NCBI RefSeq assembly: GCF_900184245.1
Contig: NZ_FXXB01000007.1
Coordinates: forward strand, 496,001 to 560,000
Direction of reading: 5' to 3'
Origin: Brachybacterium massiliense
GTDB taxonomy: Bacteria; Actinomycetota; Actinomycetes; Actinomycetales; Dermabacteraceae
DNA length: 64,000 nucleotides
Below the pieces are notes generated by a model. The model saw only the letters and a list, made by a program, of their open reading frames with translations, was not told the DNA's origin and made no database searches. Positions 1 to 64,000 of the stretch are shown in pieces (position 1 is the first letter of the stretch; every line of letters starts with the position of its first letter). Made by a program: the position numbers and the translations under genes.

Positions 1-318
1 GCCCCGGTCGCACCGCTGGATCCGTGGCTCGCGATGGCCGCGGCCGTGCATCGCAGCGCCGACGAGCGGCCCGGCTGGCATCCCTCCCAGCAGCTCCAGC
101 CGCGCGAGGCCCTCGCCGCCTCGACCGACGGGATCACCTCCCTGCAGGTGGGCGGGGTGGGTGATGTGGTGCTGCTCGAGGACTCGCCCTTCGCGGACGT
201 CCCGCTCGGGGCCGACGGGCTGATGGTCGACTCCGCCGCGCGCGAGGCGGCGCAGCGGCTGCGGGAGACCGAGGTGCTCGAGACCTTCGTGGCCGGGGAG
301 CCGTCGCTCGGGCTCTGA
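1..318 (+). CDS. Amidohydrolase family protein, C-terminal fragment (cut by window edge)
   Basis: The reading frame is open from base 1, so this is the 3' end of a longer gene. The visible segment begins APVAPLDPWLAMAAAVHRSA and continues with a QLQPREALAAST stretch. This matches the end of YtcJ-like (amidohydrolase 3) proteins, where a PLDPW..AAV segment is followed by a helix with the REAL motif and then small beta strands around the lost metal site. The protein ends PSLGL. The metal-binding residues lie upstream of the window, so the substrate cannot be judged. It converges on the DoxX-like gene with a 3-bp gap. Confidence 0.6.
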   Translation, partial: APVAPLDPWLAMAAAVHRSADERPGWHPSQQLQPREALAASTDGITSLQVGGVGDVVLLEDSPFADVPLGADGLMVDSAAREAAQRLRETEVLETFVAGEPSLGL

Positions 319-321
319 GGG

Positions 322-693
322 TCAGCGCGCGGTACTCGCCACGTGCAGCGCCTGTGCGATGAGCACGCCCTGCAGCGGCAGGCGCCCGAACGCGATGGCG
401 CGCTTCTTCGGGCGGGCGCCGCGCCAGTCGTAGGCCATCTGCAGGTTCGCGGGGAACACCGCGAGGAACAGCGCGGCCGCGGCGATGCCGCCGAGCCGGC
501 GGGTGCGGGGCACGGCCAGCAGCGCCGCGGTGCCGAGCTCCGCGGCGCCGGAGGCGTAGGTGTAGTTCCGGGCCGGTCCGGGCAGCGCCGGCGGGACGAT
601 CGAGTCGAACGGCGCGGGGCGCACGAAGTGCAGGGTGCCCGCGGCGCCGAGCAGGGTGGCGAGGAAGGCTGCGGTCCGGCGTCGCCTGGTCAT
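322..693 (-). CDS. DoxX-like small membrane protein
   Basis: This 123-residue protein has four predicted hydrophobic segments, roughly residues 7-25, 48-62, 69-85 and 103-117, which is the usual size and layout of DoxX-like four-helix membrane proteins. The segment NYTYASGAAELGTAALLAVP matches the conserved second helix of that family. The ATG overlaps the stop of the upstream VOC gene in the ATGA arrangement, so the two are translationally coupled. Its biochemical role is unknown; DoxX relatives are loosely linked to quinone and redox stress functions. Confidence 0.75.
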   Translation of the reverse strand: MTRRRRTAAFLATLLGAAGTLHFVRPAPFDSIVPPALPGPARNYTYASGAAELGTAALLAVPRTRRLGGIAAAALFLAVFPANLQMAYDWRGARPKKRAIAFGRLPLQGVLIAQALHVASTAR

Positions 694-941
694 GCCGCAC
701 CTCCCGCAGAGAGCAGGCAGAACTCATTGCCGGAAGGGTCACGGAACACCCGCCACGGCAGCTCGCCCCGGTCGGGGTGGATCTCGTGGCCGCTCGGCCA
801 GGCCCAGTCCTCCGCATCGCGCGCCGGATTCGCCGAATCCACCGGCTCCGCGGTGAGCGTGGTGGTGCCGAGCGCCGCTTCCCAGAAGCGACCGAGGCGA
901 CGCGGATCGAGGGCGTCGATGCCGAGCTTCTCGAGGAACAT
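690..941 (-). CDS. Short VOC (glyoxalase-fold) protein, apparently lacking its middle
   Basis: The 83-residue product starts MFLEKLGIDALDPRRLGRFW and ends with ELPWRVFRDPSGNEFCLL. These are the first beta-alpha unit and the last strands of a VOC-superfamily protein. Family members of this type are about 115-140 residues long, with a central part containing a KNRLHLDL-like strand and the second repeat start. Here the two ends are joined in frame with about 40-50 residues missing. The frame runs further upstream but the homology begins at the ATG at 941. The stop overlaps the DoxX start. It may be a decayed gene; a naturally minimal VOC protein is the alternative. Confidence 0.6.
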   Translation of the reverse strand: MFLEKLGIDALDPRRLGRFWEAALGTTTLTAEPVDSANPARDAEDWAWPSGHEIHPDRGELPWRVFRDPSGNEFCLLSAGGAA

Positions 942-1145
942 GCCCGCCAGTGTGCGCTCCGCGCGCCGCCGACGCCAGGGGGAATTCCCTCGCGCTGCGG
1001 GAGGACGGCGTCGTACGGTGATTCCGGTTCCGCGTGGAGCCCTGAGGGAAGGAGGAGCTGATGGTCGTCGCCGTGCTGACCCCTGCTGTCCTCCCTTCCG
1101 TCCCGGCCTGCTGAGATCTCGCTGGCCCTCCCTCAGGAGAACCCC

Positions 1146-1534
1146 ATGACCTCGTCCTTCGACAGGGACGCCTTCTTCGCCCGCGCCATGTTCACCGCCA
1201 CCGTCGCCGAGCTCGAGACGGACCAGCGCTGGTCCACCTGGCCCGAGACCGCCCACACCCTCGACCCCGGCCCGCAGCCCTTCCCCGACTGCGTGGTGCA
1301 GCACGACGGAGCGATCGACACCGAGCTCGGCATCCTCAAGACCGGCAAGGAGGCCGACGCCTGATCATCGACGTCCCGCAGGTGATCGACCTGATCGCGA
1401 ACCCGAACGGCTCGGACTTCCTGCGTCGCGGCTGCGAGAACGTGTGCACCTGGCTGCGGGCGAACGGGGCGCCGGCGTCGGCCGCGGAGCCGCAGGAGTG
1501 GGCGGCCGCCGCGCAGCATGCGGTCGCCGGCTGA
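1146..1534 (+). pseudogene. RIO-type (RIO1) protein kinase remnant with internal deletion
   Basis: The first frame (1146-1364) encodes an N-terminus ending DTELGILKTGKEADA and then a stop. The TGKEADV region is the glycine-poor ATP loop of RIO kinases and should be followed by FLV and the catalytic domain. After one frame shift the sequence continues (1361-1534) as LIIDVPQVIDLIANPNGSDF, which is the DFG-equivalent IDLPQ strand and C-terminal helices of the same family. About 150 residues holding the kinase core and catalytic loop are missing. The start is supported by AGGAG at 1134-1138. The two halves could only be one gene disabled by a deletion of a length not divisible by three. Confidence 0.85.
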
Positions 1535-1546
1535 GGAGCCTCAGCC
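1529..1546. terminator. Bidirectional hairpin between convergent genes
   Basis: GGCTGAG (1529-1535) and CTCAGCC (1540-1546) form a perfect 7-bp stem with a 4-base loop. The hairpin contains the stop codons of both the RIO remnant and the DUF1992 gene, which converge here, so it can serve both strands. There is no T-tract, as is common in actinobacteria. Confidence 0.55.
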
Positions 1547-2008
1547 CCGTCGGCCGAAGAACCACCAGCGCCGACGGGCCCGCGGCTGCGACGCGACCGG
1601 CGCGGGCGGCTCCTGCGTCGGCGCCGCCGCGCGCAGCGCGCGCCACTGCCTGGCGGCGTCGTCCCCGTCCCAGGCGGGGGCGAGCAGCACCTGGAAGGGG
1701 TTCTCGCGGCGGTCCTCGTGGACCCGTTCGGTGAAGTCCTCCGCGTACTCGCGAGCGGCCTGCTCGGTGGGCAGATCGGTGAGGGTCTCCGCGCGGCGCT
1801 CGTACTCCTTGCGCAGCAGCACCACCACCGGCAGCAGCGCCTCGCGGTCGATGTCGCCGCTGGCCAGGCGCTGGTTGATCCACCAGTCCGGGTCGTGGGT
1901 GTCGGGCAGGCTCAACGGCTTCCCCGCACCGGGCAGGTCGTCGAAGTCGCCCCGCCGGATCGCCTGCTCGATCGCGGAGTCGACGCGCTCCTGCTCTCGC
2001 GAGCTCAG
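1541..2008 (-). CDS. DUF1992 (DnaJ-homologue subfamily C member 28-like) protein
   Basis: The product of about 155 residues contains the DUF1992 core: AIEQAIRRGDFDDLPGAGKP, then LPDTHDPDWWINQRL and an amphipathic ALLPVVVLLRKEYERR helix. The family is small, cytosolic and without a settled function. There is no ATG, GTG or TTG in frame near the start of the homology. A CTG at 2006-2008 overlaps the TGA of the SRPBCC gene (CTGA), with GGAGG about 10 bases upstream, so initiation at CTG by coupled translation is the likely solution. The C-terminus ends in a basic, Trp-rich tail RRRWWFFGRRG, which could touch membrane or nucleic acid. Confidence 0.8.
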   Translation of the reverse strand: MSSREQERVDSAIEQAIRRGDFDDLPGAGKPLSLPDTHDPDWWINQRLASGDIDREALLPVVVLLRKEYERRAETLTDLPTEQAAREYAEDFTERVHEDRRENPFQVLLAPAWDGDDAARQWRALRAAAPTQEPPAPVASQPRARRRWWFFGRRG

Positions 2009-2463
2009 GAGTCCGCGCCCTCCTCGACCAGCGCCGCGAGCCGGTCGATCGAGGCGAGCAGCTTCTCGGCGGTCATCGCCTGTGCCTTGGGCAGGCGCTT
2101 CTCGTCGTACAGCTGCGAGTAGTCGTACAGGTGCGTGACCAGGGTTCCGCCCTCGACGGGCTCGAGCTGCCAGGCCCAGAGGTGGCCCGGGGGCGTCTCC
2201 CCCTTGGGTGCGGGCAGCCAGGCGATCGCGCGGCCCTCGGCGAAGTCCACCACGTGGTTCTCGCGCACCCCGCCGTTGCGGTTGGTCATCACGAAGACAT
2301 CGCCGACGGCGCGCACGCGCTGGTCGGGCGCGGCTTCGGCGAGGTTGTCGTTGCCGTCCCAGCGCGGCTGCTGCGCGGGATCGGCGATCAGCTCGAAGAT
2401 CGTCGCGGCCGGCGCGGCGATCTCCCGGGAGGCTCGGACGAGGCGCTGCTGTTCCTGGCTCAT
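2005..2463 (-). CDS. SRPBCC / polyketide cyclase-dehydrase-like protein
   Basis: The 152-residue protein starts MSQEQQRLVRASREIAAPAA and shows the START-like fold pattern: an initial strand, helix with PA.TIFELIADPAQQPRWDG, strands, and a long C-terminal helix (residues about 118-148). Such proteins bind hydrophobic ligands or act as cyclases, and no ligand can be read from sequence. Its ATG overlaps the stop of the YVTN gene by four bases and its stop overlaps the DUF1992 start, so the three genes form a tightly coupled operon. Confidence 0.8.
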   Translation of the reverse strand: MSQEQQRLVRASREIAAPAATIFELIADPAQQPRWDGNDNLAEAAPDQRVRAVGDVFVMTNRNGGVRENHVVDFAEGRAIAWLPAPKGETPPGHLWAWQLEPVEGGTLVTHLYDYSQLYDEKRLPKAQAMTAEKLLASIDRLAALVEEGADS

Positions 2464-3683
2464 GGCTCCATCGTGCCACTCGATGGGGCGGTGTCCTCGA
2501 AGACATCGATCGAACCGGCGTAGTTCGCGACCCACACCCGGCGCTGGGTGGGCTCGTAGGTGACGCCGATGGGGTTCTGGCCCACCTCGACGGTCTGGAT
2601 CTCCTCCATGGTCGCGGTGTCGAACTTCGTCATGGTGTTCGCGTAGTAGTTCACGACGTACAGCGCGAGGCCGTCCGGGGAGATCGCCATGGTGCGGGGC
2701 TCGCGGCCGGTGCTGGCCTCCCGCAGCACCTCGCCGGTCGCGGCGTCGAGCTCGAGCAGCGTGTCCTCGCCGGAGACGGTGAGGTACATCCGGGTCGCGT
2801 CCGGGGAGAGCACCAGGTGGCGGGGCTTGCGGCCGGTCTCGAGCACCACCTCGCTCTCGCCGGTGACCAGGTCCACCCGGTACAGCTCGTCGGCGTACAT
2901 CGCGGTGACGTACGCGGTGCGGTTGTCGGGCATCACCACGCTGCCGCGCGGGGCGGCGTCGACGGGGATCTGGCTCGTCTCCTCGCCGACGGCCAGGTCG
3001 AGCACGGAGACGGTCTCGTCGCACCAGTTGGAGACCAGGGCGAGGCTGCCGTCCGGGGAGAGGGAGATGAACTTGGGGACCCGGCCCACCTCGATGACCT
3101 GGTCCCATTCGCCGCTCGCGAGGTTCAGGCGGTACACGGCGGAGCGGCCGATCTCTTCGCCGTTCCGGCAGTCGTCGGTGGCCTTCGCGCCGGCGCCCGG
3201 GCCCTTGAGGGAGTACTGGGAGACGTACGCGTAGGCGCCGTCGGGCGAGAAGACCGCCTCGACGGGAGCACCGGTGGTCTCCCCCGCCCGGTCCTCGTGA
3301 CCGAACTGCGAGAGGTCCACGCTGTCGCTCACGGTCGCGGTGAGCTCGAGGGTCTCGGGGTCGTACAGCGTCGAGGTGTGGCTGTACATCATGTTGTTCG
3401 CGATGACGGCGCCCGCCGGGCTCGCGACCACGGACTTCGGGGTGATGTCCCCGGTGATCCGGTCCAGCTGCGCCAGGCGCGTGGTGTTCGAGGGGTCGCC
3501 GGGCGGGTGCTCGGGCGCGGCCCCCGCGGCGTGGCGGCCGGTGTTCGGGGTGACGATGCTGGTCGCCAGTCCCGCGACCATCCCGCCGGCCATCACCAGG
3601 GAGAGGATCGCGATCGCGATCGTGAACTGCTCATGAGGCCGGCCGCGCCGGTTCCTCCTGCGATGCTTCGCCTGCACGCCCAT
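2460..3683 (-). CDS. Membrane-anchored YVTN-type beta-propeller protein
   Basis: The 407-residue protein has a basic N-terminus (KHRRRNRRGR) and one membrane helix at about residues 20-42, followed by an extracytoplasmic beta-propeller. Repeats such as FSPDGAYAYVSQ, LSPDGSLALVSN, MPDNRTAYVTA, LSPDATRMYLTV and ISPDGLALYVVN, each about 42 residues apart, are the YVTN/lactonase-like blades. Members bind surface partners or quinone-type ligands and no catalytic residues are evident. A -10 box reading TAGGTT on the minus strand (3708-3713) and GGGAGGGGG before the ATG support the start. It heads the operon with the SRPBCC and DUF1992 genes. Confidence 0.8.
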   Translation of the reverse strand: MGVQAKHRRRNRRGRPHEQFTIAIAILSLVMAGGMVAGLATSIVTPNTGRHAAGAAPEHPPGDPSNTTRLAQLDRITGDITPKSVVASPAGAVIANNMMYSHTSTLYDPETLELTATVSDSVDLSQFGHEDRAGETTGAPVEAVFSPDGAYAYVSQYSLKGPGAGAKATDDCRNGEEIGRSAVYRLNLASGEWDQVIEVGRVPKFISLSPDGSLALVSNWCDETVSVLDLAVGEETSQIPVDAAPRGSVVMPDNRTAYVTAMYADELYRVDLVTGESEVVLETGRKPRHLVLSPDATRMYLTVSGEDTLLELDAATGEVLREASTGREPRTMAISPDGLALYVVNYYANTMTKFDTATMEEIQTVEVGQNPIGVTYEPTQRRVWVANYAGSIDVFEDTAPSSGTMEP

Positions 3684-3758
3684 GCACAGCCCCCTCCCGT
3701 GCGGCCGAACCTAGTCCGGCGGGCACCGGCGGTGCGGGAGGGTCGCGGCGTGTCGCCC

Positions 3759-4799
3759 TCAGAGCTCGGGACGGCCCTGCAGCACCAGCTCGCGGAATCG
3801 CACCCGGTAGCCGAGCTTCTCGTTGATCTCGATCATCCAGGGGTTCACGTGCGAGTTCCAGGTGACCAGGGCGCGCAGCTGCGGGGCGCGCGCCGTCAGC
3901 TGACGATGGGTGGCGACCTTCAGCGCGAGGCCCAGGCGGTGCCCTCGATGCTCGGGCATCACCAGGGTGTTCTCCTGCCAGCCGAGAGTGCTGTGCGGTG
4001 AGCGGTGCACGTGGATCTCGGTGTTCCCGGCGAAGCTGCCGTCGGGCGCGACCGCGACCGCCGTGATCGACTCCAGGCCCTGCTCGCGCCGACGCCGCTC
4101 CCCTTCGCGGATCCGTTCCGGGGTGTACTCGGGCGCCTCGTGCTCGACCTCCTCGTCGGGTTCGTCGAGCTCGAGCTGGCGCATCAGCCTCCCGTACGCC
4201 TCGAGGTGCTGCTCGGGGATGTCGCCGTCCCACAGCTCGATGCGGTACTGCCCGATCCTCTCCTCCGCCTCGGCCTGCAGGGAGTCCAGGAGCGAGCTCT
4301 CGAGCGGGAGCGGCAGCACCCGGCACACGGCGAGGTTCTTGCGGCTGATCCCGAGGCGGCGGGCGAGGCGGTTGACGGGCTCGTCGGGGCTGTCGGCGTC
4401 GCCGTCGGCCGGGATCTCGCCGTAGGCCTCGACCAGGGTGCGGCCGGAGTCGCGGATCGCGGGGATCAGCGCCTCCTCGGCCAGCTGTGTCGCGATGCCG
4501 CGGCCGCGGAAGGCGGGGTGCACCTCGACGCCCACCGAGATGCTCTCGAGGTTCTCGCGCAGGGGGACGAACACCGAGGCGCGGCCGACGAGGCTCTCGC
4601 CGCCCTCGAGCGTCTCCGCGAGAGCGATCCAGCGCTGGCCCCGCCAGTACGAGGAGTCGACCATCTGGGCGCGCAGCTGCTCGCGGGTGAGCGCCTGGGA
4701 GGCCCCGTAGGTGTGCTCGTCGAGCGCGGTCTCGAGCGCGAGGTACTGCTCGAGGTCGAGGTCGGAGGAGGGGTCCAGGGGGCGGATGCTCACATGCAT
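3759..4799 (-). CDS. Tandem GNAT N-acetyltransferase
   Basis: The 346-residue protein carries two GNAT domains. The first has the acetyl-CoA loop in VGVEVHPAFRGRGIATQLAE (about residues 90-110), the second in NTLVMPEHRGHRLGLALKVA (about 278-298). The C-terminal NSHVNPWMIEINEKLGYRVR is typical of the second domain in actinobacterial tandem GNATs related to mycothiol synthase, but this protein is longer and not clearly MshD. The substrate is unknown. It is transcribed away from the MerR-PP2C gene. Confidence 0.8.
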   Translation of the reverse strand: MHVSIRPLDPSSDLDLEQYLALETALDEHTYGASQALTREQLRAQMVDSSYWRGQRWIALAETLEGGESLVGRASVFVPLRENLESISVGVEVHPAFRGRGIATQLAEEALIPAIRDSGRTLVEAYGEIPADGDADSPDEPVNRLARRLGISRKNLAVCRVLPLPLESSLLDSLQAEAEERIGQYRIELWDGDIPEQHLEAYGRLMRQLELDEPDEEVEHEAPEYTPERIREGERRRREQGLESITAVAVAPDGSFAGNTEIHVHRSPHSTLGWQENTLVMPEHRGHRLGLALKVATHRQLTARAPQLRALVTWNSHVNPWMIEINEKLGYRVRFRELVLQGRPEL

Positions 4800-4854
4800 G
4801 GGGTCAGTGGACCATGGCGGATCCCTGCAGGTCGACGGATTTATCGGGCCCTGC

Positions 4855-4885
4855 TTGACTCTCCCCCAGGGGCAGTCCCGAGCGT
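4855..4885 (+). promoter_or_regulatory. MerR-type promoter and operator
   Basis: TTGACT (4855-4860) and GAGCGT (4880-4885) are separated by 19 bp. An imperfect dyad occupies the spacer, with arms GACT..CCC (4857-4865) and GGG..AGTC (4869-4877). A long spacer containing a GACT-CTCCC / GGGG-AGTC dyad is the hallmark of promoters activated by MerR proteins such as BmrR, Mta and TipA through DNA twisting. It lies 60 bp upstream of the MerR-PP2C gene, so autoregulation is expected. Confidence 0.7.
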
Positions 4886-4945
4886 GGTCGTCACCGGGAC
4901 GGACCCGGCGCCCGGGATACCGGGCGAGGAACGACGGAGGAGCAC

Positions 4946-6004
4946 GTGGGGAGAGAGCTGTTGAGCATCGGGGAGCTGGCCGCGCGCAGCGGGCTGAGCC
5001 CCAAGGCGCTGCGCCTCTACGCGGAGTCGGGGCTGCTGGTCCCGCGCCGCGTGGACCCGTTCACCGGCTACCGCTCCTACGGCACCGACCAGGTCGCGCG
5101 GGCACGGCTGATCGCCTCCCTGCGCGGCATCGGGATGGGGCTCGCCCGCATCCAGGTGCTCTGCGATCTGGACGGAGCAGCCGCCGCAGCGGAGCTGCGC
5201 TCCTGGTGGCGGCAGGAGGAGGCCGACGCCTTCTCCCGCGCCGAGGCCGTCCGCTCCCTCGCCCGTGACCTCGGGGAGCTCCCCTCGAAGGACATCATGA
5301 CCGCATCCACCACCAGGCCCCGCACCGCCTCCGCGCTGCACATCGGCCTCGAACGCTCCGCACAGCAGGACGCCGTGCTGGCCCGCGAGCTGCCCGGCGG
5401 GCGGACCCTGCTCGCGGTGGCCGACGGCTTCGGCGCCGCGGACGACCTCGCCCCGCAGCTGCTCGGGCGGCTCGAGCGCGAGCTGGCGGCCGATCCGTCG
5501 GCCGCCCCTCTCCCAGCCCTCGAGTCCGCGTGGCGGGAGATCGAGAAGCTCGTCCCTGCCGACGGGGATGCCGGCTCGACCCTCACCGCCGCGCTGCTGG
5601 ACGGGGATCGCCTGCACATAGCCCACCTCGGCGACACCCGGGTGGTCCTCGTGCGCTCCGAGCGGATCGAGCACGTCACCCAGGACCACACGCTGCTGCG
5701 CTCCCTGGTCGAGGCGGGTCGCCTGTCCCCCGAGGAGGTCGCCGCGCATCCGGATCGTGCGGTGCTGAACCGCGCTCTCGCCGCGGGCGCGCCGACGACC
5801 CCGGACCTGCTGGTGCGTCGGCTCGAGCCCGGTGACCTGGTGCTGCTGTCCACTGATGGGCTGCATGCCGCGGTCGATCCGGCGGAGCTCGCGGGGGTGC
5901 TGACCTCCGGCGGGGAGCCCGAGACGCTCGCGCACCACCTGGTCGACCTGGCCCTCGCCGCCGGCGCGCCGGACAACGTGGGCCTCGCCCTCGCTCAGCT
6001 CTGA
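4946..6004 (+). CDS. MerR-family regulator fused to a PP2C-type protein phosphatase
   Basis: The 352-residue protein joins an N-terminal MerR winged helix (residues about 5-75, SIGELAARSGLSPKALRLYA then GYRSYG) to a PP2C Ser/Thr phosphatase domain (about 125-352). The phosphatase motifs are visible: SAQQD, AVADGFGAADD, GSTLTAALL, AHLGDTRVVLV, TQDHTLL, LLSTDGLHAAV and the final DNVGLAL. The aspartates that bind the two metal ions are kept, although DGxGG is DGFGA and DN(D/E)T is DNVG. The GTG start has GGAGG five bases upstream. The MerR-type promoter just upstream suggests it controls itself. The phosphatase part may act as the sensor or as an output toward a Ser/Thr kinase. Confidence 0.85.
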   Translation: MGRELLSIGELAARSGLSPKALRLYAESGLLVPRRVDPFTGYRSYGTDQVARARLIASLRGIGMGLARIQVLCDLDGAAAAAELRSWWRQEEADAFSRAEAVRSLARDLGELPSKDIMTASTTRPRTASALHIGLERSAQQDAVLARELPGGRTLLAVADGFGAADDLAPQLLGRLERELAADPSAAPLPALESAWREIEKLVPADGDAGSTLTAALLDGDRLHIAHLGDTRVVLVRSERIEHVTQDHTLLRSLVEAGRLSPEEVAAHPDRAVLNRALAAGAPTTPDLLVRRLEPGDLVLLSTDGLHAAVDPAELAGVLTSGGEPETLAHHLVDLALAAGAPDNVGLALAQL

Positions 6005-6501
6005 GCGCGGGCGGCGCGGACCATGCGGACGATCCCGACGATCGACGCGCCGATCAAGCCCACCAGGCCGACCGCCAGCAGCGGGCCGCCGCCGCTCGCG
6101 AGCACCGCCCAGACGATGCCGAAGTAGGGCACCTGCATCCACAGCGCCGTCCAGACCAGCAGCCTCTCCCCTTCGCGGTACATGGCCTGGGCGTTGCCGT
6201 CGGTGATCTCGGCGGGATAGTTGAAGCCGCGCGGCCGGGTGGACATCGCCGCCAGCGCCAGCGAGAGCACCACCATGATCCCGGCGACGACGAGGAGCGA
6301 CCATCGCGGCCCCCAGTCGTCGGCCTCCCCGCTGGGACCGAAGTGGGTCGCGACCGTGTCCGGGAGGGAGGGGTAGCGCACGAGCAGCCAGGCCGTGATG
6401 CCGAGCGTCGAGAGCACCGTGAACCATCGCAGCGCCCGGGTGACCGGGCCGGTGGTGTAAGTGCGGGCGGGGCGCTGGGACTTGGTGCGGATCGTGCTCA
6501 T
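5995..6501 (-). CDS. DUF1648 membrane protein
   Basis: The 168-residue protein has a DUF1648 segment near the N-terminus (WLLVRYPSLPDTVATHFGPSGEADDWG, read as parts around residues 38-65) and four predicted membrane helices. A GTG nine bases earlier would overlap the likely -10 box TAGCGT, so the ATG at 6501 with GGAGAG upstream is preferred. It overlaps the end of the convergent MerR-PP2C gene by 10 bp. DUF1648 proteins include SdpI-like immunity proteins, but the role here is unknown. Confidence 0.75.
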   Translation of the reverse strand: MSTIRTKSQRPARTYTTGPVTRALRWFTVLSTLGITAWLLVRYPSLPDTVATHFGPSGEADDWGPRWSLLVVAGIMVVLSLALAAMSTRPRGFNYPAEITDGNAQAMYREGERLLVWTALWMQVPYFGIVWAVLASGGGPLLAVGLVGLIGASIVGIVRMVRAARAQS

Positions 6502-6545
6502 CGTGCTCTCCACGCTACCGATGCCGACGGTGCGATCGCCTCCGC

Positions 6546-7682
6546 CTATGGTCGAGGGCCGCGTCGCCCGCGGTGGGAGCGGCGCACCCCGCGATCGGGC
6601 TCGACATCCGCCCCCACCCCGGTGCGGGCCTCGTGGTGCAGGGCGTCGGCGAGGTACGGCAGGGAGAACTCGACGAAGCCGCGCCCGGCGGGACGGATCA
6701 GCTCCTCCTCGATCAGGCGCTCGCGGTAGGTGGACTGGTTGCGGGGGTCGATGCCCATCCGTCGTGCGATGTCGCCGACGGCCGACGGGCCCTCGTCCTC
6801 GAGCATCGCGTGGAGGTACTCGCGCTTGCGGGGACTCAGACCGCGCAGCGCCGGGCCGTGCACGTTCTTGATCATCGCCGCGACCACGGCGTCGCGGCTC
6901 GCGCGCACGTCCTCGATCTCGATCGTGTCCGCGTCCCCGCTGCGCTGCCAGGCCTTGGAGCCGATGAGCTGGATCAGGTACGGGTAGCCGCAGGAGATCT
7001 CGCCGGCGAGCACCGCGGCCTCGGGGGTGATCGACCGGGTGGTGTCCGCGATGGTCATGCGGATCGTCTCCGCCGCGGTGCCGACGTCCACGCTGCCCAC
7101 CTCGATCCGGTGCGCGCGGCGCAGGAAGGTGGTGCGCTCGTGGTCCAGCAGCGCATCGACCCCGGGACGCACACCGGCGGCGATGAACGCGACCGCGTGA
7201 CCGGAGCCGATCAGGTCCTGCACGTGCTGGGTGAGGGCGTGCAGCTGGTCACGATCCACCGACTGCAGCTCGTCGAGGGTGATCAGCAAGCCGCCGCCGT
7301 CCTCGTCAGCGAGCTGGGCGAGGCGGTCGAGCACCGTGCTGAGCACCTCACCCTCGCCGTCGTAGCGCTGGACGATGTCGCGCGAGGCGCTGAGCGAGGA
7401 GATGCGTGCGGAGGTCAGGCGCGAGGTCTCCGCCTCGGGGTCGAGCTCGCGCAGGTGGGCGATGGCCTGGCCGCGAAGCTCCTCGACCAGGGAGGTCGAG
7501 GAGGTGTGCATCCGCAGGTCGATCCAGCCCGCCTCGAGGGCGAGCTCGCGGAACTCGGTGAGCAGCACCGTCTTGCCCGAGCCACGGGCGCCGGAGATGA
7601 GGATCGCGCGGGCCTCGGGCACGTTCCCCGCGAGGGCGGCGGTGAACTCCTCGATCGCGAGGTCGCGGCCCGCGAGGATCAT
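6546..7682 (-). CDS. AAA+ / Orc1-Cdc6-like ATPase with a frameshifted N-terminus
   Basis: The 378-residue open frame has Walker A GARGSGKT (about residues 31-38), Walker B GLLITLDE (about 132-139), a sensor-like segment and a C-terminal winged-helix domain (LSPRKREYLHAMLEDEGPSA onward). This layout fits STAND/ORC-like ATP-binding proteins. The upstream frame (7679-7795) encodes an N-terminus ending SPNPFTP, and homologues read NPFTPGFG..P..FAGRD. Adding one base to the run of four G at 7701-7704 joins the frames as NPFTPGFGLTPMILAGRD. The ATG at 7682 can still give a protein with all ATPase motifs, so it may be functional. The role is unknown. Confidence 0.75.
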   Translation of the reverse strand: MILAGRDLAIEEFTAALAGNVPEARAILISGARGSGKTVLLTEFRELALEAGWIDLRMHTSSTSLVEELRGQAIAHLRELDPEAETSRLTSARISSLSASRDIVQRYDGEGEVLSTVLDRLAQLADEDGGGLLITLDELQSVDRDQLHALTQHVQDLIGSGHAVAFIAAGVRPGVDALLDHERTTFLRRAHRIEVGSVDVGTAAETIRMTIADTTRSITPEAAVLAGEISCGYPYLIQLIGSKAWQRSGDADTIEIEDVRASRDAVVAAMIKNVHGPALRGLSPRKREYLHAMLEDEGPSAVGDIARRMGIDPRNQSTYRERLIEEELIRPAGRGFVEFSLPYLADALHHEARTGVGADVEPDRGVRRSHRGRRGPRP

Positions 7683-7745
7683 CGGGGTGAGGCCGAAGCC
7701 GGGGTGAAGGGGTTCGGGCTTCCGGGGGTGAGGCCGGCGCCGGCT

Positions 7746-7769
7746 CCTGTGCCTGTGCCTGTGCCTGTG
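7746..7769. repeat. Hexanucleotide tandem repeat (CCTGTG x4)
   Basis: Four perfect copies of CCTGTG lie in the original N-terminal coding part of the AAA ATPase gene and encode Gly-Thr pairs on the minus strand. Copy-number change would alter the length of the GT tract without shifting frame. Confidence 0.7.
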
Positions 7770-7886
7770 CCGGGGCGAGTGCTGCGCGGGGTCATGCCGC
7801 CATCATGTCGCGTGTGCTGCTGTGTGTACAGGGGCGGCGCGGCTCGGGGTTCATTGGGGGCCACCCTCTCGACCATTCCTCCTCAC

Positions 7887-7909
7887 CGCGAGTTATCCAC
7901 ATTCTCGCG
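7887..7909. promoter_or_regulatory. DnaA box in the loop of a hairpin
   Basis: CGCGAG (7887-7892) and CTCGCG (7904-7909) flank an 11-base loop that starts with a perfect DnaA box TTATCCACA (7893-7901). Binding of DnaA here is an inference from the 9-mer consensus. Confidence 0.5.
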
Positions 7910-8103
7910 ACGGCGGATAGGTGTTTTCGAGAACAGTTCCGACGGGCCACGCGACCGGTCCACTTCTTCTTATCACGCGGGCCCGACAATCGAGGCCGCA
8001 GCAACCCTCCGCACACCCTCAGGGCGAGGGCGACGGCGCAGTAGAAGCGCACGTCCATGCCGACATTCTCCGCCCCGCACGCCCCTCAAATCCCTCCACC
8101 TCT

Positions 8104-8194
8104 CCTCCACAATGGCGGGTTTTCCACACAACGCTCCCTCCACACTGGTGGGTTATCCACACGTTCTTTCCTCCACACTGGTGGGTTATCCACA
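8104..8194. repeat. Three 25-bp repeats with 33-bp period, each with a DnaA-box-like 9-mer
   Basis: Copies start at 8104, 8137 and 8170, exactly 33 bp apart. The second and third are identical over 25 bp and contain TTATCCACA (8153-8161 and 8186-8194). The first is diverged and contains TTTTCCACA (8120-8128). The spacing is about three helical turns, so bound proteins would sit on one face of the DNA. It may be a DnaA-titration or regulatory cluster. It is not a CRISPR array, because there are too few units and the spacers are only 8 bp. Confidence 0.7.
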
Positions 8195-8304
8195 GATTCG
8201 TCCCCATTTGATGGTGACTCTTCAGTAAGCGGGTTCTGGCAAATAGCGTGGAGTCATATTCGTCAGTCGTGCATCACTGTGGTGCCGGGTGCAGGAAGGG
8301 GGTG

Positions 8305-9972
8305 GTGTTGGTGGGTGGTTTCGAGGAGTTCGAGGACGGGCGGCAGGGCGAGGCGGCAGAGGGCCCGGCCGGGCACCACGCCCCGACGTCCTCGCCGACT
8401 CCTGAGGGGGTCGAGGGGCTGCCAAGGTGGTCGGTGCGTGCGCGGCGTGTTCTGGATGAGGACGTGATCCTCGAGGAGGTCACCCCAGGCAGCCTCGAGG
8501 CGGCCCGGGTGTTGGCGCTGCATCGCACGATGCGGACGCGGGCGAGTCTGCACGCCCATCAGCTGCGGCAGCTGGCGACGTTCTTCCGTGAGGACCCCGA
8601 GGTGCGGGGCGCACTCGATGATGCGGACCTGACGGCGTTGAAGATCGCCGCAGGGATGCGGTGCAGCTATGTGCAGGCCTGGGCGAAGGTCCGCGACGCC
8701 CATATGGCGGTGTCGTGGATGCCGGTGACGTTCACGTATCTGCGGCGGGGGGATCTGCCCGAGGCGTGGCATCACTACCTGATCCGTCACGTCCGTCGCC
8801 TCAGCGAGGAGCAGGCCCGCCAGGTCGATGCCCACATGGGCGGGGTGGAGATCCCCTCGGTCTCGCAGGACACGTTCGAGAAGCAGGTCCGCCGCGCGGT
8901 GAACCCCGAAACCGCCGCTGACATCCCGGCCCCCGCGACGTCCGCGCGGGATGTGGAGATCGTGGCGATCGATACCGATGCGGGCACGGCGTCGTTGATG
9001 GTGACGGGCCCGATCCTGGAGATCAAAGCACTCGCGCACCGCCTCGATGTCGCGGCCCGCACGGTCCAGAAAGCCCAGCGCCACGCACTCGAAGCAGGGG
9101 CTGTGGGGCCGTTGCCGTTCGACATCGATGAAGACCTGGTCGAGCGGGGCCGGGCCCTGTCGCTGCGGAGACTGCGGTATGCGATCTTGACTCACTCGGT
9201 CCTGGATATCGATCCGGTCCAGGAAACCAGCTCACCGTTCAAACTGCTGGTGACCGTGCCTGCCACAACCCTGCTCGGGGTCGATGAGGGCCCGGCAATG
9301 CTGGAGGGCATGACCCCGGTCCCGGCCGAGCAGGCCCGCGCCCTTGCCGCGGGAAGCCAGACCTGGTGGCGGATCCTCACCGACCCAGTCACCGGCGCGT
9401 ACCTGCCGGTGACGTCGAAGACCTACCAGCCCGGAGCGCAGATGCGGCTCCAGCTGCGACTGCGCCACAGCCACTGCGCCGTCCCAGGATGTGCTCGCTC
9501 GACCGCCACGACGGCCGAGGATGACCACATCATCGAATACGACCACGAACACCCCGGGCAGGGCGGGCAGACGAGTCTGTGGAACCTCCACCGATTGTGC
9601 TGGCAGCACCACCAGATGAAGACCGCCGGACTGCTCGACCCCGAACGCGACCCGCACGATGACCCCACCACCGGCGATGGCACCACCACCGCTGGGCCGC
9701 TGGAGACGAGGTGGATGATCGACCGCGAGATCCGAGCGAGGGCGCGGGAGGATACGGACCTGCTCACCCCGCACACCGCCGCCGTGATGGAACGGACCTG
9801 GCGAGCACACCAACGCGCCCACGAGGACGCCATGCGCCTGCACGCCCAGGAGATGGCCCGGCCCCGCGATGAACGCGTCGCCGAGCAGCGTGCCGCTGCC
9901 CGGGCCGCTCACCACAGACGCCGGATCATCCCACCCGGCCCCACCACCGACGAGACCGAACCACCCTTCTGA
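8305..9972 (+). CDS. DUF222 / 13E12-type HNH endonuclease
   Basis: The protein of about 555 residues has an N-terminal helical DUF222 region and a C-terminal HNH domain: CAVPGCARS, DDHIIEYDH, NLHRLCWQHHQMKT. These supply the zinc cysteines and the catalytic His of HNH nucleases. The family corresponds to the repeated 13E12 proteins of actinobacteria, usually present in many copies and of unclear biological role. The frame is open from GTG 8248, but AGGAAGG at 8293-8299 favours a GTG at 8305 (or 8311), and TAGCGT at 8244-8249 could be the -10 box. It converges on the nicotinamidase-like gene. Confidence 0.85.
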   Translation: MLVGGFEEFEDGRQGEAAEGPAGHHAPTSSPTPEGVEGLPRWSVRARRVLDEDVILEEVTPGSLEAARVLALHRTMRTRASLHAHQLRQLATFFREDPEVRGALDDADLTALKIAAGMRCSYVQAWAKVRDAHMAVSWMPVTFTYLRRGDLPEAWHHYLIRHVRRLSEEQARQVDAHMGGVEIPSVSQDTFEKQVRRAVNPETAADIPAPATSARDVEIVAIDTDAGTASLMVTGPILEIKALAHRLDVAARTVQKAQRHALEAGAVGPLPFDIDEDLVERGRALSLRRLRYAILTHSVLDIDPVQETSSPFKLLVTVPATTLLGVDEGPAMLEGMTPVPAEQARALAAGSQTWWRILTDPVTGAYLPVTSKTYQPGAQMRLQLRLRHSHCAVPGCARSTATTAEDDHIIEYDHEHPGQGGQTSLWNLHRLCWQHHQMKTAGLLDPERDPHDDPTTGDGTTTAGPLETRWMIDREIRARAREDTDLLTPHTAAVMERTWRAHQRAHEDAMRLHAQEMARPRDERVAEQRAAARAAHHRRRIIPPGPTTDETEPPF

Positions 9973-9979
9973 ACCAGGG

Positions 9980-10564
9980 TCAGACGATCTCCACGCCCGC
10001 GGCGGTCAACTCCTCCTCCAGTGAGGGGATCCCCGCGGGGTGGACGGCCGCGGTCAGGTCCCGCAGCACCCGCACCGGGGCCCCGCGCTCCGCCGAGCCC
10101 AAGGCGGTGGCGCGCACGCAGAAGTCGTAGGCGAGGCCCACCACGTCGATCTGTTCCCAGTGACCGTCGGCGATCAGCTGGTCCACCTGCTCACCGGTGG
10201 CGTTCACCGTCCCCTCGAGCACGCTGTAGGAAGGAATGCCATGCCCCTTGAGCACGATCTCGAGCCGCTCCCCCAGCTCCTCGGCGAGATCCGCGATCTC
10301 CGTGCGCAGGGCCGCGCCCTCCGTGCCCGCGACGCAGTGCACCGGCCAGGTCTCGGAGAAGTCCGGCTCCGCCGGCGGCACCGCGAAATGCCCGCCGTTG
10401 TCGGTGTCCCCGCGATGCCAGTCCTGGCTGACGAGGATCCGGTCGTAGCCCGCGCCGTGCTCGCGCACATGCTCGGCGATCCGCGACGCGACCGCGCCGC
10501 CGCCCTCCACTCCGAGGGCACCTCCCTCACAGAAATCGTTCTGGACATCGACGATGATCAGCAT
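9980..10564 (-). CDS. pncA: Nicotinamidase / isochorismatase-family amidohydrolase
   Basis: The 194-residue protein has the cysteine hydrolase triad in order: Asp in LIIVDVQNDFCEGG, Lys in VLKGHG and Cys in GLAYDFCVRATA. The metal-binding region SQDWHRGDTDNGGHF matches nicotinamidases (DWH..H). It would hydrolyse nicotinamide to nicotinate for NAD salvage. The ORF extends upstream, but homology begins at the ATG at 10564; a GTG at 10576 is an alternative. The gene symbol is a family-level assignment. It is divergent from the FadH-like gene with about 100 bp between. Confidence 0.8.
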   Translation of the reverse strand: MLIIVDVQNDFCEGGALGVEGGGAVASRIAEHVREHGAGYDRILVSQDWHRGDTDNGGHFAVPPAEPDFSETWPVHCVAGTEGAALRTEIADLAEELGERLEIVLKGHGIPSYSVLEGTVNATGEQVDQLIADGHWEQIDVVGLAYDFCVRATALGSAERGAPVRVLRDLTAAVHPAGIPSLEEELTAAGVEIV

Positions 10565-10664
10565 CCGCGGCGGCACGGTTCCTCCTCGAGCGAGCGACAG
10601 GGTCGACACCCAGGGTACGGAGTGCCCTCACTCATCAGTCCGCCGCACCTGGCACAATCGCGGC

Positions 10665-12728
10665 ATGCCAGCGTCGCTTCCCCACCCGACCGTGCCCCGT
10701 TCCTTCCCGCGGCTGCTCTCGCCGCTGGATCTCGGACCGTTCGAGGTGCGCAACCGTATCGTGATGGGCTCGATGCACGTCGGGCTCGAGGATCGTCCCG
10801 GGGACGTCAAGAAGCTCGCGGCCTACCTCGGCGAGCGGGCCCGCGGCGGTGCCGGGCTGATCGTCACCGGCGGCTACTCCCCCGACCGCACCGGGCGGCT
10901 CACGCCGGGCGGCGCCCAGGCCGACGCTCGCACGATGCGCAGCCATTCCCTGGTCACCCGCGAGGTCCACGAGGCCGACGGGCGCATCATCCTGCAGCTG
11001 CTCCACGCCGGCCGCTACGCCTTCCACCCGCTGTCCGCCTCCTCCGCCGCGGGGAAGTCTCCGCTGTCCCCGTTCCGCGCCCGTCGGCTCACCCGCCGCG
11101 GCGTGGGCCGCACGATCGAGCACTTCGCCGAGGCGGCCCGCCGCGCGGTCGAGGCCGGGTACGACGGCGTCGAGATCATGGGCTCCGAGGGCTACCTGCT
11201 GAACCAGTTCCTGGCCCCCGCCACCAACCGGCGTCGGGACCGGTGGGGGCGCGGCGCAGAGGGTCGGCGCGCGATGCCGCTCGCGGTCGCCGCCGCGGTG
11301 CGCGAGGCGATCGGGCCGGAGGCGCTGCTGAGCTACCGCATCTCCCTGCTGGACCTGGTCCCCGGCGGGCAGACATGGGAGGAGACCTCGGCACTGGCCC
11401 AGGGGCTCATCGAACGCGGGGTGGACGTGCTCTCCTCCGGGATCGGCTGGCACGAGGCGCGGGTCCCCACCATCGTCACCTCCGTCCCGCGCGCGGCCTT
11501 CGCCGAGAACACCGCGGCTCTGCGCGAGATCGTGGACGTGCCGGTGATCGCCTCGAACCGCATCCACGCCCCCGCCGTGGCCGAGCAGATCCTCGCCGAT
11601 GGGCAGGCCGATCTCGTCTCCATGGCCCGCCCGCTGCTGGCGGACCCGCAGCTGCCGGCGAAGCTCGCCGAGGGTCGTGCGAACCAGGTCGTCGCCTGCA
11701 TCTCGTGCAACCAGGCCTGCCTGGACAAGGTGTTCGACGGCAAGCGCGCCAGCTGCCTGGTCAACCCCCGTGCCGGGCACGAGACCGAGCTCGTGCTCAC
11801 GCCGGTGATCGAGCGTCGCGCCCGCAAGGTCGCCGTCGTCGGCGCCGGGCCCGCCGGGCTCGAGGCTGCCCTGGCCGCCGCCGAGCGCGGACACATCGTC
11901 ACCCTCTACGAGGCGACCGGGGAGATCGGCGGTCAGCTGCGCATGGCCGCCCGCATCCCCGGCAAGGAGGACTACGCCCAGGCGCTGACCTCCTGGCGGA
12001 TGCGTCTGGCCGCGGCCGGGGTGGGGATCCGTCTGAACACCCGCCCGCACCCCCACGAGCTCACCGGCTTCCACGACGTCATCGTCGCCACCGGCGTCAC
12101 CCCGCGCCGGATCGATCTGCCGGCCAGCGGCGGCCCCGAGATGATCAGCTACGCGGACCTGCTGGAGGGCCGCGCGGAGGCCGGGGACAGGGTCGCGATC
12201 ATCGGCGCGGGCGGCATCGGGGTCGACGTCGCCGAGTTCCTCACCGCCCCGCGCCCCTCCCCCACCCTCGACGTGGAGACGTGGAAGCGGCACTGGGGCG
12301 TGGTCGAGGCCGACGAGGAGCATCGCGGCGGCGTCATCACCCGCCCCTCCGCGCCTGCCCGGCGCGAGGTCCACCTGCTGCAGCGCAAGGAGTCCCGGAT
12401 CGGGGCGACCCTGGGCCGCACCACCGGCTGGGTGCACCGCGCCGAGCTGCGCCACGCGGGCGTGATCCAGCATCGCGGGGTGACCTACCGTCACGTCGAC
12501 GAGCAGGGCCTGCACATCCTCGAGGGCGAGGAGGCGACCGTGCTCGACGTGGACACCGTGGTGATCTGCGCCGGTCAGGAGAGCGTGAACGAGCTCGCGG
12601 ACGAGCTCACCGCCGCGCGCAAGGGCCGCTCGCCGCGGGTGCACGTGATCGGCGGGGCCCACGTCGCCGCCGAGCTCGACGCCGAGCGGGCCATCCGTCA
12701 GGCCGTCGAGGTGGTCGCCGGGCTCTGA
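10665..12728 (+). CDS. FAD/FMN-dependent NADPH:2,4-dienoyl-CoA reductase-like oxidoreductase
   Basis: The 687-residue protein joins an old-yellow-enzyme TIM barrel (residues 1 to about 370; GYDGVEIMGSEGYLLNQFLAP) to a [4Fe-4S] segment CISCNQACLDKVFDGKRASC and an FAD/NADPH domain (VAVVGAGPAGLEAALAAAER, then AIIGAGGIGVDVAEFL). This is the FadH/trimethylamine-dehydrogenase layout. It reduces conjugated enoyl-CoA or a related electrophile with NADPH. A CACAAT box at 10653-10658 lies only six bases before the ATG and there is no ribosome-binding site, so a leaderless mRNA is likely. It converges on the PBP gene. Confidence 0.85.
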   Translation: MPASLPHPTVPRSFPRLLSPLDLGPFEVRNRIVMGSMHVGLEDRPGDVKKLAAYLGERARGGAGLIVTGGYSPDRTGRLTPGGAQADARTMRSHSLVTREVHEADGRIILQLLHAGRYAFHPLSASSAAGKSPLSPFRARRLTRRGVGRTIEHFAEAARRAVEAGYDGVEIMGSEGYLLNQFLAPATNRRRDRWGRGAEGRRAMPLAVAAAVREAIGPEALLSYRISLLDLVPGGQTWEETSALAQGLIERGVDVLSSGIGWHEARVPTIVTSVPRAAFAENTAALREIVDVPVIASNRIHAPAVAEQILADGQADLVSMARPLLADPQLPAKLAEGRANQVVACISCNQACLDKVFDGKRASCLVNPRAGHETELVLTPVIERRARKVAVVGAGPAGLEAALAAAERGHIVTLYEATGEIGGQLRMAARIPGKEDYAQALTSWRMRLAAAGVGIRLNTRPHPHELTGFHDVIVATGVTPRRIDLPASGGPEMISYADLLEGRAEAGDRVAIIGAGGIGVDVAEFLTAPRPSPTLDVETWKRHWGVVEADEEHRGGVITRPSAPARREVHLLQRKESRIGATLGRTTGWVHRAELRHAGVIQHRGVTYRHVDEQGLHILEGEEATVLDVDTVVICAGQESVNELADELTAARKGRSPRVHVIGGAHVAAELDAERAIRQAVEVVAGL

Positions 12729-12746
12729 TCGCCCGGGTGCGCGCGG

Positions 12747-14633
12747 TCAGGCGCCCTCGAGCACCTCGCGGGCAATCGGTCCGGCGGTGACGGAGCCGTA
12801 GCTGCCGTCCTCGACGAACACGGCGATCACCAGGTCGCCCTGGGCGACGATCACCCAGGAGTGCAGCGACAGCTCGCCGTCCTCGTTCGTCCACTCGGCG
12901 GTGCCGGTCTTGCCGATCACGGGCTCGCCCGGCAGGTCGGCGAGGTCGTCGAGGCTGCCGTCGGTCACCACACCGCGCAGCATCTGCTGCATCTGCGTGG
13001 TCTCCTCCTCGGTGAGCGGGGTGGGCACCTCCGCGGCGGACTGCTCCTGCTCGGCGAGGATCCGCGGGGTGACGGTCTGCCCGTTCTGGACGCTCGCGAG
13101 CACCACCGCCATGGACAGCGGCGAGGTGAGCACGCGGCCCTGCCCCATCATCGCGGCGGCATGCTCGGTGCCCGTGTCCTGCGGATCCACCGAGCCCATG
13201 AACGCCTCGAGGCCAGCGGGCGTCGGCTGGCCGATGCCGAGAGTCGTCGCGGCGTCGGCGAGGGCCGGCTGGTCCACGGTGTCGTGCTCGAGCAGCAGCG
13301 CGGTGTTGCACGAATGGGCGATGACGTCGCGCAGCGGCAGCGTGCCGAACAGCGAGGGGTCCATCGAGTCGGCGTTCTTGAAGCTCGCACCCTCGATGGT
13401 CGCGGTCTCGGGGCACTCCAGCGCGGTGTCCGGGGTGACGCCCTCGCGCAGCAGGGCGAGCGCGGTGACGGTCTTGAAGGTGGAGCCGGGCGCGTACTGG
13501 CCCACCAGGCCCACCGGATAGGACTGTCCGGTGGGGCCGAGGGCCGCGGCGAGCACGTCCCCGCTCGAGGGCTGCAGGGCGATCACGGCCGACGGGGAGT
13601 CCTCGTCGGCGATCGCGGCGGTGGCCCGTCGCTGCAGGTCGTCGTCGAGCGTGGTGGTGACCGCGGTGCCGTCGACCGGGTCCACGGTGTGCAGGGGCCG
13701 CTTCTCGTCGGCGTCCTCATCGACGGCGAGCACCTCGACGCCGTCGGTGCCCACCAGGGCGTCATGCTCGGCGGCGACCACGCCGCCGGTCGCGACCAGG
13801 TCCCCGGCCTCGATCTCCCCGTCGGAGTCCTCGACGTCCTCGCTGCTGGCCTCGCGCAGCGCGCCGAGCACGCCGGGGGCGTAGTCGCGCTCGACCGCGA
13901 GCGGGCGGGTCTGCTCGGAGGCGTGGAAGCCGGTGATCTGCGCGGCCTCGACCAGCGGGTAGTCGCCCTCGTCGGAGGTGCGGATGGTCAGAGCGGGGAC
14001 GAACGCCTCGGGGCCGTTGTCCGCGACGGCCTTCGCGTAGCGGTCCGGATCGGTGCCGAGCAGGCCGGCGAGCTCGCGCGCGGCGTCCTCCTGCGCGGAC
14101 TCCTCGATCCGGGTCTTGTCCAGGCCCAGCACCTTCACGTCGTGCTCCCCGTAGAGCACCTCGCCGTCGCGGTCGGTGATCGTGCCGAGCGCCGGCTCTA
14201 GGGTCCTGAGGTCCAGGTGCTCGCCTGCGGCGAGGTCCGGTGCATAGATCTCGGGTGCGAGCTGGGCGGCCCAGCCGTCCTCGCCGCGCTCGAGGGTGGC
14301 CTCGGTGGTGTACTCCCAGGTCCCGGCGTCGTCCGGGAGGGTCCAGGTCCAGGCGAGGGTCACGGTGCGCCGGCCGTCCTCGGCGCTGCCGGAATCAGCG
14401 AGCTCGACCTGCGGGGCGGCGCCGGTGGCCTCGATCAGCGGACCGAGCACCGCCTGGTGCTCCGGTGCCTCGGCACGGGCGAGCGCGGCGGCGAGCGCCC
14501 CGGCCTCCTCCTGCCCGTCACCGGCGCGGTCCCGCCACAGCAGCGCGCCCGCGACCAGGGCCGCGATCGCGAGCACGGCGATCAGCACGATCAGGGGCGC
14601 TCGGCGGCGCGGGGCGGCGGAAGTGGGGGCCAT
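12747..14633 (-). CDS. Class B penicillin-binding protein with NTF2-like (MecA-N) domain
   Basis: The 628-residue protein has one N-terminal membrane helix (about residues 13-32), an NTF2-like MecA-N domain, a PBP dimerisation domain starting near TITDRDGEVLYGE, and a transpeptidase domain. The active-site motifs are STFK (Ser384-Lys387), SCN (441-443) and KTG (575-577). It crosslinks peptidoglycan outside the membrane. The C-terminus is acidic-linker free and ends AREVLEGA. Start ATG 14633 has a GGGAG upstream. It is divergent from the PfkB gene, with only 30 bp between starts, so their promoters overlap. Confidence 0.9.
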   Translation of the reverse strand: MAPTSAAPRRRAPLIVLIAVLAIAALVAGALLWRDRAGDGQEEAGALAAALARAEAPEHQAVLGPLIEATGAAPQVELADSGSAEDGRRTVTLAWTWTLPDDAGTWEYTTEATLERGEDGWAAQLAPEIYAPDLAAGEHLDLRTLEPALGTITDRDGEVLYGEHDVKVLGLDKTRIEESAQEDAARELAGLLGTDPDRYAKAVADNGPEAFVPALTIRTSDEGDYPLVEAAQITGFHASEQTRPLAVERDYAPGVLGALREASSEDVEDSDGEIEAGDLVATGGVVAAEHDALVGTDGVEVLAVDEDADEKRPLHTVDPVDGTAVTTTLDDDLQRRATAAIADEDSPSAVIALQPSSGDVLAAALGPTGQSYPVGLVGQYAPGSTFKTVTALALLREGVTPDTALECPETATIEGASFKNADSMDPSLFGTLPLRDVIAHSCNTALLLEHDTVDQPALADAATTLGIGQPTPAGLEAFMGSVDPQDTGTEHAAAMMGQGRVLTSPLSMAVVLASVQNGQTVTPRILAEQEQSAAEVPTPLTEEETTQMQQMLRGVVTDGSLDDLADLPGEPVIGKTGTAEWTNEDGELSLHSWVIVAQGDLVIAVFVEDGSYGSVTAGPIAREVLEGA

Positions 14634-14663
14634 CGCCCCATGCTCCCACCTAGACTCGTGCGC

Positions 14664-15575
14664 ATGCCCCGAGTGCTCCACACCGCCCAGGCTCTCGTCG
14701 ACGTGATCCTGGAGATCGACGAGCTGCCGCCGCGGGGCGGCAACGCCAACGCCCGCAGCGAGACCACCTACGCCGGCGGCGCGGTGACCACCCTGATCGC
14801 CGCCGCACGCACCGGGGCCACCGCGGTACACGGCGGGGCGCACGGTACCGGCCCGCACGGCGACCTGATCCGGCAGGCCCTCGCCCGGGACGGGGTGGCT
14901 CTCTCGGACTCTCCGCGCCCCGATCTCGACACCGGGTACTGCACGGTGCTGCTCGAACCGTCGGCCGAACGGACGTTCCTCACCGTGTACGGGGCGGAGC
15001 GGCAGGTCACCGCGCAGTCGCTGGCGACCCTCGCGCCGGAGCCCGGGGACCTGGTGTGCGTCTCCGGCTACAGCCTGTTCGAGCCCACCCGCGAGCCGAT
15101 CCTCGAGTTCCTCGAGTCGCTCAAGGAGGGCGTGGACGTGGTGCTCGACCCGGGCGACCCCTTCGCCACGTTCCCCCGCGAGGTCCAGAACCGGATGCTC
15201 GCCCGCACCACGGTGTGGACCTCCAATGCGGATGAGGCGAAGGCCCTCACCGGGCTCGAGGCGCTCGAGGACACCCCCGAGGCGATCCGGCGCCGCCTCT
15301 CCCCCGGCGCCGCGGTGGTGGTGCGGGACGGCGAGCGCGGCTGCGTGGTGTTCCATCATGGGCGCGGCACGCAGATCCCGGCCTTCCCGCAGAAGGCGGT
15401 GGACACCAACGGCGCAGGCGACACCCACACCGGGGTGCTGCTGGCCGAGCGCGCGCTCGGCGCGGACTGGGAGTCCGCCGCGACCCGCGCCAACGCCGCC
15501 GCCGCGATCGCGGTGACCCGCCGCGGCACCGAGAGCGCCCCCACCCGGGTCGAGGTCGACGAGTTCCTCTCCTGA
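14664..15575 (+). CDS. PfkB-family carbohydrate kinase
   Basis: The 303-residue protein begins MPRVLHTAQALVDVILEIDE, has the GGAVT substrate loop in the N-terminal half and the PfkB signature DTNGAGDTHTGVLLA near residue 245, containing the catalytic Asp and anion hole. It phosphorylates a sugar or nucleoside; adenosine, ribose, fructose and tagatose kinases all share this fold and I cannot choose. TAGACT (14651-14656) precedes the ATG by seven bases, so the transcript is probably leaderless. Confidence 0.85.
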   Translation: MPRVLHTAQALVDVILEIDELPPRGGNANARSETTYAGGAVTTLIAAARTGATAVHGGAHGTGPHGDLIRQALARDGVALSDSPRPDLDTGYCTVLLEPSAERTFLTVYGAERQVTAQSLATLAPEPGDLVCVSGYSLFEPTREPILEFLESLKEGVDVVLDPGDPFATFPREVQNRMLARTTVWTSNADEAKALTGLEALEDTPEAIRRRLSPGAAVVVRDGERGCVVFHHGRGTQIPAFPQKAVDTNGAGDTHTGVLLAERALGADWESAATRANAAAAIAVTRRGTESAPTRVEVDEFLS

Positions 15576-15673
15576 CCTCTCCTGAACGGCTCCTCCAGCC
15601 GGGTCCCGGCCGTCGATCAGGGTCCGGACCTAGGATGGAGGCGCACCTCACATCCGACATGTTCAAGGGGACC

Positions 15674-16177
15674 ATGGACGAGCAGGCCGGGACCGGCACC
15701 ACCTTCCACGACTTCCGGGCGAGGACGATCGACGGCGTCGAGCAGGACTTGAGCGAGTACCGCGGCCGCCTCGTCCTGGTGGTCAACACGGCCTCGGAGT
15801 GCACCTTCACGCCGCAGCTGACCGCGCTGCAGGAGCTGCAGGACCGTTTCGGCGAGCACGGCTTCACGGTGATCGGCTTCCCCTCCGACCAGTTCCGACA
15901 GGAACCCGGCACGGACGAGGAGATCAAGGAGCTGTGCATCTCGACCTACGAGGTGACCTTCCCGCTGTTCTCGAAGGTCGATGTCAACGGGCCGGGCGCC
16001 CACCCGCTGTGGCAGTGGATGTGCACGCAGAAGGCCGGCGTGATCGGCGGCCGCATCGCCTGGAACTTCACCAAGTTCCTGATCGACGGCGAGGGGCGCG
16101 TGCTGCGCCGCTACGCCCCGCCGGTGCCGCCGGCGCGGATCGCGCGGCGGATAGAGACCGAGCTGGGGCTGCGCTGA
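15674..16177 (+). CDS. Glutathione/thioredoxin peroxidase (GPx family)
   Basis: The 167-residue protein contains VVNTASECTFTPQL with the peroxidatic cysteine (Cys43), the Gln/Trp partners in the WNFTKFLIDGEGRV segment, and no selenocysteine. Actinobacterial GPx proteins usually use thioredoxin or mycoredoxin rather than glutathione. TAGGAT at 15631-15636 is a good -10 box, which rules out the ATG at 15635 that lies inside it. ATG 15674 preceded by AAGGGG is chosen and ATG 15659 is possible. Confidence 0.85.
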   Translation: MDEQAGTGTTFHDFRARTIDGVEQDLSEYRGRLVLVVNTASECTFTPQLTALQELQDRFGEHGFTVIGFPSDQFRQEPGTDEEIKELCISTYEVTFPLFSKVDVNGPGAHPLWQWMCTQKAGVIGGRIAWNFTKFLIDGEGRVLRRYAPPVPPARIARRIETELGLR

Positions 16178-16240
16178 GCGCTCCCGCACCGACGGTTGGT
16201 AGCGTGGGTCACAGCACCCGTCTACCCGAAAGGTGACCTC

Positions 16241-17377
16241 ATGGAAGGCGCAGTACTCTTCCTCGTCCTAGGCCTCGGCCTGCTGATCTTCCTCGTGATC
16301 GTGGCGGCGCTGCTGTTCGGCGGCCTGCGCACCTCCCTGATGTTCACGGTGCATACGCAGGAGGCCGTGATCGTCGAGCGCTTCGGCAAGTTCAAGCACG
16401 TCGCGCACGCCGGCCTGAACTTCAAGACCCCCTTCATCGACAACACCACGCGCCCGGTCTCGCTGCGCGTGCAGCAGCTCGAGGTGAACATCGAGTCCAA
16501 GACCAAGGACAACGTGTTCGTCACCGTGCCGGTCGCGGTCCAGTACCGGATCCGCGAGGAGCAGGTCGTCGACGCGTACTACAAGCTCTCGAACCCCGAG
16601 GCGCAGATCCGCTCCTACGTGTTCGACACCGTGCGCTCGGCGCTCTCCGGCCTCGAGCTGGACGCGGCCTTCGAGTCGAAGGACGACATCGCCCGCAGCG
16701 TCGAGACCACGCTCTCGCAGCGCATGCAGGAGTTCGGCTTCAACATCATCAACACCCTGGTCCAGGACATCTCCCCGGACCAGCGCGTGCGGGACTCGAT
16801 GAACTCGATCAACGCCGCCCAGCGCGACCGGGTGGCGGCGCAGTCCCTCGCCGAGGCGGACAAGATCAAGCGCGTCACCCAGGCGGAGGCCGAGGCCGAG
16901 TCCAAGCGCCTTCAGGGTGAGGGCGTGGCCGCGCAGCGCAAGGCGATCGCCCTTGGTATCGCCGAACAGTACGAGATGCTCCGCAAGGTGGGTATCGAGA
17001 ACTCCGCCGAGCAGCTGCTGCTGATGACGCAGTACTTCGACACCATGCAGGACGTGGCCCGCAACGCCCGCTCCAACGTGCTGTACCTGCCCTCGAACCC
17101 GGGGGCCGTCGGCTCGATGGGCGAGGAGATCCGCACCGCGATGCTGCAGTCCCAGGCGGCCGCCGAGGCCAGCCAGGACGCCGACGTCGCCGATGCCGAG
17201 AACCGCAGGCGCAGCTCCGCGCAGCAGCAGCGCGCACAGCAGGAGGCCCGTGCCGAGCGCGCCCGCCAGCAGGCGGAGCAGCGGGCTCGTGAGGCGAGCC
17301 GGCAGGAGGCCCCAGAGGGCTACCCGGGCGGGGAGATCCCGCCGTGGGCGCACCCGAACAGCGGCAATCTGGGCTGA
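16241..17377 (+). CDS. SPFH / band 7 membrane protein
   Basis: The 378-residue protein has an N-terminal membrane helix (residues about 4-28), an SPFH domain (about 35-230; AVIVERFGKFKHVAHAGLNF), a long coiled coil of KRVTQAEAEAESKRLQGEG type and a Gln/Arg/Glu-rich tail ending in a proline-rich segment. It resembles the stomatin/HflK-like proteins that form ring-shaped membrane scaffolds. TAGCGT (16200-16205) and AAAGGTG before the ATG support the start. The sulfatase gene follows three bases after the stop and is probably cotranscribed. Confidence 0.85.
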   Translation: MEGAVLFLVLGLGLLIFLVIVAALLFGGLRTSLMFTVHTQEAVIVERFGKFKHVAHAGLNFKTPFIDNTTRPVSLRVQQLEVNIESKTKDNVFVTVPVAVQYRIREEQVVDAYYKLSNPEAQIRSYVFDTVRSALSGLELDAAFESKDDIARSVETTLSQRMQEFGFNIINTLVQDISPDQRVRDSMNSINAAQRDRVAAQSLAEADKIKRVTQAEAEAESKRLQGEGVAAQRKAIALGIAEQYEMLRKVGIENSAEQLLLMTQYFDTMQDVARNARSNVLYLPSNPGAVGSMGEEIRTAMLQSQAAAEASQDADVADAENRRRSSAQQQRAQQEARAERARQQAEQRAREASRQEAPEGYPGGEIPPWAHPNSGNLG

Positions 17378-17380
17378 GCG

Positions 17381-18847
17381 ATGACCGAGCGGCCCCACAT
17401 CGTGCTCGTCTGCGTCGACGAGATGAGGGCGGATGCGATGGGGGTCGCCGGGAACGCCCACATCGACACCCCCAACCTCGACGATCTCGCGCGCGGCGGA
17501 TACCGCTTCACCCGCGCCTATTCCGCCACCCCCACGTGCGTGCCCGCGCGCGTCGCGATGTTCACCGGGAAATCGCCCTCCCTGCATGGCCGCTACGGCT
17601 ACCGGGAGGGGATCTCCTTTCCGGAGGCGTACCCCGTCACGCTGCAGTCCACGCTGCGGGAGGCGGGCTACCAGACCTTCGGCGTCGGGAAGATGCACGT
17701 GTTCCCGGACCGGGCCCGCTGCGGCTTCGACGAAGTGCTGCTGCACGACGGCTTCCTGCACACCTCACGCCGGCTGAGCCGGGGCCCGTCGGCGACGATC
17801 GACGACTACGTGGACTTCCTGCAGCGGGAGACCGGTGATCCGCGTGCCGACTACCAGGAGACCGGGATCGGCTGCAATGCGATGACGGCCCGGCCCTGGG
17901 AGCGCGCGGAGCGGCTGCACCCCACCCGCTGGGTGGCCGACGAGTCCTTCCGCTTCCTCGAGCGGCGCGATCCCACCCGGCCGTTCTTCCTGTACATGTC
18001 CTTCCACCGGCCGCACGCGCCCTTCGATCCCCCGCCGTGGCTGTGGGACAAGTACCGCGCACGCTCGGGCCCGGCGCGTGCACAGGGCGACTGGGTCTCG
18101 CGTTTCGACGAGCATCGGCGTGACTTCCACTCCGAGGCGGAGTTCGGAGCGCAGAAGGAGAGCACCCATGAACAGGTGCGAGCCGGCTACTACGGCTCGA
18201 TCGAGTTCATCGACCTGCAGCTGAACCGGCTCAAGGAGACGCTCTCGGATCAGGGCCTGCTCGAGGACACGGTGATCGTGTTCGTCTCCGATCACGGCGA
18301 CATGCTCGGCGATCACGACATGTACCGGAAGTCCGTGGGCTACGAGGGCTCAGCGCGGGTGCCGCTGGTGGTGCACGTGCCGCCGCGCTGGCGAGGGAGC
18401 TGGGGTGAGCCTGGAGAGGTCCACTCGATCGCGGAGCTGAGGGATCTGATGCCGACGCTGCTCGAGCTCGCCGAGGTCGCGGTGCCAGACGGCGTGGACG
18501 GCATCAGCCTGCGCCCCGGGAGCGGGACGCGCGATCACCTGCACGGCGAGCACGTGATCAGCGCTCTGGGCCGGCACTCGATGCAGTGGATCCGCTCGCA
18601 GCGCTTCAAGTACGTGTGGTTCTCCGGGGACGGGCACGAGCAGCTCTTCGATCTCGAGGCGGATCCGTGCGAGGAGCGGGACCTGGCCGGGGTCGATGAC
18701 GTCGCCGGGGAGCTTGCGCGGCATCGGGAACTGCTGGTCGCCGAGCTCACGGACCGCGAGGAGGGCTTCGTGGAGAACGGAGCGCTCGTGGGCGGGCGGC
18801 CGGTGCAGTCCGAGGCGGCGTGGGTGCGCGAGTTCGCACGGCTCTGA
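17381..18847 (+). CDS. Type I (formylglycine-dependent) sulfatase
   Basis: The 488-residue protein has the sulfatase fold: DEMRADAMG at the N-terminus for calcium, the CVPAR motif with Cys53 (CxPxR) that is converted to formylglycine, GVGKMHVF, and SDHGDMLGDHDMYRKS. It has no signal peptide, so it is likely cytoplasmic and would cleave a small or imported sulfate ester. It is close to choline-sulfatase and phosphonate monoester hydrolase-like groups. Its activation needs a formylglycine-generating enzyme, and one is encoded at 42922-43887. Confidence 0.85.
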   Translation: MTERPHIVLVCVDEMRADAMGVAGNAHIDTPNLDDLARGGYRFTRAYSATPTCVPARVAMFTGKSPSLHGRYGYREGISFPEAYPVTLQSTLREAGYQTFGVGKMHVFPDRARCGFDEVLLHDGFLHTSRRLSRGPSATIDDYVDFLQRETGDPRADYQETGIGCNAMTARPWERAERLHPTRWVADESFRFLERRDPTRPFFLYMSFHRPHAPFDPPPWLWDKYRARSGPARAQGDWVSRFDEHRRDFHSEAEFGAQKESTHEQVRAGYYGSIEFIDLQLNRLKETLSDQGLLEDTVIVFVSDHGDMLGDHDMYRKSVGYEGSARVPLVVHVPPRWRGSWGEPGEVHSIAELRDLMPTLLELAEVAVPDGVDGISLRPGSGTRDHLHGEHVISALGRHSMQWIRSQRFKYVWFSGDGHEQLFDLEADPCEERDLAGVDDVAGELARHRELLVAELTDREEGFVENGALVGGRPVQSEAAWVREFARL

Positions 18848-18942
18848 CCGGCGCTGACCAGGAGATCATTCGACGGAAGTCGTACTGGCCCGACCCCGTA
18901 GGAGGGCTATGCGGGGCTGCCCCGTGCGATGGGATAGGAGGC

Positions 18943-19989
18943 ATGAACGAGAGCGCGCCCTCCCCCGACTACACCGTCGAGAAGCAGCTGGCCCGCACCG
19001 CGGGGGTGACCCTGGTGTGGTGGGCACACGGCATCGTGCGCCTGCTGCTCGCGGTGGCGATGGTCTACTACGGGGTCGCCAAGCTCGTCTTCGGCCAGTT
19101 CGGCGTCACCGACATGGGCGACGCGCTCATCGCCCAGGGCGAGATGAGCCCGATGGGGGTGCTGTGGCGGATGGTCGCCCTCTCCCCGCTGTTCCAGTTC
19201 CTGGGCGGCCTCGCGGAGCTCGGGGCGGCGCTCGCACTGCTGTGGCGGCGCACGATCCCGCTCGGCGCGGTGCTCGCCGGGGCGTCGATGGCCCTGGTCT
19301 TCGTGCTGAACCTCGGCTACGACGTGCCCGTCAAGCAGATCTCCCTGGCGCTGCTGATCATGTCGGTGCTGGTGCTGATCCCCTGGATGCCGCGCCTGTC
19401 CCGGGCGCTGCTCGGTCACGGGGAGATCCGGCCCGGGCCGGTGCCCGTGCTCATCCCCTGGCGCCCGCTGGCGAGGGTCACGAACGTTCTCGGACCCATC
19501 GCGGCGCTCGCGCTGGTGGGGCTGATCGGCTGGGGTGTGAGCGGGATGTACCCGGAGCGCAGCACCGACGAGACCACCCCTGCCGGGGTGTGGACGGTGC
19601 AGGAGGACGCCGCCGCGCCGGCTGCGCAGCTGAGCGAGGACACCCGCTGGAGCGCGATCGCCTTCGGCGAGGTCGAGTACGGGGGTCTCGCCTCGGTCCA
19701 GCTCCGGCGCGCTGACGGCGAGCTGCTGCACGGCCGCTACGAGCGCACCGGGGAGGGCACGGTCGAGCTCTCGCTGCGTCCGCTAAGGGATCCGGGGACC
19801 ACGGCCCAGGAGTACATCGACTCCGAGCCCACCGAGCTGACCCTCAGCATCGTCGAACGCGAGGACGGCACCCTGCACGCCACCGGGGGCGGCCAGGACC
19901 TCGTGCTCGCGCCCAATGACTCCGCGATGGTGCTCTACGAGCGCGGCTTCAGCTGGGGCGTGCGCCCGGACGATCCCTTCAACCGCTGA
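18943..19989 (+). CDS. DoxX-family membrane protein with C-terminal extracytoplasmic domain
   Basis: The 348-residue protein has a DoxX-type four-helix core (residues about 22-150, beginning WWAHGIVRLLLAVAMVYYGVAKL), a fifth membrane helix near 185-205 and a C-terminal domain of about 140 residues rich in beta strands and outside the membrane. The tail is not a domain I recognise. ATG 18943 is preceded by ATAGGAGG. It may accept electrons or support a redox enzyme as other DoxX proteins do, but nothing in the neighbours fixes the role. Confidence 0.7.
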   Translation: MNESAPSPDYTVEKQLARTAGVTLVWWAHGIVRLLLAVAMVYYGVAKLVFGQFGVTDMGDALIAQGEMSPMGVLWRMVALSPLFQFLGGLAELGAALALLWRRTIPLGAVLAGASMALVFVLNLGYDVPVKQISLALLIMSVLVLIPWMPRLSRALLGHGEIRPGPVPVLIPWRPLARVTNVLGPIAALALVGLIGWGVSGMYPERSTDETTPAGVWTVQEDAAAPAAQLSEDTRWSAIAFGEVEYGGLASVQLRRADGELLHGRYERTGEGTVELSLRPLRDPGTTAQEYIDSEPTELTLSIVEREDGTLHATGGGQDLVLAPNDSAMVLYERGFSWGVRPDDPFNR

Positions 19990-20049
19990 GACGTCGGCCC
20001 CGTCCCCTAAGGTGGGACCGCACACGACCTGCGATGGAGGAGCCCCCGC

Positions 20050-22719
20050 ATGCTGATCGAGTTCGGCTGGTCCCTCGATGGTGCCGCCTGGGCCGACGGG
20101 ACGGGGACGACCGGTTCGGTGCGGCTGGGGCCGCGCGGTCTGGTCCAGCTGCTGCAGAGCCGCCTCGCGCTGACCCGTCCGTCGGTGGACCCCGCCGTGC
20201 GGATCGCGCAGTACGGCCGCGCGCTCGCGGCGGCGGATCATCCGTGGCCGAGGGAGTCCTTCGCCGTGGATCCCTGGGCGACGGCGGCGACCATGCTCAG
20301 CTGGCGGGATGCCGCGGTGGTGGCCGGGGCCGGGCTGCAGCCGCGCGAGGGGCTGCCGGCGCGGGTGGAGGCGCTGTGCGCGATCGAGCAGGTCGCGGAC
20401 CTCTCCCCCGGCGCGGCGGATGATCTTCAGGAGCTGGTGGCGCTGCTGCAGGAGTCGCCCTGGCCGCTCGGCATCGAGCGCCTGCTGTGCCATGAGGCGC
20501 CCGAGTCCCTGCCGGGATCCTGGCCGCGGCTGCTGGCGCTGCTGGGTGAGGGCGGGGTCGAGGTCTCTGCGGCGGCGGAGCGGCCGACGGGGCGGCCCGA
20601 GCTGGTGCTGCTCGAGGCGGAGGACGAGTGGACTGCGGCGGAGGCCGCGGCGCGCTTCCTCGCCGGGCGCGAGGGACGAGCCGTGCATGTGCTCGCCACG
20701 GAGGACACGATCCTGCTGGACCAGGAGCTGCGTCGCCGCGGCCTGCCGGCCCTCGGCGTGGCGGAGTCCTCGGCGGATCGCACGAGCCTGCAGATCCTGC
20801 CGCTGTACCTCTCGATCGCGGTGGCGCCGGTGGATGTGCAGCAGCTCGGCGCGTTCCTGGATCTCCGGGTGCTGGACGCCCCGGACTCGGATCGGGAGCC
20901 GATCGGGCTGGTGCCCTCGCGGGTGCGCCGCCGCTTCCTCGACGCGCTCGCGGCGGAGCCCGGCACGGGAGGTGCGGCGTGGCGGGCGGTGCTCGAGGAG
21001 TTCGCGGGAGATCCCGACGCCTACGAGGTGGCCCGGGCCGTCTCCGATCTGGTCACCGCGCCGCTTCGCCCCGAGCAGCTCACCCCGGCGCGGCTGCGCG
21101 CGGCGACGGCCTGGCTCGGGCAGCGCCTGCGCGCCCTCGGCCAGGGGGATCCCGAGCTGCTGCGCGCGAGCACCCATCTGCAGACCTTCCTCGAGGTGCT
21201 CGACACCCTCGGAGACGATCACGTGCTCGACGAGCGCGAGCTCTCCCAGGTGCTCGAGGCCTCCGGCGGGCGAGCCGCCTCCCCCTTCGCCCGCCCCGAG
21301 GCGAGCGGCAAGCGCACCTCCTGCACCCGGCCCGCCCAGCTGCGGGCCGACGGCGGGGACGTGCTGTGGTGGGGCGCGGACCGGCAGGACGCCCGCACCG
21401 GCGTCACCTGGGACGCGAACGAGGTCGAGGCGCTCACCGCGCTCGGCGCACGGGTGCCGGACCCCGCGGCGCTCGCGGCCCTCGAGACCGACGCCGGGCT
21501 ACGGGCGCTGCGCGGCGCGGGCCGCGTGATCGTGGTCCGCACCCGCACCCGCAGGGAGAAGGCCACCGCCCCGCACTCGCTGCTCGCGCACCTCGCGGCC
21601 GAGCGCGCACAGCCCGGCGAGGACGTCGCCGCGGTGCTCGAGAGCCACCGGGTGGATCCGCGCAGCGCCGTCGGCGCCGGGGCGTGGGAGCTCGCGGGAT
21701 CGCGTCGGGCGCTGCACGTGCCCGCGCTCGAGGCGCCGACGGGGCCGCGCGAGGACCTCACCCGGCACGCCGCGCCCGCGCCGCATCTGCTGCCGCGGGC
21801 GCTGAGCTACTCGCAGGCGGAGAACCTGCTGGGCTGCCGCCAGAAGTGGACCTACCGCACGGGGCTCGGGATCCGGCCGGCGTCGGTCGCGAGCGTGCCC
21901 ACCGGCAACCAGATGATCGGCACCCTCGTGCACGCCGTGGTCGAGGAGCTGGTCACCGCCCGGCAGAAGCAGGGCGGGGCGCCGGCGGCCGAGGAGATCG
22001 CCGAGATGCTGGACCGCCTGGTCCCGCAGCTCGCCTCGGAGCTGCTGCTGCCCGGGCGCGAGGTCGAGCTGACCACGATGCGCGAGACGGCCGTGCGCTC
22101 CCTCGAGGAGTTCTTCGGCCGGCTGGCCGCGGCGGGCCTGGTGATCACCTCGGTCGAGTCCCGCTTCGAGGAGCCGCTGCGGCTGCACCTGGCGCGAGGC
22201 GACGTCGAGGTGCCGTTCATGGGCTACCGAGACGTGCTCGCCGAGGATGCCGCGGGCCGGCCCACCGTGATCGACCTGAAGTGGACCTCGGCGGCGAAGA
22301 AGTATCCCGAGCTGTTCGATGCCGGAGAGGCGCTGCAGCTGGCCTCCTACGCCTGGTCGCTCGATGCCCCGGACGCGGACGTCGGCTACTTCCTGCTCAA
22401 GCAGGGCGAGTTCGTCTCCGCGAACCCGGCGCTGGACCCGCACGGCCGGCCCACCCTCGACATCGAGGAGGCCTGGTCCACCACCGTGGCCGGCGTGACC
22501 GAGGCGCTCGACGCGATCGGCGAGGGCACCGTCTCCGCCCGCTCCGGGCAGATCCTGCGCGATGCCGGGCAGAGCCTGAGCACCCCGCGCACCGAGGCGA
22601 AGAAGACCTACGCCGCCGCGCAGGAGGTCGCGCGGGCCGAGGGCGGGATCGTGGTCGACGCCCGCTGCGACTTCTGTGATTTCTCCCTGCTGTGCGGCCT
22701 GAGAGGCGATGCATCATGA
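20050..22719 (+). CDS. AddB-like helicase/PD-(D/E)XK nuclease subunit with Fe-S cysteines
   Basis: The 889-residue protein has a degenerate helicase-like N-terminal part and a C-terminal PD-(D/E)XK nuclease (LSYSQAENLLGCRQKW near residue 588, GTLVHAVVEEL, MGYRDVLAED and the IDLKW lysine motif near 740). The cysteine in LLGC and the three in CDFCDFSLLC near the end are spaced like the iron-sulfur cluster of AddB/RecB-family nucleases. It would process DNA ends with the helicase encoded next, whose ATG overlaps its TGA. No Walker A is visible, as in AddB. Confidence 0.8.
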   Translation: MLIEFGWSLDGAAWADGTGTTGSVRLGPRGLVQLLQSRLALTRPSVDPAVRIAQYGRALAAADHPWPRESFAVDPWATAATMLSWRDAAVVAGAGLQPREGLPARVEALCAIEQVADLSPGAADDLQELVALLQESPWPLGIERLLCHEAPESLPGSWPRLLALLGEGGVEVSAAAERPTGRPELVLLEAEDEWTAAEAAARFLAGREGRAVHVLATEDTILLDQELRRRGLPALGVAESSADRTSLQILPLYLSIAVAPVDVQQLGAFLDLRVLDAPDSDREPIGLVPSRVRRRFLDALAAEPGTGGAAWRAVLEEFAGDPDAYEVARAVSDLVTAPLRPEQLTPARLRAATAWLGQRLRALGQGDPELLRASTHLQTFLEVLDTLGDDHVLDERELSQVLEASGGRAASPFARPEASGKRTSCTRPAQLRADGGDVLWWGADRQDARTGVTWDANEVEALTALGARVPDPAALAALETDAGLRALRGAGRVIVVRTRTRREKATAPHSLLAHLAAERAQPGEDVAAVLESHRVDPRSAVGAGAWELAGSRRALHVPALEAPTGPREDLTRHAAPAPHLLPRALSYSQAENLLGCRQKWTYRTGLGIRPASVASVPTGNQMIGTLVHAVVEELVTARQKQGGAPAAEEIAEMLDRLVPQLASELLLPGREVELTTMRETAVRSLEEFFGRLAAAGLVITSVESRFEEPLRLHLARGDVEVPFMGYRDVLAEDAAGRPTVIDLKWTSAAKKYPELFDAGEALQLASYAWSLDAPDADVGYFLLKQGEFVSANPALDPHGRPTLDIEEAWSTTVAGVTEALDAIGEGTVSARSGQILRDAGQSLSTPRTEAKKTYAAAQEVARAEGGIVVDARCDFCDFSLLCGLRGDAS

Positions 22720-25700
22720 GCTTCACCCTGATCAACGCCTCCGCCGGCTCCGGCAAGACGTACACCCTCACCCGGCTGCTGGCCGAGCGCCTGGCCGCCG
22801 GGCTCGACCCCTCCGAGGTCATCGCCACCACCTTCACCGTCAAAGCGGCCGACGAACTCTCCCAGCGGGTGCGCTCGACGCTGCTGGACCGCCAGCAAGT
22901 CGAGGCGGCGCGCGGCATCGACAGCGCCCTGATCAGCACCGTCAACTCCGTCGCGGGGCGACTGGTGACCGAGTACGCGCTCGATGCAGGGATCTCCCCG
23001 CAGGTGCGGGTGCTCGACGAGACCACGCAGAAGGCCGCGTTCGCCGCGGCGATCGACCGCACCGCCGCCGCGGCCGGGGTGCGCTGGGGCGCGATGCTCG
23101 CCCGCACCGAGCACGACGGCGACGAGCGCGACACCGGCTACGTGCGCACGCAGGCCTGGCGCGCGCGGGTCAAGGACGTCGCCGACGCCGCCCGCACGAA
23201 CCTGCTGGGCGCCGAGGACCTGCGCGCCGCCGCCGAGACGTCATGGGAGGAGTTCCGGGCCGCGGCGCAGCTGCCGGCACCGGGCGAGGACCAGCGCGGG
23301 CGCTGGCTGCACGAGCTCGGCGTGAGGATCGCGGACTTCGAGGCGGAGCTCGCGGCGGGCACCATCGCGGCGCGCAGCGTGGACAGGGCGCGGCGCGATC
23401 TCGAGGCGCTGCGCCGGATGGAGCGGAGCCTGCGCGATCGGGAGCGCACCCCGTGGTCGAGCTGGCTGCGGCTCGCCGGAGGCGGCAGCTACGGCGCGCC
23501 CGCGAAGAAGGCGCTCGAGCCGCTCTCGCTCCAGATCTCCGAGACCTTCGCCGAGAATCCCGCGTGGCAGCAGGATCTGCAGGACCTGATCCGGCTGATC
23601 CTCGAGGTCGCCGCCGAGTCCCTCGAGGCGTACGAGACGTACAAGCGCGAGCTGGGGCTGATCGACTTCATCGACCAGGAGGTGCGGGCGCTGCGCCTGC
23701 TGCAGGACTCCCCGCGGGTGCGCGAGTCGATCGCCTCCCGCTTCCGGCTGCTCGCGGTGGACGAGTTCCAGGACACCTCCCCCGTCCAGCTCGCCCTCTT
23801 CCTCGAGCTCTCCCAGCTCATCGAGGAGAAGATCTGGGTGGGCGATCCGAAGCAGGCGATCTACGGCTTCCGCGACGCCGACCCCCGTCTGATGCAGGAC
23901 ATCATCGCCGCGCTCGAGGGCGGCGGCACCGTGTTCGGCACGGGCGAGGTGAGGAACCTGTCGGAGTCCTGGCGCTCGCAGAAGCTGCTGGTCGACTTCT
24001 CCAACGCCGTGTTCACCCCGGTGTTCGCGCCCGACGGGGCAGGGGCCGAGCGAGTGCGTCTGGCGATCCCCGCGCCGCGCCGCGAGCGCGCGGGCGGGGG
24101 CGCGCTCGAGGTGTGGGAGGCGACCAAGCACGATCGCCGCGCGGTCTCCGCGCACAAGCACGCCTCGATGATCGCCGAGCAGATCCGTCACCGGATCGAG
24201 GAGGGTGCCTTCGCCCCCGGGGACACCGCCGTGCTGGTGCGCAGCAATGCACAGCGCGAGGCGGTGGTCGCCGCGCTGCAGGAGCGGGGCGTGCCCACCG
24301 CCGGCGCCGCCCATCCGCTGCTCGCCACCCGCGAGGCGCAGATGGTGCGGGCCGCGCTCGCGGTCACCCTCGACGGCTCGGACACCCTCGCCCTCACCGA
24401 GCTGGTCACGCTGCTCGGCGACCACGGCGCCCACGAGGACTGGTTCGCCCAGCTCATGGCCGCGCCGGACCGCGACGCCCGCCGGGCCGTCTTCTCTGCC
24501 TGGTGGGAGGATCCCGCGCTGAGCGGTCTGCGCGAGGTGCGCCGGGCCTGCATCGGATTCACCCCGGTGGAGATGATGAGCGCGTTGATCGACGCCCTCG
24601 ACCTGCCGCAGCGGATCAAGCGCTGGAGCGGGCAGGCCTCGCGCCGCCGTACCCTCGATGCACTGCGGGCGATGGCGCGGGAGACCACCGAGCGGCGCCG
24701 CGCCGAGGGCTCCCCCATCACGCTCACCGGCCTGCGCGCCGAGCTCGACGCCTGGGAGGAGGGGCCGGACCTCTCCGCGCTGCCCGAGGCGGTGTGGGTG
24801 GGCACCGTCCACGGTGCCAAGGGCCTGGAATGGGAGCACGTGGTCACCTACCTCGGCGCGCCCCCGAAGGAGCGCGACCACTCCAGCGGCGTGCTCGTCC
24901 TCTCCCCCGGCGCGCTCGACGTCACCGCGCCGCTGGCCGGGCGCAGACTGCGCTTCTGGCCCCAGGTCGCCGCGCCCGCAGAGGTGAGCGAGCAACTCGC
25001 CGCCTCGGACTTCGCGACCCGTCGGCGCGAGGCGGAGGCGGAGGAGTCCGGGCGGTTGCACTACGTGGCCCTCACTCGCGCCGCCCGTACCGGCGTGCTC
25101 GCCGTGCCCGGTGCCGCGACCGTGCTCGACACCCTCGTCGAGGGCACGCAGCTGGTGCGCTGGACGGACACCGGCCTCACTGTGCACGGCACCGAGGAGC
25201 CGTTGCCGGCGACGGTGACCCGCGTGAACGTGGACGATCTGGTGGAGGAGGCGGTGGAGCGCCTGCCGGTCGGGGCGGATCCCCTGGCGGCGACGGATGT
25301 GCCGCTGCGCCCGGAGGGCGAGGCGGGAAATCGTGCTACGGCGCGGTTTCAGGCGTCGGGCGTCGGCTCCGACGACTCGCTCGCGCAGGTGGGTGCGCCG
25401 CGCAGCATCGGCGAGGTGCTCGTGCGCGGCGGCGGGCCGCAGTGGGAGCGGGTGGGCGAGGCGCTCCACGCCTACCTCGCCCTGCCGCTCGAGCAGCTGA
25501 CGCAGGCGCAGAAGGACAGCGCCGCGCAGCGTCTGCTCGAGCGCTGGGCGGTGACCCGCACCGTCGACGCCGAGGTGCTGCATGCGGCGGGACGGGCCTG
25601 GTCACGGTTCCTCACCAAGGAGTTCCCCGGCGCCGAGCAGCTCACCGAGCAGCCGATCACCTGGTGGAACGAGGAGGAACAGGTGATGGAGGGCTGGATC

Positions 25701-25913
25701 GACACCCTGCTCCGCCTGCCCTCCGGCGAGATCGTGCTGGTGGACCACAAGTCCTATCCCGGCGATGACCCGGTGGGGCACGTGCGGCGTCACTACCTCG
25801 GGCAGATGGCGACCTATGCGCAGGCCCTGGCCGCGGCGGGGCGGGCACCGGATCGGATCCTGATGCACCTGCCGCTGCGCGGGGAGGTCCTCGAGGTGAC
25901 CCTGCATGGATGA
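22716..25913 (+). CDS. AddA-like UvrD/RecB-family helicase-nuclease
   Basis: The 1065-residue protein has Walker A NASAGSGKTYTL (residues 7-18), the Walker B/motif II DEFQDTSPVQ (about 349), motif III WVGDPKQAIYGFRDADP, motif V TVHGAKGLEWEHV and motif VI YVALTRAA. The C-terminal segment has EGWIDTLLRL..EIVLVDHKSYPG, a PD-(D/E)XK nuclease with Asp and DHK. It forms the motor subunit of an AddAB-like double-strand break repair complex with the preceding gene. The ATG at 22716 is chosen because SFTLINASAGSGKT begins there and it overlaps the AddB-like stop. Confidence 0.85.
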   Translation: MSFTLINASAGSGKTYTLTRLLAERLAAGLDPSEVIATTFTVKAADELSQRVRSTLLDRQQVEAARGIDSALISTVNSVAGRLVTEYALDAGISPQVRVLDETTQKAAFAAAIDRTAAAAGVRWGAMLARTEHDGDERDTGYVRTQAWRARVKDVADAARTNLLGAEDLRAAAETSWEEFRAAAQLPAPGEDQRGRWLHELGVRIADFEAELAAGTIAARSVDRARRDLEALRRMERSLRDRERTPWSSWLRLAGGGSYGAPAKKALEPLSLQISETFAENPAWQQDLQDLIRLILEVAAESLEAYETYKRELGLIDFIDQEVRALRLLQDSPRVRESIASRFRLLAVDEFQDTSPVQLALFLELSQLIEEKIWVGDPKQAIYGFRDADPRLMQDIIAALEGGGTVFGTGEVRNLSESWRSQKLLVDFSNAVFTPVFAPDGAGAERVRLAIPAPRRERAGGGALEVWEATKHDRRAVSAHKHASMIAEQIRHRIEEGAFAPGDTAVLVRSNAQREAVVAALQERGVPTAGAAHPLLATREAQMVRAALAVTLDGSDTLALTELVTLLGDHGAHEDWFAQLMAAPDRDARRAVFSAWWEDPALSGLREVRRACIGFTPVEMMSALIDALDLPQRIKRWSGQASRRRTLDALRAMARETTERRRAEGSPITLTGLRAELDAWEEGPDLSALPEAVWVGTVHGAKGLEWEHVVTYLGAPPKERDHSSGVLVLSPGALDVTAPLAGRRLRFWPQVAAPAEVSEQLAASDFATRRREAEAEESGRLHYVALTRAARTGVLAVPGAATVLDTLVEGTQLVRWTDTGLTVHGTEEPLPATVTRVNVDDLVEEAVERLPVGADPLAATDVPLRPEGEAGNRATARFQASGVGSDDSLAQVGAPRSIGEVLVRGGGPQWERVGEALHAYLALPLEQLTQAQKDSAAQRLLERWAVTRTVDAEVLHAAGRAWSRFLTKEFPGAEQLTEQPITWWNEEEQVMEGWIDTLLRLPSGEIVLVDHKSYPGDDPVGHVRRHYLGQMATYAQALAAAGRAPDRILMHLPLRGEVLEVTLHG

Positions 25914-26550
25914 GCTGAGCGCCGCCCAGGCGATCGATGCCGCGCGGGTGCTGCTGGACGACGCGCTGCGCTCCGGCGGGCGGCGGCTGCTGGGGATCGC
26001 CGGGGCGCCCGGAGCGGGCAAGTCGACGCTCACGGCGCTGCTGGCGGAGCAGCTGCCGGCGGGCAGCTGCGTCGTGGTGCCGATGGATGGGTTCCATCTC
26101 GCCGATGTCGCGCTCGCGCGGCTGGGCCGGGCGGAGCGGAAGGGCGCCCCGGACACCTTCGACGCGGCGGGCTATGCCACGCTGCTGCAGCGGCTGCGCA
26201 CCGCGATGCCGCAGGATCCGCCCGTGTGGGCGCCGATGTTCGAGCGGGAGCTCGAGCAGCCCCTGGCGGGCGCGATCGAGGTGGGCGCCGAGGTGCCTCT
26301 GGTGATCACCGAGGGCAACTACCTGCTGCTCGATCAGGGGCCGTTCGCGCAGGTGGGCGCGATGCTCGATGCGCGCTGGTTCGTCGAGGTCCCCGAGCAG
26401 GTGCGCCACGAACGGCTGATCGCCCGGCACGAGCGCTTCGGCAAGCCGCCGGAGGCGGCGCGCGAGTGGGCGCTCGGGCCGGACGAGCACAACGCCCGCC
26501 TGGTCGCGGCGACCCGCGAACGGGCGGACGCCGTGGTCAGCCTGCCATGA
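25906..26550 (+). CDS. P-loop nucleoside/sugar kinase-like protein
   Basis: The 214-residue protein has Walker A GIAGAPGAGKST (residues about 30-41), then VVPMDGFHLAD typical of the uridine-kinase/pantothenate-kinase/fructose-transport kinase group, VITEGNYLLLD as Walker B, and an LID-like arginine segment ERLIARHERFGK. These features place it in the YfdH/FrcK-like nucleoside triphosphate hydrolase group. It overlaps the AddA-like gene by 8 bp, so it is in that operon, although a link to repair is not obvious. It overlaps the convergent FBP gene by 14 bp. Confidence 0.75.
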   Translation: MDELSAAQAIDAARVLLDDALRSGGRRLLGIAGAPGAGKSTLTALLAEQLPAGSCVVVPMDGFHLADVALARLGRAERKGAPDTFDAAGYATLLQRLRTAMPQDPPVWAPMFERELEQPLAGAIEVGAEVPLVITEGNYLLLDQGPFAQVGAMLDARWFVEVPEQVRHERLIARHERFGKPPEAAREWALGPDEHNARLVAATRERADAVVSLP

Positions 26551-27034
26551 CGGTGCGCACGAAGCGCGCAGAGCGCTCCTGCAGGCCGGCGATCTTCTGC
26601 TGCTGGTGGTACTCGAGCAGGGCGGGATCCTCCGAGCGCAGCTCGTAGGAGCTCGGTGCGCGGCGCACGTTGCGCGAGCAGCGCAGATCGGCGCAGATCG
26701 CGGTGCCGACGGTGTTGCCGCGCCGGCCGGACTCCCCGGCCAGGGGTGCCACGAAGAGCGCGGCCTGATTGCCGTCCACGATGTCCTCGCACCACGAGCA
26801 AAGCAGCTTCTTCGCCGGAGGACGCTCGGCGCCGCGCAGCAGCAGGGTGCGCACGTGGCCGTCGACCTCGAGGCTCACGTAGTGCTGTGTGGGGCGCTTG
26901 GGGTCCTGCCAGCCCAGCAGGTCGAGCTGCTCGAAGTCGATGGCATCGAGCTCGGGGAGCTGGGCGCGCTGGGCCGCGCCCTTGCTCGCGTTGATGAAGG
27001 AGGTGCGGATCAGGTCTTCGGTCAGGGTGATCAT
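26537..27034 (-). CDS. FBP-domain (FusB/FusC-like, EF-G binding) protein
   Basis: The 165-residue protein has an N-terminal helical half and a C-terminal treble-clef zinc finger with CSWC (about residues 79-82) and CADLRC near 115, followed by NVRRA. This is the layout of FusB-type proteins, which bind elongation factor G and can free it from fusidic acid-stalled ribosomes. Actinobacterial members are generally annotated as FBP-domain proteins and need not give resistance. ATG 27034 with AGGA five bases upstream is preferred over the first start at 27046. The -10 box TAGCGT on the minus strand is at 27175-27180. Confidence 0.75.
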   Translation of the reverse strand: MITLTEDLIRTSFINASKGAAQRAQLPELDAIDFEQLDLLGWQDPKRPTQHYVSLEVDGHVRTLLLRGAERPPAKKLLCSWCEDIVDGNQAALFVAPLAGESGRRGNTVGTAICADLRCSRNVRRAPSSYELRSEDPALLEYHQQQKIAGLQERSARFVRTVMAG

Positions 27035-27178
27035 GAGGGTCCTCACGGGAGAGCGGAAGGTCGTGGTGGCGTGCGGGCGCGCCGAGATCAGACCGAGCAG
27101 GCCACGTGGGCCGCCCCGCTCCCTGCAGGCGCGATGCGCATGCTGACTCCCTCTGCCGTCACGGACCCGGTCACGCTA

Positions 27179-27214
27179 CGCCCGCACAAGGCGGGCGGCA
27201 ACCGGGTTTCCCGG
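27179..27214 (-). terminator. Double hairpin after the aldo/keto reductase gene
   Basis: CGCCCGC (27179-27185) pairs with GCGGGCG (27191-27197), and CCGGG (27202-27206) pairs with CCCGG (27210-27214). They lie within 45 bp downstream of the stop at 27222 and would end the GH172-isomerase-LacI-reductase operon. No T-tract is present. Confidence 0.5.
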
Positions 27215-27221
27215 GCCCGGA

Positions 27222-28106
27222 TCAGAGGATGATCTGGTTCAGCTCGGCCAGGTCCACGTCGCTGAGCTGGAGCGACATCGCCTGCGCGGAGTCGGTGATC
27301 GACTCGGGGCGGCTCGCACCCGGGATCGGGATCACGTGCTCGCCCAGCGCCAGCTCCCAGGCCAGCACCACCTGCTGGGGGCTGACCGCATGCGCCTCGG
27401 CGATCCGCTGGATCTGCGGGAACCGCTCCCCCACCGCGGCCGCCCCGCCGCCGGTGCCGCCCAGCGGCGACCAGGGAACGAAGGCGATGCCGTGCTCGCC
27501 GCAGTGCTCGAGCTCGCGGCGGCTGGTGTGGAAGAACGTCGGCGAGAACTCGTTCTGCACCGCAGCCAGGCCGCCCTCGCCGAGCACCTCGCGAGCCACG
27601 TCGATCTCCTCGACGTTCGCGTTGGAGATGCCGACCTCGCGGATCAGGCCCTCCTGCTGGAAGCCGGCCAGCGCCTCGACCGCGTCGGCATAGCGGATGC
27701 TGCGGTCCGGACGGTGCCAGTAGTAGAGGTCCACCGAGTCCATGCCCAGCGCCGTCAGTGACCTCTCGAGCGCGGAGCGGAGGTAGGCGGCGGAGCCGTC
27801 GCGACCCCCGCCCTCGGCGGAGCGGGTGATGCCGCCCTTGGTCGCGACCACCACCTGCGAGCGGTCCCCGTCCCAGCTGCGCAGCGCCTCGCCCACGAGC
27901 TGCTCGTTGTGGCCCGTGGTGTCCCAGCTGGGGGCGTAGATGTCGGCGGTGTCGAGCAGGGTGATCCCGGCGTCGAGCGCGGCATGGAGGGTGGCCATGG
28001 CGCGGTCATGGGGGGCGGGCTCTCCCCGTCCCATCGACAGCGGCATGGCGCCGAGACCCAGTGCGGAGACGGTCAGGGAGCCGATGCGGCGGGTGGATGC
28101 ACTCAT
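27222..28106 (-). CDS. Aldo/keto reductase
   Basis: The 294-residue protein is a TIM-barrel NADPH-dependent carbonyl reductase. The tetrad is visible: Asp in LLDTADIYAP, Tyr in the same segment, Lys in VVATKGG and His in YYWHRPD. The C-terminal cofactor loop IPIPGASRPESI is present. It starts 31 bp after the LacI gene in the same direction, so it is probably the last gene of the GH172 operon, and a role in handling a released pentose or its oxidised form is plausible. The substrate cannot be read from the sequence. Confidence 0.85.
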   Translation of the reverse strand: MSASTRRIGSLTVSALGLGAMPLSMGRGEPAPHDRAMATLHAALDAGITLLDTADIYAPSWDTTGHNEQLVGEALRSWDGDRSQVVVATKGGITRSAEGGGRDGSAAYLRSALERSLTALGMDSVDLYYWHRPDRSIRYADAVEALAGFQQEGLIREVGISNANVEEIDVAREVLGEGGLAAVQNEFSPTFFHTSRRELEHCGEHGIAFVPWSPLGGTGGGAAAVGERFPQIQRIAEAHAVSPQQVVLAWELALGEHVIPIPGASRPESITDSAQAMSLQLSDVDLAELNQIIL

Positions 28107-28137
28107 GCGGCAAGCGTATGCCCACGCGCGCGGCGCG

Positions 28138-29136
28138 TCAGCCCCTCGGGCGAGTGGATTCGCGTTCGATCAGGCGCGAGCGCAGCAGCGTGGTCGAGGG
28201 CTCCTCATCGGGGTTCGCCATCCGCTGGGCGAGCATCCGGGCCGCGGCGCGGCTGGTGGCGCGCACCGCCTGATGCACCACGGAGACCGACGGGGTGACC
28301 AGGCGGGTCCACAGATCGTCGTCGGTCGCGAGCAGGGCAGGCGCGCCCTGGATCCCGCGCAGCGCCTCGAACGCCCCGGCGGACATCCGGTTGTTGGTGA
28401 CGTAGACGCAGTCCGCCGTGCCGTCGGCCAGCAGCTGCTCCATCAGCGCGCGACCCGATTCGACGTGCAGGTCACCGCGCTGGAGCGCGGCGTCACCGAG
28501 CTCGACCCCGAGCTCGCGCCAGGTGGCGAGGAAGCCGATCGCACGGTCCTCGGTGGTGCGCAGGGTCTGCGGGCCGGCGATCACGGCCGGGGCGCGGAAG
28601 CCCCGCTCGTGCAGGTGGCGCGCGGCCTGCCGGCCGGCATCGAGGTTGTCGGTGGCGACCACGTCGGTGGCCGCGCCGTCGATCCCGCGGTCCACCAGCA
28701 CCACCGGGATCCCGGCATCGGTCAGCGGGCTCAGGTCGGTGCGCAGGCTGTCCACCGGCACCAGCAGCACCCCGGAGACGTGCCGGCTCACCAGCTGGGC
28801 GAAGCAGTCCTGCTCGAGGGCGAGATCGTCCTCGGTGTGCGCGACCGTCACCGAGTGGCTCTGGTCGCGGGCGATCCGCTCCACCTCGCCGATGATCTGG
28901 GTGAAGTAGGGGTTCTCCGCATCGGGCGCGACCACCGCGATCTGGGAGGTGCCGCCGCGGCGCAGGGAGCGGCCCAGGGCGTTGGGCACGTAGCCCGTGG
29001 CCCGGACCGCCGCCTGCACCCGCTTGGACAGCTCCTTGTCGACGGTGGTGGCACCGTTGATGACACGGGAGACAGTCGCCGAGGAGACGCCCGCGGTGCG
29101 CGCGACATCCATGATCGTGGGTCGTGGTGACACCAT
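28138..29136 (-). CDS. LacI-family transcriptional regulator of the GH172 locus
   Basis: The 332-residue protein has the N-terminal LacI helix-turn-helix (TIMDVARTAGVSSATVSRVI, residues 7-26), the hinge helix region NALGRSLRRG, and a periplasmic-binding-protein-like ligand domain (QIAVVAPDAENPYFTQIIGE). It lies third in the operon, 19 bp after the isomerase gene. The near-palindromic GTAATCGATTAC sites at 32151 and 32018, which overlap the start points of both divergent transcripts, are the expected operators. The likely inducer is an imported sugar, which I infer to be pentose-based. Confidence 0.9.
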   Translation of the reverse strand: MVSPRPTIMDVARTAGVSSATVSRVINGATTVDKELSKRVQAAVRATGYVPNALGRSLRRGGTSQIAVVAPDAENPYFTQIIGEVERIARDQSHSVTVAHTEDDLALEQDCFAQLVSRHVSGVLLVPVDSLRTDLSPLTDAGIPVVLVDRGIDGAATDVVATDNLDAGRQAARHLHERGFRAPAVIAGPQTLRTTEDRAIGFLATWRELGVELGDAALQRGDLHVESGRALMEQLLADGTADCVYVTNNRMSAGAFEALRGIQGAPALLATDDDLWTRLVTPSVSVVHQAVRATSRAAARMLAQRMANPDEEPSTTLLRSRLIERESTRPRG

Positions 29137-29155
29137 GGGCTGCTCCTCGTTCCGG

Positions 29156-30805
29156 TCAGGATCCGACGATCACCGCATCGCCGCAGAGGTGCACGTTCAC
29201 CCCGAGGTGGTGGAACAGCGCGGCCTTGGCGGTCAGCGCCCGGTCGGCGGAATCGGAGTCGTCAGCGTAGACGAGCTGGGCATGGTTGGCCTTGTGCCGG
29301 CCCATGAACTGGTCACGGCTCACGCCGTGCAGCACCACATGCGCGATCGGCCACTCGGGGTTGGTGGCCTCCTTGCGCCGACGGGTCTCCTCCTCGGGCA
29401 GCTCGACCACGCTGCCGCGGCCGATGTCCACATGCAGCGCCCCCTCCTGCACGTACACGCGGGACCACACGATCTCGCCCGGCTTGGAGACGCCGTTGAT
29501 GGTGGAACCTCCAGCCGGGAAGAACTCCGGCCCCTGACGCCAGCCCTCCGCGTCGGCGTACCCGTTCGGGAAGTGGCTGGGCGGGACCGAGCCGGAGATC
29601 TCGTACACCCACACGTACTGCCCCTCGTACTCCTCGCCCCAGCGCACGTCGTGCAGCGTCGTGGCCGGATCCATCCCCATCGCGTTCCAGACCCGGTGGG
29701 TGACCAAGGCGTCGACCGCGACACCCTCGTCCACCTCGTTGAAGTTCGGCAGCGCCTGCCCCTCCCACAGCACGCGGGAGCCGTCACGGCTGGTCACCGG
29801 CGGGCGCTGGACGTTGTTCAGCAACCCCTCGACGAGGTCCGAGGCGGGGGCGACGTCCTTCATGCCCTGCTGGTACTGGATGCCCACCGCGTCCAGGCCG
29901 AAGTCGTCGCTGATCCGCAGCGCGGCGACGTACATCTTGTACTGCCAACGCAGCTGGGACTCGGTGAGCTCGGTGGCCTCGTCGGTGCCCAGGCGGAAGG
30001 TCATCCCCGCCTCGCGCAGCCAGGCGCCGATCGCGTCGGCCTCCTGGTCGGTGACGGTCTGCATCTCCGCCCACAGCGCGGACTGGCTCAGCCGCTCCTT
30101 GTAGATGCCCAGCGGGTTGAGCATCTCGTCGTCGATGATGGCGTTGTACATGCCCATGCAGCCCTCGTCGAAGATCCCGATGATGGCCTTGTCCTGCCTC
30201 AGCTGATCGGCGAGCGCGCGGCCCAGCTCCACCTCGGGGGTGGTGGGCAGGGCGGGCAGCGGGCGCACATGGCTCGCGTCGTGCTCGAGGCGGCCGGACT
30301 CGATCCAGGTGGCGATGCCGTCCCGGAACCAGGCGTCGGTGCCGTCGACGGTCCACAGCGAGGAGTACTCGCGGTCCATCTTGGTGAGCCCTCCGTTGAG
30401 GTTCAGCAGGCCCACCAGGCCCGGCCATTCGGGGGCGAAGTTCGCGACCGTGAGGATCGGGCCGCGGTGGGTGCGCAGCCCGGCCAGCACGTGATGGCTG
30501 TACTGCCAGTTCGCGGTCGCGACGATCAGCGGCGCGTCGGCCGGGATCTGCGTGAACACCTCGATGCCCATCCGCTGGGAGCGGATGAACCCGTGACCGA
30601 ACTCGGGATCCTCCTCGAAGGCGCGCTGGACGCGCCAGCCGGTCGCGCCGACGGCCTCGCCGACGATCCGCTCGAGCTCCTGCTGATACGGCCAGGCGGG
30701 GACGTTCGCGCTCTCGCGCGAGTCGCCGCTGGGGATGAGGTAGACGGTCTTCTCCGGGGCGGGGATCTCCTCGCGGAGGGCGGGGAGCTGGTACGTGGTG
30801 GTCAT
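29156..30805 (-). CDS. L-fucose/D-arabinose isomerase-like protein
   Basis: The 549-residue protein has the fucose isomerase fold pattern: an N-terminal Rossmann-like half (VYLIPSGDSRESANVPAWPY, then PLIVATANWQYSHH and GPILTVANFAPEWPGLVGLL) and a C-terminal domain with YNAIIDDEMLNPLGIYKERLSQSAL and, at the end, QFMGRHKANHAQLVYAD, whose His is a likely metal ligand. L-fucose isomerases also convert D-arabinose to D-ribulose. With a GH172 enzyme 17 bp upstream, D-arabinose is the best guess. No fuculose or ribulose kinase lies next to it. Confidence 0.75.
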   Translation of the reverse strand: MTTTYQLPALREEIPAPEKTVYLIPSGDSRESANVPAWPYQQELERIVGEAVGATGWRVQRAFEEDPEFGHGFIRSQRMGIEVFTQIPADAPLIVATANWQYSHHVLAGLRTHRGPILTVANFAPEWPGLVGLLNLNGGLTKMDREYSSLWTVDGTDAWFRDGIATWIESGRLEHDASHVRPLPALPTTPEVELGRALADQLRQDKAIIGIFDEGCMGMYNAIIDDEMLNPLGIYKERLSQSALWAEMQTVTDQEADAIGAWLREAGMTFRLGTDEATELTESQLRWQYKMYVAALRISDDFGLDAVGIQYQQGMKDVAPASDLVEGLLNNVQRPPVTSRDGSRVLWEGQALPNFNEVDEGVAVDALVTHRVWNAMGMDPATTLHDVRWGEEYEGQYVWVYEISGSVPPSHFPNGYADAEGWRQGPEFFPAGGSTINGVSKPGEIVWSRVYVQEGALHVDIGRGSVVELPEEETRRRKEATNPEWPIAHVVLHGVSRDQFMGRHKANHAQLVYADDSDSADRALTAKAALFHHLGVNVHLCGDAVIVGS

Positions 30806-30822
30806 GGGTGCGTCCTTCGTGG

Positions 30823-31956
30823 TCAGCGGCGTGCGGGGCCGGCGGGGCTGTGCGGGCCGGCACCGGCCCCCAGGTGGATCTCCATCGCCTCGAAGCTCGG
30901 CGCCTCGGGCCGGACGGTGACGGGACGGTCGAGGTAGAAGATCGCGGTGGAGGCGATGTCATCGCGCAGCGGCAGGTAGCGCCCGGCGCTCTTCCAGCCG
31001 AGCGCCTGGATGTCCACGCGCGGCAGGCCGGTGGTGAAGTGGATCGGATCGGCCACGTGCCAGCGGTACATCCCGAAACGCTGCTGGGAGATGTACAGCC
31101 CGTCAGGCCGGATCACCTGCGGCATCCCCAGATACGGCGTGGAGAAGGCGGTGTAGCCCTCGCCGGGGACGTCGAAGTTCCAGGCCCCGCCGAAGTAGTC
31201 CTCGGTGCCGGTACCCGCGATGGTGGGGAACTCGCGGTCGTCATCCAGGTAGAACTTGATCTCGCCCTCACCCCACCAGCCGTTGGAGTTCACCCCCCAG
31301 GCGATGTAGGTGCCCACATACTGGCCCTGTCCCTCGACGCCCTCGAGGAGCACGTGCGGGGTGGCCGCCTCCAGCGGGTTCGAGCGGCGCCACTGGGCGT
31401 GGAAGTACGCGTCCTCGCTGTGGTCGCCGCCCAGCTCGTAGGTCACCTGGTAGTAGACGCGCGCGTCCTGATCGGAGGTGTTCTCGAGGGTGAGCACCGC
31501 CCCCTCGCGGAAGGGCATGGGCCAGTAGGAGTTGAAGCCGCCGTGCGGGTTCGCGGCGATCATCTGCGAGTCGACCTGGGCGAACCTCCCCCAGCCGCTC
31601 GCGAAGAAGTCGCCGTAGGGCACCTCGACCGCGGGCTCCTCGGCACCGTCCCAGTAGGCGCGCAGCACCAGCTGGCGCCAGTGATCGGTGTGGGTGGTGA
31701 TCCAGATGTGGGTGATCACGCCGGCGGAGTCGATGTCCGCGAGGGTGAAGGTCTCCCCCGCCTTCACATCGACGCTCGGGGAGACCTTCCAGCCCTGGCC
31801 GAGGTCGCGGGCCGCCTCGGCCCCGGTGCCCTCGGTGGCGCGGCCTCCGCCACCGACGGAGCCGTCGAAGTTCTCGGGGCTGATGGAGCGGGTCTGCACC
31901 GCTCGCAGGCTGGCGAGCGAGGAATGGGCACGGGGTGAGCAGGCAGAACGGGTCAC
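30823..31956 (-). CDS. GH172 (DUF2961) glycoside hydrolase
   Basis: The 377-residue protein has the DUF2961 double jelly-roll pattern: SISPENFDGSVGGGGRA, IWITTHTDHWRQLVLRAYWD, VPYGDFFASGWG, FNSYWPMPFREGAVL and the GTGTEDYFGGAWNF segment with the conserved Glu252. Characterised members act on D-arabinofuranosides of mycobacterial arabinan or on D-fructofuranosides (difructose anhydride). No signal peptide is present, so it works on imported oligosaccharides. It is the first gene of the operon and uses a GTG start with GGGAG upstream. Its promoter and operator are at 32018-32062. Confidence 0.85.
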   Translation of the reverse strand: MTRSACSPRAHSSLASLRAVQTRSISPENFDGSVGGGGRATEGTGAEAARDLGQGWKVSPSVDVKAGETFTLADIDSAGVITHIWITTHTDHWRQLVLRAYWDGAEEPAVEVPYGDFFASGWGRFAQVDSQMIAANPHGGFNSYWPMPFREGAVLTLENTSDQDARVYYQVTYELGGDHSEDAYFHAQWRRSNPLEAATPHVLLEGVEGQGQYVGTYIAWGVNSNGWWGEGEIKFYLDDDREFPTIAGTGTEDYFGGAWNFDVPGEGYTAFSTPYLGMPQVIRPDGLYISQQRFGMYRWHVADPIHFTTGLPRVDIQALGWKSAGRYLPLRDDIASTAIFYLDRPVTVRPEAPSFEAMEIHLGAGAGPHSPAGPARR

Positions 31957-32017
31957 GGAAGCACTCCCTGGAGTCGGATCGTCGTCGATTCGTTCTCGCG
32001 CCGCGGGGCGGCGGTGG

Positions 32018-32062
32018 GCAAACGATTACTGGGACCATACGGAACCGCCCGCGGCCCGTCAA
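32018..32062 (-). promoter_or_regulatory. Promoter and LacI-type operator of the GH172 operon
   Basis: On the minus strand TTGACG (32062-32057), a 17-bp spacer and TATGGT (32039-32034) form a strong promoter. The site GCAAACGATTAC (32018-32029, plus strand) overlaps the expected start point and matches the palindrome GTAATCGATTAC in 10 of 12 positions, so a bound LacI protein would block initiation. Confidence 0.7.
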
Positions 32063-32116
32063 TGCACTCTGCGACATGCGGTGGCCGACTCGTGACCACG
32101 AATCGATGTGACCTCG

Positions 32117-32162
32117 TTGACACCCGTCCACGCCGGGGCTACCTTGGCGCGTAATCGATTAC
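32117..32162 (+). promoter_or_regulatory. Promoter and perfect palindromic operator of the ABC importer operon
   Basis: TTGACA (32117-32122), a 17-bp spacer and TACCTT (32140-32145) form the promoter. The perfect 12-bp palindrome GTAATCGATTAC (32151-32162) sits on the expected start point. CpG-centred palindromes of this type are typical LacI/GalR-family operators. Confidence 0.8.
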
Positions 32163-32274
32163 CAGGAGCGGCACACGGACGTGCCGAGCCTCGAGCTCCC
32201 GCTCGACATGCGCAGCGACGCCCACTGCGCGAGCACCACACACCGCGAGATCCCCGATGACGAGGAGAAGCATC

Positions 32275-33630
32275 ATGAAGCGCAGGAGTTTCCTCTCCGC
32301 AGCAGCCGCCACCACCGGAATGGCCGGTCTCGCCGCATGCGGCAGCGGCACCCCCGGACAGCGGGCCGACGACCCCGCGGCCGAGGGCCGCACCACCGTC
32401 GAGTTCTGGGGCAACGTCTTCACCACCCCGGAGAACGCCTGGTACGAGAAGATCGTCGAGGACTTCAACGCCTCGCAGGAGGACGTCTTCATCAACTACC
32501 AGGTGGTCCCCGGTGACGCCTGGGACCAGAAGCTCAAGGCCGCCCAGGCCGCGGGCAACGCCCCCGACATCTACATCCAGGCCGGCCGGCTCGACACCGC
32601 CGCCCGCACCGGCACCCTGATGGCGCTGGATGATCTGTTCGATGCGGAGGTGCTCGGCTCCGTCACCGACATCGCCAAGGAGGTCAGCCAGTACCAGGGT
32701 GCCTTCTACGCCTTCCCGCTGCTGGTCGAGCCCCAGATGACGCTCTACTGGAACCGGGACCTGTTCGAGCAGGCCGGACTGGATCCGGACTCCCCGCCGC
32801 AGTCCTGGGAGCAGATGTACGACGCCTGCGAGGCCCTCTCCGGCGTAATGGGCAACGGCGAGTTCGCCCTGAACACCGCCGTGGACTCCGGCACCTTCGG
32901 GTGGACCACCGTGGCCGCGCAGCAGCATGTGGCCGGCCACCTGCCGATCTCCGAGGACTGGGCCACCGCGGACGCCGAGGACCCCGCCTACGAGGAGCTC
33001 ATCACCTTCTACAAGACCCTGCAGGACAACGGCTGGATCCCGCGCCAGCCCCTGGGCGCCGGCAACTCCGCCCAGGCCTTCGGCGAGGGCAAGGTCGCGA
33101 TGATGTCGCAGGGCTCCTGGGGCATGTCCGAGATCGCCGCCGACTACCCCGACATGGTCGCGGTGACCGGGGTGGCGCCGTGGGTGCAGTCCGACGGCGA
33201 CATGTCGCACTCGATCTCCACGATCGGCAACATGAAGTGGGTGATGGACGCGAAGGCGAAGGAGCCCGAGGCCGCGGCGTCGTTCATCAGCTGGGCGCTC
33301 GGCGGCGAACCCGAGGTGCTCACCCCCTTCTTCGTCGACACCCAGTTCACCAAGGCACCCGCACGGGACGAGGTGACCGAGGTGGTCAACTCCGACCCCG
33401 CCGCCGCGGATGCCCCGTGGTCCGACGTCGTGTTCAACGACGTGGTCCCCTTCTGCATCCCCGAGGCCCAGTACCCCTGGGACGTGAACATGGCGATGGG
33501 CGATGCGATCCAGGCCGGGATGCTCGGCGAGAAGAGCCCCGCCGAGGCGCTGGCCGACGCGAACGCCGAGATCCAGAAGGTGATCGACCGCGAGGACCTC
33601 GCCTCGGTGCGTGCCGAGATGGACGCCTGA
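32275..33630 (+). CDS. Sugar ABC transporter, lipoprotein substrate-binding protein (CUT1)
   Basis: The 451-residue protein begins MKRRSFLSAAAATTGMAGLA followed by AC, which combines a twin-arginine-like motif (RRSFL) with a lipobox (LAAC), so it is exported and lipid-anchored. The body is a family 1 solute-binding protein (VEFWGNVFTTPENAWYEKIV, LYWNRDLFEQAGLDPDSPP, QAFGEGKVAMMSQGSWG). It delivers an oligosaccharide to the two permeases that follow. The start is set by GAGGAG before ATG 32275. The usual CUT1 ATPase (MsiK-like) is not encoded here and is probably shared. Confidence 0.9.
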   Translation: MKRRSFLSAAAATTGMAGLAACGSGTPGQRADDPAAEGRTTVEFWGNVFTTPENAWYEKIVEDFNASQEDVFINYQVVPGDAWDQKLKAAQAAGNAPDIYIQAGRLDTAARTGTLMALDDLFDAEVLGSVTDIAKEVSQYQGAFYAFPLLVEPQMTLYWNRDLFEQAGLDPDSPPQSWEQMYDACEALSGVMGNGEFALNTAVDSGTFGWTTVAAQQHVAGHLPISEDWATADAEDPAYEELITFYKTLQDNGWIPRQPLGAGNSAQAFGEGKVAMMSQGSWGMSEIAADYPDMVAVTGVAPWVQSDGDMSHSISTIGNMKWVMDAKAKEPEAAASFISWALGGEPEVLTPFFVDTQFTKAPARDEVTEVVNSDPAAADAPWSDVVFNDVVPFCIPEAQYPWDVNMAMGDAIQAGMLGEKSPAEALADANAEIQKVIDREDLASVRAEMDA

Positions 33631-33656
33631 GCCGGAGACGACCGGGAAGGAGAGGG

Positions 33657-34580
33657 ATGAGCATCAACGCTCCCACCGCCGGTGGGCGCCGGCGCACCGT
33701 GCACCCCAGCCGCCGCCGGGACACCTCGATGGCGTACATCATGCTGGCGCCGGTGCTCGTGCTGCTGAGCATCTTCGTCATCTGGCCCGCGATCCAGGCG
33801 GTGTTCCTGAGCTTCTACGACTGGAGCTTCTACACCGAGTCCGAGTTCGTGGGATGGAAGAACTTCCGCAACGTGCTCGTGGACCCCAGTTTCTGGGAGG
33901 CCGTGGTGCGGGGCCTGCAGTTCGTGCTGATGACGGTGCCGTTCAGCCTCGTGCTCTCCTTCCTGGTCGCGACGCTGGCCACCTCGGTCTCCCGCCGGGT
34001 CTCCTCGGTGCTGAAGGTCAGCATCTACATCCCCTCGGTGATCTCGGGCGTGATCGCCTCGATCACCTTCGTGATCATCTACGACTACTCCGGCGGCCTG
34101 CTCAACGCCCTGATCAACCTCTTCGGGGCGCCGAACCAGGCCTGGCTCGGCGATCCGCGCTGGGCCCTCGGTGCGATCGCTGTGCCGGCCGTCTGGCTCG
34201 GGATGGGCATCACCACGCTGATCATGATCGCAGCGATGCTCGACATCCCCGAGAGCCTCTACGAGGCGGCCGAGCTCGAGGGCGCCAACTGGTGGCAGCG
34301 CACCCGCTTCATCACCATCCCGCAGATGAAGAACGTGCTGCTGTTCCTGCTGGTGACCGGATTCGTCGGCTCGATCCAGCAGTACGAGCTGCCGCTGGTG
34401 ATGACCGGCGGCGGGCCGAACTCCGCCACCGAGCTGCCGAACCTCTTCATCTTCAACCACTTCCGCGGAGACGCCTACGTGGGCTACTCGATCGCCGCCG
34501 CGCTGCTGCTGTTCGTGGTGCTGGGCTCGATCTCCTCGGTCATCTTCCGCATCGTCAACTCCGAGAAGCTGGTGGACTGA
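33657..34580 (+). CDS. Sugar ABC transporter permease, MalF-like
   Basis: The 307-residue protein has six membrane helices and the EAA loop EAAELEGANWWQRTRFITIP (residues about 202-221), which docks the ATPase. SMAYIMLAPVLVLLSIFVIWP is the typical first helix of CUT1 permeases. It lies 26 bp after the binding-protein gene and its stop is one base before the second permease, so the three genes are one operon. AAGGAGAGGG precedes the ATG. Confidence 0.9.
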   Translation: MSINAPTAGGRRRTVHPSRRRDTSMAYIMLAPVLVLLSIFVIWPAIQAVFLSFYDWSFYTESEFVGWKNFRNVLVDPSFWEAVVRGLQFVLMTVPFSLVLSFLVATLATSVSRRVSSVLKVSIYIPSVISGVIASITFVIIYDYSGGLLNALINLFGAPNQAWLGDPRWALGAIAVPAVWLGMGITTLIMIAAMLDIPESLYEAAELEGANWWQRTRFITIPQMKNVLLFLLVTGFVGSIQQYELPLVMTGGGPNSATELPNLFIFNHFRGDAYVGYSIAAALLLFVVLGSISSVIFRIVNSEKLVD

Positions 34581-34581
34581 G

Positions 34582-35499
34582 ATGGCCATCGCCGTGGACC
34601 CACGCCCCCGCACTCCCCTGGGCGGCACCGAGGACGCCGCCTCGCTGCGCCGCCGCGCCCGTCGGCGTCGGATCCTCCATCCGATGCAACTGCTGCGGTT
34701 CCTGGTCAAGGCGTTCTTCAGCCTGCTGATCGTGTTCCTGGCGCTGTTCCCGCTGGCCTGGATGATCATCTCCGGGTTCAAGATCCGCACCGAGGTGGTC
34801 TCCACCCCGTTCCAGTTCTTCCCCGAGGTCTGGCAGTGGCAGAACTACGTGCAGATCCTCGCGGACACCGCGTTCCTGCGCACGCTGCTGATCACCGGTG
34901 GCGGCGCGGTGGTGTTCACCGCCGGCTCGATCGCCGTGAACTCGATGGCGGCCTACGCCTTCGCCCGGCTCGAGTTCGCGGGCAAGAGGTTCGTGTGGCC
35001 GCTGGTGCTGATGACCATGTTCATCCCCGGCATGACGATCCTGCTGACCAGCTTCATCGTGGTCACCAACCTGCGGATGCTGGACACCCTCGCGGTGCTG
35101 ATCATCCCCGGCATGGCCGCGGCCGGGCACATCTTCTTCGTGCGCCAGTTCTACCTGAACATCCCCTCGAGCCTCGAGGAGGCCGCGGTGATGGACGGCT
35201 GCGGGAGGTGGGGCGTGTACCTGCGGATCTTCCTGCCGCTGTCGAAGGCGCCGTTCGTGGTCGTGGGGATCACCAGCTTCATGGCCTACTGGAACAACTT
35301 CGTCTGGCCGGTCATGACGATCACCAGCCCCGAGCTGTACCAGGTGCAGCAGTATCTCGCCGCGTTCCGCGGCGAGCGCTCCTCGGAGCTGGGGCTGCTG
35401 ATGGCGGGGTCGGCCTGCGCCGCGCTGCCGATCATCATCATCTTCCTCATCTTCCAGCGCCAGATCATCGCGAACATCAAGATGGCCGGGCTGAAGTAG
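34582..35499 (+). CDS. Sugar ABC transporter permease, MalG-like
   Basis: The 305-residue protein has six membrane helices and the EAA loop EEAAVMDGCGRWGVYLRIFL (about residues 197-216). The strongly basic N-terminal segment RRRARRRRILHP stays in the cytoplasm. It completes the CUT1 importer pair. No ATPase gene follows; the next gene is an exported DUF4185 protein 129 bp downstream. Confidence 0.9.
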   Translation: MAIAVDPRPRTPLGGTEDAASLRRRARRRRILHPMQLLRFLVKAFFSLLIVFLALFPLAWMIISGFKIRTEVVSTPFQFFPEVWQWQNYVQILADTAFLRTLLITGGGAVVFTAGSIAVNSMAAYAFARLEFAGKRFVWPLVLMTMFIPGMTILLTSFIVVTNLRMLDTLAVLIIPGMAAAGHIFFVRQFYLNIPSSLEEAAVMDGCGRWGVYLRIFLPLSKAPFVVVGITSFMAYWNNFVWPVMTITSPELYQVQQYLAAFRGERSSELGLLMAGSACAALPIIIIFLIFQRQIIANIKMAGLK

Positions 35500-35530
35500 G
35501 CCCGCCCTTTCGTCCCCGCACCGGCACGAA

Positions 35531-35608
35531 CGTCCCGTCGGATTCGGTGCGAAGGGACGATGCGGACGAGCCCGGTTCTGCGATGAGGTGGAGGGAGCAT
35601 CCGCTCCC
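35531..35608 (+). other. Two hairpins between the permease and DUF4185 genes
   Basis: CGTCCC (35531-35536) can pair with GGGACG (35554-35559), and GGGAGC (35593-35598) with GCTCCC (35603-35608) over a 4-base loop. They may slow or partly end transcription after the importer genes so that DUF4185 expression is set separately. No clear promoter is visible between them. Confidence 0.4.
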
Positions 35609-35628
35609 TACCTCACCAGGAGGCCGTC

Positions 35629-36747
35629 ATGGCCGATCATCACCGCAGCGAGCACTCCCCCGCGGGCCTGAGCCGCGGCGCGTTCCTCCGCCTGGGCGGG
35701 ATCACCGCCGCGGCCACCGGTCTGGGCATGGCGGGGACGCAGCTGGGCCCGCTCGCGGCGCCGGCGTCGGCCGCTCCGAGCGTGACCCGCATGGGCGAGG
35801 TGACCGGTCCCGGCATCACCAGCGACTGGGGCGTGACCTCGACGGATCTGGGCATCCCGGCGCGCACGCCCGACGGTCGGATCCTCGCGATCTTCGGGGA
35901 CACCTGGTCGGAGCAGGGCGTGGGCAACGGCGACTGGCGCTCGCCCGTCGGCCTGTACGCGGATCCGCAGCGACCGCTCGCCGAGGGGATCGCGTGGACC
36001 GGCGCCGTGGGCGGCGACTACGCCCACCAGCTGGTGCCCTACGCGCACGATTCGAACCCGGTCTCCACCATCCTGCCCAGCGACGTCATCACCCTCGGGG
36101 ACACGATGTACCTGTGGGTGATGGTCAACCACGGCTTCGGCAACGTCGCCTCCACCGAGATCTGGACCTCGAAGGACTCCGGTGAGAGCTGGCAGCGCGG
36201 CGGCACCATGTTCGACGGCGCCCACGCCGGCGGCCTGATGCAGCAGGCCACCTGGACCTACAACCATGACGACGACCACGTGTACGTGCTGACCACCGGC
36301 TTCCAGCGCGACAAGCCGATCATCCTGCATCGCGTGTTCGGCGGTGCGATCACCGACCCGGCCGCCTACGAGCCGTGGGGCTTCGCGAACGGTGCCTGGG
36401 GGTGGGGCAACCCGGCCACGCCCGTGCTCGAGGGCTCCTTCGGCGAGATGTGCTGGCGGATCATCGACGGCACCTGGGTGCTGTCCTGGTTCAACGCGGG
36501 CGAGGGCACCGTGGACGTGCTGCTGCACGACGGCCCCACCGCGAACCTCCACACCGCCACCCGGCACCAGGTGCTGCACAACGCCCCGTGGGGCGGGGAA
36601 TCGGAGACCGGGGTCTCCCAGCTGTACGGGGGCTACATCGTGCCCGGCTCGACCCTGGACGACCTCCACCTGCTGGTCAGCCAGTGGAACACGGGGACCG
36701 GCTGGCCCTACTGGACCCAGCAGTTCCGGGTGCGGGGCCTGGCCTGA
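35629..36747 (+). CDS. Exported DUF4185 protein (GH183, endo-D-arabinanase family)
   Basis: The 372-residue protein has an export signal with a Tat-like core SRGAFLRLGGITAAA, a hydrophobic stretch and an AXA site (PASAAPS) near residue 50. The mature part is a five-bladed propeller of DUF4185 type: GDTWSEQG, WRSPVGLYADP, VSTILPSDVITLGD, MVNHGFGNVASTEIWTSKDS, YVLTTGFQRDK, EGSFGEMCWRI. DUF4185 proteins from arabinan-degrading bacteria and mycobacteria are endo-D-arabinofuranases (family GH183). It follows the ABC importer and would produce the oligosaccharides to be imported. ATG 35629 has AGGAGG upstream. Confidence 0.8.
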   Translation: MADHHRSEHSPAGLSRGAFLRLGGITAAATGLGMAGTQLGPLAAPASAAPSVTRMGEVTGPGITSDWGVTSTDLGIPARTPDGRILAIFGDTWSEQGVGNGDWRSPVGLYADPQRPLAEGIAWTGAVGGDYAHQLVPYAHDSNPVSTILPSDVITLGDTMYLWVMVNHGFGNVASTEIWTSKDSGESWQRGGTMFDGAHAGGLMQQATWTYNHDDDHVYVLTTGFQRDKPIILHRVFGGAITDPAAYEPWGFANGAWGWGNPATPVLEGSFGEMCWRIIDGTWVLSWFNAGEGTVDVLLHDGPTANLHTATRHQVLHNAPWGGESETGVSQLYGGYIVPGSTLDDLHLLVSQWNTGTGWPYWTQQFRVRGLA

Positions 36748-36751
36748 GAGC

Positions 36752-37159
36752 TCAGAGCCGGAGGATCCCGGCGGTGGTGCGCCGGAACAGTCCCTCGGCC
36801 ATGTAGAAGGCGCCGAGGTCCGTCTCGAAGTCGACGTGGAGCCACTCCACCTCGAGCGCGCGGCACTCCTCGATCGCGTGCAGCACCAGGGAGCGGCCGA
36901 TGCCGGTGCCCTGGTGCTCGGGGTGGACCATCACGTCGAGCAGGAAGGCGTGGCGTCCGCCGTCGGTGATGACGTTGCAGAACCCCACCAGCGACTCGCC
37001 GCGGCGCGCCACGACCCAGCCCAGCGAGTACCGCTCGAGCCGCTGCGACCAGGGCTCGAGCGCATCGTCTCCGACGAACGCGGCGGAGTGCAGCGCGGAG
37101 AGCTCCTGGTCGTCGATCTCCTCGCGCCAGGCGAAGCGGAGCTGCGATGGCTCATCCAT
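36752..37159 (-). CDS. GNAT-family N-acetyltransferase
   Basis: The 135-residue protein has the GNAT acetyl-CoA loop in LLDVMVHPEHQGTGIGRSLV (about residues 70-89) and a final strand with FYMAEGLF. It is a short single-domain member of unknown substrate. It converges on the DUF4185 gene with a 4-bp gap and is probably not part of the sugar pathway. Confidence 0.8.
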   Translation of the reverse strand: MDEPSQLRFAWREEIDDQELSALHSAAFVGDDALEPWSQRLERYSLGWVVARRGESLVGFCNVITDGGRHAFLLDVMVHPEHQGTGIGRSLVLHAIEECRALEVEWLHVDFETDLGAFYMAEGLFRRTTAGILRL

Positions 37160-37219
37160 GCCTGACAGTGTGCCGCCCCGCGGCGTTCTCCGTACGGGTT
37201 TCGGGGGATCACCCGCTCC

Positions 37220-38074
37220 TCAGCGGCCGGGCAGCACCTTCAGCTCACGGATGGTGAGCCCGCCGCGGCCCCAGCCACCTCCGGTGATCCAGGTGCGCCC
37301 GCCCTCGGTGACGATCTCGGCGCAGTGCTCATCGAGGTCCACGTCGATCTGCCCGGAGTCCTCGAAGCGCCGCGGATCGGTCGAGAAATAGGCCAGGGTG
37401 CGGTCGTACTGCGTGGATTCGCAGACGAACAGGATCCAGCCTTCGCGGGTGCGCACCACGAACGGCGACTCGGTGGGCCCGCCATAGGTACCCCTCTCAC
37501 GCGAGCGGTAGGCGACCTCGGGCTCGGACCAGGTCAGCAGGTCCTCGCTGGTGCGCACCGCGACCTCGTGGTGTCCGCCGTCGGGCGCGGAGGTGCGGGT
37601 GTAGTACATCAACCAGCAGCGCCCGTCATGGATCACCATCGGGTCACGCGCATCGAAGCCGTCCTCGAACAGGACCTGCTCCTGCGGCGTCCAGTCGAAG
37701 AGGTCCTCGCTGGTCGCGAGCGTCATCCGGTAGGCGGTGTGATCGGCGGTGCCGCCCGCGTAGAACATCCAGTAGCGATCCTCGTGATGGATCACGTGCG
37801 GGGCCCACACATGGGTCTCGCCACGCTCGGTGCGGGCGTGGAGGATCGAGTCGTGGACGGTCCATGGCGCGCCCTCGAGATCGTCGGCGGAGGCGTGGAG
37901 GAACATCGTCTCCTCGAGCGGCGCGGCCGGTTCGGGATGCCAGATCCCGAACACGTGCCAGCGCCCGTCCCGGTCGCGGATCAGGGTGTGGTCGTTGATG
38001 TACCAGGGCTCCTGGGCCGACGGCGAGGCGTCGAGCAGGCGGCGCTTCTCGCCGGGGATCAGTTGAACGGTCAC
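37220..38074 (-). CDS. GH43-like five-bladed propeller glycosidase
   Basis: The 284-residue protein has the pattern of the GH32/43/117/130 superfamily: YINDHTLIRDRDGRWHVFGI (possible base Asp), WAPHVIHHEDRYWMFYAGG, DARDPMVIHDGRCWLMYYT (Asp that positions substrate) and TESPFVVRTREGWILFVCES (possible acid Glu). There is no signal peptide, so it acts on intracellular sugar. The exact family is not settled by eye. GTG 38074 is preceded by GAGGAG. An operator-like site lies at 38103-38114, which links it to the LacI regulon. Confidence 0.75.
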   Translation of the reverse strand: MTVQLIPGEKRRLLDASPSAQEPWYINDHTLIRDRDGRWHVFGIWHPEPAAPLEETMFLHASADDLEGAPWTVHDSILHARTERGETHVWAPHVIHHEDRYWMFYAGGTADHTAYRMTLATSEDLFDWTPQEQVLFEDGFDARDPMVIHDGRCWLMYYTRTSAPDGGHHEVAVRTSEDLLTWSEPEVAYRSRERGTYGGPTESPFVVRTREGWILFVCESTQYDRTLAYFSTDPRRFEDSGQIDVDLDEHCAEIVTEGGRTWITGGGWGRGGLTIRELKVLPGR

Positions 38075-38102
38075 GGTTCTCCTCTTCGAGATCAGGTGGG
38101 CG

Positions 38103-38133
38103 GAGAACGATTACTCGCCCTCGTGCCACCGTA
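38103..38133 (-). promoter_or_regulatory. Operator-like site and -10 box of the GH43-like gene
   Basis: GTAATCGTTCTC on the minus strand (38114-38103) matches the 32151 palindrome in 9 of 12 positions. TACGGT (38133-38128) is a reasonable -10 box and places the site a few bases after the start point. The -35 box is not clear. Confidence 0.5.
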
Positions 38134-38172
38134 GGCGAGATACGCGATCCTGCGCACCCCTGTCGTGACGCT

Positions 38173-38739
38173 TCAGCGCACCGGGCGTGCGAGCAGCGCG
38201 ACGGAGAAGAACACCGCCGCCTGCCCCTCGTGGGCGCGGTAGCGGTAGGTCTCGTCAGTCGCGAGGCGGCCGGAGCCGCCGGCCTCGATGAGGCGCGTCC
38301 CGTCGGCCGTCTCCACCTCGAGCGCACCCTCGAGCACATGGTGCATGAGCTCGGGCATCGGCACGCCTCCGCCACCCTCATAGACATCCTCGCCCAGGAG
38401 CTTCCACTTCCAGGTCTCGACGGAGAGCGCCGGGGTGTCCGCTGCGTCCAGCAGCACCGCCCAGCTGCCGGAGTCGGTGGACCAGACCTCCACGCCTTCG
38501 GGCGGCCCGTCGGCCCCCACGCCCATCAGGGCGGCGAAGGTGGTGCCGAGCCCGGCGGCGACGCGGTCCAGCGTCGCGACGGAAGGGTTCGCCTGGCCGA
38601 GCTCGATCTGGGTGAGCATGCGACGGCTGACCTCGCTGAGCTCCGCGAGGCCGCCGACGGAGAGGTCCAGCTCCTGGCGGGCGGCGCGGATCCGGTGACC
38701 GAGCTGCTCGACCACCGCAGGCCGCATCCCTCCGCTCAT
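38173..38739 (-). CDS. XRE-family regulator with cupin domain
   Basis: The 188-residue protein has an N-terminal XRE helix-turn-helix (LGHRIRAARQELDLSVGGLA, then SRRMLTQIELGQANPSV) and a C-terminal cupin (MPELMHHVLEGALEVETADGTRLIEAGG). Such proteins repress neighbouring genes in response to a small molecule. ATG 38739 with GGAGG five bases before it is chosen over an upstream start at 38790. It is divergent from the MFS gene and the shared region carries an inverted repeat at the MFS promoter. Confidence 0.85.
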   Translation of the reverse strand: MSGGMRPAVVEQLGHRIRAARQELDLSVGGLAELSEVSRRMLTQIELGQANPSVATLDRVAAGLGTTFAALMGVGADGPPEGVEVWSTDSGSWAVLLDAADTPALSVETWKWKLLGEDVYEGGGGVPMPELMHHVLEGALEVETADGTRLIEAGGSGRLATDETYRYRAHEGQAAVFFSVALLARPVR

Positions 38740-38778
38740 GAGCGCCTCCTCGACCTGTTCCGATGGGGTGACGGGAAC

Positions 38779-38816
38779 TATATTGCACATCGCCCAGGGT
38801 GCGCATTATGTTGCGC
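38779..38816 (+). promoter_or_regulatory. Divergent XRE/MFS promoter with inverted repeat
   Basis: For the MFS gene TTGCAC (38783-38788), 18 bp and TATGTT (38807-38812) form a promoter. The dyad GCGCA (38801-38805) and TGCGC (38812-38816) straddles the -10 box. A minus-strand TATAGT (38782-38777) could serve the XRE gene. The dyad is a likely XRE operator. Confidence 0.5.
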
Positions 38817-38863
38817 AGAGGCGCTGTCGCCCCTGTTCACCCCCACGTCGAAGGAGGTCCTCC

Positions 38864-40114
38864 ATGGCCGGCACCACCGTCCACGCCCCCGCGCCGCAGT
38901 CCGTCGCCCGGTCCCCGCGAGGGCCCCTGCTGCGCTGGTACGTCTCCTACGGCTCCTTCGCGGTGCCGCAGGCTGCGGCACCGATCGCCTTCTCGCTGAT
39001 CGCACTGCCGCTGACCGGCGATGCCGCCAGCGGCGCGGCGATGATGCTCGCGATGACGATCGCGCAGGTGGTGGGCGCCGTGCCGATCACGCGCCTGGGT
39101 GCGCGCTTCTCCCCCATCCCCTTCCTGCGGGCGCTGATCGGTCTGCGCACCCTGGCACTGGTGGGCATCGCGGTGCTCGCCGCCGTGCACGCGCCGTTCC
39201 CGCTGGTGGTCGTCGGCGCCGCGCTCGCAGGGCTGGTCAACGGCGCCGCCTACGGCATGCTCCGCGCGGCGCTGAACCATCTGGTGCCCGCCAGCCGGCT
39301 GCCCCGCTCCCTCGGTGTCGCGGCGACGCTGAACGAGGTCACCTTCGTCTCCGCCCCCGTGATCGCGGCGGCGCTGGGGAGCATCTCCCCGCAGGCCGCG
39401 GCGTGGGCGATGGCGATCCTGGGCATGGGCCCGATGCTCCTGCTGCCGCGCATCCCCACCGCCACGGCGACCGGTCCCGCGCAGCGCGGATCACGCCTGA
39501 AGCTCACGCCGATGATCGTGCTGTGGCTGGTGTGCGGCGGGGCCAGCGCCGCCTCGATCGCCGCGATCGAGATCGGCGCGGTCTCGATGGCGGTCTCCTT
39601 CGGGATGCCGGCGGCCTGGGGCGTGCTGTTCCCCGTCGCGATCTGCGTGACCTCGATCCTCGGCGGGATCTGGGTGAGCGTGCGCAACCGCGTGCCGCGC
39701 CGCCGCACGGTGCTCGGCTGGCTCGCGGTCACCGCTCTCGGCGTGGCCGCGGTGGGCTTCGGCAGCTCGGTGACCGCCACCGTGATCGGCGCCCTGCTGG
39801 TCGGGGCGGTGCTCGCTCCGCTGGCCACCTACTACTCGCTGGTGCTGGACCGGCTGGTGGCGCCCGAGCACCGGGCCGAGGTGTTCGCGCAGCTGCGCAC
39901 CGCGAACGCGCTGGGGATCATCACCTCGAGCGCTCTGCTGTCCCTGGCCACGCTGCAGGTCACCTTCGCGGTGGTGATCGGCGTGATGGCCGCGGTGCTG
40001 GTGGTGACGGGCCTGGTGTTCACCAGCGCATGGGTCAACGCCCGTCGTCGCCGGCTGGCGCGGGAGGCCGCCGAGCAGCGGGCGCAGGAGGCGCTGGCAC
40101 CGGCGCGCCAGTAA
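38864..40114 (+). CDS. MFS transporter
   Basis: The 416-residue protein has about twelve hydrophobic helices with short loops and a basic central loop, as in major facilitator drug or sugar exporters. AAGGAGG precedes the ATG. The paired XRE-cupin regulator suggests induction by an exported compound. The stop lies inside the region that begins the next promoter (40111-40147). No substrate-specific motif is visible. Confidence 0.8.
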   Translation: MAGTTVHAPAPQSVARSPRGPLLRWYVSYGSFAVPQAAAPIAFSLIALPLTGDAASGAAMMLAMTIAQVVGAVPITRLGARFSPIPFLRALIGLRTLALVGIAVLAAVHAPFPLVVVGAALAGLVNGAAYGMLRAALNHLVPASRLPRSLGVAATLNEVTFVSAPVIAAALGSISPQAAAWAMAILGMGPMLLLPRIPTATATGPAQRGSRLKLTPMIVLWLVCGGASAASIAAIEIGAVSMAVSFGMPAAWGVLFPVAICVTSILGGIWVSVRNRVPRRRTVLGWLAVTALGVAAVGFGSSVTATVIGALLVGAVLAPLATYYSLVLDRLVAPEHRAEVFAQLRTANALGIITSSALLSLATLQVTFAVVIGVMAAVLVVTGLVFTSAWVNARRRRLAREAAEQRAQEALAPARQ

Positions 40115-40147
40115 ACGATTGCTCGCGGGCCGGGGCTCCCGTAGGGT
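40111..40147 (+). promoter_or_regulatory. Promoter with operator-like site for the second DUF4185 gene
   Basis: TTGCTC (40119-40124), 17 bp and TAGGGT (40142-40147) form the promoter. GTAAACGATTGC (40111-40122) matches the palindrome at 32151 in 10 of 12 positions and overlaps the -35 box. Confidence 0.6.
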
Positions 40148-40182
40148 GGGCGCGGACCCACGTCGGCGAGGAGGCCCCCGTG

Positions 40183-41322
40183 ATGACCCGTTCCCGTTTC
40201 CTGCGCGGCGCAGCCGCCCTCACCGGTGCCGGCGTGCTCGGCACGGCCTCCGGCTGCACTCCTGAGGAGCCGGGAGGCTCCCCCGCCCCCGAGGAGGCCA
40301 CCTCGCAGGGGCCTGATTTCGGGCCCATCCCTGAGGACGCCTGCCCGCGCGTGGAGCGAATGGCGCCGATCACCGGCCCAGGGATCACCACCCGGTTCCG
40401 GATGGAGGCCACCGACCTCGGCGCCCCGGCCCTCACGCCCGACGGCCGGATCCTGTTCATCTTCGGCGACACCTTCGAGGAGGCCGTGGTGGGCGGCGGG
40501 TTCTGGCGCTCCCCCGTCGGCCTCTACGCGGACCCGGAGGTGCCGCTCGACGACGGGATCCGCTGGACCGGGGCGGTGGGCGGCGAGACCGCCGAGCAGC
40601 TGGTGCCCTACGAGCACGACGACGCCCCGGTCTCCACGATCCTGCCGGGTGATGTGCTCACCCTCGGGGACACCATGTATGTGTGGGTGATGGTCAACCA
40701 CGGCTTCGGCAACGTCGCCTCCACGGAGATCTGGACCTCGGCCGATTCCGGCGAGAGCTGGGAGCGCACCGCCGAGATGTTCCCCGGCGACCATCTCGAC
40801 GGGTTCATGCAGCAGTGCACCTGGTGCGCCCATCCCACCGACGGGTACGTCTATGTGCTGACCACCGGGTTTCAGCGCGACAAGGGCGTGATCCTCTCCC
40901 GGGTGCCCACGCAGTCCCTGCTCGATCCGGGCGCCTACGAGGTCTTCAGCGGCGGCGGCAGCTGGGGCGGGGAGCCGCTGACCGTGCTCGAGGGCTCGAT
41001 CGGCGAGATGTGCCTGCGGATCGTGGACGGCACCTGGGTACTGACCTACTTCGACGCCGGGAACTACCGGGCGGACATTCTCGCCGCAGACTCTCCCGAG
41101 CAGCTCGCGGACGCCCGGCCCCGCACCCTGCTGCACGGCGGGGAGTGGGGGAACGAGGCGCACGACGTGGTCGCCCAGCTGTACGGGCTCTACATCGTGC
41201 CCGGCTCGACCCTCGAGGTGATGCACCTGGTGTGCTCGCAGTGGCACACCGGCCCGGACTGGCCGTACCACGTCGAGCAGTTCCGGATCGAGGATCCGCT
41301 GGGCCGCGGCTGCGTGGACTGA
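40183..41322 (+). CDS. Exported DUF4185 lipoprotein (GH183-like), second copy
   Basis: The 379-residue protein begins MTRSRFLRGAAALTGAGVLG, then TASGC, a lipoprotein signal with lipobox ASGC and a Tat-like RSRFLRG core. The propeller is close to the first DUF4185 protein over its whole length (GDTFEEAVVGGGFWRSPVGL, VSTILPGDVLTLGDTMY, MVNHGFGNVASTEIWTSADS, VLTTGFQRDKG, EGSIGEMCLRI). Anchoring to the membrane, as opposed to release of the other copy, suggests a division of work. GTG 40180 immediately before is an alternative start. The operator-like site in its promoter ties it to the same regulon. Confidence 0.8.
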   Translation: MTRSRFLRGAAALTGAGVLGTASGCTPEEPGGSPAPEEATSQGPDFGPIPEDACPRVERMAPITGPGITTRFRMEATDLGAPALTPDGRILFIFGDTFEEAVVGGGFWRSPVGLYADPEVPLDDGIRWTGAVGGETAEQLVPYEHDDAPVSTILPGDVLTLGDTMYVWVMVNHGFGNVASTEIWTSADSGESWERTAEMFPGDHLDGFMQQCTWCAHPTDGYVYVLTTGFQRDKGVILSRVPTQSLLDPGAYEVFSGGGSWGGEPLTVLEGSIGEMCLRIVDGTWVLTYFDAGNYRADILAADSPEQLADARPRTLLHGGEWGNEAHDVVAQLYGLYIVPGSTLEVMHLVCSQWHTGPDWPYHVEQFRIEDPLGRGCVD

Positions 41323-41351
41323 GCCGGGGCGGGCGCAGACGGCTCTGCTGC

Positions 41352-42728
41352 TCAGTAGCGTCGGTAGCGCTGGGTGGTGGCGCGGAAGCGCTGGGACTCC
41401 TTGCGCCAGGCGGCGACGATCGCCTCCGGGCTGTCGCCGCCCTCGAGCATCAGGCGGGTGCGCTTGGTGCCGGTGAGCTTGTCGACCCAGCACTCGTCGG
41501 CCTCCGTGCGGCAGTCCTCGCCCTCGCGCCAGTCGACCTCCTCGACGTTCCGCAGCAGCGCGGCGAGCACATGGATGCCCGTGCGCACCGGCTCGTACTC
41601 CTGGGCGTCGGTGACGTGGATCTGCAGGCCGCCGCAGAACTCGCCGGCGTGCTTGGAGGTGGTGGGGGTGGCGAACATCGGCCGGTAGAGCACGCCCGGG
41701 AGGTCCGCGGCCTCCAGCTCGGCGATCAGGGTGTCCACATGGGCCTCGGTGATGAACGGGGCCCCGAACCACAGGAACGGCGTGGTGGTGCCGCGGCCCT
41801 CGGAGATGTTCAGCGACTCGATCATGCCGGTGCCGGCGTACACCAGCGCGGTCTCCGCGGAGGGGATGTTCGGGGAGGGCAGCACCCATGGCAGCTCCGC
41901 CTCGAGCGGCTCCTCGGGGTCGTAGCCGCTCATCTCGATCACCTCGAGAGCGGTGGCGCCGTCGAGGAACTCGCCGTTGAACAGCAGCGCCAGCTCGCCG
42001 ACGGTGAGGCCGTGGGTCTGCGGGATCTCGCGCAGCCCCACGAAGGAGGACAGCTCCGGCTCGAGCACGAAGCCCTCGATGTCCGTGCCCAGCGGATTCG
42101 GGCGGTCCAGCACGATGAACCGCTTGTCGTTCTCACCGGCAGCTTGCATTGCGTAGTACAGCGTCCAGATGTAGGTGTAGAAGCGGGTGCCGATGTCCTG
42201 GATGTCGAAGACCAGCACGTCGACGTCCTCGAGCATCTCCGGGGTGGGCTTCTGGGTGGCGCCGTACAGCGAGCGCACGGGCAGGCCCGTCTTCTCGTCG
42301 ATGTAGTCCACGACCGAGCCGCCGGCCGGTTCCGCGCCGCGCACCCCGTGCTCGGGACCGAACAGCGCGGTCATCGTGAAGCCGCCCTGCTCCTGCGCCT
42401 CGACCAGCAGATCGATCGTGGAGCGCAGGGAGCTGTCGGTGCCGGTGGGATTGGTGATCAGGCCGACGCGCGCATCGCGCAGCGTCTCCAGCGCCTCCTC
42501 CTCGAGCAGGTTCTCGACGCCGAGACGGAATCCGCCGCGACCCTTCCCCCTGCCCTTGCCGCGGCCCTTGCCCTTGCCTCTGCCGCCCGGGGCGGCGTGC
42601 GCGGCGCCGGCACCGGCGAGCACCGCTCCGGCGGGGAGGGCGCCGAGCGAGGCGAGCACCCGGCGGCGGGCGGGCCGGCTCCCCTCGTCCTCGTTCTGCT
42701 CCGTGCGTCTGGGTGCTGCCTGGTTCAC
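41352..42728 (-). CDS. namZ: NamZ-type exo-beta-N-acetylmuramidase (DUF1343, GH171), exported
   Basis: The 458-residue protein starts at GTG 42728 with GGAGG upstream. It has a Tat signal (RRRVLASLGALPAGAVLAGA, AHAAPG), then a Gly-Lys/Gly-Arg linker, then the DUF1343 domain: VGLITNPTGTDSSLRSTIDL, ALFGPEHGVRG, LPVRSLYGATQKPTPEML, FDIQDIGTRFYTYIWTLYYA, SLNISEGRGTTTPF. Characterised members remove terminal MurNAc from peptidoglycan fragments. It is convergent with the second DUF4185 gene, which puts a muramidase beside predicted arabinan-cutting enzymes. The symbol is assigned by family. Confidence 0.85.
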   Translation of the reverse strand: MNQAAPRRTEQNEDEGSRPARRRVLASLGALPAGAVLAGAGAAHAAPGGRGKGKGRGKGRGKGRGGFRLGVENLLEEEALETLRDARVGLITNPTGTDSSLRSTIDLLVEAQEQGGFTMTALFGPEHGVRGAEPAGGSVVDYIDEKTGLPVRSLYGATQKPTPEMLEDVDVLVFDIQDIGTRFYTYIWTLYYAMQAAGENDKRFIVLDRPNPLGTDIEGFVLEPELSSFVGLREIPQTHGLTVGELALLFNGEFLDGATALEVIEMSGYDPEEPLEAELPWVLPSPNIPSAETALVYAGTGMIESLNISEGRGTTTPFLWFGAPFITEAHVDTLIAELEAADLPGVLYRPMFATPTTSKHAGEFCGGLQIHVTDAQEYEPVRTGIHVLAALLRNVEEVDWREGEDCRTEADECWVDKLTGTKRTRLMLEGGDSPEAIVAAWRKESQRFRATTQRYRRY

Positions 42729-42801
42729 GAGGGGACCTCCGTCATCGTCGTCGGATCGTGCGCGCAGGAGCGGCGCTCCCGCATCGGGCGCACGGTCGAG
42801 C

Positions 42802-42831
42802 ACGCTAACAACCATGTGTCGGCGGTCACAA
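42802..42831 (-). promoter_or_regulatory. Predicted promoter of the muramidase gene
   Basis: On the minus strand TTGTGA (42831-42826), an 18-bp spacer and TAGCGT (42807-42802) form a promoter that starts about 70 bases upstream of the GTG. Confidence 0.5.
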
Positions 42832-42921
42832 CCGGGGCGGGCGTCGCCCCACGTGGGGCCGCGTGGCGGTCGATTACCGTGAGGTCCGTACGGCGGTCGC
42901 GCCGGCGAAGGAGGCGAGGGC

Positions 42922-43887
42922 ATGGCAGAGAGCGTGGGCAGCTGCTGCGCGGCGGGTCGGGCGAGCATGGAGGCCGGGGCGGCGCGCGGGGCCGACGGGA
43001 TCGGCGCTGCGGAGCGCGACCTCTCCTTCGCCGCACCCGCCGAGGAGGTCCGGGCCCGCGCCGAGCGCGCCGTGCTGATCGAGGCGGGCAGCTTCCGGAT
43101 GGGCACCGAGGACGCCGACCGCAACCGCGCCGACGGGGAGTCCCCCGTGCGCCCGGTGGACGTGCCCGCCTTCCGCATCGACCCCGCCTGCGTGACCAAC
43201 GCCGAGTTCGCCGCCTTCGTCGCGGAGACCGGCTACGTCACCGAGGCCGAGGAGTTCGGCTGGTCCTTCGTGTTCGGCGCGCTGCTGGAGCGGGAGGTGC
43301 GACGGGCGAGCCCGAAGCCGCCCGGCACCCCGTGGTGGCGGGCGGTCGACGGGGCGCGCTGGGATGCGCCCGAAGGGCCCGGCTCCACGGTCACGGATCG
43401 TGGCGACCATCCGGTGGTGCATGTGTCGCTGCGCGATGCGGAGGCCTTCGCCGGCTGGTGCGGGATGCGCCTGCCGCGCGAGGCGGAGTGGGAGAAGGCG
43501 GCCCGCGGCGGCCTGGACCAGGCCCGCTACGCCTGGGGCGATGAGCTCACACCGGGCGGCGAGCACCGCTGCAACATCTGGCAGGGCGCCTTCCCCGTGC
43601 GCAACACCCTCGAGGACGGATATCTCGGCACCGCGCCGGTGCGGTCCTTCCCGCCGAACGGATTCGGGCTGTTTGAGGTGGCGGGCAACGTGTGGGAATG
43701 GTGCAGCGACCGCTGGACCACCGGGCAGGCGCAGTCCCTCGACGGGGACGTGCGCGTGATGCGCGGCGGCTCCTACCTGTGCCACGACTCGTACTGCAAC
43801 CGCTACCGCGTCGCCGCCCGCTCCTCGACCGCCGCGGAGGACGCCAGCGGCAACAAGGGCTTCCGCCTCGCCGTCGACGCGGCGTAG
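42922..43887 (+). CDS. Formylglycine-generating enzyme (SUMF1/FGE family)
   Basis: The 321-residue protein has the FGE fold: MGTEDADRNRADGESPVRPV near residue 60, PVVHVSLRDAEAFAGWCGMR, LPREAEWEKAARGG, GLFEVAGNVWEWCSDRW and MRGGSYLCHDSYCNRYRVAA. The copper-binding active-site cysteines are Cys287 and Cys292 in CHDSYC, so this is a true aerobic FGE rather than a distant SUMF1 relative. It converts the CxPxR cysteine of type I sulfatases to formylglycine in the cytoplasm. The client in this window is the sulfatase at 17381. GGAGG precedes ATG 42922. Confidence 0.9.
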   Translation: MAESVGSCCAAGRASMEAGAARGADGIGAAERDLSFAAPAEEVRARAERAVLIEAGSFRMGTEDADRNRADGESPVRPVDVPAFRIDPACVTNAEFAAFVAETGYVTEAEEFGWSFVFGALLEREVRRASPKPPGTPWWRAVDGARWDAPEGPGSTVTDRGDHPVVHVSLRDAEAFAGWCGMRLPREAEWEKAARGGLDQARYAWGDELTPGGEHRCNIWQGAFPVRNTLEDGYLGTAPVRSFPPNGFGLFEVAGNVWEWCSDRWTTGQAQSLDGDVRVMRGGSYLCHDSYCNRYRVAARSSTAAEDASGNKGFRLAVDAA

Positions 43888-43893
43888 CCCCGC

Positions 43894-43979
43894 GGCGCAG
43901 GCTCGCACGGCGCAGGCCCGCACGGCACAGGCCCGCACGGCACAGGCCCGCGGCACAGGCCCGCGCGGCGTAGCCCCGG
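43894..43979. repeat. 15-bp tandem repeat
   Basis: About five and a half units of GGCGCAGGCCCGCAC type (some with GGCACAG) follow the FGE stop. One unit is two bases short. The array fills most of the 173-bp gap between the FGE and S33 peptidase genes and shows no coding sense. Confidence 0.7.
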
Positions 43980-44060
43980 CGAGCGCCTCTCGTCGCGGTG
44001 GCGAGTCGAAAGGTGCCAGCTGAGTGGTACTTCTCGTCGCGTGGCTGGCGATGCGGCCGG

Positions 44061-45368
44061 TCAGGCGGCGCGGCGGCCGGTGGCGAGGTCGAGGAGGTGG
44101 TCGAGCACGCCCTCGCCGCTCGCGCGCAGGCCGTTGTGCTCATACTCGCTGGTGATCCACGTGCGCAGGCCGGGCAGCAGCTCGGCGGTGGCCAGGGAGT
44201 GCTCGCGCGGGACGTACACGTCGCCGAAGTAGATCGCGGCGGCGCCGGGGACCTGGCAGTCGCGCAGCACGTCGGCGTCGTAGAGCTGCGGCCACTCGTG
44301 CTCGGCCAGCAGGTCCGCCGCCTCCGCCCACATCTCGAGCTCGGGATCCTCGGCGAAGAGCTCGCGGTGCATGTGCTCGCCGCCCAGCAGGGTCGGGTCC
44401 GCGCGCACCTCGGCGGGCATCATCCGATCCGCGGACCAGCGGGTGGCGGTGCCGTCGGCCCAGCAGCTCTCATGGATCACGGCGTACAGCGGGTTGCGGC
44501 CGCCGAAGGGCAGCGCCGCGGCGAGGTCGTGGGCGAAGGCGGGGGATGCCGGGTCGAGGTCCAGCAGGTAGTGGAGGCGCTCCGCGCCCTGGGAGGCGCC
44601 GAGCAGATGCCCCAGGCGGCGCAGTCGCTCCACGCCCACCCGCTGCCCGTCCGGGAGGCGGAGGCGTCCGGCGTCGGCGGCGTCGGCGAGGCGGCGGAAG
44701 CGGTCGCGGTCGGCGGGGAAGCGCGACCAGTACTCCTCGGAGCGGGCGGCCATCGAGCGCCAGGTGGTGGCGTAGACGTCGTCCATCTGCGGGCCCACGG
44801 CGGGCAGACCGCCGGTGAACAGGGCCTTCTGGATCCCTCCGCAGGCGACGCTGAGGTAGCGCAGGGTGGTGAAGCCGCCGAAGGACTGCCCCAGCAGCGA
44901 CCAGGTGCGCGCGCCGAGCAGCTCGCGCAGGATCTCGGCGTCGCGCACGATCGCGTCGGCCCGGAAGTGGGTGAGGTACTGGGCCTGCTGGGAGGGGGTG
45001 GCCTCGCGCAGGGTGGCGGCGCCGGGGATCGCGCCCTCGGGCAGCGCGGTGTCGGGGCCGACGGGGGTGGAGCGGCCGGTGCCGCGCTGGTCGAGCATCA
45101 CCACGCGGTGCTCGCGCAGGGCGCGGGCGAGCCATCCCGGGGAGGAGTCCTCGAGCGGGCGGGGCGCCTCGGAGCCGGGGCCGCCCTGCAGGTAGACGAG
45201 GTAGGGCCGGTCCTCGCCGCCGGGGGCGGTGACGATCCGGGCGAACACCTCGATCCGGGCCGCGGTGGGGTTCGCGTGGTCCAGCGGGGCGTCGAAGGTG
45301 AGATCCCGCAGCTTCAGGCCGGGCAGGGTCCATGAGGTCGAGGAGGTCGAGGAGGTCGAGGAGGTCAC
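44061..45368 (-). CDS. S33-family alpha/beta hydrolase (prolyl aminopeptidase-like)
   Basis: The 435-residue protein has the S33 oxyanion segment LVYLQGGPGSEAPRP, DQRGTGRS, the nucleophile elbow GQSFGGFTTL and a C-terminal His in SEYEHNGLRA. The size and the cap insertion fit proline iminopeptidases. The GTG at 45368 overlaps the LacI TGA (GTGA) with AAGGAG upstream, so translation is coupled. Residues 2-12 (TSSTSSTSSTS) come from a 9-bp repeat. It probably removes N-terminal Pro from peptides and is controlled by the LacI gene upstream. Confidence 0.85.
   Translation of the reverse strand: MTSSTSSTSSTSWTLPGLKLRDLTFDAPLDHANPTAARIEVFARIVTAPGGEDRPYLVYLQGGPGSEAPRPLEDSSPGWLARALREHRVVMLDQRGTGRSTPVGPDTALPEGAIPGAATLREATPSQQAQYLTHFRADAIVRDAEILRELLGARTWSLLGQSFGGFTTLRYLSVACGGIQKALFTGGLPAVGPQMDDVYATTWRSMAARSEEYWSRFPADRDRFRRLADAADAGRLRLPDGQRVGVERLRRLGHLLGASQGAERLHYLLDLDPASPAFAHDLAAALPFGGRNPLYAVIHESCWADGTATRWSADRMMPAEVRADPTLLGGEHMHRELFAEDPELEMWAEAADLLAEHEWPQLYDADVLRDCQVPGAAAIYFGDVYVPREHSLATAELLPGLRTWITSEYEHNGLRASGEGVLDHLLDLATGRRAA
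45334..45368. repeat. 9-bp tandem repeat at the start of the S33 gene
   Basis: Three perfect copies of GAGGTCGAG (45334-45360) and a partial fourth encode the Ser-Thr-Ser run at the N-terminus on the minus strand. Unit loss or gain keeps the reading frame. Confidence 0.7.
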
Positions 45369-46420
45369 GGTGCTCCTTCGTGATCGCGGGTGGTGGTGCC
45401 GGGGAAGAACTCCCAGTCGAAGGTGTGCAGCTCCCCGGGGCGGTCCTCGCGGTCGATCGCGCGCGCGATGATGATGCTCGACAGTCGCACGAACACGTCG
45501 TCCACGCCGTAGTAGCTGATGGGGCCGAAGAACTCTGTCTTCGCGGGGACGTCGCCGATGGCGATGAACTCGAGGTCCTCGGGCACCCGGATGCCGATCC
45601 GTTCTGCGGCGAGCTGGAGCGCGACCGCTTGATACCCCGTGAAGCAGATGACCGCCTCGGGTCGCTGCGGCCCGCTGAGCCATTCGACCGCGGCGAGATA
45701 GGTGTCGTGGCTGCCCTCGGGCACCACGTGCACGAGCTGTGCGGCAGGGCCGTCGCCGAGCTCCTCGGCCGCGTCGAGGAAGGCGCGGGTGCGCGAGTGC
45801 CCGAAGGTCCCCTCGGATCGGCGTTCGAGGTTCGGGGCGAGCAGCTGGACGCGCTCGTGGCGGGAGCGCAGGCGCTGGTAGGCCTGGCGGATCGCGCGGA
45901 AGGGCGTGGAGGAGACGACGTCGAAGTCCTCCGGCTCCATCTGGGCGCTGAACGCGACCAGCCCGCTGTGGGTCGAGGCGGCGAGGCGACGCACGAGGTC
46001 CGGGCCGTTCTCGACGAAGTCGACGCTGGTGACCAGCGCCGCATCGGTCGAGGCGCCGAGCAGGTACTCGAACCAGCGCTCGTCGGCCAGGACCAGGGTG
46101 GACAGGTCGTGCTCGAGGGCGTCGTCCCGCACCTGAGTGGTGAGCTGCACGCCCCAGGGGTCATCGAGGGTGCCCAGCGCGAGCACGATCCCGCCGCCGC
46201 GGCCGGTGCGCATGGCCTGGGCATGACGGTTGGGGACGTAGCCGAGCTCGGCGGCGGCGGCGCGCACCTTCACCTTGGTGGTCTCGGAGCCGGCGGAGCG
46301 GGAGCCGCCCCGCCCGGAGAGCACGAAGGAGGCGGTGGCCAGCGAGACCCCGGCGGTGCGGGCCACGTCGGCGAGGGTCACGGTGCCGCGGGCTGGCGAG
46401 GCGCGAGAATCGCGGGGCAT
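45365..46420 (-). CDS. LacI-family transcriptional regulator
   Basis: The 351-residue protein has the LacI helix-turn-helix (VTLADVARTAGVSLATASFV) and a ligand domain with DFDVVSSTPF and VICFTGYQAVALQLAAERIG. ATG 46420 is chosen because AGGAGG lies upstream and the basic N-terminal arm starts there; a start at 46444 would put the ribosome site inside the gene. The downstream S33 peptidase is translationally coupled, so it is the likely target. Confidence 0.85.
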   Translation of the reverse strand: MPRDSRASPARGTVTLADVARTAGVSLATASFVLSGRGGSRSAGSETTKVKVRAAAAELGYVPNRHAQAMRTGRGGGIVLALGTLDDPWGVQLTTQVRDDALEHDLSTLVLADERWFEYLLGASTDAALVTSVDFVENGPDLVRRLAASTHSGLVAFSAQMEPEDFDVVSSTPFRAIRQAYQRLRSRHERVQLLAPNLERRSEGTFGHSRTRAFLDAAEELGDGPAAQLVHVVPEGSHDTYLAAVEWLSGPQRPEAVICFTGYQAVALQLAAERIGIRVPEDLEFIAIGDVPAKTEFFGPISYYGVDDVFVRLSSIIIARAIDREDRPGELHTFDWEFFPGTTTRDHEGAP

Positions 46421-46618
46421 GGCGGCGGACCTCCTGGGGCACACGACGAGGCGCAGCGCGGAGGGTCCGAGGTCCGGGTTCCCCTCCTCGGGACTCCCGT
46501 CGGGCCTCTCCGCCCCACGGGAGACCGTGCGGCATCCTCTGCGCCTGCTGGACGTTCCGGGCAGTCTATCGGGATCGAAGCGACTGCACGCGCCGTCCGA
46601 GCGGGCGGGGCCGGGTGC

Positions 46619-47362
46619 TCAGGATCCGCCGGTGAGCCAGGTCAGCGCCGGGCCGATGGTGTTCAGTGCGAGGATCGCGCCGATGATGCCGACGGTCCAG
46701 GAGAAGGCGCCCGCGGCGTGCTTGACCGCCCACTGGTGCACACGCTCCAGGAGGTCGTCAGCCCGTCGGCCCAGCAGCAGGCGCACCAGGCTCAGCAGCG
46801 CGCCGGGCGCGATCATCACCGCGCAGTAGCCCACCAGGATCAGGGCGCCGCGGCCCAGCCCCACGCCCATCTCGGCGATGATCCCCATCGCGGCGAGGTA
46901 CGGGATCATCGACGCCGCCTCGATCAGGCCCGCGAGCAGCGCGAGAGAGATCAGCACGGCGGGACGGCCGGAGGCGCGGCGGGCGCGGCCGGTCCACTTG
47001 CGGGCGGAGGCCTCGGGGGCCCCGCCGCGCTTCGCGACGGATTTCGGGTCCAGGCGGAAGGACCAGATCACCAGCAGCACGCCGAGCACCGCGAGCACCA
47101 GCATCACCGAAGGTGAGGTGAGCAGATGCCCGTAGGACTCGATCAGCGGCAGCAGCCCGGCCAGCAGCGCGATGCCCAGCAGCAGGTAGAACACCCCGAT
47201 CACGGCCAGGAACAGCAGGGTGCGGCCGGCGACGCGACGGGCCCCGCCCTCCCCCACCACCAGCAGGATCACCGGGATCACCAGCGTGCCCATCGAGGTC
47301 GAGTCCACCAGGGCGAGCACCAGCAGACCCAGCGGGCCGGCGACATCCATCAGCGATTCCAT
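46619..47362 (-). CDS. GAP-family (Sap/GPL-addressing) membrane protein
   Basis: The 247-residue protein has six hydrophobic segments with a basic central loop (RKWTGRARRASGRP). It begins GPLGLLVLALVDSTSMGTLV and has MIPYLAAMGIIAEMGVGLG, which match the GAP family, named for a protein needed to export glycopeptidolipid in mycobacteria. The substrate here is unknown. A start three codons earlier (47371) is possible. It is divergent from the histidine kinase gene. Confidence 0.75.
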   Translation of the reverse strand: MESLMDVAGPLGLLVLALVDSTSMGTLVIPVILLVVGEGGARRVAGRTLLFLAVIGVFYLLLGIALLAGLLPLIESYGHLLTSPSVMLVLAVLGVLLVIWSFRLDPKSVAKRGGAPEASARKWTGRARRASGRPAVLISLALLAGLIEAASMIPYLAAMGIIAEMGVGLGRGALILVGYCAVMIAPGALLSLVRLLLGRRADDLLERVHQWAVKHAAGAFSWTVGIIGAILALNTIGPALTWLTGGS

Positions 47363-47466
47363 GGGATCCATCCTGGCTGCGGGGCCCGCCGTGGGGCTTC
47401 CTCCCTTGGGAGGAGACCGGGGCCGGCCGGCCGACGGGCAGGGCGGTGCCGCGTAGTCTTTCGGAC

Positions 47467-48852
47467 ATGCCCACCACGCCGACGTCGGCCGATCTCGAGG
47501 AGCCCGTGCCCCCGCCGCTGGAGCGGCGGGATGCGCTGGTCCCGGCCGGGTACGCGGCGCTCGCACTGGTGCTGGCCTTCTCCGGCCTCCGCAACTCCGG
47601 CCTCCTCGCCGACGGTCGGGCCTGGCCGCTGTGGGTCTCGGTGACGCTGATGCTGATCGGCTGTGTGAGCCTCATCTGGCGTCGGCGCCGGCCCGCGATC
47701 ACGCTCGCGGTGGCCGGACCGCTGGGCCTTGCGGAGATCATCGCAGGCGGGCAGATCTTCGCCTACGTCCTGCTGTTCGAGGCGGTGTTCGAGCCGGTGA
47801 TGCACGGCAGCCGCCGCCTCGCCCAACTCACCACGCGCCTTGCGATCGGTCTGACGCCGGTGGGGATGCTCGCGGCGCTGCTCGCGGGGATGCCCGTGCA
47901 GGTGATCTTCCTGATCGCGGTGATCGCGGCACTGACGGTGATGACCCCGCTGCTGTGGGGCTGGGAGGTGCGCCATCATCGCGGGGCCCGTCAGGCGGCC
48001 GAGCATCTGGCCGGTCTCGAGCACGAGCTCGCCCGCACGCGCGCCGCCCATGCGGTGGAGACCGAGCGGCGCAGCATCGCCCATGACCTGCACGACGTGA
48101 TCGCGGGGCATCTCAGCGCCGTCTCGCTGCACACCACCCTCGCCTCCTCCCTCGAGGATCCCCAGGCGCGCGACCGCTCCCTGCACACCGCGCGGGATTC
48201 CGCCCATGCGGCGCTGCGGGACCTGCGCTCGATGATCGGGGTGCTCTCGACCGAGCAGCCCGGCGCTCTGCCGGAGGTGACCCTGGACTGGCCCTCCCTC
48301 AGCACGCGACTGCGCGACCGCGACCCGCAGGCGCAGGTGCGTATCGATCCAGCCGTCACCGACCCCGCCCTGGTGGAGCCCTCGGTGCAGGCGGCGCTGC
48401 TGCGGATCGGGGCGGAGGCCGTCACCAACGCGGTGCGCCACGGCCGGGCGCCGATCCGCCTCAGCGTGGAGCTCCGCGACGAGGAGGTGCACCTCGAGCT
48501 GGTGAACCGGTGCGCCGCCGCGCCCGCGCCGGCGGGCGGGACGGAGCACGGCGGGGTGGGGCGCGGGGCGATCTCGCACCGGGCCACCGCCGTGGGCGGC
48601 GCCGCGCACAGCGGGCCGATGCCGCCCCCCGCGCAGGAGGACTGGCAGGTCCTCGCCCGCCTGCCCACCCACACCGCCGCCTCCGGCGTGGCAGATGCCC
48701 CAGCCCAGCCCGTGCCGTCCCCTCCCCCGGCGTGGCAGATGCCCCAGCCCAGCCCGTGCCGTCCCCTCCCCAGGAGTCCTCCCGATGAGCGTCCCCTCTC
48801 CCGCCGAGAGCCCCGCGCCGCAGTCCCCGATCCGGGTGGTGGTGGCCGATGA
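47467..48852 (+). CDS. Sensor histidine kinase (NarL-partner type) with duplicated, frameshifted C-terminus
   Basis: The protein has about five membrane helices (residues 25-165), a coiled-coil linker, the HisKA-3 motif ERRSIAHDLHDVIAGHLSAV with His206 and a HATPase domain (IGAEAVTNAVRHG, with a reduced G box). TAGTCT at 47454-47459 lies seven bases before the ATG, so the mRNA is likely leaderless. The last part is unusual: a perfect 44-bp tandem duplication (48683-48770) shifts the frame, so the gene reads 68 bp into the response regulator. With one copy it would end QESSR with a TGA overlapping the regulator ATG. Confidence 0.85.
   Translation: MPTTPTSADLEEPVPPPLERRDALVPAGYAALALVLAFSGLRNSGLLADGRAWPLWVSVTLMLIGCVSLIWRRRRPAITLAVAGPLGLAEIIAGGQIFAYVLLFEAVFEPVMHGSRRLAQLTTRLAIGLTPVGMLAALLAGMPVQVIFLIAVIAALTVMTPLLWGWEVRHHRGARQAAEHLAGLEHELARTRAAHAVETERRSIAHDLHDVIAGHLSAVSLHTTLASSLEDPQARDRSLHTARDSAHAALRDLRSMIGVLSTEQPGALPEVTLDWPSLSTRLRDRDPQAQVRIDPAVTDPALVEPSVQAALLRIGAEAVTNAVRHGRAPIRLSVELRDEEVHLELVNRCAAAPAPAGGTEHGGVGRGAISHRATAVGGAAHSGPMPPPAQEDWQVLARLPTHTAASGVADAPAQPVPSPPPAWQMPQPSPCRPLPRSPPDERPLSRREPRAAVPDPGGGGR
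48683..48770. repeat. Perfect 44-bp tandem duplication in the kinase gene
   Basis: Copy one is 48683-48726 and copy two 48727-48770, identical over 44 bp. As 44 is not a multiple of three, the second copy changes the frame of the kinase C-terminus. The catalytic domain ends before it. Confidence 0.9.
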
Positions 48853-49489
48853 TCATCCCGCCGTGCGCTCGGGCCTGGTGGCGCTGCTCAGCTCCGCGCC
48901 GGACATCACCGTGGTCGCCGAGACGGCCGACGGCGAGGCCGCGGTCGCGGCCGCGCGCGAGCACCGCCCCGACGTGGTGCTCACCGACGTGCGCATGCCC
49001 GGCGCGACCGGTATCGAGATCACCCCCAGGCTGCGGGAGACCGGTGCGAACGTGCTGGTGATTTCCGGTTTCGATCTCGATGACTTCGTGCTGGGCGCGC
49101 TCGCGGCGGGGGCCGACGGCTACCTCGTCAAGACCGAGGAGCCGCAGCGGATCCTCGCCGCCGTGCGAGATGTGCATCGCGGCGACGCGGTGCTCTCCGC
49201 GGCCGCGACCCGGGCCGTGGTGGGGGCGCTGCGCGGGCGAGGGGAGCCGGCGGCGCAGTCCGCACACGAGGTGCGGGCGCCTGCGCCCGTCGGCCCCGCG
49301 CCGACCTTCACCCAGCGCGAGGAGGACGTGCTCGCACTGGTCGCGCAGGGGCTGACCAATCAGCAGATCGCCCGCCAGCTGTTCGTCGAGATCACCACGG
49401 TGAAGTCCCACCTGTCCAATGCGCTGGCGAAGCTGCAGCTGGACTCGCGGGTCCAGGCCGCGCTGTGGTGGCAGCAGCACCGCGGCTGA
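48785..49489 (+). CDS. NarL/LuxR-family response regulator
   Basis: The 234-residue protein has a receiver domain (VVVADDHPAVRSGLVALLS, phosphorylation site Asp68 in VVLTDVRMPG, and Lys in YLVKTEEP) and a LuxR-type helix-turn-helix (FTQREEDVLALVAQGLTNQQ, TTVKSHLSNALAKL). The linker is longer than usual at about 45 residues. It is the partner of the upstream kinase. The next gene, a DHA2 exporter, is a possible target. Confidence 0.9.
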   Translation: MSVPSPAESPAPQSPIRVVVADDHPAVRSGLVALLSSAPDITVVAETADGEAAVAAAREHRPDVVLTDVRMPGATGIEITPRLRETGANVLVISGFDLDDFVLGALAAGADGYLVKTEEPQRILAAVRDVHRGDAVLSAAATRAVVGALRGRGEPAAQSAHEVRAPAPVGPAPTFTQREEDVLALVAQGLTNQQIARQLFVEITTVKSHLSNALAKLQLDSRVQAALWWQQHRG

Positions 49490-49727
49490 GCTGGAGGCTC
49501 CAGGCCCGGCCCGGCCATCAGAGATCGGGTCGGGGCGCAAGGGAATGTGCCCCGCGCAGGGCGCGTTGCTTATCACCATGACGAAATGCGGTCCTCGTGA
49601 AAGGATCACCGCGGCCGCTGACGGTGTTCTCCGGCCCGCCGGAGGGTGACCCGTCCGCCCCGCTCCCCCAGCACGACACCGGGTCCCGGCCCTCCGGTCC
49701 CCCGAAGGAAGAAAGCCTCCCCTCTCC

Positions 49728-51215
49728 ATGAGCACGAGCACGCCCACCCCCACCGGAGAAATGCCCGCGGTCGCCGCGGCCGGTGACTCCTCCCCCTCGT
49801 CCGTGAAGGTCGCCCCGATCATCGCGGTGCTGGTGGTCTCCGCCTTCGTGATGATCCTCAACGAGACCCTGCTGTCGGTCGCGCTGCCCACGTTGATGGC
49901 GGATCTGTCGATCACCGCGGTCACCGCGCAGTGGCTCTCGACCGGCTTCATGCTGACGATGGCCGTGGTCATCCCCACCACAGGCTTCCTCATGAAGCGG
50001 CTCTCGGCCCGTCAGGTGTTCCTCGTGGCGATGGGCCTGTTCCTGGCCGGCACCGTGGTGGCGATGGTCGCGCCCACCTTCCCCGTGCTGCTGGGCGCGC
50101 GCGTGGTCCAGGCCGCGGGCACCGCGATGGTGCTGCCGCTGCTGATGACCACCATCCTCGCGCTCGTGGCGCTGCGCTCCCGCGGCCTGGTGATGGGCCT
50201 GGTGGGTGTGGTGATCTCGGCCGCGCCGGCGCTGGGGCCCTCGATCTCGGGCTTCATCCTCGAGCACGGCACCTGGCACCACCTGTTCGCGCTGATGCTG
50301 CCGATCATCGTGGTCGCGCTGATCATCGGGCTGCTGTTCATGCGCAACTACGCCGAGCCGGAGCGGGTGCGACTCGACGTGCTCTCCGTGATCCTCTCCG
50401 CGATCGGCTTCGGCGGCGCGATCTACGCGCTCGCCTCGATCAGCCAGATCGTCTCCGGCACCGATCGCCTGATGCCGCTGCTCGCGGCCGGGATCGGGCT
50501 GGTCTCGCTCACGCTCTTCACGCTGCGCCAGGTGCGGATGCTCTCGCGCGGCCAGGAGCCGCTGCTGGATCTGCGCCCGCTGAAGGTGCGCACCTACACC
50601 GTCTCGCTGCTGGTGATCCTGATGGGCTTCGCGACGATGCTCGGCACCGTGGTGGCGCTGCCGCTGTACATGACCGGCTCGCTCGGGATGGGCACCCTCG
50701 AGATCGGGCTGACGATGCTGCCCGGCGCCGCGGCCTCGGGCCTGCTGGGCCCGGTGGTGGGCTCGCTGTACGACCGCTTCGGGCCCCGCCCGATCGTGGT
50801 GCCCGGTGCGGCGCTGATGGCGCTGGTGTGCTGGCTCGAGGTGCTGCTGCTGGACGAGCACGCCACCCAGGGCCTGATCATCGCGCTGAACATCCCGCTC
50901 GGCATCGGCATGGCGATGGTGATGACCCCGCTGCTGACCCTCTCCCTGGGGGCGCTGCCGCGCTCGCTGTACGGTCACGGCTCGGCGATCCTCAACACCC
51001 TCCAGCAGCTCGCCGGTGCACTCGGCACCGCGGTGTTCATCGCGCTGCTCACCCTCGGCGCGGCCGTCGCCGCGGAGGCCGGGGCGCCTGCCGAGATCGC
51101 TCAGGCCAGCGGTGCGAGCTGGGCCTTCGTGTTCGGCGGCGTGGTCACCACGGCCGCGATCGTGCTCGCCTGCACGCTCAAGCAGAACCCGGTCGAGGTG
51201 GAGCCGGCCGCCTGA
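49728..51215 (+). CDS. MFS transporter, DHA2 (EmrB/QacA) drug-exporter family
   Basis: The 495-residue protein has about fourteen hydrophobic segments. It has LNETLLSVALPTLMADLSI and AQWLSTGFMLTMAVVIPTTG (motifs D1 and A region) and ISAAPALGPSISGFILEHGTW (motif C, typical of antiporters). It probably exports drugs or metabolites by proton exchange. GAAGGAAGAAAG precedes the ATG by about ten bases. It lies downstream of the two-component system, with 238 bp between, where I see no gene. Confidence 0.9.
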   Translation: MSTSTPTPTGEMPAVAAAGDSSPSSVKVAPIIAVLVVSAFVMILNETLLSVALPTLMADLSITAVTAQWLSTGFMLTMAVVIPTTGFLMKRLSARQVFLVAMGLFLAGTVVAMVAPTFPVLLGARVVQAAGTAMVLPLLMTTILALVALRSRGLVMGLVGVVISAAPALGPSISGFILEHGTWHHLFALMLPIIVVALIIGLLFMRNYAEPERVRLDVLSVILSAIGFGGAIYALASISQIVSGTDRLMPLLAAGIGLVSLTLFTLRQVRMLSRGQEPLLDLRPLKVRTYTVSLLVILMGFATMLGTVVALPLYMTGSLGMGTLEIGLTMLPGAAASGLLGPVVGSLYDRFGPRPIVVPGAALMALVCWLEVLLLDEHATQGLIIALNIPLGIGMAMVMTPLLTLSLGALPRSLYGHGSAILNTLQQLAGALGTAVFIALLTLGAAVAAEAGAPAEIAQASGASWAFVFGGVVTTAAIVLACTLKQNPVEVEPAA

Positions 51216-51234
51216 GGGACGGCTGGCCCGCACC

Positions 51235-52227
51235 TCACAGCAACCGCGCGAACTGCTCGAGCGCGGCGGCGCCCACCACGTCCTGCTCCCCCAGCGGGAT
51301 CTGCTGCAGGGGCACGCGGGGCAGGGCGGTGCGAAGGCTCGCCAGATGCTCCTCCTCCATCGCGCGGCGGCGTTCGAGGAACTCCCCGCGCCCTGCCGGG
51401 GAGCGCTTGTTGACCACCAGCGCGCCGACGTCCACGCCGGTGCGGGTGAGCTCCTCGTGCAGCTCGATCGTCTCGAGCACCGGCAGCCGCTCCGCGGCGA
51501 GCACGATCGCGAAGGAGGAGAGGGCGGGGTCGGTGAGCACCTCGCGCAGGGAGGCGAGGCGGTCGCGCCGGCGCAGCAGGATCGAGCGGATCTCCTCGTC
51601 GCGCTCCTCGAGCGGGTCGCGCGGGGCGGTGCTGCCCAGCAGGGTCTGACCGCGGTCGCGCTCGCGGCCGGTCTCCAGGCCGCGCATCGCCGCGCCGAGC
51701 TTCTGGGACTTCTCGCGCCGCCGCAGCAGCCCGTCGGTCCAGGCGGTCATCACCTCCGGCAGCGCCATCAGGCGGGCGGTGTGCCCGGAGGGGGCGGTGT
51801 CGAAGACGACCAGGTCGTGCTCGCGCATCCCCTCCTCGACCAGCTCGGTGATCCGCTCGAGCACCGCCGCCTCGTGGGTGCCCGGGGAGCAGCGGGAGAG
51901 GTCCATGTGCTTGTCCACCTCGCCCGCGAGGCTGCCCGGCATCAGACGCTTCAGGGTGCGGCCGACGTCCGCGAGGTGGCGGTCGGTGGTGGCGTCGGGG
52001 TCGATCTCGAGGCCCTGCAGGTTCTCGGCCAGGCGCGTCGGCCGATCCCCGATCCGCCGCCCCCACAGGTGGCCGAGGTTGTGGGCGGGGTCGGTGGAGA
52101 CCACCAGGGCGCGCCTGCCCTGCCGGGAGGCGGCGAGCGCGAGCGCGGAGGCGACGGTCGTCTTGCCCACCCCGCCCTTGCCGCCCAGGAACAGCACACG
52201 GCGCTCGACGGCGAGGCTCAGCAGCAT
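51235..52227 (-). CDS. ArsA/Get3-type ATPase
   Basis: The 330-residue protein has the deviant P-loop FLGGKGGVGKTTVASA (residues 13-28), switch I STDPAHNLGHLWG and switch II FDTAPSGHTARLMALP, all marks of ArsA/Get3 ATPases. No arsenic-binding CxxC motif pair and no arsenic genes are visible. It overlaps the small RCC-ending protein by 10 bp. The recurrent pairing of this ATPase with the cory-CC-star protein suggests that it handles or targets that protein or CstA in the membrane. Confidence 0.85.
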   Translation of the reverse strand: MLLSLAVERRVLFLGGKGGVGKTTVASALALAASRQGRRALVVSTDPAHNLGHLWGRRIGDRPTRLAENLQGLEIDPDATTDRHLADVGRTLKRLMPGSLAGEVDKHMDLSRCSPGTHEAAVLERITELVEEGMREHDLVVFDTAPSGHTARLMALPEVMTAWTDGLLRRREKSQKLGAAMRGLETGRERDRGQTLLGSTAPRDPLEERDEEIRSILLRRRDRLASLREVLTDPALSSFAIVLAAERLPVLETIELHEELTRTGVDVGALVVNKRSPAGRGEFLERRRAMEEEHLASLRTALPRVPLQQIPLGEQDVVGAAALEQFARLL

Positions 52228-52556
52228 CGGTACTCCTCCAGCGGCGAGCGCTCCATGCCCATCCGGCGATGCCAGTCGTGGAAGCTGTCGTAGAGCACGG
52301 GCAGCAGCTCGGCGGTGTAGTACGCGGCGGGGTTGGGCACGCCCAGCATCTCGCTCATCACGAGCATCCGGAACAGGTCGTCCTCGTCCCGCTGGGCGCG
52401 GGCGAAGGTGCGCCGGTAGGGGGCGACGTAGAACTCGTGCAGTCCGTCGCTGAGCGCGCGCCAGCGCTCACGCAGCGTGGGTCGGTCGCGCTCCGCCCCG
52501 TCGACGGGCCTGTCCGGCGGCCCGCCGACGGGAGTGTGCGGGGACCGGGAGGTCAC
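52218..52556 (-). CDS. Cory-CC-star-type small protein ending in RCC
   Basis: The 112-residue protein has a variable N-terminus and a conserved helical part: LHEFYVAPYRRTFARAQRDE, DLFRMLVMSEMLGVPNPAAY, LLPVLYDSFHDWHRRMGMER. It ends SPLEEYRCC. Two cysteines at the very C-terminus give the family its name. The GTG start at 52556 overlaps the CstA TGA (GTGA). E. coli YbdD and YjiX, the small partners needed by the pyruvate transporters CstA and BtsT, also end in RCC although their sequence is different. A role as the CstA partner is therefore likely. Confidence 0.8.
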   Translation of the reverse strand: MTSRSPHTPVGGPPDRPVDGAERDRPTLRERWRALSDGLHEFYVAPYRRTFARAQRDEDDLFRMLVMSEMLGVPNPAAYYTAELLPVLYDSFHDWHRRMGMERSPLEEYRCC

Positions 52557-54262
52557 TCGCGGGTACCTCCGGCGCCGACGGAGTCCAGCTCGTCCTCCCC
52601 GTCGGACTCCGGGGCGCCGGTGCGTGCCCGGTTCAGCGCGATCGCGGATTCGACGATCACCCAGATCGCGGCGACCACGATGATCGCGTCGAGGATCAGC
52701 AGCAGCCAGTTGCCGTCGCGGTAGAAGGTGCCCAGCTGGATCAGGGCCGCGTACACGCTGACCACCAGCACGAACAGCAGCGGGATCACGATCGGCAGCA
52801 CGGGGCGGCGCTTGCGCATCAGCATCACCGCGAGGATCGACAGGGTCAGGCCCGCGAGGATCTGGTTGGTGGTGCCGAACAGCGGCCAGATGACCATGCC
52901 GCCGGCGCCGTCGGCGCCGGCGCTGAAGGCGAGGCCCAGGCACACCGCCAGCACGACCACGGTGGCGACCGCGGTGCCGAGCTTGATGCCCACCACCTGA
53001 CCGATCTCCTGGACCACGAAGCGCTGCAGGCGCACGCCGGTGTCCATCGTGGTGGCCGCGAAGAGCACCGCCATGGTCGCCAGGATCGTGGCGGACAGCG
53101 AGGTGGGGATGCCCAGGCCTGCGTTGAGGATCGCGCCGCCGCCGTCGACGAACGCCGCCACACCGCCCTCGTTGAATGCGGTGTACACCGCCTCCCAGTC
53201 GGCGAGGGTGCGGAAGCCGGCAGTGGTGGCGATGATCGCGCCGAGCGCGAGCAGGCCCTCGCCCACTGCGCCGAAGTAGCCGACGAACCGGGCGTCGGTC
53301 TCCTTGTCGAGCTGCTTGGAGGAAGTGCCGGAGGAGACGATCCCGTGGAAGCCGGAGATCGCCCCGCAGGCGATGGTGACGAACAGCAGCGGCATGATGC
53401 CGGGGGTGCCGTCGGGGACGTTGTCGTTCAGGGCGGGGGCGACCACCTCGGGCCGGAAGATCAGCACCGCGCCGTAGAGCAGGCCCAGGCCGATGAACAG
53501 CTGCAGGCCGTTGATGTAGTCGCGCGGCTGCAGCAGCACCCACACCGGCAGCACCGAGGCGACCGCGGCGTAGACGAACAGCACCACGATCCAGAACGCG
53601 CCGGCGGACAGGCCCAGCACCGTCTCCGGCAGCACGACCGGGAAGCGGTCCCCGAGCAGGATCAGCCCGTACAGCGCGACCACGCCGATCACGGAGACGA
53701 TCGGCAGGTTCCACTTGAGTCGGTAGATCGCCTGGCCGATCAGCACGGCGACCACGAGCGCGCCCCAGGTGGGGATCACGGCGGTGGGGGTGGAGACCAG
53801 CAGCCCTGAGATGACCACCGCGAAGGCGGCGTTGACCATGAGCAGCAGCAGGAAGATGACCACCAGGAACAGGCGGCTTCCGCGCTTGCCGATGTAGCGG
53901 GCCGAGAGGGTGCCGATGGACTGGCCGCGGTTGCGCACCGAGGCCCACAGGGCGCCCAGGTCGTGCATGCCGGCGAAGAAGACGGTGCCGAGGGTGACCC
54001 AGAGGAAGGCGGGCAGCCAGCCCCAGATCACCGCGACCGCGGGGCCCACGATCGGGGCGGCGCCGGCGACGGAGGTGAAGTGGTGGCCCCACAGCACGAG
54101 CTTGTTGGTGGGGACGTAGTCGACGCCGTCCTGCAGCTCATGGGCGGGGGTGCGGAAGGAGGCGCTGAGCTTGTAGACGCGCCGGCCGAGGAAGCGGCTG
54201 TAGAGCAGATAGCCGGCGACCATCATGGCCACGCCGACCACGGCGAGGATCAGGGAGTTCAT
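52553..54262 (-). CDS. cstA: CstA-family pyruvate/peptide transporter
   Basis: The 569-residue protein has about sixteen membrane segments and the CstA signatures: WGHHFTSVAGAAPIVGPAVA, GMHDLGALWASVRNRGQSIG, ACGAISGFHGIVSSGTSSKQ and LFGTTNQILAGLTLSILAVM. Members take up pyruvate or peptides in carbon starvation. ATG 54262 with GAAGGG upstream is chosen over an upstream start. It is the first of three overlapping genes with the RCC protein and the ArsA-type ATPase. Confidence 0.9.
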   Translation of the reverse strand: MNSLILAVVGVAMMVAGYLLYSRFLGRRVYKLSASFRTPAHELQDGVDYVPTNKLVLWGHHFTSVAGAAPIVGPAVAVIWGWLPAFLWVTLGTVFFAGMHDLGALWASVRNRGQSIGTLSARYIGKRGSRLFLVVIFLLLLMVNAAFAVVISGLLVSTPTAVIPTWGALVVAVLIGQAIYRLKWNLPIVSVIGVVALYGLILLGDRFPVVLPETVLGLSAGAFWIVVLFVYAAVASVLPVWVLLQPRDYINGLQLFIGLGLLYGAVLIFRPEVVAPALNDNVPDGTPGIMPLLFVTIACGAISGFHGIVSSGTSSKQLDKETDARFVGYFGAVGEGLLALGAIIATTAGFRTLADWEAVYTAFNEGGVAAFVDGGGAILNAGLGIPTSLSATILATMAVLFAATTMDTGVRLQRFVVQEIGQVVGIKLGTAVATVVVLAVCLGLAFSAGADGAGGMVIWPLFGTTNQILAGLTLSILAVMLMRKRRPVLPIVIPLLFVLVVSVYAALIQLGTFYRDGNWLLLILDAIIVVAAIWVIVESAIALNRARTGAPESDGEDELDSVGAGGTRE

Positions 54263-54461
54263 GAGGGCCCTTCGTGACGTGGGTGGGGAACGGTCCACGG
54301 CGCAGGCCACGAGCGGGGCCGACGGGGCCCTGGGCCCCGCAGGTCACCTTTCGCGTCCTCATCGCGCGCGATGTGGGTCACAGTAGCCGATCAGATCTCG
54401 GTGAGGTGCGACGCTCGCCGAGGACGTCATGCTCCCCGCTGCGGTCACGCGCGCTCTCGGC

Positions 54462-55844
54462 TCAGGCGGGCGGCGGCGCGGACAGGGCGCGAAGGTAGCG
54501 GCGGGTGACCATCTCCTGGACCAGCCGGGTGATCGGCGCTCCGAGCCGCGCGTACCAGGTGGCGGACTTCGAGACCACGTCGAGGTGGAAGCGCACCAGC
54601 CCGGCCGCGGTGCGGGTGAGCGTGAACTGCTCGATCCCGGACTCGGGGTGCCCGGGCAGGGTGGCATAGGCGAAACCCGCGCGGTCCGGCTCCTCGATCG
54701 TCCATGCGACGCGGCACGGGGCGGTGATCCGCAGCGGCCCCAGACCCACCCCGAGCCGCACCTCGGTCCCCTCCCGCAACGGGGTGTGGGCCGCACGGAC
54801 CTGCAGACCTGCCCTGCGGTGCACCGTCCAGGTGCGAAGCGCGGAGGCGGCGCGCTCGAAGTCCATGCCGGTGACCACGGCGCTGCGGTGATCCCTGCGG
54901 TACCCGGCCGGCGGGTGCTCGAGGGCGTCGAGCGGCACGGTGATCTCCTGCTCGAGCTGGGGGAGCCGGACGTAGGTCGTCGCGACTCCCGAGTGACGGG
55001 ACCGCAGGCGATCGAACCATGCCGTCGCCCCGCGCCCCTCGCGCAGCATCTCCTCCGCCCAGGCGGAATCATCCTGGTCGATCGCCGGGCTCAGCGGGCG
55101 CGGCACCCATCCGTCGGCCCAGGGCTGCGCGGTGAGCGTCAGCGAGAGGTCCGTCCCCTCCTCGCCACTGCCTCCGCTCGCGCCGAAGGAGGTGCGGCGG
55201 CTGGTCCAACCGGGGCTCAGCTGCGTCTCGAAGGAGCCGTCGACGATCGAGAGGATCGTGCGGTCGAGGTGCTCGAGCAGGTCGCGGGAGCCGGAGTCGC
55301 AGGCATCGCAGCCGCAGTCCGGGAACGGCTCCACCTCGAGGGCCGGCTCGCCGACGCCGAGCACCAGGCCAGGAAGGACGGCGTCGGTGCGGGCGATGTC
55401 GACGTCTGCGCCGACCGTTGCATCGTCCGCGGCGGTGCGGGCGAGGATCAGCACCAGCGCTCCCGGCCTGCGCGGGTGCAGCACGGTGGTGCGGTGGAGC
55501 CGGAGACGCGGCGGGGCCGCCCAGCGCAGGCCCGAGCGCAGATCGCCGGTCTCGACGTCGCTGCACGCGGCCCAGCCGCGGGCGGTGAGCACCTGCACCC
55601 AGGCCTCGGCGCGGGTCCACAGGATCCGGTACTTGCCCGGGTCCAGGCAGCGGCTGTACTCCTCCTCGCGGCTGTCACGGAGCTCGCCGTCGGCCCCGAG
55701 ATGCGGATCCTCCCAGCCGGGGGTGTGCGCGCCGGTGCGCGTGAAGGCGTCCTCCACGTCGGCGAGCAGCTGCACCAGTTCGTCCGAGAAGGGCGGTGCG
55801 GCATCGGCGTGCTCGCTCTCCCACCAGGCGGGGGTCGGGGTCAT
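54462..55844 (-). CDS. DUF6226-DUF1990 fusion protein
   Basis: The 460-residue protein joins two families usually found alone. Residues about 1-190 are DUF6226 (PAWWESEHADAAPPFSDELV, DPGKYRILWTRAEAW). Residues about 285-460 are DUF1990 (PPAGYRRDHRSAVVTGMDFE, HRRAGLQV, GPLRITAPCRVAWTIEEPDR, FAYATLPGHPESGIEQFTL and a final VTRRYLRAL). The middle contains CGCDACDSG, a possible metal site. Neither family has a defined function. TACTGT (55851-55856) lies six bases before the ATG, so a leaderless mRNA is likely. Confidence 0.8.
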   Translation of the reverse strand: MTPTPAWWESEHADAAPPFSDELVQLLADVEDAFTRTGAHTPGWEDPHLGADGELRDSREEEYSRCLDPGKYRILWTRAEAWVQVLTARGWAACSDVETGDLRSGLRWAAPPRLRLHRTTVLHPRRPGALVLILARTAADDATVGADVDIARTDAVLPGLVLGVGEPALEVEPFPDCGCDACDSGSRDLLEHLDRTILSIVDGSFETQLSPGWTSRRTSFGASGGSGEEGTDLSLTLTAQPWADGWVPRPLSPAIDQDDSAWAEEMLREGRGATAWFDRLRSRHSGVATTYVRLPQLEQEITVPLDALEHPPAGYRRDHRSAVVTGMDFERAASALRTWTVHRRAGLQVRAAHTPLREGTEVRLGVGLGPLRITAPCRVAWTIEEPDRAGFAYATLPGHPESGIEQFTLTRTAAGLVRFHLDVVSKSATWYARLGAPITRLVQEMVTRRYLRALSAPPPA

Positions 55845-55904
55845 GGGAGGACAGTAGCCGGGGACCGTGCGGGCCGACGAGGGATTTCGCGCCCGCGGGC
55901 CGGC

Positions 55905-56543
55905 TCAGCCGCCGCTGCGGCGCGCGGCCGAGGCGATGCCGAGCCAGGTGTGGCGGTTGCCCCACCAGCACCAGCCGAGCTTCGGGGCGTCCTTGCGGTC
56001 CTTCCCGTCGCGGCCGGTGCCGTTGCTGATCCACAGCGCCGGGGTGCGAGCGTCGAGCCTGCCGCCAGGCTTGGTCAGGCGGGAGCCGATGGTCATGAAG
56101 CAGCTCCCGCGCTCGAGGATCTCCGGCTGCTGGAGCACCCAGTGCAGGCCCTCGGTGAGCAGCAGCGGGGAGCGGCCGCGGGAGGTGAGCACCGGCAGCG
56201 CCTCCTCGGGGGTCCAGTTGCTGAGGTCATCGCCGCGCTCGAGCCCCTCGACGAGGTAGAGCGGGTCCCCGCCGAGCGTGATGCCGGCGGGGGTGAAGCG
56301 GTCCACGTCCGTCATGTCCTCGACCACGAAGCCGGGCTTCTCCCCGCGCCGCAGGAGCGGGGCGAGAGCCGAGGCGGGCACGAGGGCGGGATCGAGGGCG
56401 AGCAGCGCGTCGGTGCGGTCGGCGCCGTGCTGGGCGGCAGCCTCGTGCAGCTGCGCTGCGGTGAGTCCGGCGAGGGTGTGGACGCCGAGATCGATCAGGC
56501 GCTGGGCCTGGGCGGCGAGGGTGGGCAGAGCGGTGGCGGTGAT
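55905..56543 (-). CDS. DUF5701 family protein with an apparent ATC start
   Basis: The protein of about 212 residues contains DLVP-like ALDPALVPASALAPLLRRGE, GFVVEDMTDVDRFTPAG, DPLYLVEGLERGDDLSNWTP and the C-terminal APKLGWCWWGNRHTWLGIAS, all typical of DUF5701. The conserved N-terminus LPTLAAQAQRLIDLGVHTLA lies upstream of the first regular start codon (GTG 56381). The frame there has no ATG, GTG or TTG. ATC at 56541-56543, five bases after GGGAG, is the best candidate start. If ATC is not used, the gene has lost its initiation codon. The function is unknown. Confidence 0.7.
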   Translation of the reverse strand: MTATALPTLAAQAQRLIDLGVHTLAGLTAAQLHEAAAQHGADRTDALLALDPALVPASALAPLLRRGEKPGFVVEDMTDVDRFTPAGITLGGDPLYLVEGLERGDDLSNWTPEEALPVLTSRGRSPLLLTEGLHWVLQQPEILERGSCFMTIGSRLTKPGGRLDARTPALWISNGTGRDGKDRKDAPKLGWCWWGNRHTWLGIASAARRSGG

Positions 56544-56630
56544 GGGAGCTCCCGGGGCGCGACGACGAAGGGGACAGTGCTCAACGGCGCGCGCGGCCGC
56601 GGTATTCCCTCGCCGTTCCTTCCCGCCCTC

Positions 56631-57494
56631 TCAGCGCAGCGCGACTCGGGCCTGGACCGCGGCGTGGTCGGAGGGGAAGCGACCGCGGCTGTCGGCGCCG
56701 GGGTTGATCGCGGCCTCGAGCACGGTGAACTCCTCGGTGGCCAGCACCCAGTCGATCCGCTCCCCACCCTCGACGGGCTCGCGATAGTTCGGGAAGGTGC
56801 CCCAGGCCGGGGTGAGCCGCTGCTGCGCCGCATCCCAGGTGTCGCGGAACGGCCCGCCGGTCACCAGCGCGGTATAGGCGCCCGAGCTGTGCGCCGGGGA
56901 GTTGAAGTCACCGGTGACCAGGGTGGGCAGGCCTTTCAGCGCGCTGCTGCCGAGCAGGTCGATCAGCGCCTGCGCGCTCCGCACCCGGGCGGGCTCGGAC
57001 TCGTGGTCGAGGTGGGTGGTGATCATCGCCAGCTCCCGGCCCGTGGCGAGGTCCTCCATCCGCGCCCACACCACGATGCGGGTGATCCGGTTCCCCCACG
57101 AGGTGGAGCCGATCAGCTGCGGGGTGTCCGAGAGCCAGAACTGATCCCACTGCCTGATCCGCAGCCGCGAGGGGTCATACAGCAGCGCGGAGTGCTCCCC
57201 GGCGCTGCCGCCCTCGCGCCCGTAGCCGATCATCGAGTGCCCGGGCAGCGCCTCGCGCAGCGCATCCAGCTGCCCGAACAGGGCCTCCTGGACGCCGAGC
57301 AGGGTGGGCTGCTCGCGGGCGAGCAGGTCGATCATCAGCGGCCGACGCTCCGGCCAGTGGTCCGGCTCCCCCACCGCGGTGGCAGAGGAGTTGTCGTAGC
57401 GCAGGTTGAAGGTCATCACGTGCAGGTGGTCCTGCCGGGCGGGACCGATCAGCGGGTGTCGGTCCTGGTAGCCGGTGCGGGGCGCGGTGCTCAT
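56631..57494 (-). CDS. Endonuclease/exonuclease/phosphatase-fold protein
   Basis: The 287-residue protein has the EEP fold motifs: VMTFNLRYDNSSATAVGEPD, LLGVQEALFGQLDALREALP (catalytic Glu), MITTHLDHESEPAR, LVTGDFNSPAHS (Asp-Asn) and FPSDHAAVQARV (terminal His). It is a metal-dependent phosphodiesterase with no signal peptide, and DNA, RNA and inositol or sphingo-lipid phosphates are all possible substrates. Its ATG overlaps the stop of the DAHP synthase gene (ATGA), so it is in the same operon. Confidence 0.85.
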   Translation of the reverse strand: MSTAPRTGYQDRHPLIGPARQDHLHVMTFNLRYDNSSATAVGEPDHWPERRPLMIDLLAREQPTLLGVQEALFGQLDALREALPGHSMIGYGREGGSAGEHSALLYDPSRLRIRQWDQFWLSDTPQLIGSTSWGNRITRIVVWARMEDLATGRELAMITTHLDHESEPARVRSAQALIDLLGSSALKGLPTLVTGDFNSPAHSSGAYTALVTGGPFRDTWDAAQQRLTPAWGTFPNYREPVEGGERIDWVLATEEFTVLEAAINPGADSRGRFPSDHAAVQARVALR

Positions 57495-58447
57495 GCGCGC
57501 CCCGGGATGGCCTGGCGGCGGCGTCGCGCGCCCCCGGCGAGCGCTCGCAGCACTCCCTCGGTGGCCTCCCAGTCCATGCACTTGTCGGTCACGGACTGGC
57601 CGCGCAGCAGGCCGGCGGGCCCCTCGTCGACGTCGAGCTTCTGGGCGCCGCCGATCAGGTTGGACTCGAGCATCACCCCGGCCACGGCCGCGCCGTCCAC
57701 CGCGATCTGGTCCGCGAGCATGGTGGCCACCTCAGCCTGGCGCAGGTGGTCCTTGTCGCTGTTGCCGTGGCTGGCGTCGATCACCAGGCGCGCAGGGAGG
57801 CTCTGCGCGCTGAGCCGCTCGGCCGCGGCGCGCACAGGGCCGGGCCCCCAGTTCGGGCCGTCGGTGCCGCCGCGCAGGATCAGGTGGGCGTCGGGGTTGC
57901 CGGTGGTCGCGACCAGGTTCGCGCGCCCATCGCCGCCGATGCCGAGGAAGGACTGCGGGGCCGACGCCGCCTGCACCGCATCCAGCGCGACCTGCACGTT
58001 GCCGTCGGTGCCGTTCTTGAAGCCGATCGGCATCGACAGCCCGGAGGCGAGCTGGCGGTGGATCTGGGATTCGGTGGTGCGGGCGCCGATCGCGCCCCAC
58101 GAGATGAGATCCGCGATGTACTGCGGGCTGATCGGCTCGAGGAACTCGGTGGCGCAGGGCAGGCCGAGCGCGGTGACCTCGCGCAGGAAGGCCCGGGCGC
58201 GGTGCAGACCGGTGGCGATGTCGTGGGAGCCGTCCAGGTGCGGGTCGTTGATCAGGCCCTTCCAGCCCACCGTGGTGCGCGGCTTCTCGAAGTAGGTGCG
58301 CATCACCACCAGCAGCTCCTCCCTCAGCTCGGACTGGAGCATCGCGAGGCGGCGGGCGTAGTCCAGCCCCGCCTCCGGATCGTGGATGGAGCAGGGGCCC
58401 ACGACCACCAGCAGCCGCGGGTCGCTGCCGCGCAGCGTGGCGCGCAC
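57491..58447 (-). CDS. aroG: 3-deoxy-7-phosphoheptulonate (DAHP) synthase, class I, with disrupted 5' end
   Basis: The open frame encodes LLVVVGPCSIHDPEAGLDYA, MRTYFEKPRTTVGWKGLIND, GARTTESQIHRQLASGLSMP, GFKNGTDGN, LILRGGTDGPN and IDASHGNSDKDH, the complete core of AroG/AroF-type DAHP synthase, first step of the shikimate pathway. Conserved N-terminal sequence (SYTPLPTPAELLVDLALSPE) lies upstream of GTG 58447 without a normal start. ATG 58583 is in another frame and removing one C from the CCC run at 58560-58562 would join it as MTLLAAAPPERHIASYTPLP. Start by frameshift error, by real mutation or at a rare codon is open. An aromatic leader-peptide attenuator lies upstream. Confidence 0.8.
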   Translation of the reverse strand: MRATLRGSDPRLLVVVGPCSIHDPEAGLDYARRLAMLQSELREELLVVMRTYFEKPRTTVGWKGLINDPHLDGSHDIATGLHRARAFLREVTALGLPCATEFLEPISPQYIADLISWGAIGARTTESQIHRQLASGLSMPIGFKNGTDGNVQVALDAVQAASAPQSFLGIGGDGRANLVATTGNPDAHLILRGGTDGPNWGPGPVRAAAERLSAQSLPARLVIDASHGNSDKDHLRQAEVATMLADQIAVDGAAVAGVMLESNLIGGAQKLDVDEGPAGLLRGQSVTDKCMDWEATEGVLRALAGGARRRRQAIPGRA

Positions 58448-58642
58448 CTGCTCGCGGAAGCCGGCGATCTGCGCGGCGTGCTCCGGGGAGAGGGCGAGAT
58501 CGACGAGCAGCTCGGCGGGGGTGGGCAGCGGGGTGTAGCTCGCGATGTGGCGCTCCGGTGGGTGCTGCGGCGAGGAGTGTCATGAGGGTTCCTGTCCTGG
58601 TGAGGGGCGGACCCGATGCTCAGAGCCCGCCGGGAAATGGCG

Positions 58643-58668
58643 AAGGGCAGAGCGTGTGCTCTGCCCTT
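58643..58668 (-). terminator. Attenuator hairpin before the DAHP synthase gene
   Basis: AAGGGCAGAGC (58643-58653) and GCTCTGCCCTT (58658-58668) form a perfect 11-bp stem with a 4-base loop. It lies between the leader peptide stop and the DAHP synthase start. A competing helix between 58672-58683 and 58709-58720 (11 of 12 pairs) covers the last codons of the leader peptide, so the position of a ribosome there can decide which fold forms. Confidence 0.75.
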
Positions 58669-58692
58669 GTCGGCTCTGGAGGGTTGGTGGCG

Positions 58693-58752
58693 CTATACGG
58701 CGGCCGGCCCCTCCGGAGCCGACATCGCATAGGTAAACCAACGGTTCTGCAT
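58693..58752 (-). CDS. Aromatic amino acid leader peptide (MQNRWFTYAMSAPEGPAAV)
   Basis: The 19-codon frame contains TGG TTT ACC TAT, so Trp, Phe and Tyr occur within four codons, which fits a sensor of all three aromatic amino acids. TACTCT (58764-58759) lies six bases before the ATG, so the transcript is probably leaderless and the peptide is read from its very start. Stalling at these codons when a charged tRNA is scarce would favour the antiterminator and DAHP synthase expression. It is too short for standard gene finders. Confidence 0.75.
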   Translation of the reverse strand: MQNRWFTYAMSAPEGPAAV

Positions 58753-58904
58753 GCGGCGAGAGTACACGGATCCCTGAGGTGCGCAACCCTCATCCCGAGG
58801 AGCGGGCGGCAGGGCAATGGTCTTCGCGGGCGAGCGGGCCTACGGTGGGAGCAGGCCCGCCGCCGGGCCTCGCCGGCGGCACGCCCACCGAGGAGGACAG
58901 TGCC

Positions 58905-60848
58905 ATGCCCCGCAACGTCGCCCAGAAGCTCATCGCCGATCATCTCGTGGAGGGATCGCTCGAACCCGGTGCCGAGATCGGCCTGCGAGTCGACCAGACC
59001 CTCACCCAGGACGCCACCGGCACGATGGTGATGCTGGAGCTGGAGGCGCTGGGCCTGGACCGGATCCGCACCGAGCTGTCGGTCCAGTACGTCGACCACA
59101 ACCTGCTGCAGACCGATGAGAAGAACCCCGACGACCACCTGTTCCTGCAGTCGGCGGCAGAGCGCTTCGGGCTGTGGTTCTCCAAGGCCGGCAACGGCGT
59201 CTCCCACCCCGTCCATCAGGCGCACTTCGGCCGCCCGGGCGCGCTGCTGATCGGCTCGGACTCCCACACCTGCGCTGCCGGTGCGCTGGGGATGCTGGCG
59301 ATCGGCGTGGGCGGGCTCGAGGTCGCGATGGCGATGGCCGGGCAGCCGCTGTACGTGACGGTGCCGCAGATCTGGGGTGTGGAGCTGACGGGCACGCTGC
59401 CGGACTGGGTCAGCGCGAAGGACGTCGTGCTGGAGATGCTGCGTCGTCACGGCGTCAGCGGCGGCGTGGGACGCATCATCGAGTACCACGGCGAGGGCCT
59501 CGCGCAGCTCGACGCGATGGACCGGCACGTCATCGCGAACATGGGTGCCGAGCTGGGGGCCACCGCCACGGTCTTCCCGGCCGACGACGCCGCCCGTGCC
59601 TACCTCGGTGCCGTCGGCCGCGGCGACCAGTTCGAGCGCTGGGAGGCCGACGAGGGCGCGACCTACGATCTCACCGAGCACATCGAGCTCTCGGACCTCG
59701 TCCCGCTGATCGCACGGCCCTCCTCCCCCGGCAACGTCGTGCCGGTCGCCGAGGTGACCGGAGAGGACGTGAACCAGGTGGTCATCGGCTCCTCCGCGAA
59801 CCCGGGGCTGCGCGACTTCGCCGTGATCGCCGAGATCCTCGAAGGCCGCCAGGCGCATCCGCGGGTCTCCGTGGACGTCAATCCCTCCTCGCGCGAGGTG
59901 CTCGCGGACCTGATCTCCGGCGGCTGGCTGGGGGCGCTCGTCGGCGCCGGCGCACGCATCCACCAGTACGGCTGCATGGGCTGCATCGGGATGGGGCAGG
60001 CCCCGGCGAGCGGCCGCAACTCGCTGCGCACGATGCCGCGCAACTTCCCCGGCCGCTCCGGCACCGAGGAGGACGCGGTGTGGCTGTGCTCCCCCGAGAC
60101 CGCCGCGGCCGCCGCCCTGACCGGGAGGATCACCGACCCGCGCACCCTCGAGGACAGCCATGACATGGCATACCCGCGGCCCACCCTGCCGGAGCGGTAC
60201 GCGCAGATCGACGAGATGCTGATCCCCCCGCTGCCTGAGGCGGAGGCGCGGGACATCGAGCTGGTCAAGGGGCCGAACATCTCCTCCCTGCCGGACTTCA
60301 CCCCGATCGCGGACCGCCTGGCGCTGCCCGTGCTGCTGGTGATGGGCGACGACATCTCGACCGACGAGATCCTGCCCGCCGGCTCGCAGGTGCTCCCCTT
60401 CCGCTCCAACATCCCCCGGATCGCCGATTTCGCCTTCTCCCGGATCGACGAGAGCTACCCCGAGCGCGCCCGCGGCACCGAGGGCGGGCACGTGGTGGTG
60501 GCCGGGAGGAACTATGGCCAGGGCTCCTCGCGCGAGCATGCGGTGATCGCCCCGCGCCACCTGGGCCTGCAGGCGGTGATCGCGGTGAGCTTCGCGCGGA
60601 TCCACTGGCAGAACCTCGCGAACTTCGGGATCGTGCCGCTCGAGTTCGAGGACCCCGCCGACCTCGCGCAGATCTGCGTGGGGGACGAGGTGGTGCTCGA
60701 GGCGGTGCACGGGGCTCTGCGGGCCGGCGGCTCGCTGAGCGCACGGATCGGCGACCGCGAGGTGCCGCTGAGGCACCGGCTCTCGCAGCGCCAGGTGGAC
60801 ATGGTCCTCGCCGGCGGGCGGATCCCTCTCACGGCGCAGGCGGTGTGA
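58905..60848 (+). CDS. Aconitate hydratase, Aquifex-type
   Basis: The 647-residue protein has the aconitase motifs QDATGTMVMLELEALGLDRI, GSDSHTCAAGALGMLAIGVG and YGCMGCIGMGQAPASGRNSL, which supply the three cysteines of the [4Fe-4S] cluster, and a C-terminal swivel domain with GRNYGQGSSREHAVIAPRHL. The length and domain order match the short Aquifex-type/mitochondrial-like aconitases, not the 890-940-residue AcnA typical of actinobacteria. It converts citrate to isocitrate or a related hydroxy acid. GAGGAGG precedes ATG 58905. Confidence 0.85.
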   Translation: MPRNVAQKLIADHLVEGSLEPGAEIGLRVDQTLTQDATGTMVMLELEALGLDRIRTELSVQYVDHNLLQTDEKNPDDHLFLQSAAERFGLWFSKAGNGVSHPVHQAHFGRPGALLIGSDSHTCAAGALGMLAIGVGGLEVAMAMAGQPLYVTVPQIWGVELTGTLPDWVSAKDVVLEMLRRHGVSGGVGRIIEYHGEGLAQLDAMDRHVIANMGAELGATATVFPADDAARAYLGAVGRGDQFERWEADEGATYDLTEHIELSDLVPLIARPSSPGNVVPVAEVTGEDVNQVVIGSSANPGLRDFAVIAEILEGRQAHPRVSVDVNPSSREVLADLISGGWLGALVGAGARIHQYGCMGCIGMGQAPASGRNSLRTMPRNFPGRSGTEEDAVWLCSPETAAAAALTGRITDPRTLEDSHDMAYPRPTLPERYAQIDEMLIPPLPEAEARDIELVKGPNISSLPDFTPIADRLALPVLLVMGDDISTDEILPAGSQVLPFRSNIPRIADFAFSRIDESYPERARGTEGGHVVVAGRNYGQGSSREHAVIAPRHLGLQAVIAVSFARIHWQNLANFGIVPLEFEDPADLAQICVGDEVVLEAVHGALRAGGSLSARIGDREVPLRHRLSQRQVDMVLAGGRIPLTAQAV

Positions 60849-60912
60849 ACGGGCCGCTCAGCCCGACCAGGAGGTCGGCGGATCACGGCGCCGCCGTCCT
60901 AGACTCGCCCCA

Positions 60913-60931
60913 CCGCACGCGACCCGTGCGG
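60913..60931 (+). other. 5' UTR hairpin of the CsbD gene
   Basis: CCGCACG (60913-60919) and CGTGCGG (60925-60931) form a 7-bp stem just after the -10 box TAGACT (60900-60905) and before AGGAGG. It may stabilise the mRNA of this small stress protein. Confidence 0.45.
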
Positions 60932-60954
60932 ACCCTCGTCACAGGAGGTATTCG

Positions 60955-61167
60955 ATGAGCACCGACGAGAAGTTCGAGAACGCGAAGGACAAGCTGGGCG
61001 GCCAGGCCAAGGAGGGCCTCGGCAAGGTCACCGGCAACAAGCAGACCGAGGCCGAGGGCCAGACCCAGCAGGGGAAGGCCGAGGCCAAGGACAAGCTCCA
61101 GGACGCCCGTGACTCCGTCAAGGGCGCCGCCGAGGGCATGTTCGGCGACAAGGACAAGCGCGGCTGA
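60955..61167 (+). CDS. CsbD-family stress protein
   Basis: The 70-residue protein is Lys, Glu, Ala and Gln-rich with the CsbD pattern NAKDKLGGQAKEGLGKVTGN and a second similar unit AEAKDKLQDARDSVKGAAEG. It is likely disordered or helical and cytosolic. CsbD genes belong to general stress regulons in Gram-positive bacteria. AGGAGG lies six bases before the ATG. Confidence 0.9.
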   Translation: MSTDEKFENAKDKLGGQAKEGLGKVTGNKQTEAEGQTQQGKAEAKDKLQDARDSVKGAAEGMFGDKDKRG

Positions 61168-61203
61168 TCCGCGCCGGGCGCCCCGGACGGCGCCAGCACC
61201 CAC

Positions 61204-61237
61204 CCGATGGCGGCTCCTGACCAGGGGCCGCCATCGG
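61204..61237 (+). terminator. Strong terminator hairpin after CsbD
   Basis: CCGATGGCGGC (61204-61214) and GCCGCCATCGG (61227-61237) form a perfect 11-bp stem with an inner CCT/AGG extension. It lies 37 bp after the CsbD stop. Confidence 0.8.
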
Positions 61238-61462
61238 CATGAGCGGGGTATGTGTATTGCCTGGCGCTGGGCCTGCTGGTGCCGGTGTACCTGGACTGCG
61301 AGGGGGTCGAGGAGTCCCGGATCAGCCAGGTAGGGGCGACGGCACGCTGTGCACCCCGACCGGTGCCGGGGCCGGGGGCAGCCGACGGGGAGCAGGGGCC
61401 CGGGCCGAGCCCACCAGCAGCTGAACCGTGGTGGGCTCGGCCAGGGGATCCAGCCCTGCGCC

Positions 61463-62359
61463 TCAGCGCAGCGGCGTCGCGTCCTGGTGGGCGATGTGGT
61501 CCGGGCGCGGGGCGGAGGCTGCGAAGGGCTTCTGCAGCGTGTTCTCGACGCTGTTGAACACCATGAAGATGTTCGAGCGCGGGAACGGGGTGATGTTGTT
61601 GCCCGAGCCGTGCATGATGTTCGCGTCGAACCAGAGCGCGGACCCGGCCGGGCCGGTGAACTGGTCGATCCCGTGGCGATGGGCCATCTGGGTGATGACC
61701 TCCTCGGAGGGGACGCCCACCTTCTGCTCCTTCAGCGAGGAGCGGTAGTTGTCCTCCGGGGTCTCACCGAGGCTCGGCACGAAGGTGCGGTGCGAGCCGG
61801 GCATGACCATCAGCCCGCCGTTGTACGGATAGTTCGGCGTCAGGGCGAGCGAGCAGCTGACGGCGCGGGGCGCGGGCATGCCGTCCTCGGCATGCCAGGT
61901 CTCGAAGTCCGAGTGCCAGTAGAAGCCGGCGCCCTTGAACCCGGGCATGTAGTTGATGCGGGTCTGGTGGAGGTAGACGTCCGAGCCGAGCAGCTGGCGT
62001 GCCCGCTCGAGCAGGCGGGGGTCCCGGGAGAGGTCATCGATCAGCTCGCTGAGGTGCTGGACGGCGAAGATCGAGCGCACCTCGCCGGAGCCCTTCTCGG
62101 TGATCACGCGCTCGTCGCCGCGCAGCGTCTCGTCGGTGGTCAGTCGCTCCAGCTCGCGGCTGTAGGTCTCGATCTCGCCGCCGGTGAGGGTGCCGGGCAG
62201 GATGCTGAAGCCTCGCTCGTCGTGGGCGCGCAGCTCCTCGGCGTCGAAGGGTCCGTCGGCTGCGGTGCCCCACACGGTGGGGTGCACGCGCTCGGTCGGT
62301 GCGGCCGCCTCGGTGAGGCGGGTGGGGTAGAGATCATCGGTCACGGTCGCCGTGGGCAT
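61463..62359 (-). CDS. ectD: Ectoine 5-hydroxylase
   Basis: The 298-residue protein is an Fe(II)/2-oxoglutarate dioxygenase of the EctD type: GFSILPGTLTGGEIETYSRE, ERARQLLGSDVYLHQTRIN, FKGAGFYWHSDFETWHAEDG with the His and Asp iron ligands, LMVMPGSHRTFV, and ANIMHGSGNNITPFPRSNIF with the second His. It makes 5-hydroxyectoine for osmotic or heat stress. No ectABC genes are in the window, so ectoine comes from another locus or from uptake. GAAAGGA precedes ATG 62359. Confidence 0.9.
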   Translation of the reverse strand: MPTATVTDDLYPTRLTEAAAPTERVHPTVWGTAADGPFDAEELRAHDERGFSILPGTLTGGEIETYSRELERLTTDETLRGDERVITEKGSGEVRSIFAVQHLSELIDDLSRDPRLLERARQLLGSDVYLHQTRINYMPGFKGAGFYWHSDFETWHAEDGMPAPRAVSCSLALTPNYPYNGGLMVMPGSHRTFVPSLGETPEDNYRSSLKEQKVGVPSEEVITQMAHRHGIDQFTGPAGSALWFDANIMHGSGNNITPFPRSNIFMVFNSVENTLQKPFAASAPRPDHIAHQDATPLR

Positions 62360-62387
62360 GGTGTCCTTTCTCGATCGGTCTCCGGTA

Positions 62388-62428
62388 CAGGCATGCCCGC
62401 GACCGCAGCACGACCGAGGACATGCCTG
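62388..62428. promoter_or_regulatory. Inverted repeat upstream of ectD
   Basis: CAGGCATG (62388-62395) and CATGCCTG (62421-62428) are perfect 8-bp arms 25 bp apart, in the 282-bp gap upstream of ectD. They may be a binding site for an osmotic-stress regulator. No clear promoter boxes are visible beside them. Confidence 0.4.
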
Positions 62429-62641
62429 GAGCCCGGCTCTGCGGCCCGGCTCCTGCGTTCAACCGTACCCGCGAAGCGGTGTCGGTGCGAGTGTTGTTCC
62501 TGGTCGTCGACGCGCGCACCTGCGAAGACCGCTCCGCCGACCGTTCGAAAGGTGCGGCGCGAAGCGCTCTCCCCCGTCCTGTCCTGTGCTCTCGACCTCG
62601 CGCAGGTTCCTGGGGGCACCGCGTGCTGGTAGACCAGGGGG

Positions 62642-63064
62642 ATGGCTTTCGCACGTCGTCTCCGTCCCGCTCTCGCTCTGCCGCTGCTCGCGCTCACGTT
62701 CGCCGCGTGCTCGGGTCCTGCCGAGGAGACCGCTCCCGAGGACGCACCGACGGTGGGGACGCTCGCGATCACGCTGGACGGTGAAACCACCGAGTTCACT
62801 CCGGAGGTGGTGCGCTGCGAGGGCGAGCCCGGCGCGCTCGCTCACCTCGAGCTGCGCGAGAGCGAGGACGGGTTCCCGCTGGTCGAGGTGGTCCCGGACG
62901 AGTTCGCGATGGTGAAGCTGGTCGCGGAGGGTGGGCCGGAGAAGAACGAGCGCGGCACCGACGGCATCACCGCGCGGGATGCCGCAGTGACCTTCGCCGA
63001 TGCGGAGATCGGAGACGCGGTGGTCAGCGGCACGGTCGACTGCCCGACCGGCTCCGAGGGCTGA
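62642..63064 (+). CDS. Small lipoprotein of unknown function
   Basis: The 140-residue protein starts MAFARRLRPALALPLLALTF followed by AACSG, a signal peptide with lipobox FAAC (Cys near residue 23). The mature part of about 115 residues is acidic, mostly beta, and has two further cysteines (VVRCEGEP and TVDCPTG) that could form a disulfide. TAGACC (62630-62635) lies six bases before the ATG, so the transcript may be leaderless. It resembles mycobacterial LpqH-type small lipoproteins in size and design, but I cannot assign a family. Confidence 0.7.
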   Translation: MAFARRLRPALALPLLALTFAACSGPAEETAPEDAPTVGTLAITLDGETTEFTPEVVRCEGEPGALAHLELRESEDGFPLVEVVPDEFAMVKLVAEGGPEKNERGTDGITARDAAVTFADAEIGDAVVSGTVDCPTGSEG

Positions 63065-63139
63065 TCTGCTCCGGGGTCGGCGCTGTGCGGTGTGCCCGGC
63101 GCTGACCATAAGCGCGGCCGGGTGTGATGAGGTGGCCGC

Positions 63140-63643
63140 ATGACGACCTCGCTGACAGCCACCGACCGTGCACACCTCGCCCGCTGCGTAGACCTCGCCC
63201 GGGAGGCGCTCGAGGACGGGGACGAGCCCTTCGGCTCGCTGCTCGTCGGCGCCGACGGGACCGAGCTGTTCGCGGACCGCAACCGGGTCTCCGGCGGGGA
63301 TGCCACCCAGCATCCCGAGTTCGCGATCGCCCGCTGGGCGGCGATGCACCTCTCGCCGCAGGAGCGGGCCCGGGCGACGGTCTACACCTCCGGGGAGCAC
63401 TGCCCGATGTGCGCGGCCGCGCACGCCTGGGTGGGGCTGGGCCGGATCGTCTATGCCAGCAGCAGCGCGCAGCTGAGCAGCTGGCTCGCGCAGTGGGGCC
63501 TTCCGGCAGGGCCGGTCGCGCCGCTGCCGATCCAGACCATCGCCCCCGGCATCGAGGTGGCGGGCCCCGACGACGAGCTCAGCGCGCAGGTGCGGGCGCT
63601 GCAGGCCCGGGCGCGCGGGATCGACTCCGCACAGTCGCGCTGA
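63140..63643 (+). CDS. Nucleoside/guanine deaminase family protein
   Basis: The 167-residue protein has the zinc site of cytidine-deaminase-fold enzymes: HPEFAI (His ligand and catalytic Glu, in place of HAE) and HCPMC (the two Cys ligands). It begins ARCVDLAREALEDGDEPFGS, like guanine and tRNA-adenosine deaminases. It is long enough for a single-domain deaminase and may act on guanine, cytosine or a modified base. It starts 75 bp after the lipoprotein stop. Confidence 0.8.
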   Translation: MTTSLTATDRAHLARCVDLAREALEDGDEPFGSLLVGADGTELFADRNRVSGGDATQHPEFAIARWAAMHLSPQERARATVYTSGEHCPMCAAAHAWVGLGRIVYASSSAQLSSWLAQWGLPAGPVAPLPIQTIAPGIEVAGPDDELSAQVRALQARARGIDSAQSR

Positions 63644-63655
63644 CGGGTCGCGCCC

Positions 63656-64000
63656 TCAGATCTCGATCTCGCGCCCGTCCTCGGTGGCGACGGTGAGCAC
63701 GAAGCGGGAGCCGCGGCCCTCGCGGATCTCGGCGACGCCGTCCCCGAGCCCCAGGGCGTCCAGCTGCTCCTGCTGCCGGGCGGGGTCCACCTCGATGCGC
63801 TCGAAGGAGACCAGCTCGAGCGAGGGCAGCCCGCCCAGGCCCGGATGGTCGGTGGTGCCCCAGTCGATGAGGAAGGGCACGGCGTAGTTGCGCGGGGCCT
63901 GCGCCTGGGTGAGGCGCCAGGCCAGCTCGGTGCCGTCCGGGGCGCGGCGGGAGAGGTCCTGGACGTCGCCGGGGTCGAAGCCTGCGGCGCGGGCGCGCTC
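63656..64000 (-). CDS. Glyoxalase-like (VOC-type) protein, C-terminal part (cut by window edge)
   Basis: The frame is open to base 64000. The visible 114 residues contain RRAPDGTELAWRLTQAQAPR, then PFLIDWGTTDHPGLGGLPSL. The RxxPDG..L.W and PFLIDWG..xHP segments match the glyoxalase_3 domain. The N-terminal part with the first domain lies beyond the window. The enzyme's substrate is unknown. Confidence 0.7.
   Translation of the reverse strand, partial: ERARAAGFDPGDVQDLSRRAPDGTELAWRLTQAQAPRNYAVPFLIDWGTTDHPGLGGLPSLELVSFERIEVDPARQQEQLDALGLGDGVAEIREGRGSRFVLTVATEDGREIEI

Follow-up and report, generated by a model that had tools for sequence, protein, structure and literature searches.

Positions 27222-42728 of the Brachybacterium massiliense DNA analyzed here hold a variant of the actinobacterial D-arabinan PUL that is without GH116, and we file it as a variant for that reason. 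The new element is GH32L, a GH32/GH43-superfamily hydrolase encoded in this GH116-less locus. Our whole model, which we hold tentatively and place just short of an even chance, is a Gram-positive D-arabinan locus in which GH32L would replace GH116 as exo-β-D-arabinofuranosidase. By similarity to characterized enzymes, the locus core is well supported as a putative D-arabinan utilization locus. Its type is not new: a 2023 paper described it in Microbacterium arabinogalactanolyticum (PMC10509167), and the view in an initial sequence-only reading that the gene set was undescribed was largely wrong.

The window is the whole 64,000 nt stretch (GCF_900184245.1, contig NZ_FXXB01000007.1, positions 496,001-560,000), and all coordinates count from its first letter as position 1. 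Genes were predicted with a simple codon-position gene caller, which chose the wrong frame in some cases, and long ORFs lacking a Pfam match were left out of the interpretation. In a Pfam scan of the window proteins, every protein named in the sequence-only reading exceeded its curated cut-off at the place given for it; the second GH183 gene, thought to start at 38230, starts near 40183 instead. An MFS and a GNAT gene are interspersed with the other locus genes.

Table 1. Genes and predicted operators of the locus (window numbering; bit scores where available).
Feature	Position	Strand	Evidence and remarks
Aldo/keto reductase, accessory	27222..28106	-	PF00248 207.9 bits; last gene of leftward LacI group
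LacI-family regulator, putative D-arabinan repressor	28138..29136	-	PF00356 + Peripla_BP
L-fucose/D-arabinose isomerase-like protein	29156..30805	-	PF02952 37.9 bits (cut-off 29.3)
GH172 (DUF2961), candidate exo-α-D-arabinofuranosidase	30823..31956	-	8ic8 705.8 bits; cytosolic by eye
Operator GCAAACGATTAC, GH172/SBP divergent promoter region	32018..32029	+	predicted
Operator GTAATCGATTAC, perfect palindrome	32151..32162	.	predicted
CUT1 solute-binding protein SBP_bac_8	32257..33630	+	PF13416 113.3 bits; Tat-/lipobox-like start by eye
CUT1 permease 1	33627..34580	+	PF00528 (BPD_transp_1) 54.8 bits
CUT1 permease 2	34582..35499	+	PF00528 (BPD_transp_1) 47.6 bits
GH183a (DUF4185), candidate endo-D-arabinanase	35629..36747	+	PF13810 229.7 bits; exported by eye
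GNAT acetyltransferase, downstream of GH32L	36752..37159	-	PF00583
GH32L, GH32/GH43-superfamily hydrolase	37220..38074	-	PF00251 50.4, PF04616 42.8 bits; cytosolic by eye
Operator GAGAACGATTAC, 28 bp ahead of GH32L start	38103..38114	+	predicted; 3 mismatches to palindrome
XRE-family regulator (HTH_3)	38173..38790	-	PF01381 40.8 bits
MFS transporter	38738..40114	+	PF07690 69 bits; true start probably downstream of ORF start
Operator GTAAACGATTGC, ahead of GH183b	40111..40122	.	predicted
GH183b (DUF4185), candidate endo-D-arabinanase	40183..41322	+	PF13810 217.3 bits; exported, possible lipoprotein by eye
NamZ exo-muramidase (GH171), accessory	41352..43199 (ORF)	-	PF07075 262.6, PF20732 155.1 bits; Tat-type start by eye

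GH183, GH172, an ABC importer and the isomerase are all present together in the locus, and the scanned locus proteins included no ATPase for the importer. The aldo/keto reductase gene adjoins LacI in several loci of the genus, and several likewise have the GNAT gene next to GH32L or the XRE gene near an MFS gene; in Microbacterium-type loci, too, LacI genes adjoin GH172. NamZ had been counted as a core member, but among the fetched genus stretches it adjoins the locus only in two genomes besides the window (G043 and G068), so we treat it as accessory. NamZ proper (NamZ_N/NamZ_C) begins well inside its ORF, with the family domain from residue 245. Of the original label, D-arabinan/mycolate-type, the D-arabinan half is well supported by the GH172 Asn, the GH183 residues, the isomerase fold, the importer and the shared operator. 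The mycolate half was dropped, as the Pfam-scanned window proteins include no mycolate enzyme; an α/β hydrolase at 44061-45683 was considered for this role and rejected, being generic and outside the gene group.

GH172 aligns without gaps over residues 12-376 to the solved Microbacterium enzyme ExoMA1 (8ic8; E 1.5e-211), and its 705.8 bits lie far above the 118.2 bits to αFFase1. In the alignment, Asn260 corresponds to ExoMA1 Asn253, the residue that excludes D-fructofuranose, and together with the overall similarity this makes GH172 a well-supported candidate for an ExoMA1-type exo-α-D-arabinofuranosidase. Both GH183 proteins score well above the DUF4185 cut-off of 39.5 bits, and by eye their starts resemble Tat signals and lipoboxes. 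GH183a aligns to 8hhv (endo-α-D-arabinanase) and 8an0, and in the 8hhv alignment the catalytic D33/D51/E243 of EndoMA1 become D73/D91/E273. Because 8hhv was not among the matches of GH183b, which did match 8an0 (E 9.6e-27), the corresponding D78/D96/E275 were placed by motif. For the isomerase, an AlphaFold model (mean pLDDT 86) gave 1fui, 4c20 and 3a9r as top Foldseek matches, while phmmer against the PDB returned no match at E 0.1. It resembles the L-fucose/D-arabinose isomerases (1fui, 3a9r) in fold and C-terminal Pfam domain, at 14-16% identity, a TM-score of ~0.5 and high rmsd to the best solved members, and we propose that it converts D-arabinose to D-ribulose.

Across 38 genomes of the genus, GH172 is present at ≥77% identity in 21 and GH183 in 17, and since all 17 fall among the 21, chance association of the locus genes is excluded. 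GH32L follows the same pattern, occurring in 17/17 GH183-positive and 2/21 GH183-negative genomes (Fisher p ~1e-8, a value that ignores phylogeny); the two with GH32L and no detected GH183 are G043 and G065, the latter 84% complete. GH116 (PF04685) had no match in the B. massiliense genome, and it is absent from 37 of the 38 genus genomes (own included) and present in one. The sequence-only reading had overlooked the GH116 and kinase absence, as well as the possible GH116 role of the GH43-like protein. We compared 17 related loci from other genera, defined by GH172 at ≥74% with isomerase and LacI. In 16 of them GH116 lies within the locus stretch, and genome-wide searches gave GH32L above 25 bits in none of the 17. 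Promicromonospora G017 and Streptomyces G033 have neither enzyme genome-wide, nor do the examined stretches of six more Streptomyces loci with GH172 and isomerase among the matches listed (L050, L054, L055, L058, L070 and L077; locus stretches only), and two Nakamurella genomes carry both. The mutual exclusion of GH116 and GH32L is confounded with genus.

GH32L (284 aa) passes the Pfam cut-offs of GH32N (22.1) and of GH43 (32.2; partial match, 73-222), and shares its top Foldseek families with the GH32/GH43/GH130 β-propeller glycosidases, the ten best matches being at 12-19% identity. Unlike GH32 enzymes, it has no space for the C-terminal β-sandwich, as propeller-type strands fill the 284 aa in the Pfam match and the model. 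The structure model, built from two input sequences, is moderate (best of five pLDDT 62, others 37-45). An ND/RDP/ES triad (D28, D144 and E202) is invariant in 15 genus rows and 6 divergent homologues, and by motif we propose D28 as nucleophile or base, D144 as transition-state residue and E202 as acid/base. Among solved structures, the best-matching relatives of GH32L differ widely in their sugar substrates (mannan phosphorylases, GH43, GH32), and we know of no established activity for the protein itself or any close homologue.

In searches that scored five first-look candidates per listed genome, so that misses are possible, GH32L was found in 13/396 genomes of the order at E 1e-15 (12 of the same genus, 1 other) and in 4/394 of the class at E 1e-30, own genome included. 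Its profile matched only one locus (L004) among 80 kept of at least 592, and a search on plasmids gave no match. Both Nakamurella proteins examined fuse DUF2961 (GH172-type) to a GH32L domain. In two of four other genomes with a homologue (G572 and G760, of one genus), the homologue is exported and adjoins M23 peptidase and SLT lysozyme genes; no wall-enzyme neighbours were seen among the scanned genes in G758 and G221, and the 20 kb stretch with the G221 homologue had no GH172 or GH183 match. It is possible that GH32L founds a new exo-β-D-arabinofuranosidase group within the GH32/GH43 superfamily that replaces GH116, and that its exported homologues, the Nakamurella fusions and the G572/G760 proteins beside peptidoglycan hydrolases, serve as tools for breaching the walls of mycolic-acid bacteria; we regard this joint reading as a tentative one whose chances are somewhat below even.

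LacI-type operators were predicted ahead of GH172, the importer, GH32L and one GH183. The window holds four such places (5 strand matches), whereas shuffled sequence gave 0.10 on average; 4/12 places genome-wide fall in this 8-kb part of the locus, and the genus loci have 49 sites compared with 1-5 in random sequence. Among the four, the operator ahead of GH32L fits least well. Of 19 GH32L genes, 8 were found to have a direct operator, which in three cases is shared with a divergent GH183. The operator type is not exclusive to the locus, as a further LacI gene has one of the 12 places ahead of it; neighbours of the eight operator-like places outside include, besides a LacI gene, a GH42-like gene (assigned by eye) paired with an SBP gene, and no kinase was recognized among them by inspection. 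An FGGY_N kinase search of the window gave no match. FGGY kinases occur at eight places elsewhere in the genome, the nearest ~2.2 kb past the window end, and NCBIfam calls one a glycerol kinase and two, with identical scores, xylulokinases, with five below every cut-off; none was assigned as a D-ribulokinase.

In the proposed mechanism, the two exported GH183 enzymes would cut arabinogalactan or lipoarabinomannan (LAM) of mycolic-acid bacteria outside the cell, and the CUT1 importer would bring in the oligosaccharides. Cytosolic GH172 would trim terminal α-D-arabinofuranose, and cytosolic GH32L, in place of the Microbacterium GH116, would remove terminal β-D-arabinofuranose caps that, if left, would block GH172. 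The fucose-isomerase-type protein would yield D-ribulose, which may enter the pentose phosphate pathway through a kinase encoded elsewhere. Joint control of GH172, the importer, one GH183 and GH32L would fall to a LacI-family repressor acting on GTAAWCGATTRC-type operators. The order of outer cutting, import and inner trimming, already suggested by the sequence-only reading, agrees with the published Microbacterium model.

A competing explanation keeps the D-arabinan core and has GH32L remove another wall sugar, such as β-D-galactofuranose, or a LAM cap, with the β caps persisting or taken off by an enzyme from outside the locus. We consider this rather unlikely, though the several GH172-isomerase loci with neither GH116 nor GH32L speak for it, as do the Nakamurella genomes that have both. 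A galactofuranosidase role, however, gives no reason for GH116/GH32L exclusion, and the nucleophile region of GH32L, WYINDHTL, appears to resemble the GH32 motif WMNDPNG, which speaks against another sugar. There is precedent for such a role, as a GH43_31 enzyme and another family are galactofuranosidases on arabinogalactan galactan (PMC10115798).

The two remaining explanations fare much worse. A locus for fructans or difructose anhydrides, with GH172 as α-fructofuranosidase and GH32L as β-fructofuranosidase, would suit the GH32N match and the first GH172 enzyme, which is reported to act on difructose dianhydride (7v1v). It would also suit a GH172 paralogue of ~50% identity that adjoins GH32L in six genus genomes and lies ≤5 kb away in a seventh; because the paralogue carries Ala, in 7/7, where the fructose-excluding Asn would stand, a fructose-type substrate is conceivable at those loci. 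The window GH172, in contrast, carries the Asn by which ExoMA1 excludes Fruf and scores far closer to that enzyme than to αFFase1, the isomerase suits D-arabinose and not fructose, and the assayed GH183 enzymes are endo-D-arabinanases (PMC10509167; PMC10115798). For the core, we reject fructan use on the strength of Asn260 and the GH183 pair, and plant arabinan, which like fructan had been left as a possible substrate, is disfavoured by the near-ExoMA1 GH172 and the GH183 catalytic residues; overall we judge the fructan explanation very improbable. It is hardly more credible, and if anything a little less so, that the enzymes remodel the cell's own envelope, although mycobacteria do encode GH183 enzymes cutting arabinogalactan or lipoarabinomannan (PMC10115798). 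The importer, isomerase and LacI point to catabolism, and the markers are absent from 17 (GH172), 19 (GH32L) and 21 (GH183) of 38 genus genomes, which would be odd for wall maintenance. Brachybacterium is not known to make arabinogalactan, which also counts against this explanation.

If GH32L does act as an exo-β-D-arabinofuranosidase, a second, structurally unrelated family would become a new tool to dissect lipoarabinomannan and arabinogalactan, the polymers whose arabinan synthesis is blocked by ethambutol. Both D-arabinofuranose anomers would then be cut by enzymes related to fructofuranosidases (GH172 and GH32L), and another genus may feed on, or scavenge from, mycolic-acid bacteria. With the predicted operator, the regulon can be put to a direct test. 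In our literature searches on mycobacterial arabinan, the only characterized exo-β-D-arabinofuranosidase family found was GH116, with ExoMA2; the enzyme name is also used elsewhere, e.g., for fungal GH39.

The locus would share its GH172 and GH183 chemistry on mycobacterial arabinogalactan with the Dysgonomonas gadei PUL (DgGH172, DgGH4185; PMC10115798). The latter differs in being a Bacteroidota system with a putative GH116 gene, according to PMC10509167, and 'GH32' is absent from the main text of PMC10115798. In the D-arabinan PUL of M. arabinogalactanolyticum, EndoMA1/2 are GH183 enzymes, ExoMA1 is GH172, and ExoMA2 (GH116) is the published exo-β-D-arabinofuranosidase; similar clusters occur in other Actinobacteria (PMC10509167). 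Like this PUL, the Brachybacterium locus has a GH183 set, GH172, an SBP_bac_8-type ABC importer and the isomerase, and relatives of GH183a at 47-48% occur in three Microbacterium loci, adjoining permease genes in two (L006 and L007). Unlike it, B. massiliense has neither a GH116 match in the genome nor a recognized kinase in the locus, and carries GH32L and an adjoining NamZ gene.

The proteins named in the sequence-only reading all proved real by Pfam, and its gene set needed correction at two starts: that of GH183b, the second GH183 gene, was moved to ~40183, and NamZ begins inside its own open reading frame. An FGE-sulfatase-type (formylglycine-generating) gene overlaps the start of the long NamZ ORF, and in the compared genome G068 the GH183 genes are also flanked by NamZ and FGE genes. 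The host genome is 3.87 Mb with a G+C content of 72%.

Features discussed in the text, with sequence, coordinates and strand
Feature	Sequence	Coordinates	Strand	Remark
Isomerase	window	29156..30805	-	
GH172	window	30823..31956	-	
Operator pattern	window	32018		
Operator pattern	window	32151		
GH183a	window	35629..36747	+	
GH32L	window	37220..38074	-	
Operator pattern	window	38103		28 bp before GH32L
Operator pattern	window	40111		before GH183b
GH183b	window	40183..41322	+	
FGE-sulfatase-type gene	window	42922..43887		
Similar operator	own genome, C1	402729..402740		~85 bp before another LacI gene
FGGY xylulokinase	own genome, C4	21650..22315		
FGGY xylulokinase	own genome, C4	24920..25585		
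DUF2961-GH32L fusion	Nakamurella, L245	6385..11406		
DUF2961-GH32L fusion	Nakamurella, L246	6563..11548		
GH32L homologue, SLT, M23 set	L288	6716..11832		
GH32L homologue, SLT, M23 set	L289	8689..13904		
MR_MLE_C gene	L223	6744..7844		beside GH32L

The window GH172 matched the exo-α-D-arabinofuranosidase 8ic8 at 705.8 bits (residues 12–376, gap-free), versus 118.2 bits for the fructose-anhydride enzyme 7v1v. We take 8ic8 to be ExoMA1, the GH172 of the Microbacterium arabinogalactanolyticum D-arabinan locus, by its molecule name and residue numbering matching PMC10509167, which states that Asn253 excludes fructofuranose and that the αFFase1 equivalent is Gly299. Asn260 occupies this position in the window GH172, and Asn is kept in 94/94 homologous frames of ≥60% identity from the fetched loci, some genomes being counted repeatedly. 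Two Asp and one Glu are essential in the GH183 enzyme EndoMA1, according to the same paper; GH183a retains them when aligned to 8hhv, as does GH183b, judged by motif. The 549-residue isomerase had no PDB sequence match at E 0.1, and its predicted model (pLDDT 86) had L-fucose isomerase 1fui (E 8e-21) and Bacillus D-arabinose isomerase 3a9r (2e-20) among its top Foldseek matches, with a TM of ~0.5 and a high rmsd. Together, the GH172 similarity and Asn260, the GH183 catalytic residues and the isomerase fold support the earlier proposal that the core of the locus acts on D-arabinan, which we consider very likely.

The region separating GH172 from the importer contains a LacI-type palindrome, GTAATCGATTAC. 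The pattern GNRAWCGATTRC, drawn up after these sites had been seen, occurs at four places (five strand matches) in the window, all inside the locus, versus a mean of 0.10 in shuffles; a slightly wider pattern has 12 places in the genome, four of them in the locus, and its reversed control has 0. Allowing ≤2 mismatches to the palindrome and requiring the CG core, the genus loci L220–L244 held 49 sites versus 1–5 in five order-1 random copies, and 17 other loci held 61, chiefly GAAATCGATTTC or a close variant, versus 0–5 in random copies. These counts provide independent support for the predicted operator, and by eye many such sites adjoin LacI, GH172, SBP and GH183 genes. One genome (G058) has a perfect site 75 bp before GH32L, and a site (≤3 mismatches, within 350 bp) precedes 8/19 GH32L genes, three of these sites (G038, G042, G056) being common to GH32L and a divergent GH183; for three more GH32L genes, the site precedes a GH172 paralogue leading into GH32L. 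The similar operator outside the window, ~85 bp before another LacI gene, is probably that gene's own, so membership of the regulon cannot be read from the motif by itself.

GH32L exceeds the Pfam cut-offs of GH32N and GH43 alike and is remote from every solved structure. Its model, built from two sequences, is moderate (pLDDT 62, pTM 0.62) and resembles GH130, GH32 and GH43 propellers in Foldseek, and no signal-like start was seen by eye in GH32L or GH172. No substitution occurs at N27-D28, R143-D144-P145 or E202 across 15 genus sequences and six divergent homologues, of which two come from Nakamurella; judged by motif and Pfam match span rather than residue-level alignment, D28, D144 and E202 fit the GH32 nucleophile, transition-state and acid/base residues. 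D-arabinofuranose is D-fructofuranose minus the C1 hydroxymethyl group, and therefore a GH32-type enzyme could adapt to β-D-arabinofuranose, as GH172 spans α-D-fructofuranose and α-D-arabinofuranose; for GH32L we infer this by analogy.

Outside Brachybacterium the GH32L family is rare, with at least 1 of 396 order genomes in other genera and at least 3 of 394 class genomes besides its own (best five candidates per listed genome scored). Two Nakamurella genomes have DUF2961 (GH172-type) fused to the GH32L domain in large proteins beside a ribose-type (CUT2) sugar ABC importer. In G572 (L288) and G760 (L289), of one genus, an exported GH32L homologue adjoins SLT lysozyme and M23 peptidase genes, a possible wall-lysis set. 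These two contexts connect the family to arabinan enzymes or cell walls; the homologues in G758 and G221 had no wall-enzyme neighbours among those scanned. All three proteins of the G572 and G760 sets carry FG-GAP-like repeats, those of the L288 GH32L homologue being below the Pfam cut-off. Several relatives have an MR_MLE_C (enolase-superfamily) gene, perhaps encoding a sugar-acid dehydratase, next to GH32L; none was seen in the window locus.

GH116 (PF04685) had 0 matches in the own genome and one across 38 genus genomes, own included, in G053 and away from the locus. GH172 at ≥77% identity occurs in 21/38 (G045 has a further match at 48%), GH183 in 17/38 and GH32L, at ≥67% over the best segment and dropping a 19-bit match in G045, in 19/38. 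All 17 GH183-positive genomes carry GH32L; G043 and G065 (84% complete) have GH32L without GH183, and G057 and G051 have GH172, interrupted by a stop in G051, without GH32L or GH183. The co-occurrence of GH32L and GH183 gives a Fisher p of ~1e-8. Given that this value is uncorrected for phylogeny and that the locus travels as a unit, it shows locus membership of GH32L and not function.

In 33 chosen genomes with GH172 homologues (L003–L032, L035, L036, L041, from ≥80 loci), GH116 was present in 26 and GH32L above 25 bits in five, three Brachybacterium-type and two Nakamurella, with ≤25 bits in six further genomes. Among the matches listed, 17 non-Brachybacterium loci combined GH172 at ≥74% with an isomerase, cut by the contig end in L010, and LacI; 16 had GH116, always inside the fetched locus, none had GH32L, and Promicromonospora panici (G017) had neither. 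Streptomyces G033 lacks both enzymes genome-wide; so do the stretches examined of six further Streptomyces loci in which GH172 accompanies an isomerase (L050, L054, L055, L058, L070, L077). G019 and G020 lack both as well, though their fetched stretches show neither isomerase nor GH183. Complementarity between GH116 and GH32L is strong and confounded with genus, and it is imperfect because loci with neither enzyme exist and both Nakamurella genomes carry both.

The loci without either β-enzyme count against a D-arabinan locus in which GH32L replaces GH116. So does a GH172 paralogue (~50% identity) adjoining GH32L in seven Brachybacterium genomes (L226, within 5 kb, L231, L234, L235, L238, L241, L242); at the fructose-excluding position it carries Ala, in 7/7 genus genomes having it among the fetched stretches. 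A third point against is that no kinase was assigned to the pathway; FGGY proteins occur elsewhere in the genome. Two of the FGGY genes, both xylulokinases, scored identically; they point in opposite directions ~3 kb from each other and look like an inverted duplication. The full model, a D-arabinan locus in which GH32L replaces GH116, is a tentative reading, to which we give slightly less than an even chance.

The gene set had been thought undescribed; the locus type is in fact known from M. arabinogalactanolyticum, where Shimokawa et al. 2023 (PMC10509167) describe an ABC importer and enzymes for later steps alongside GH172, GH116 and four GH183 genes. Expression of the GH183, GH116 and binding-protein genes there rose clearly in response to D-arabinose and mycobacterial wall extract, that of GH172 more mildly, and similar clusters are mentioned in Cellulomonas and other Actinobacteria. 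Our literature search found no paper linking Brachybacterium with D-arabinan, and the related-cluster figure of PMC10509167 may include the genus. In Microbacterium, GH116 supplies the exo-β-activity that the β-linked ends of D-arabinan require, and the papers listed by our searches showed no second β-D-arabinofuranosidase family for mycobacterial arabinan. The Microbacterium locus contains GH116 and our Brachybacterium genome has no match to it; our locus differs from the published type in that GH116 is missing and GH32L present.
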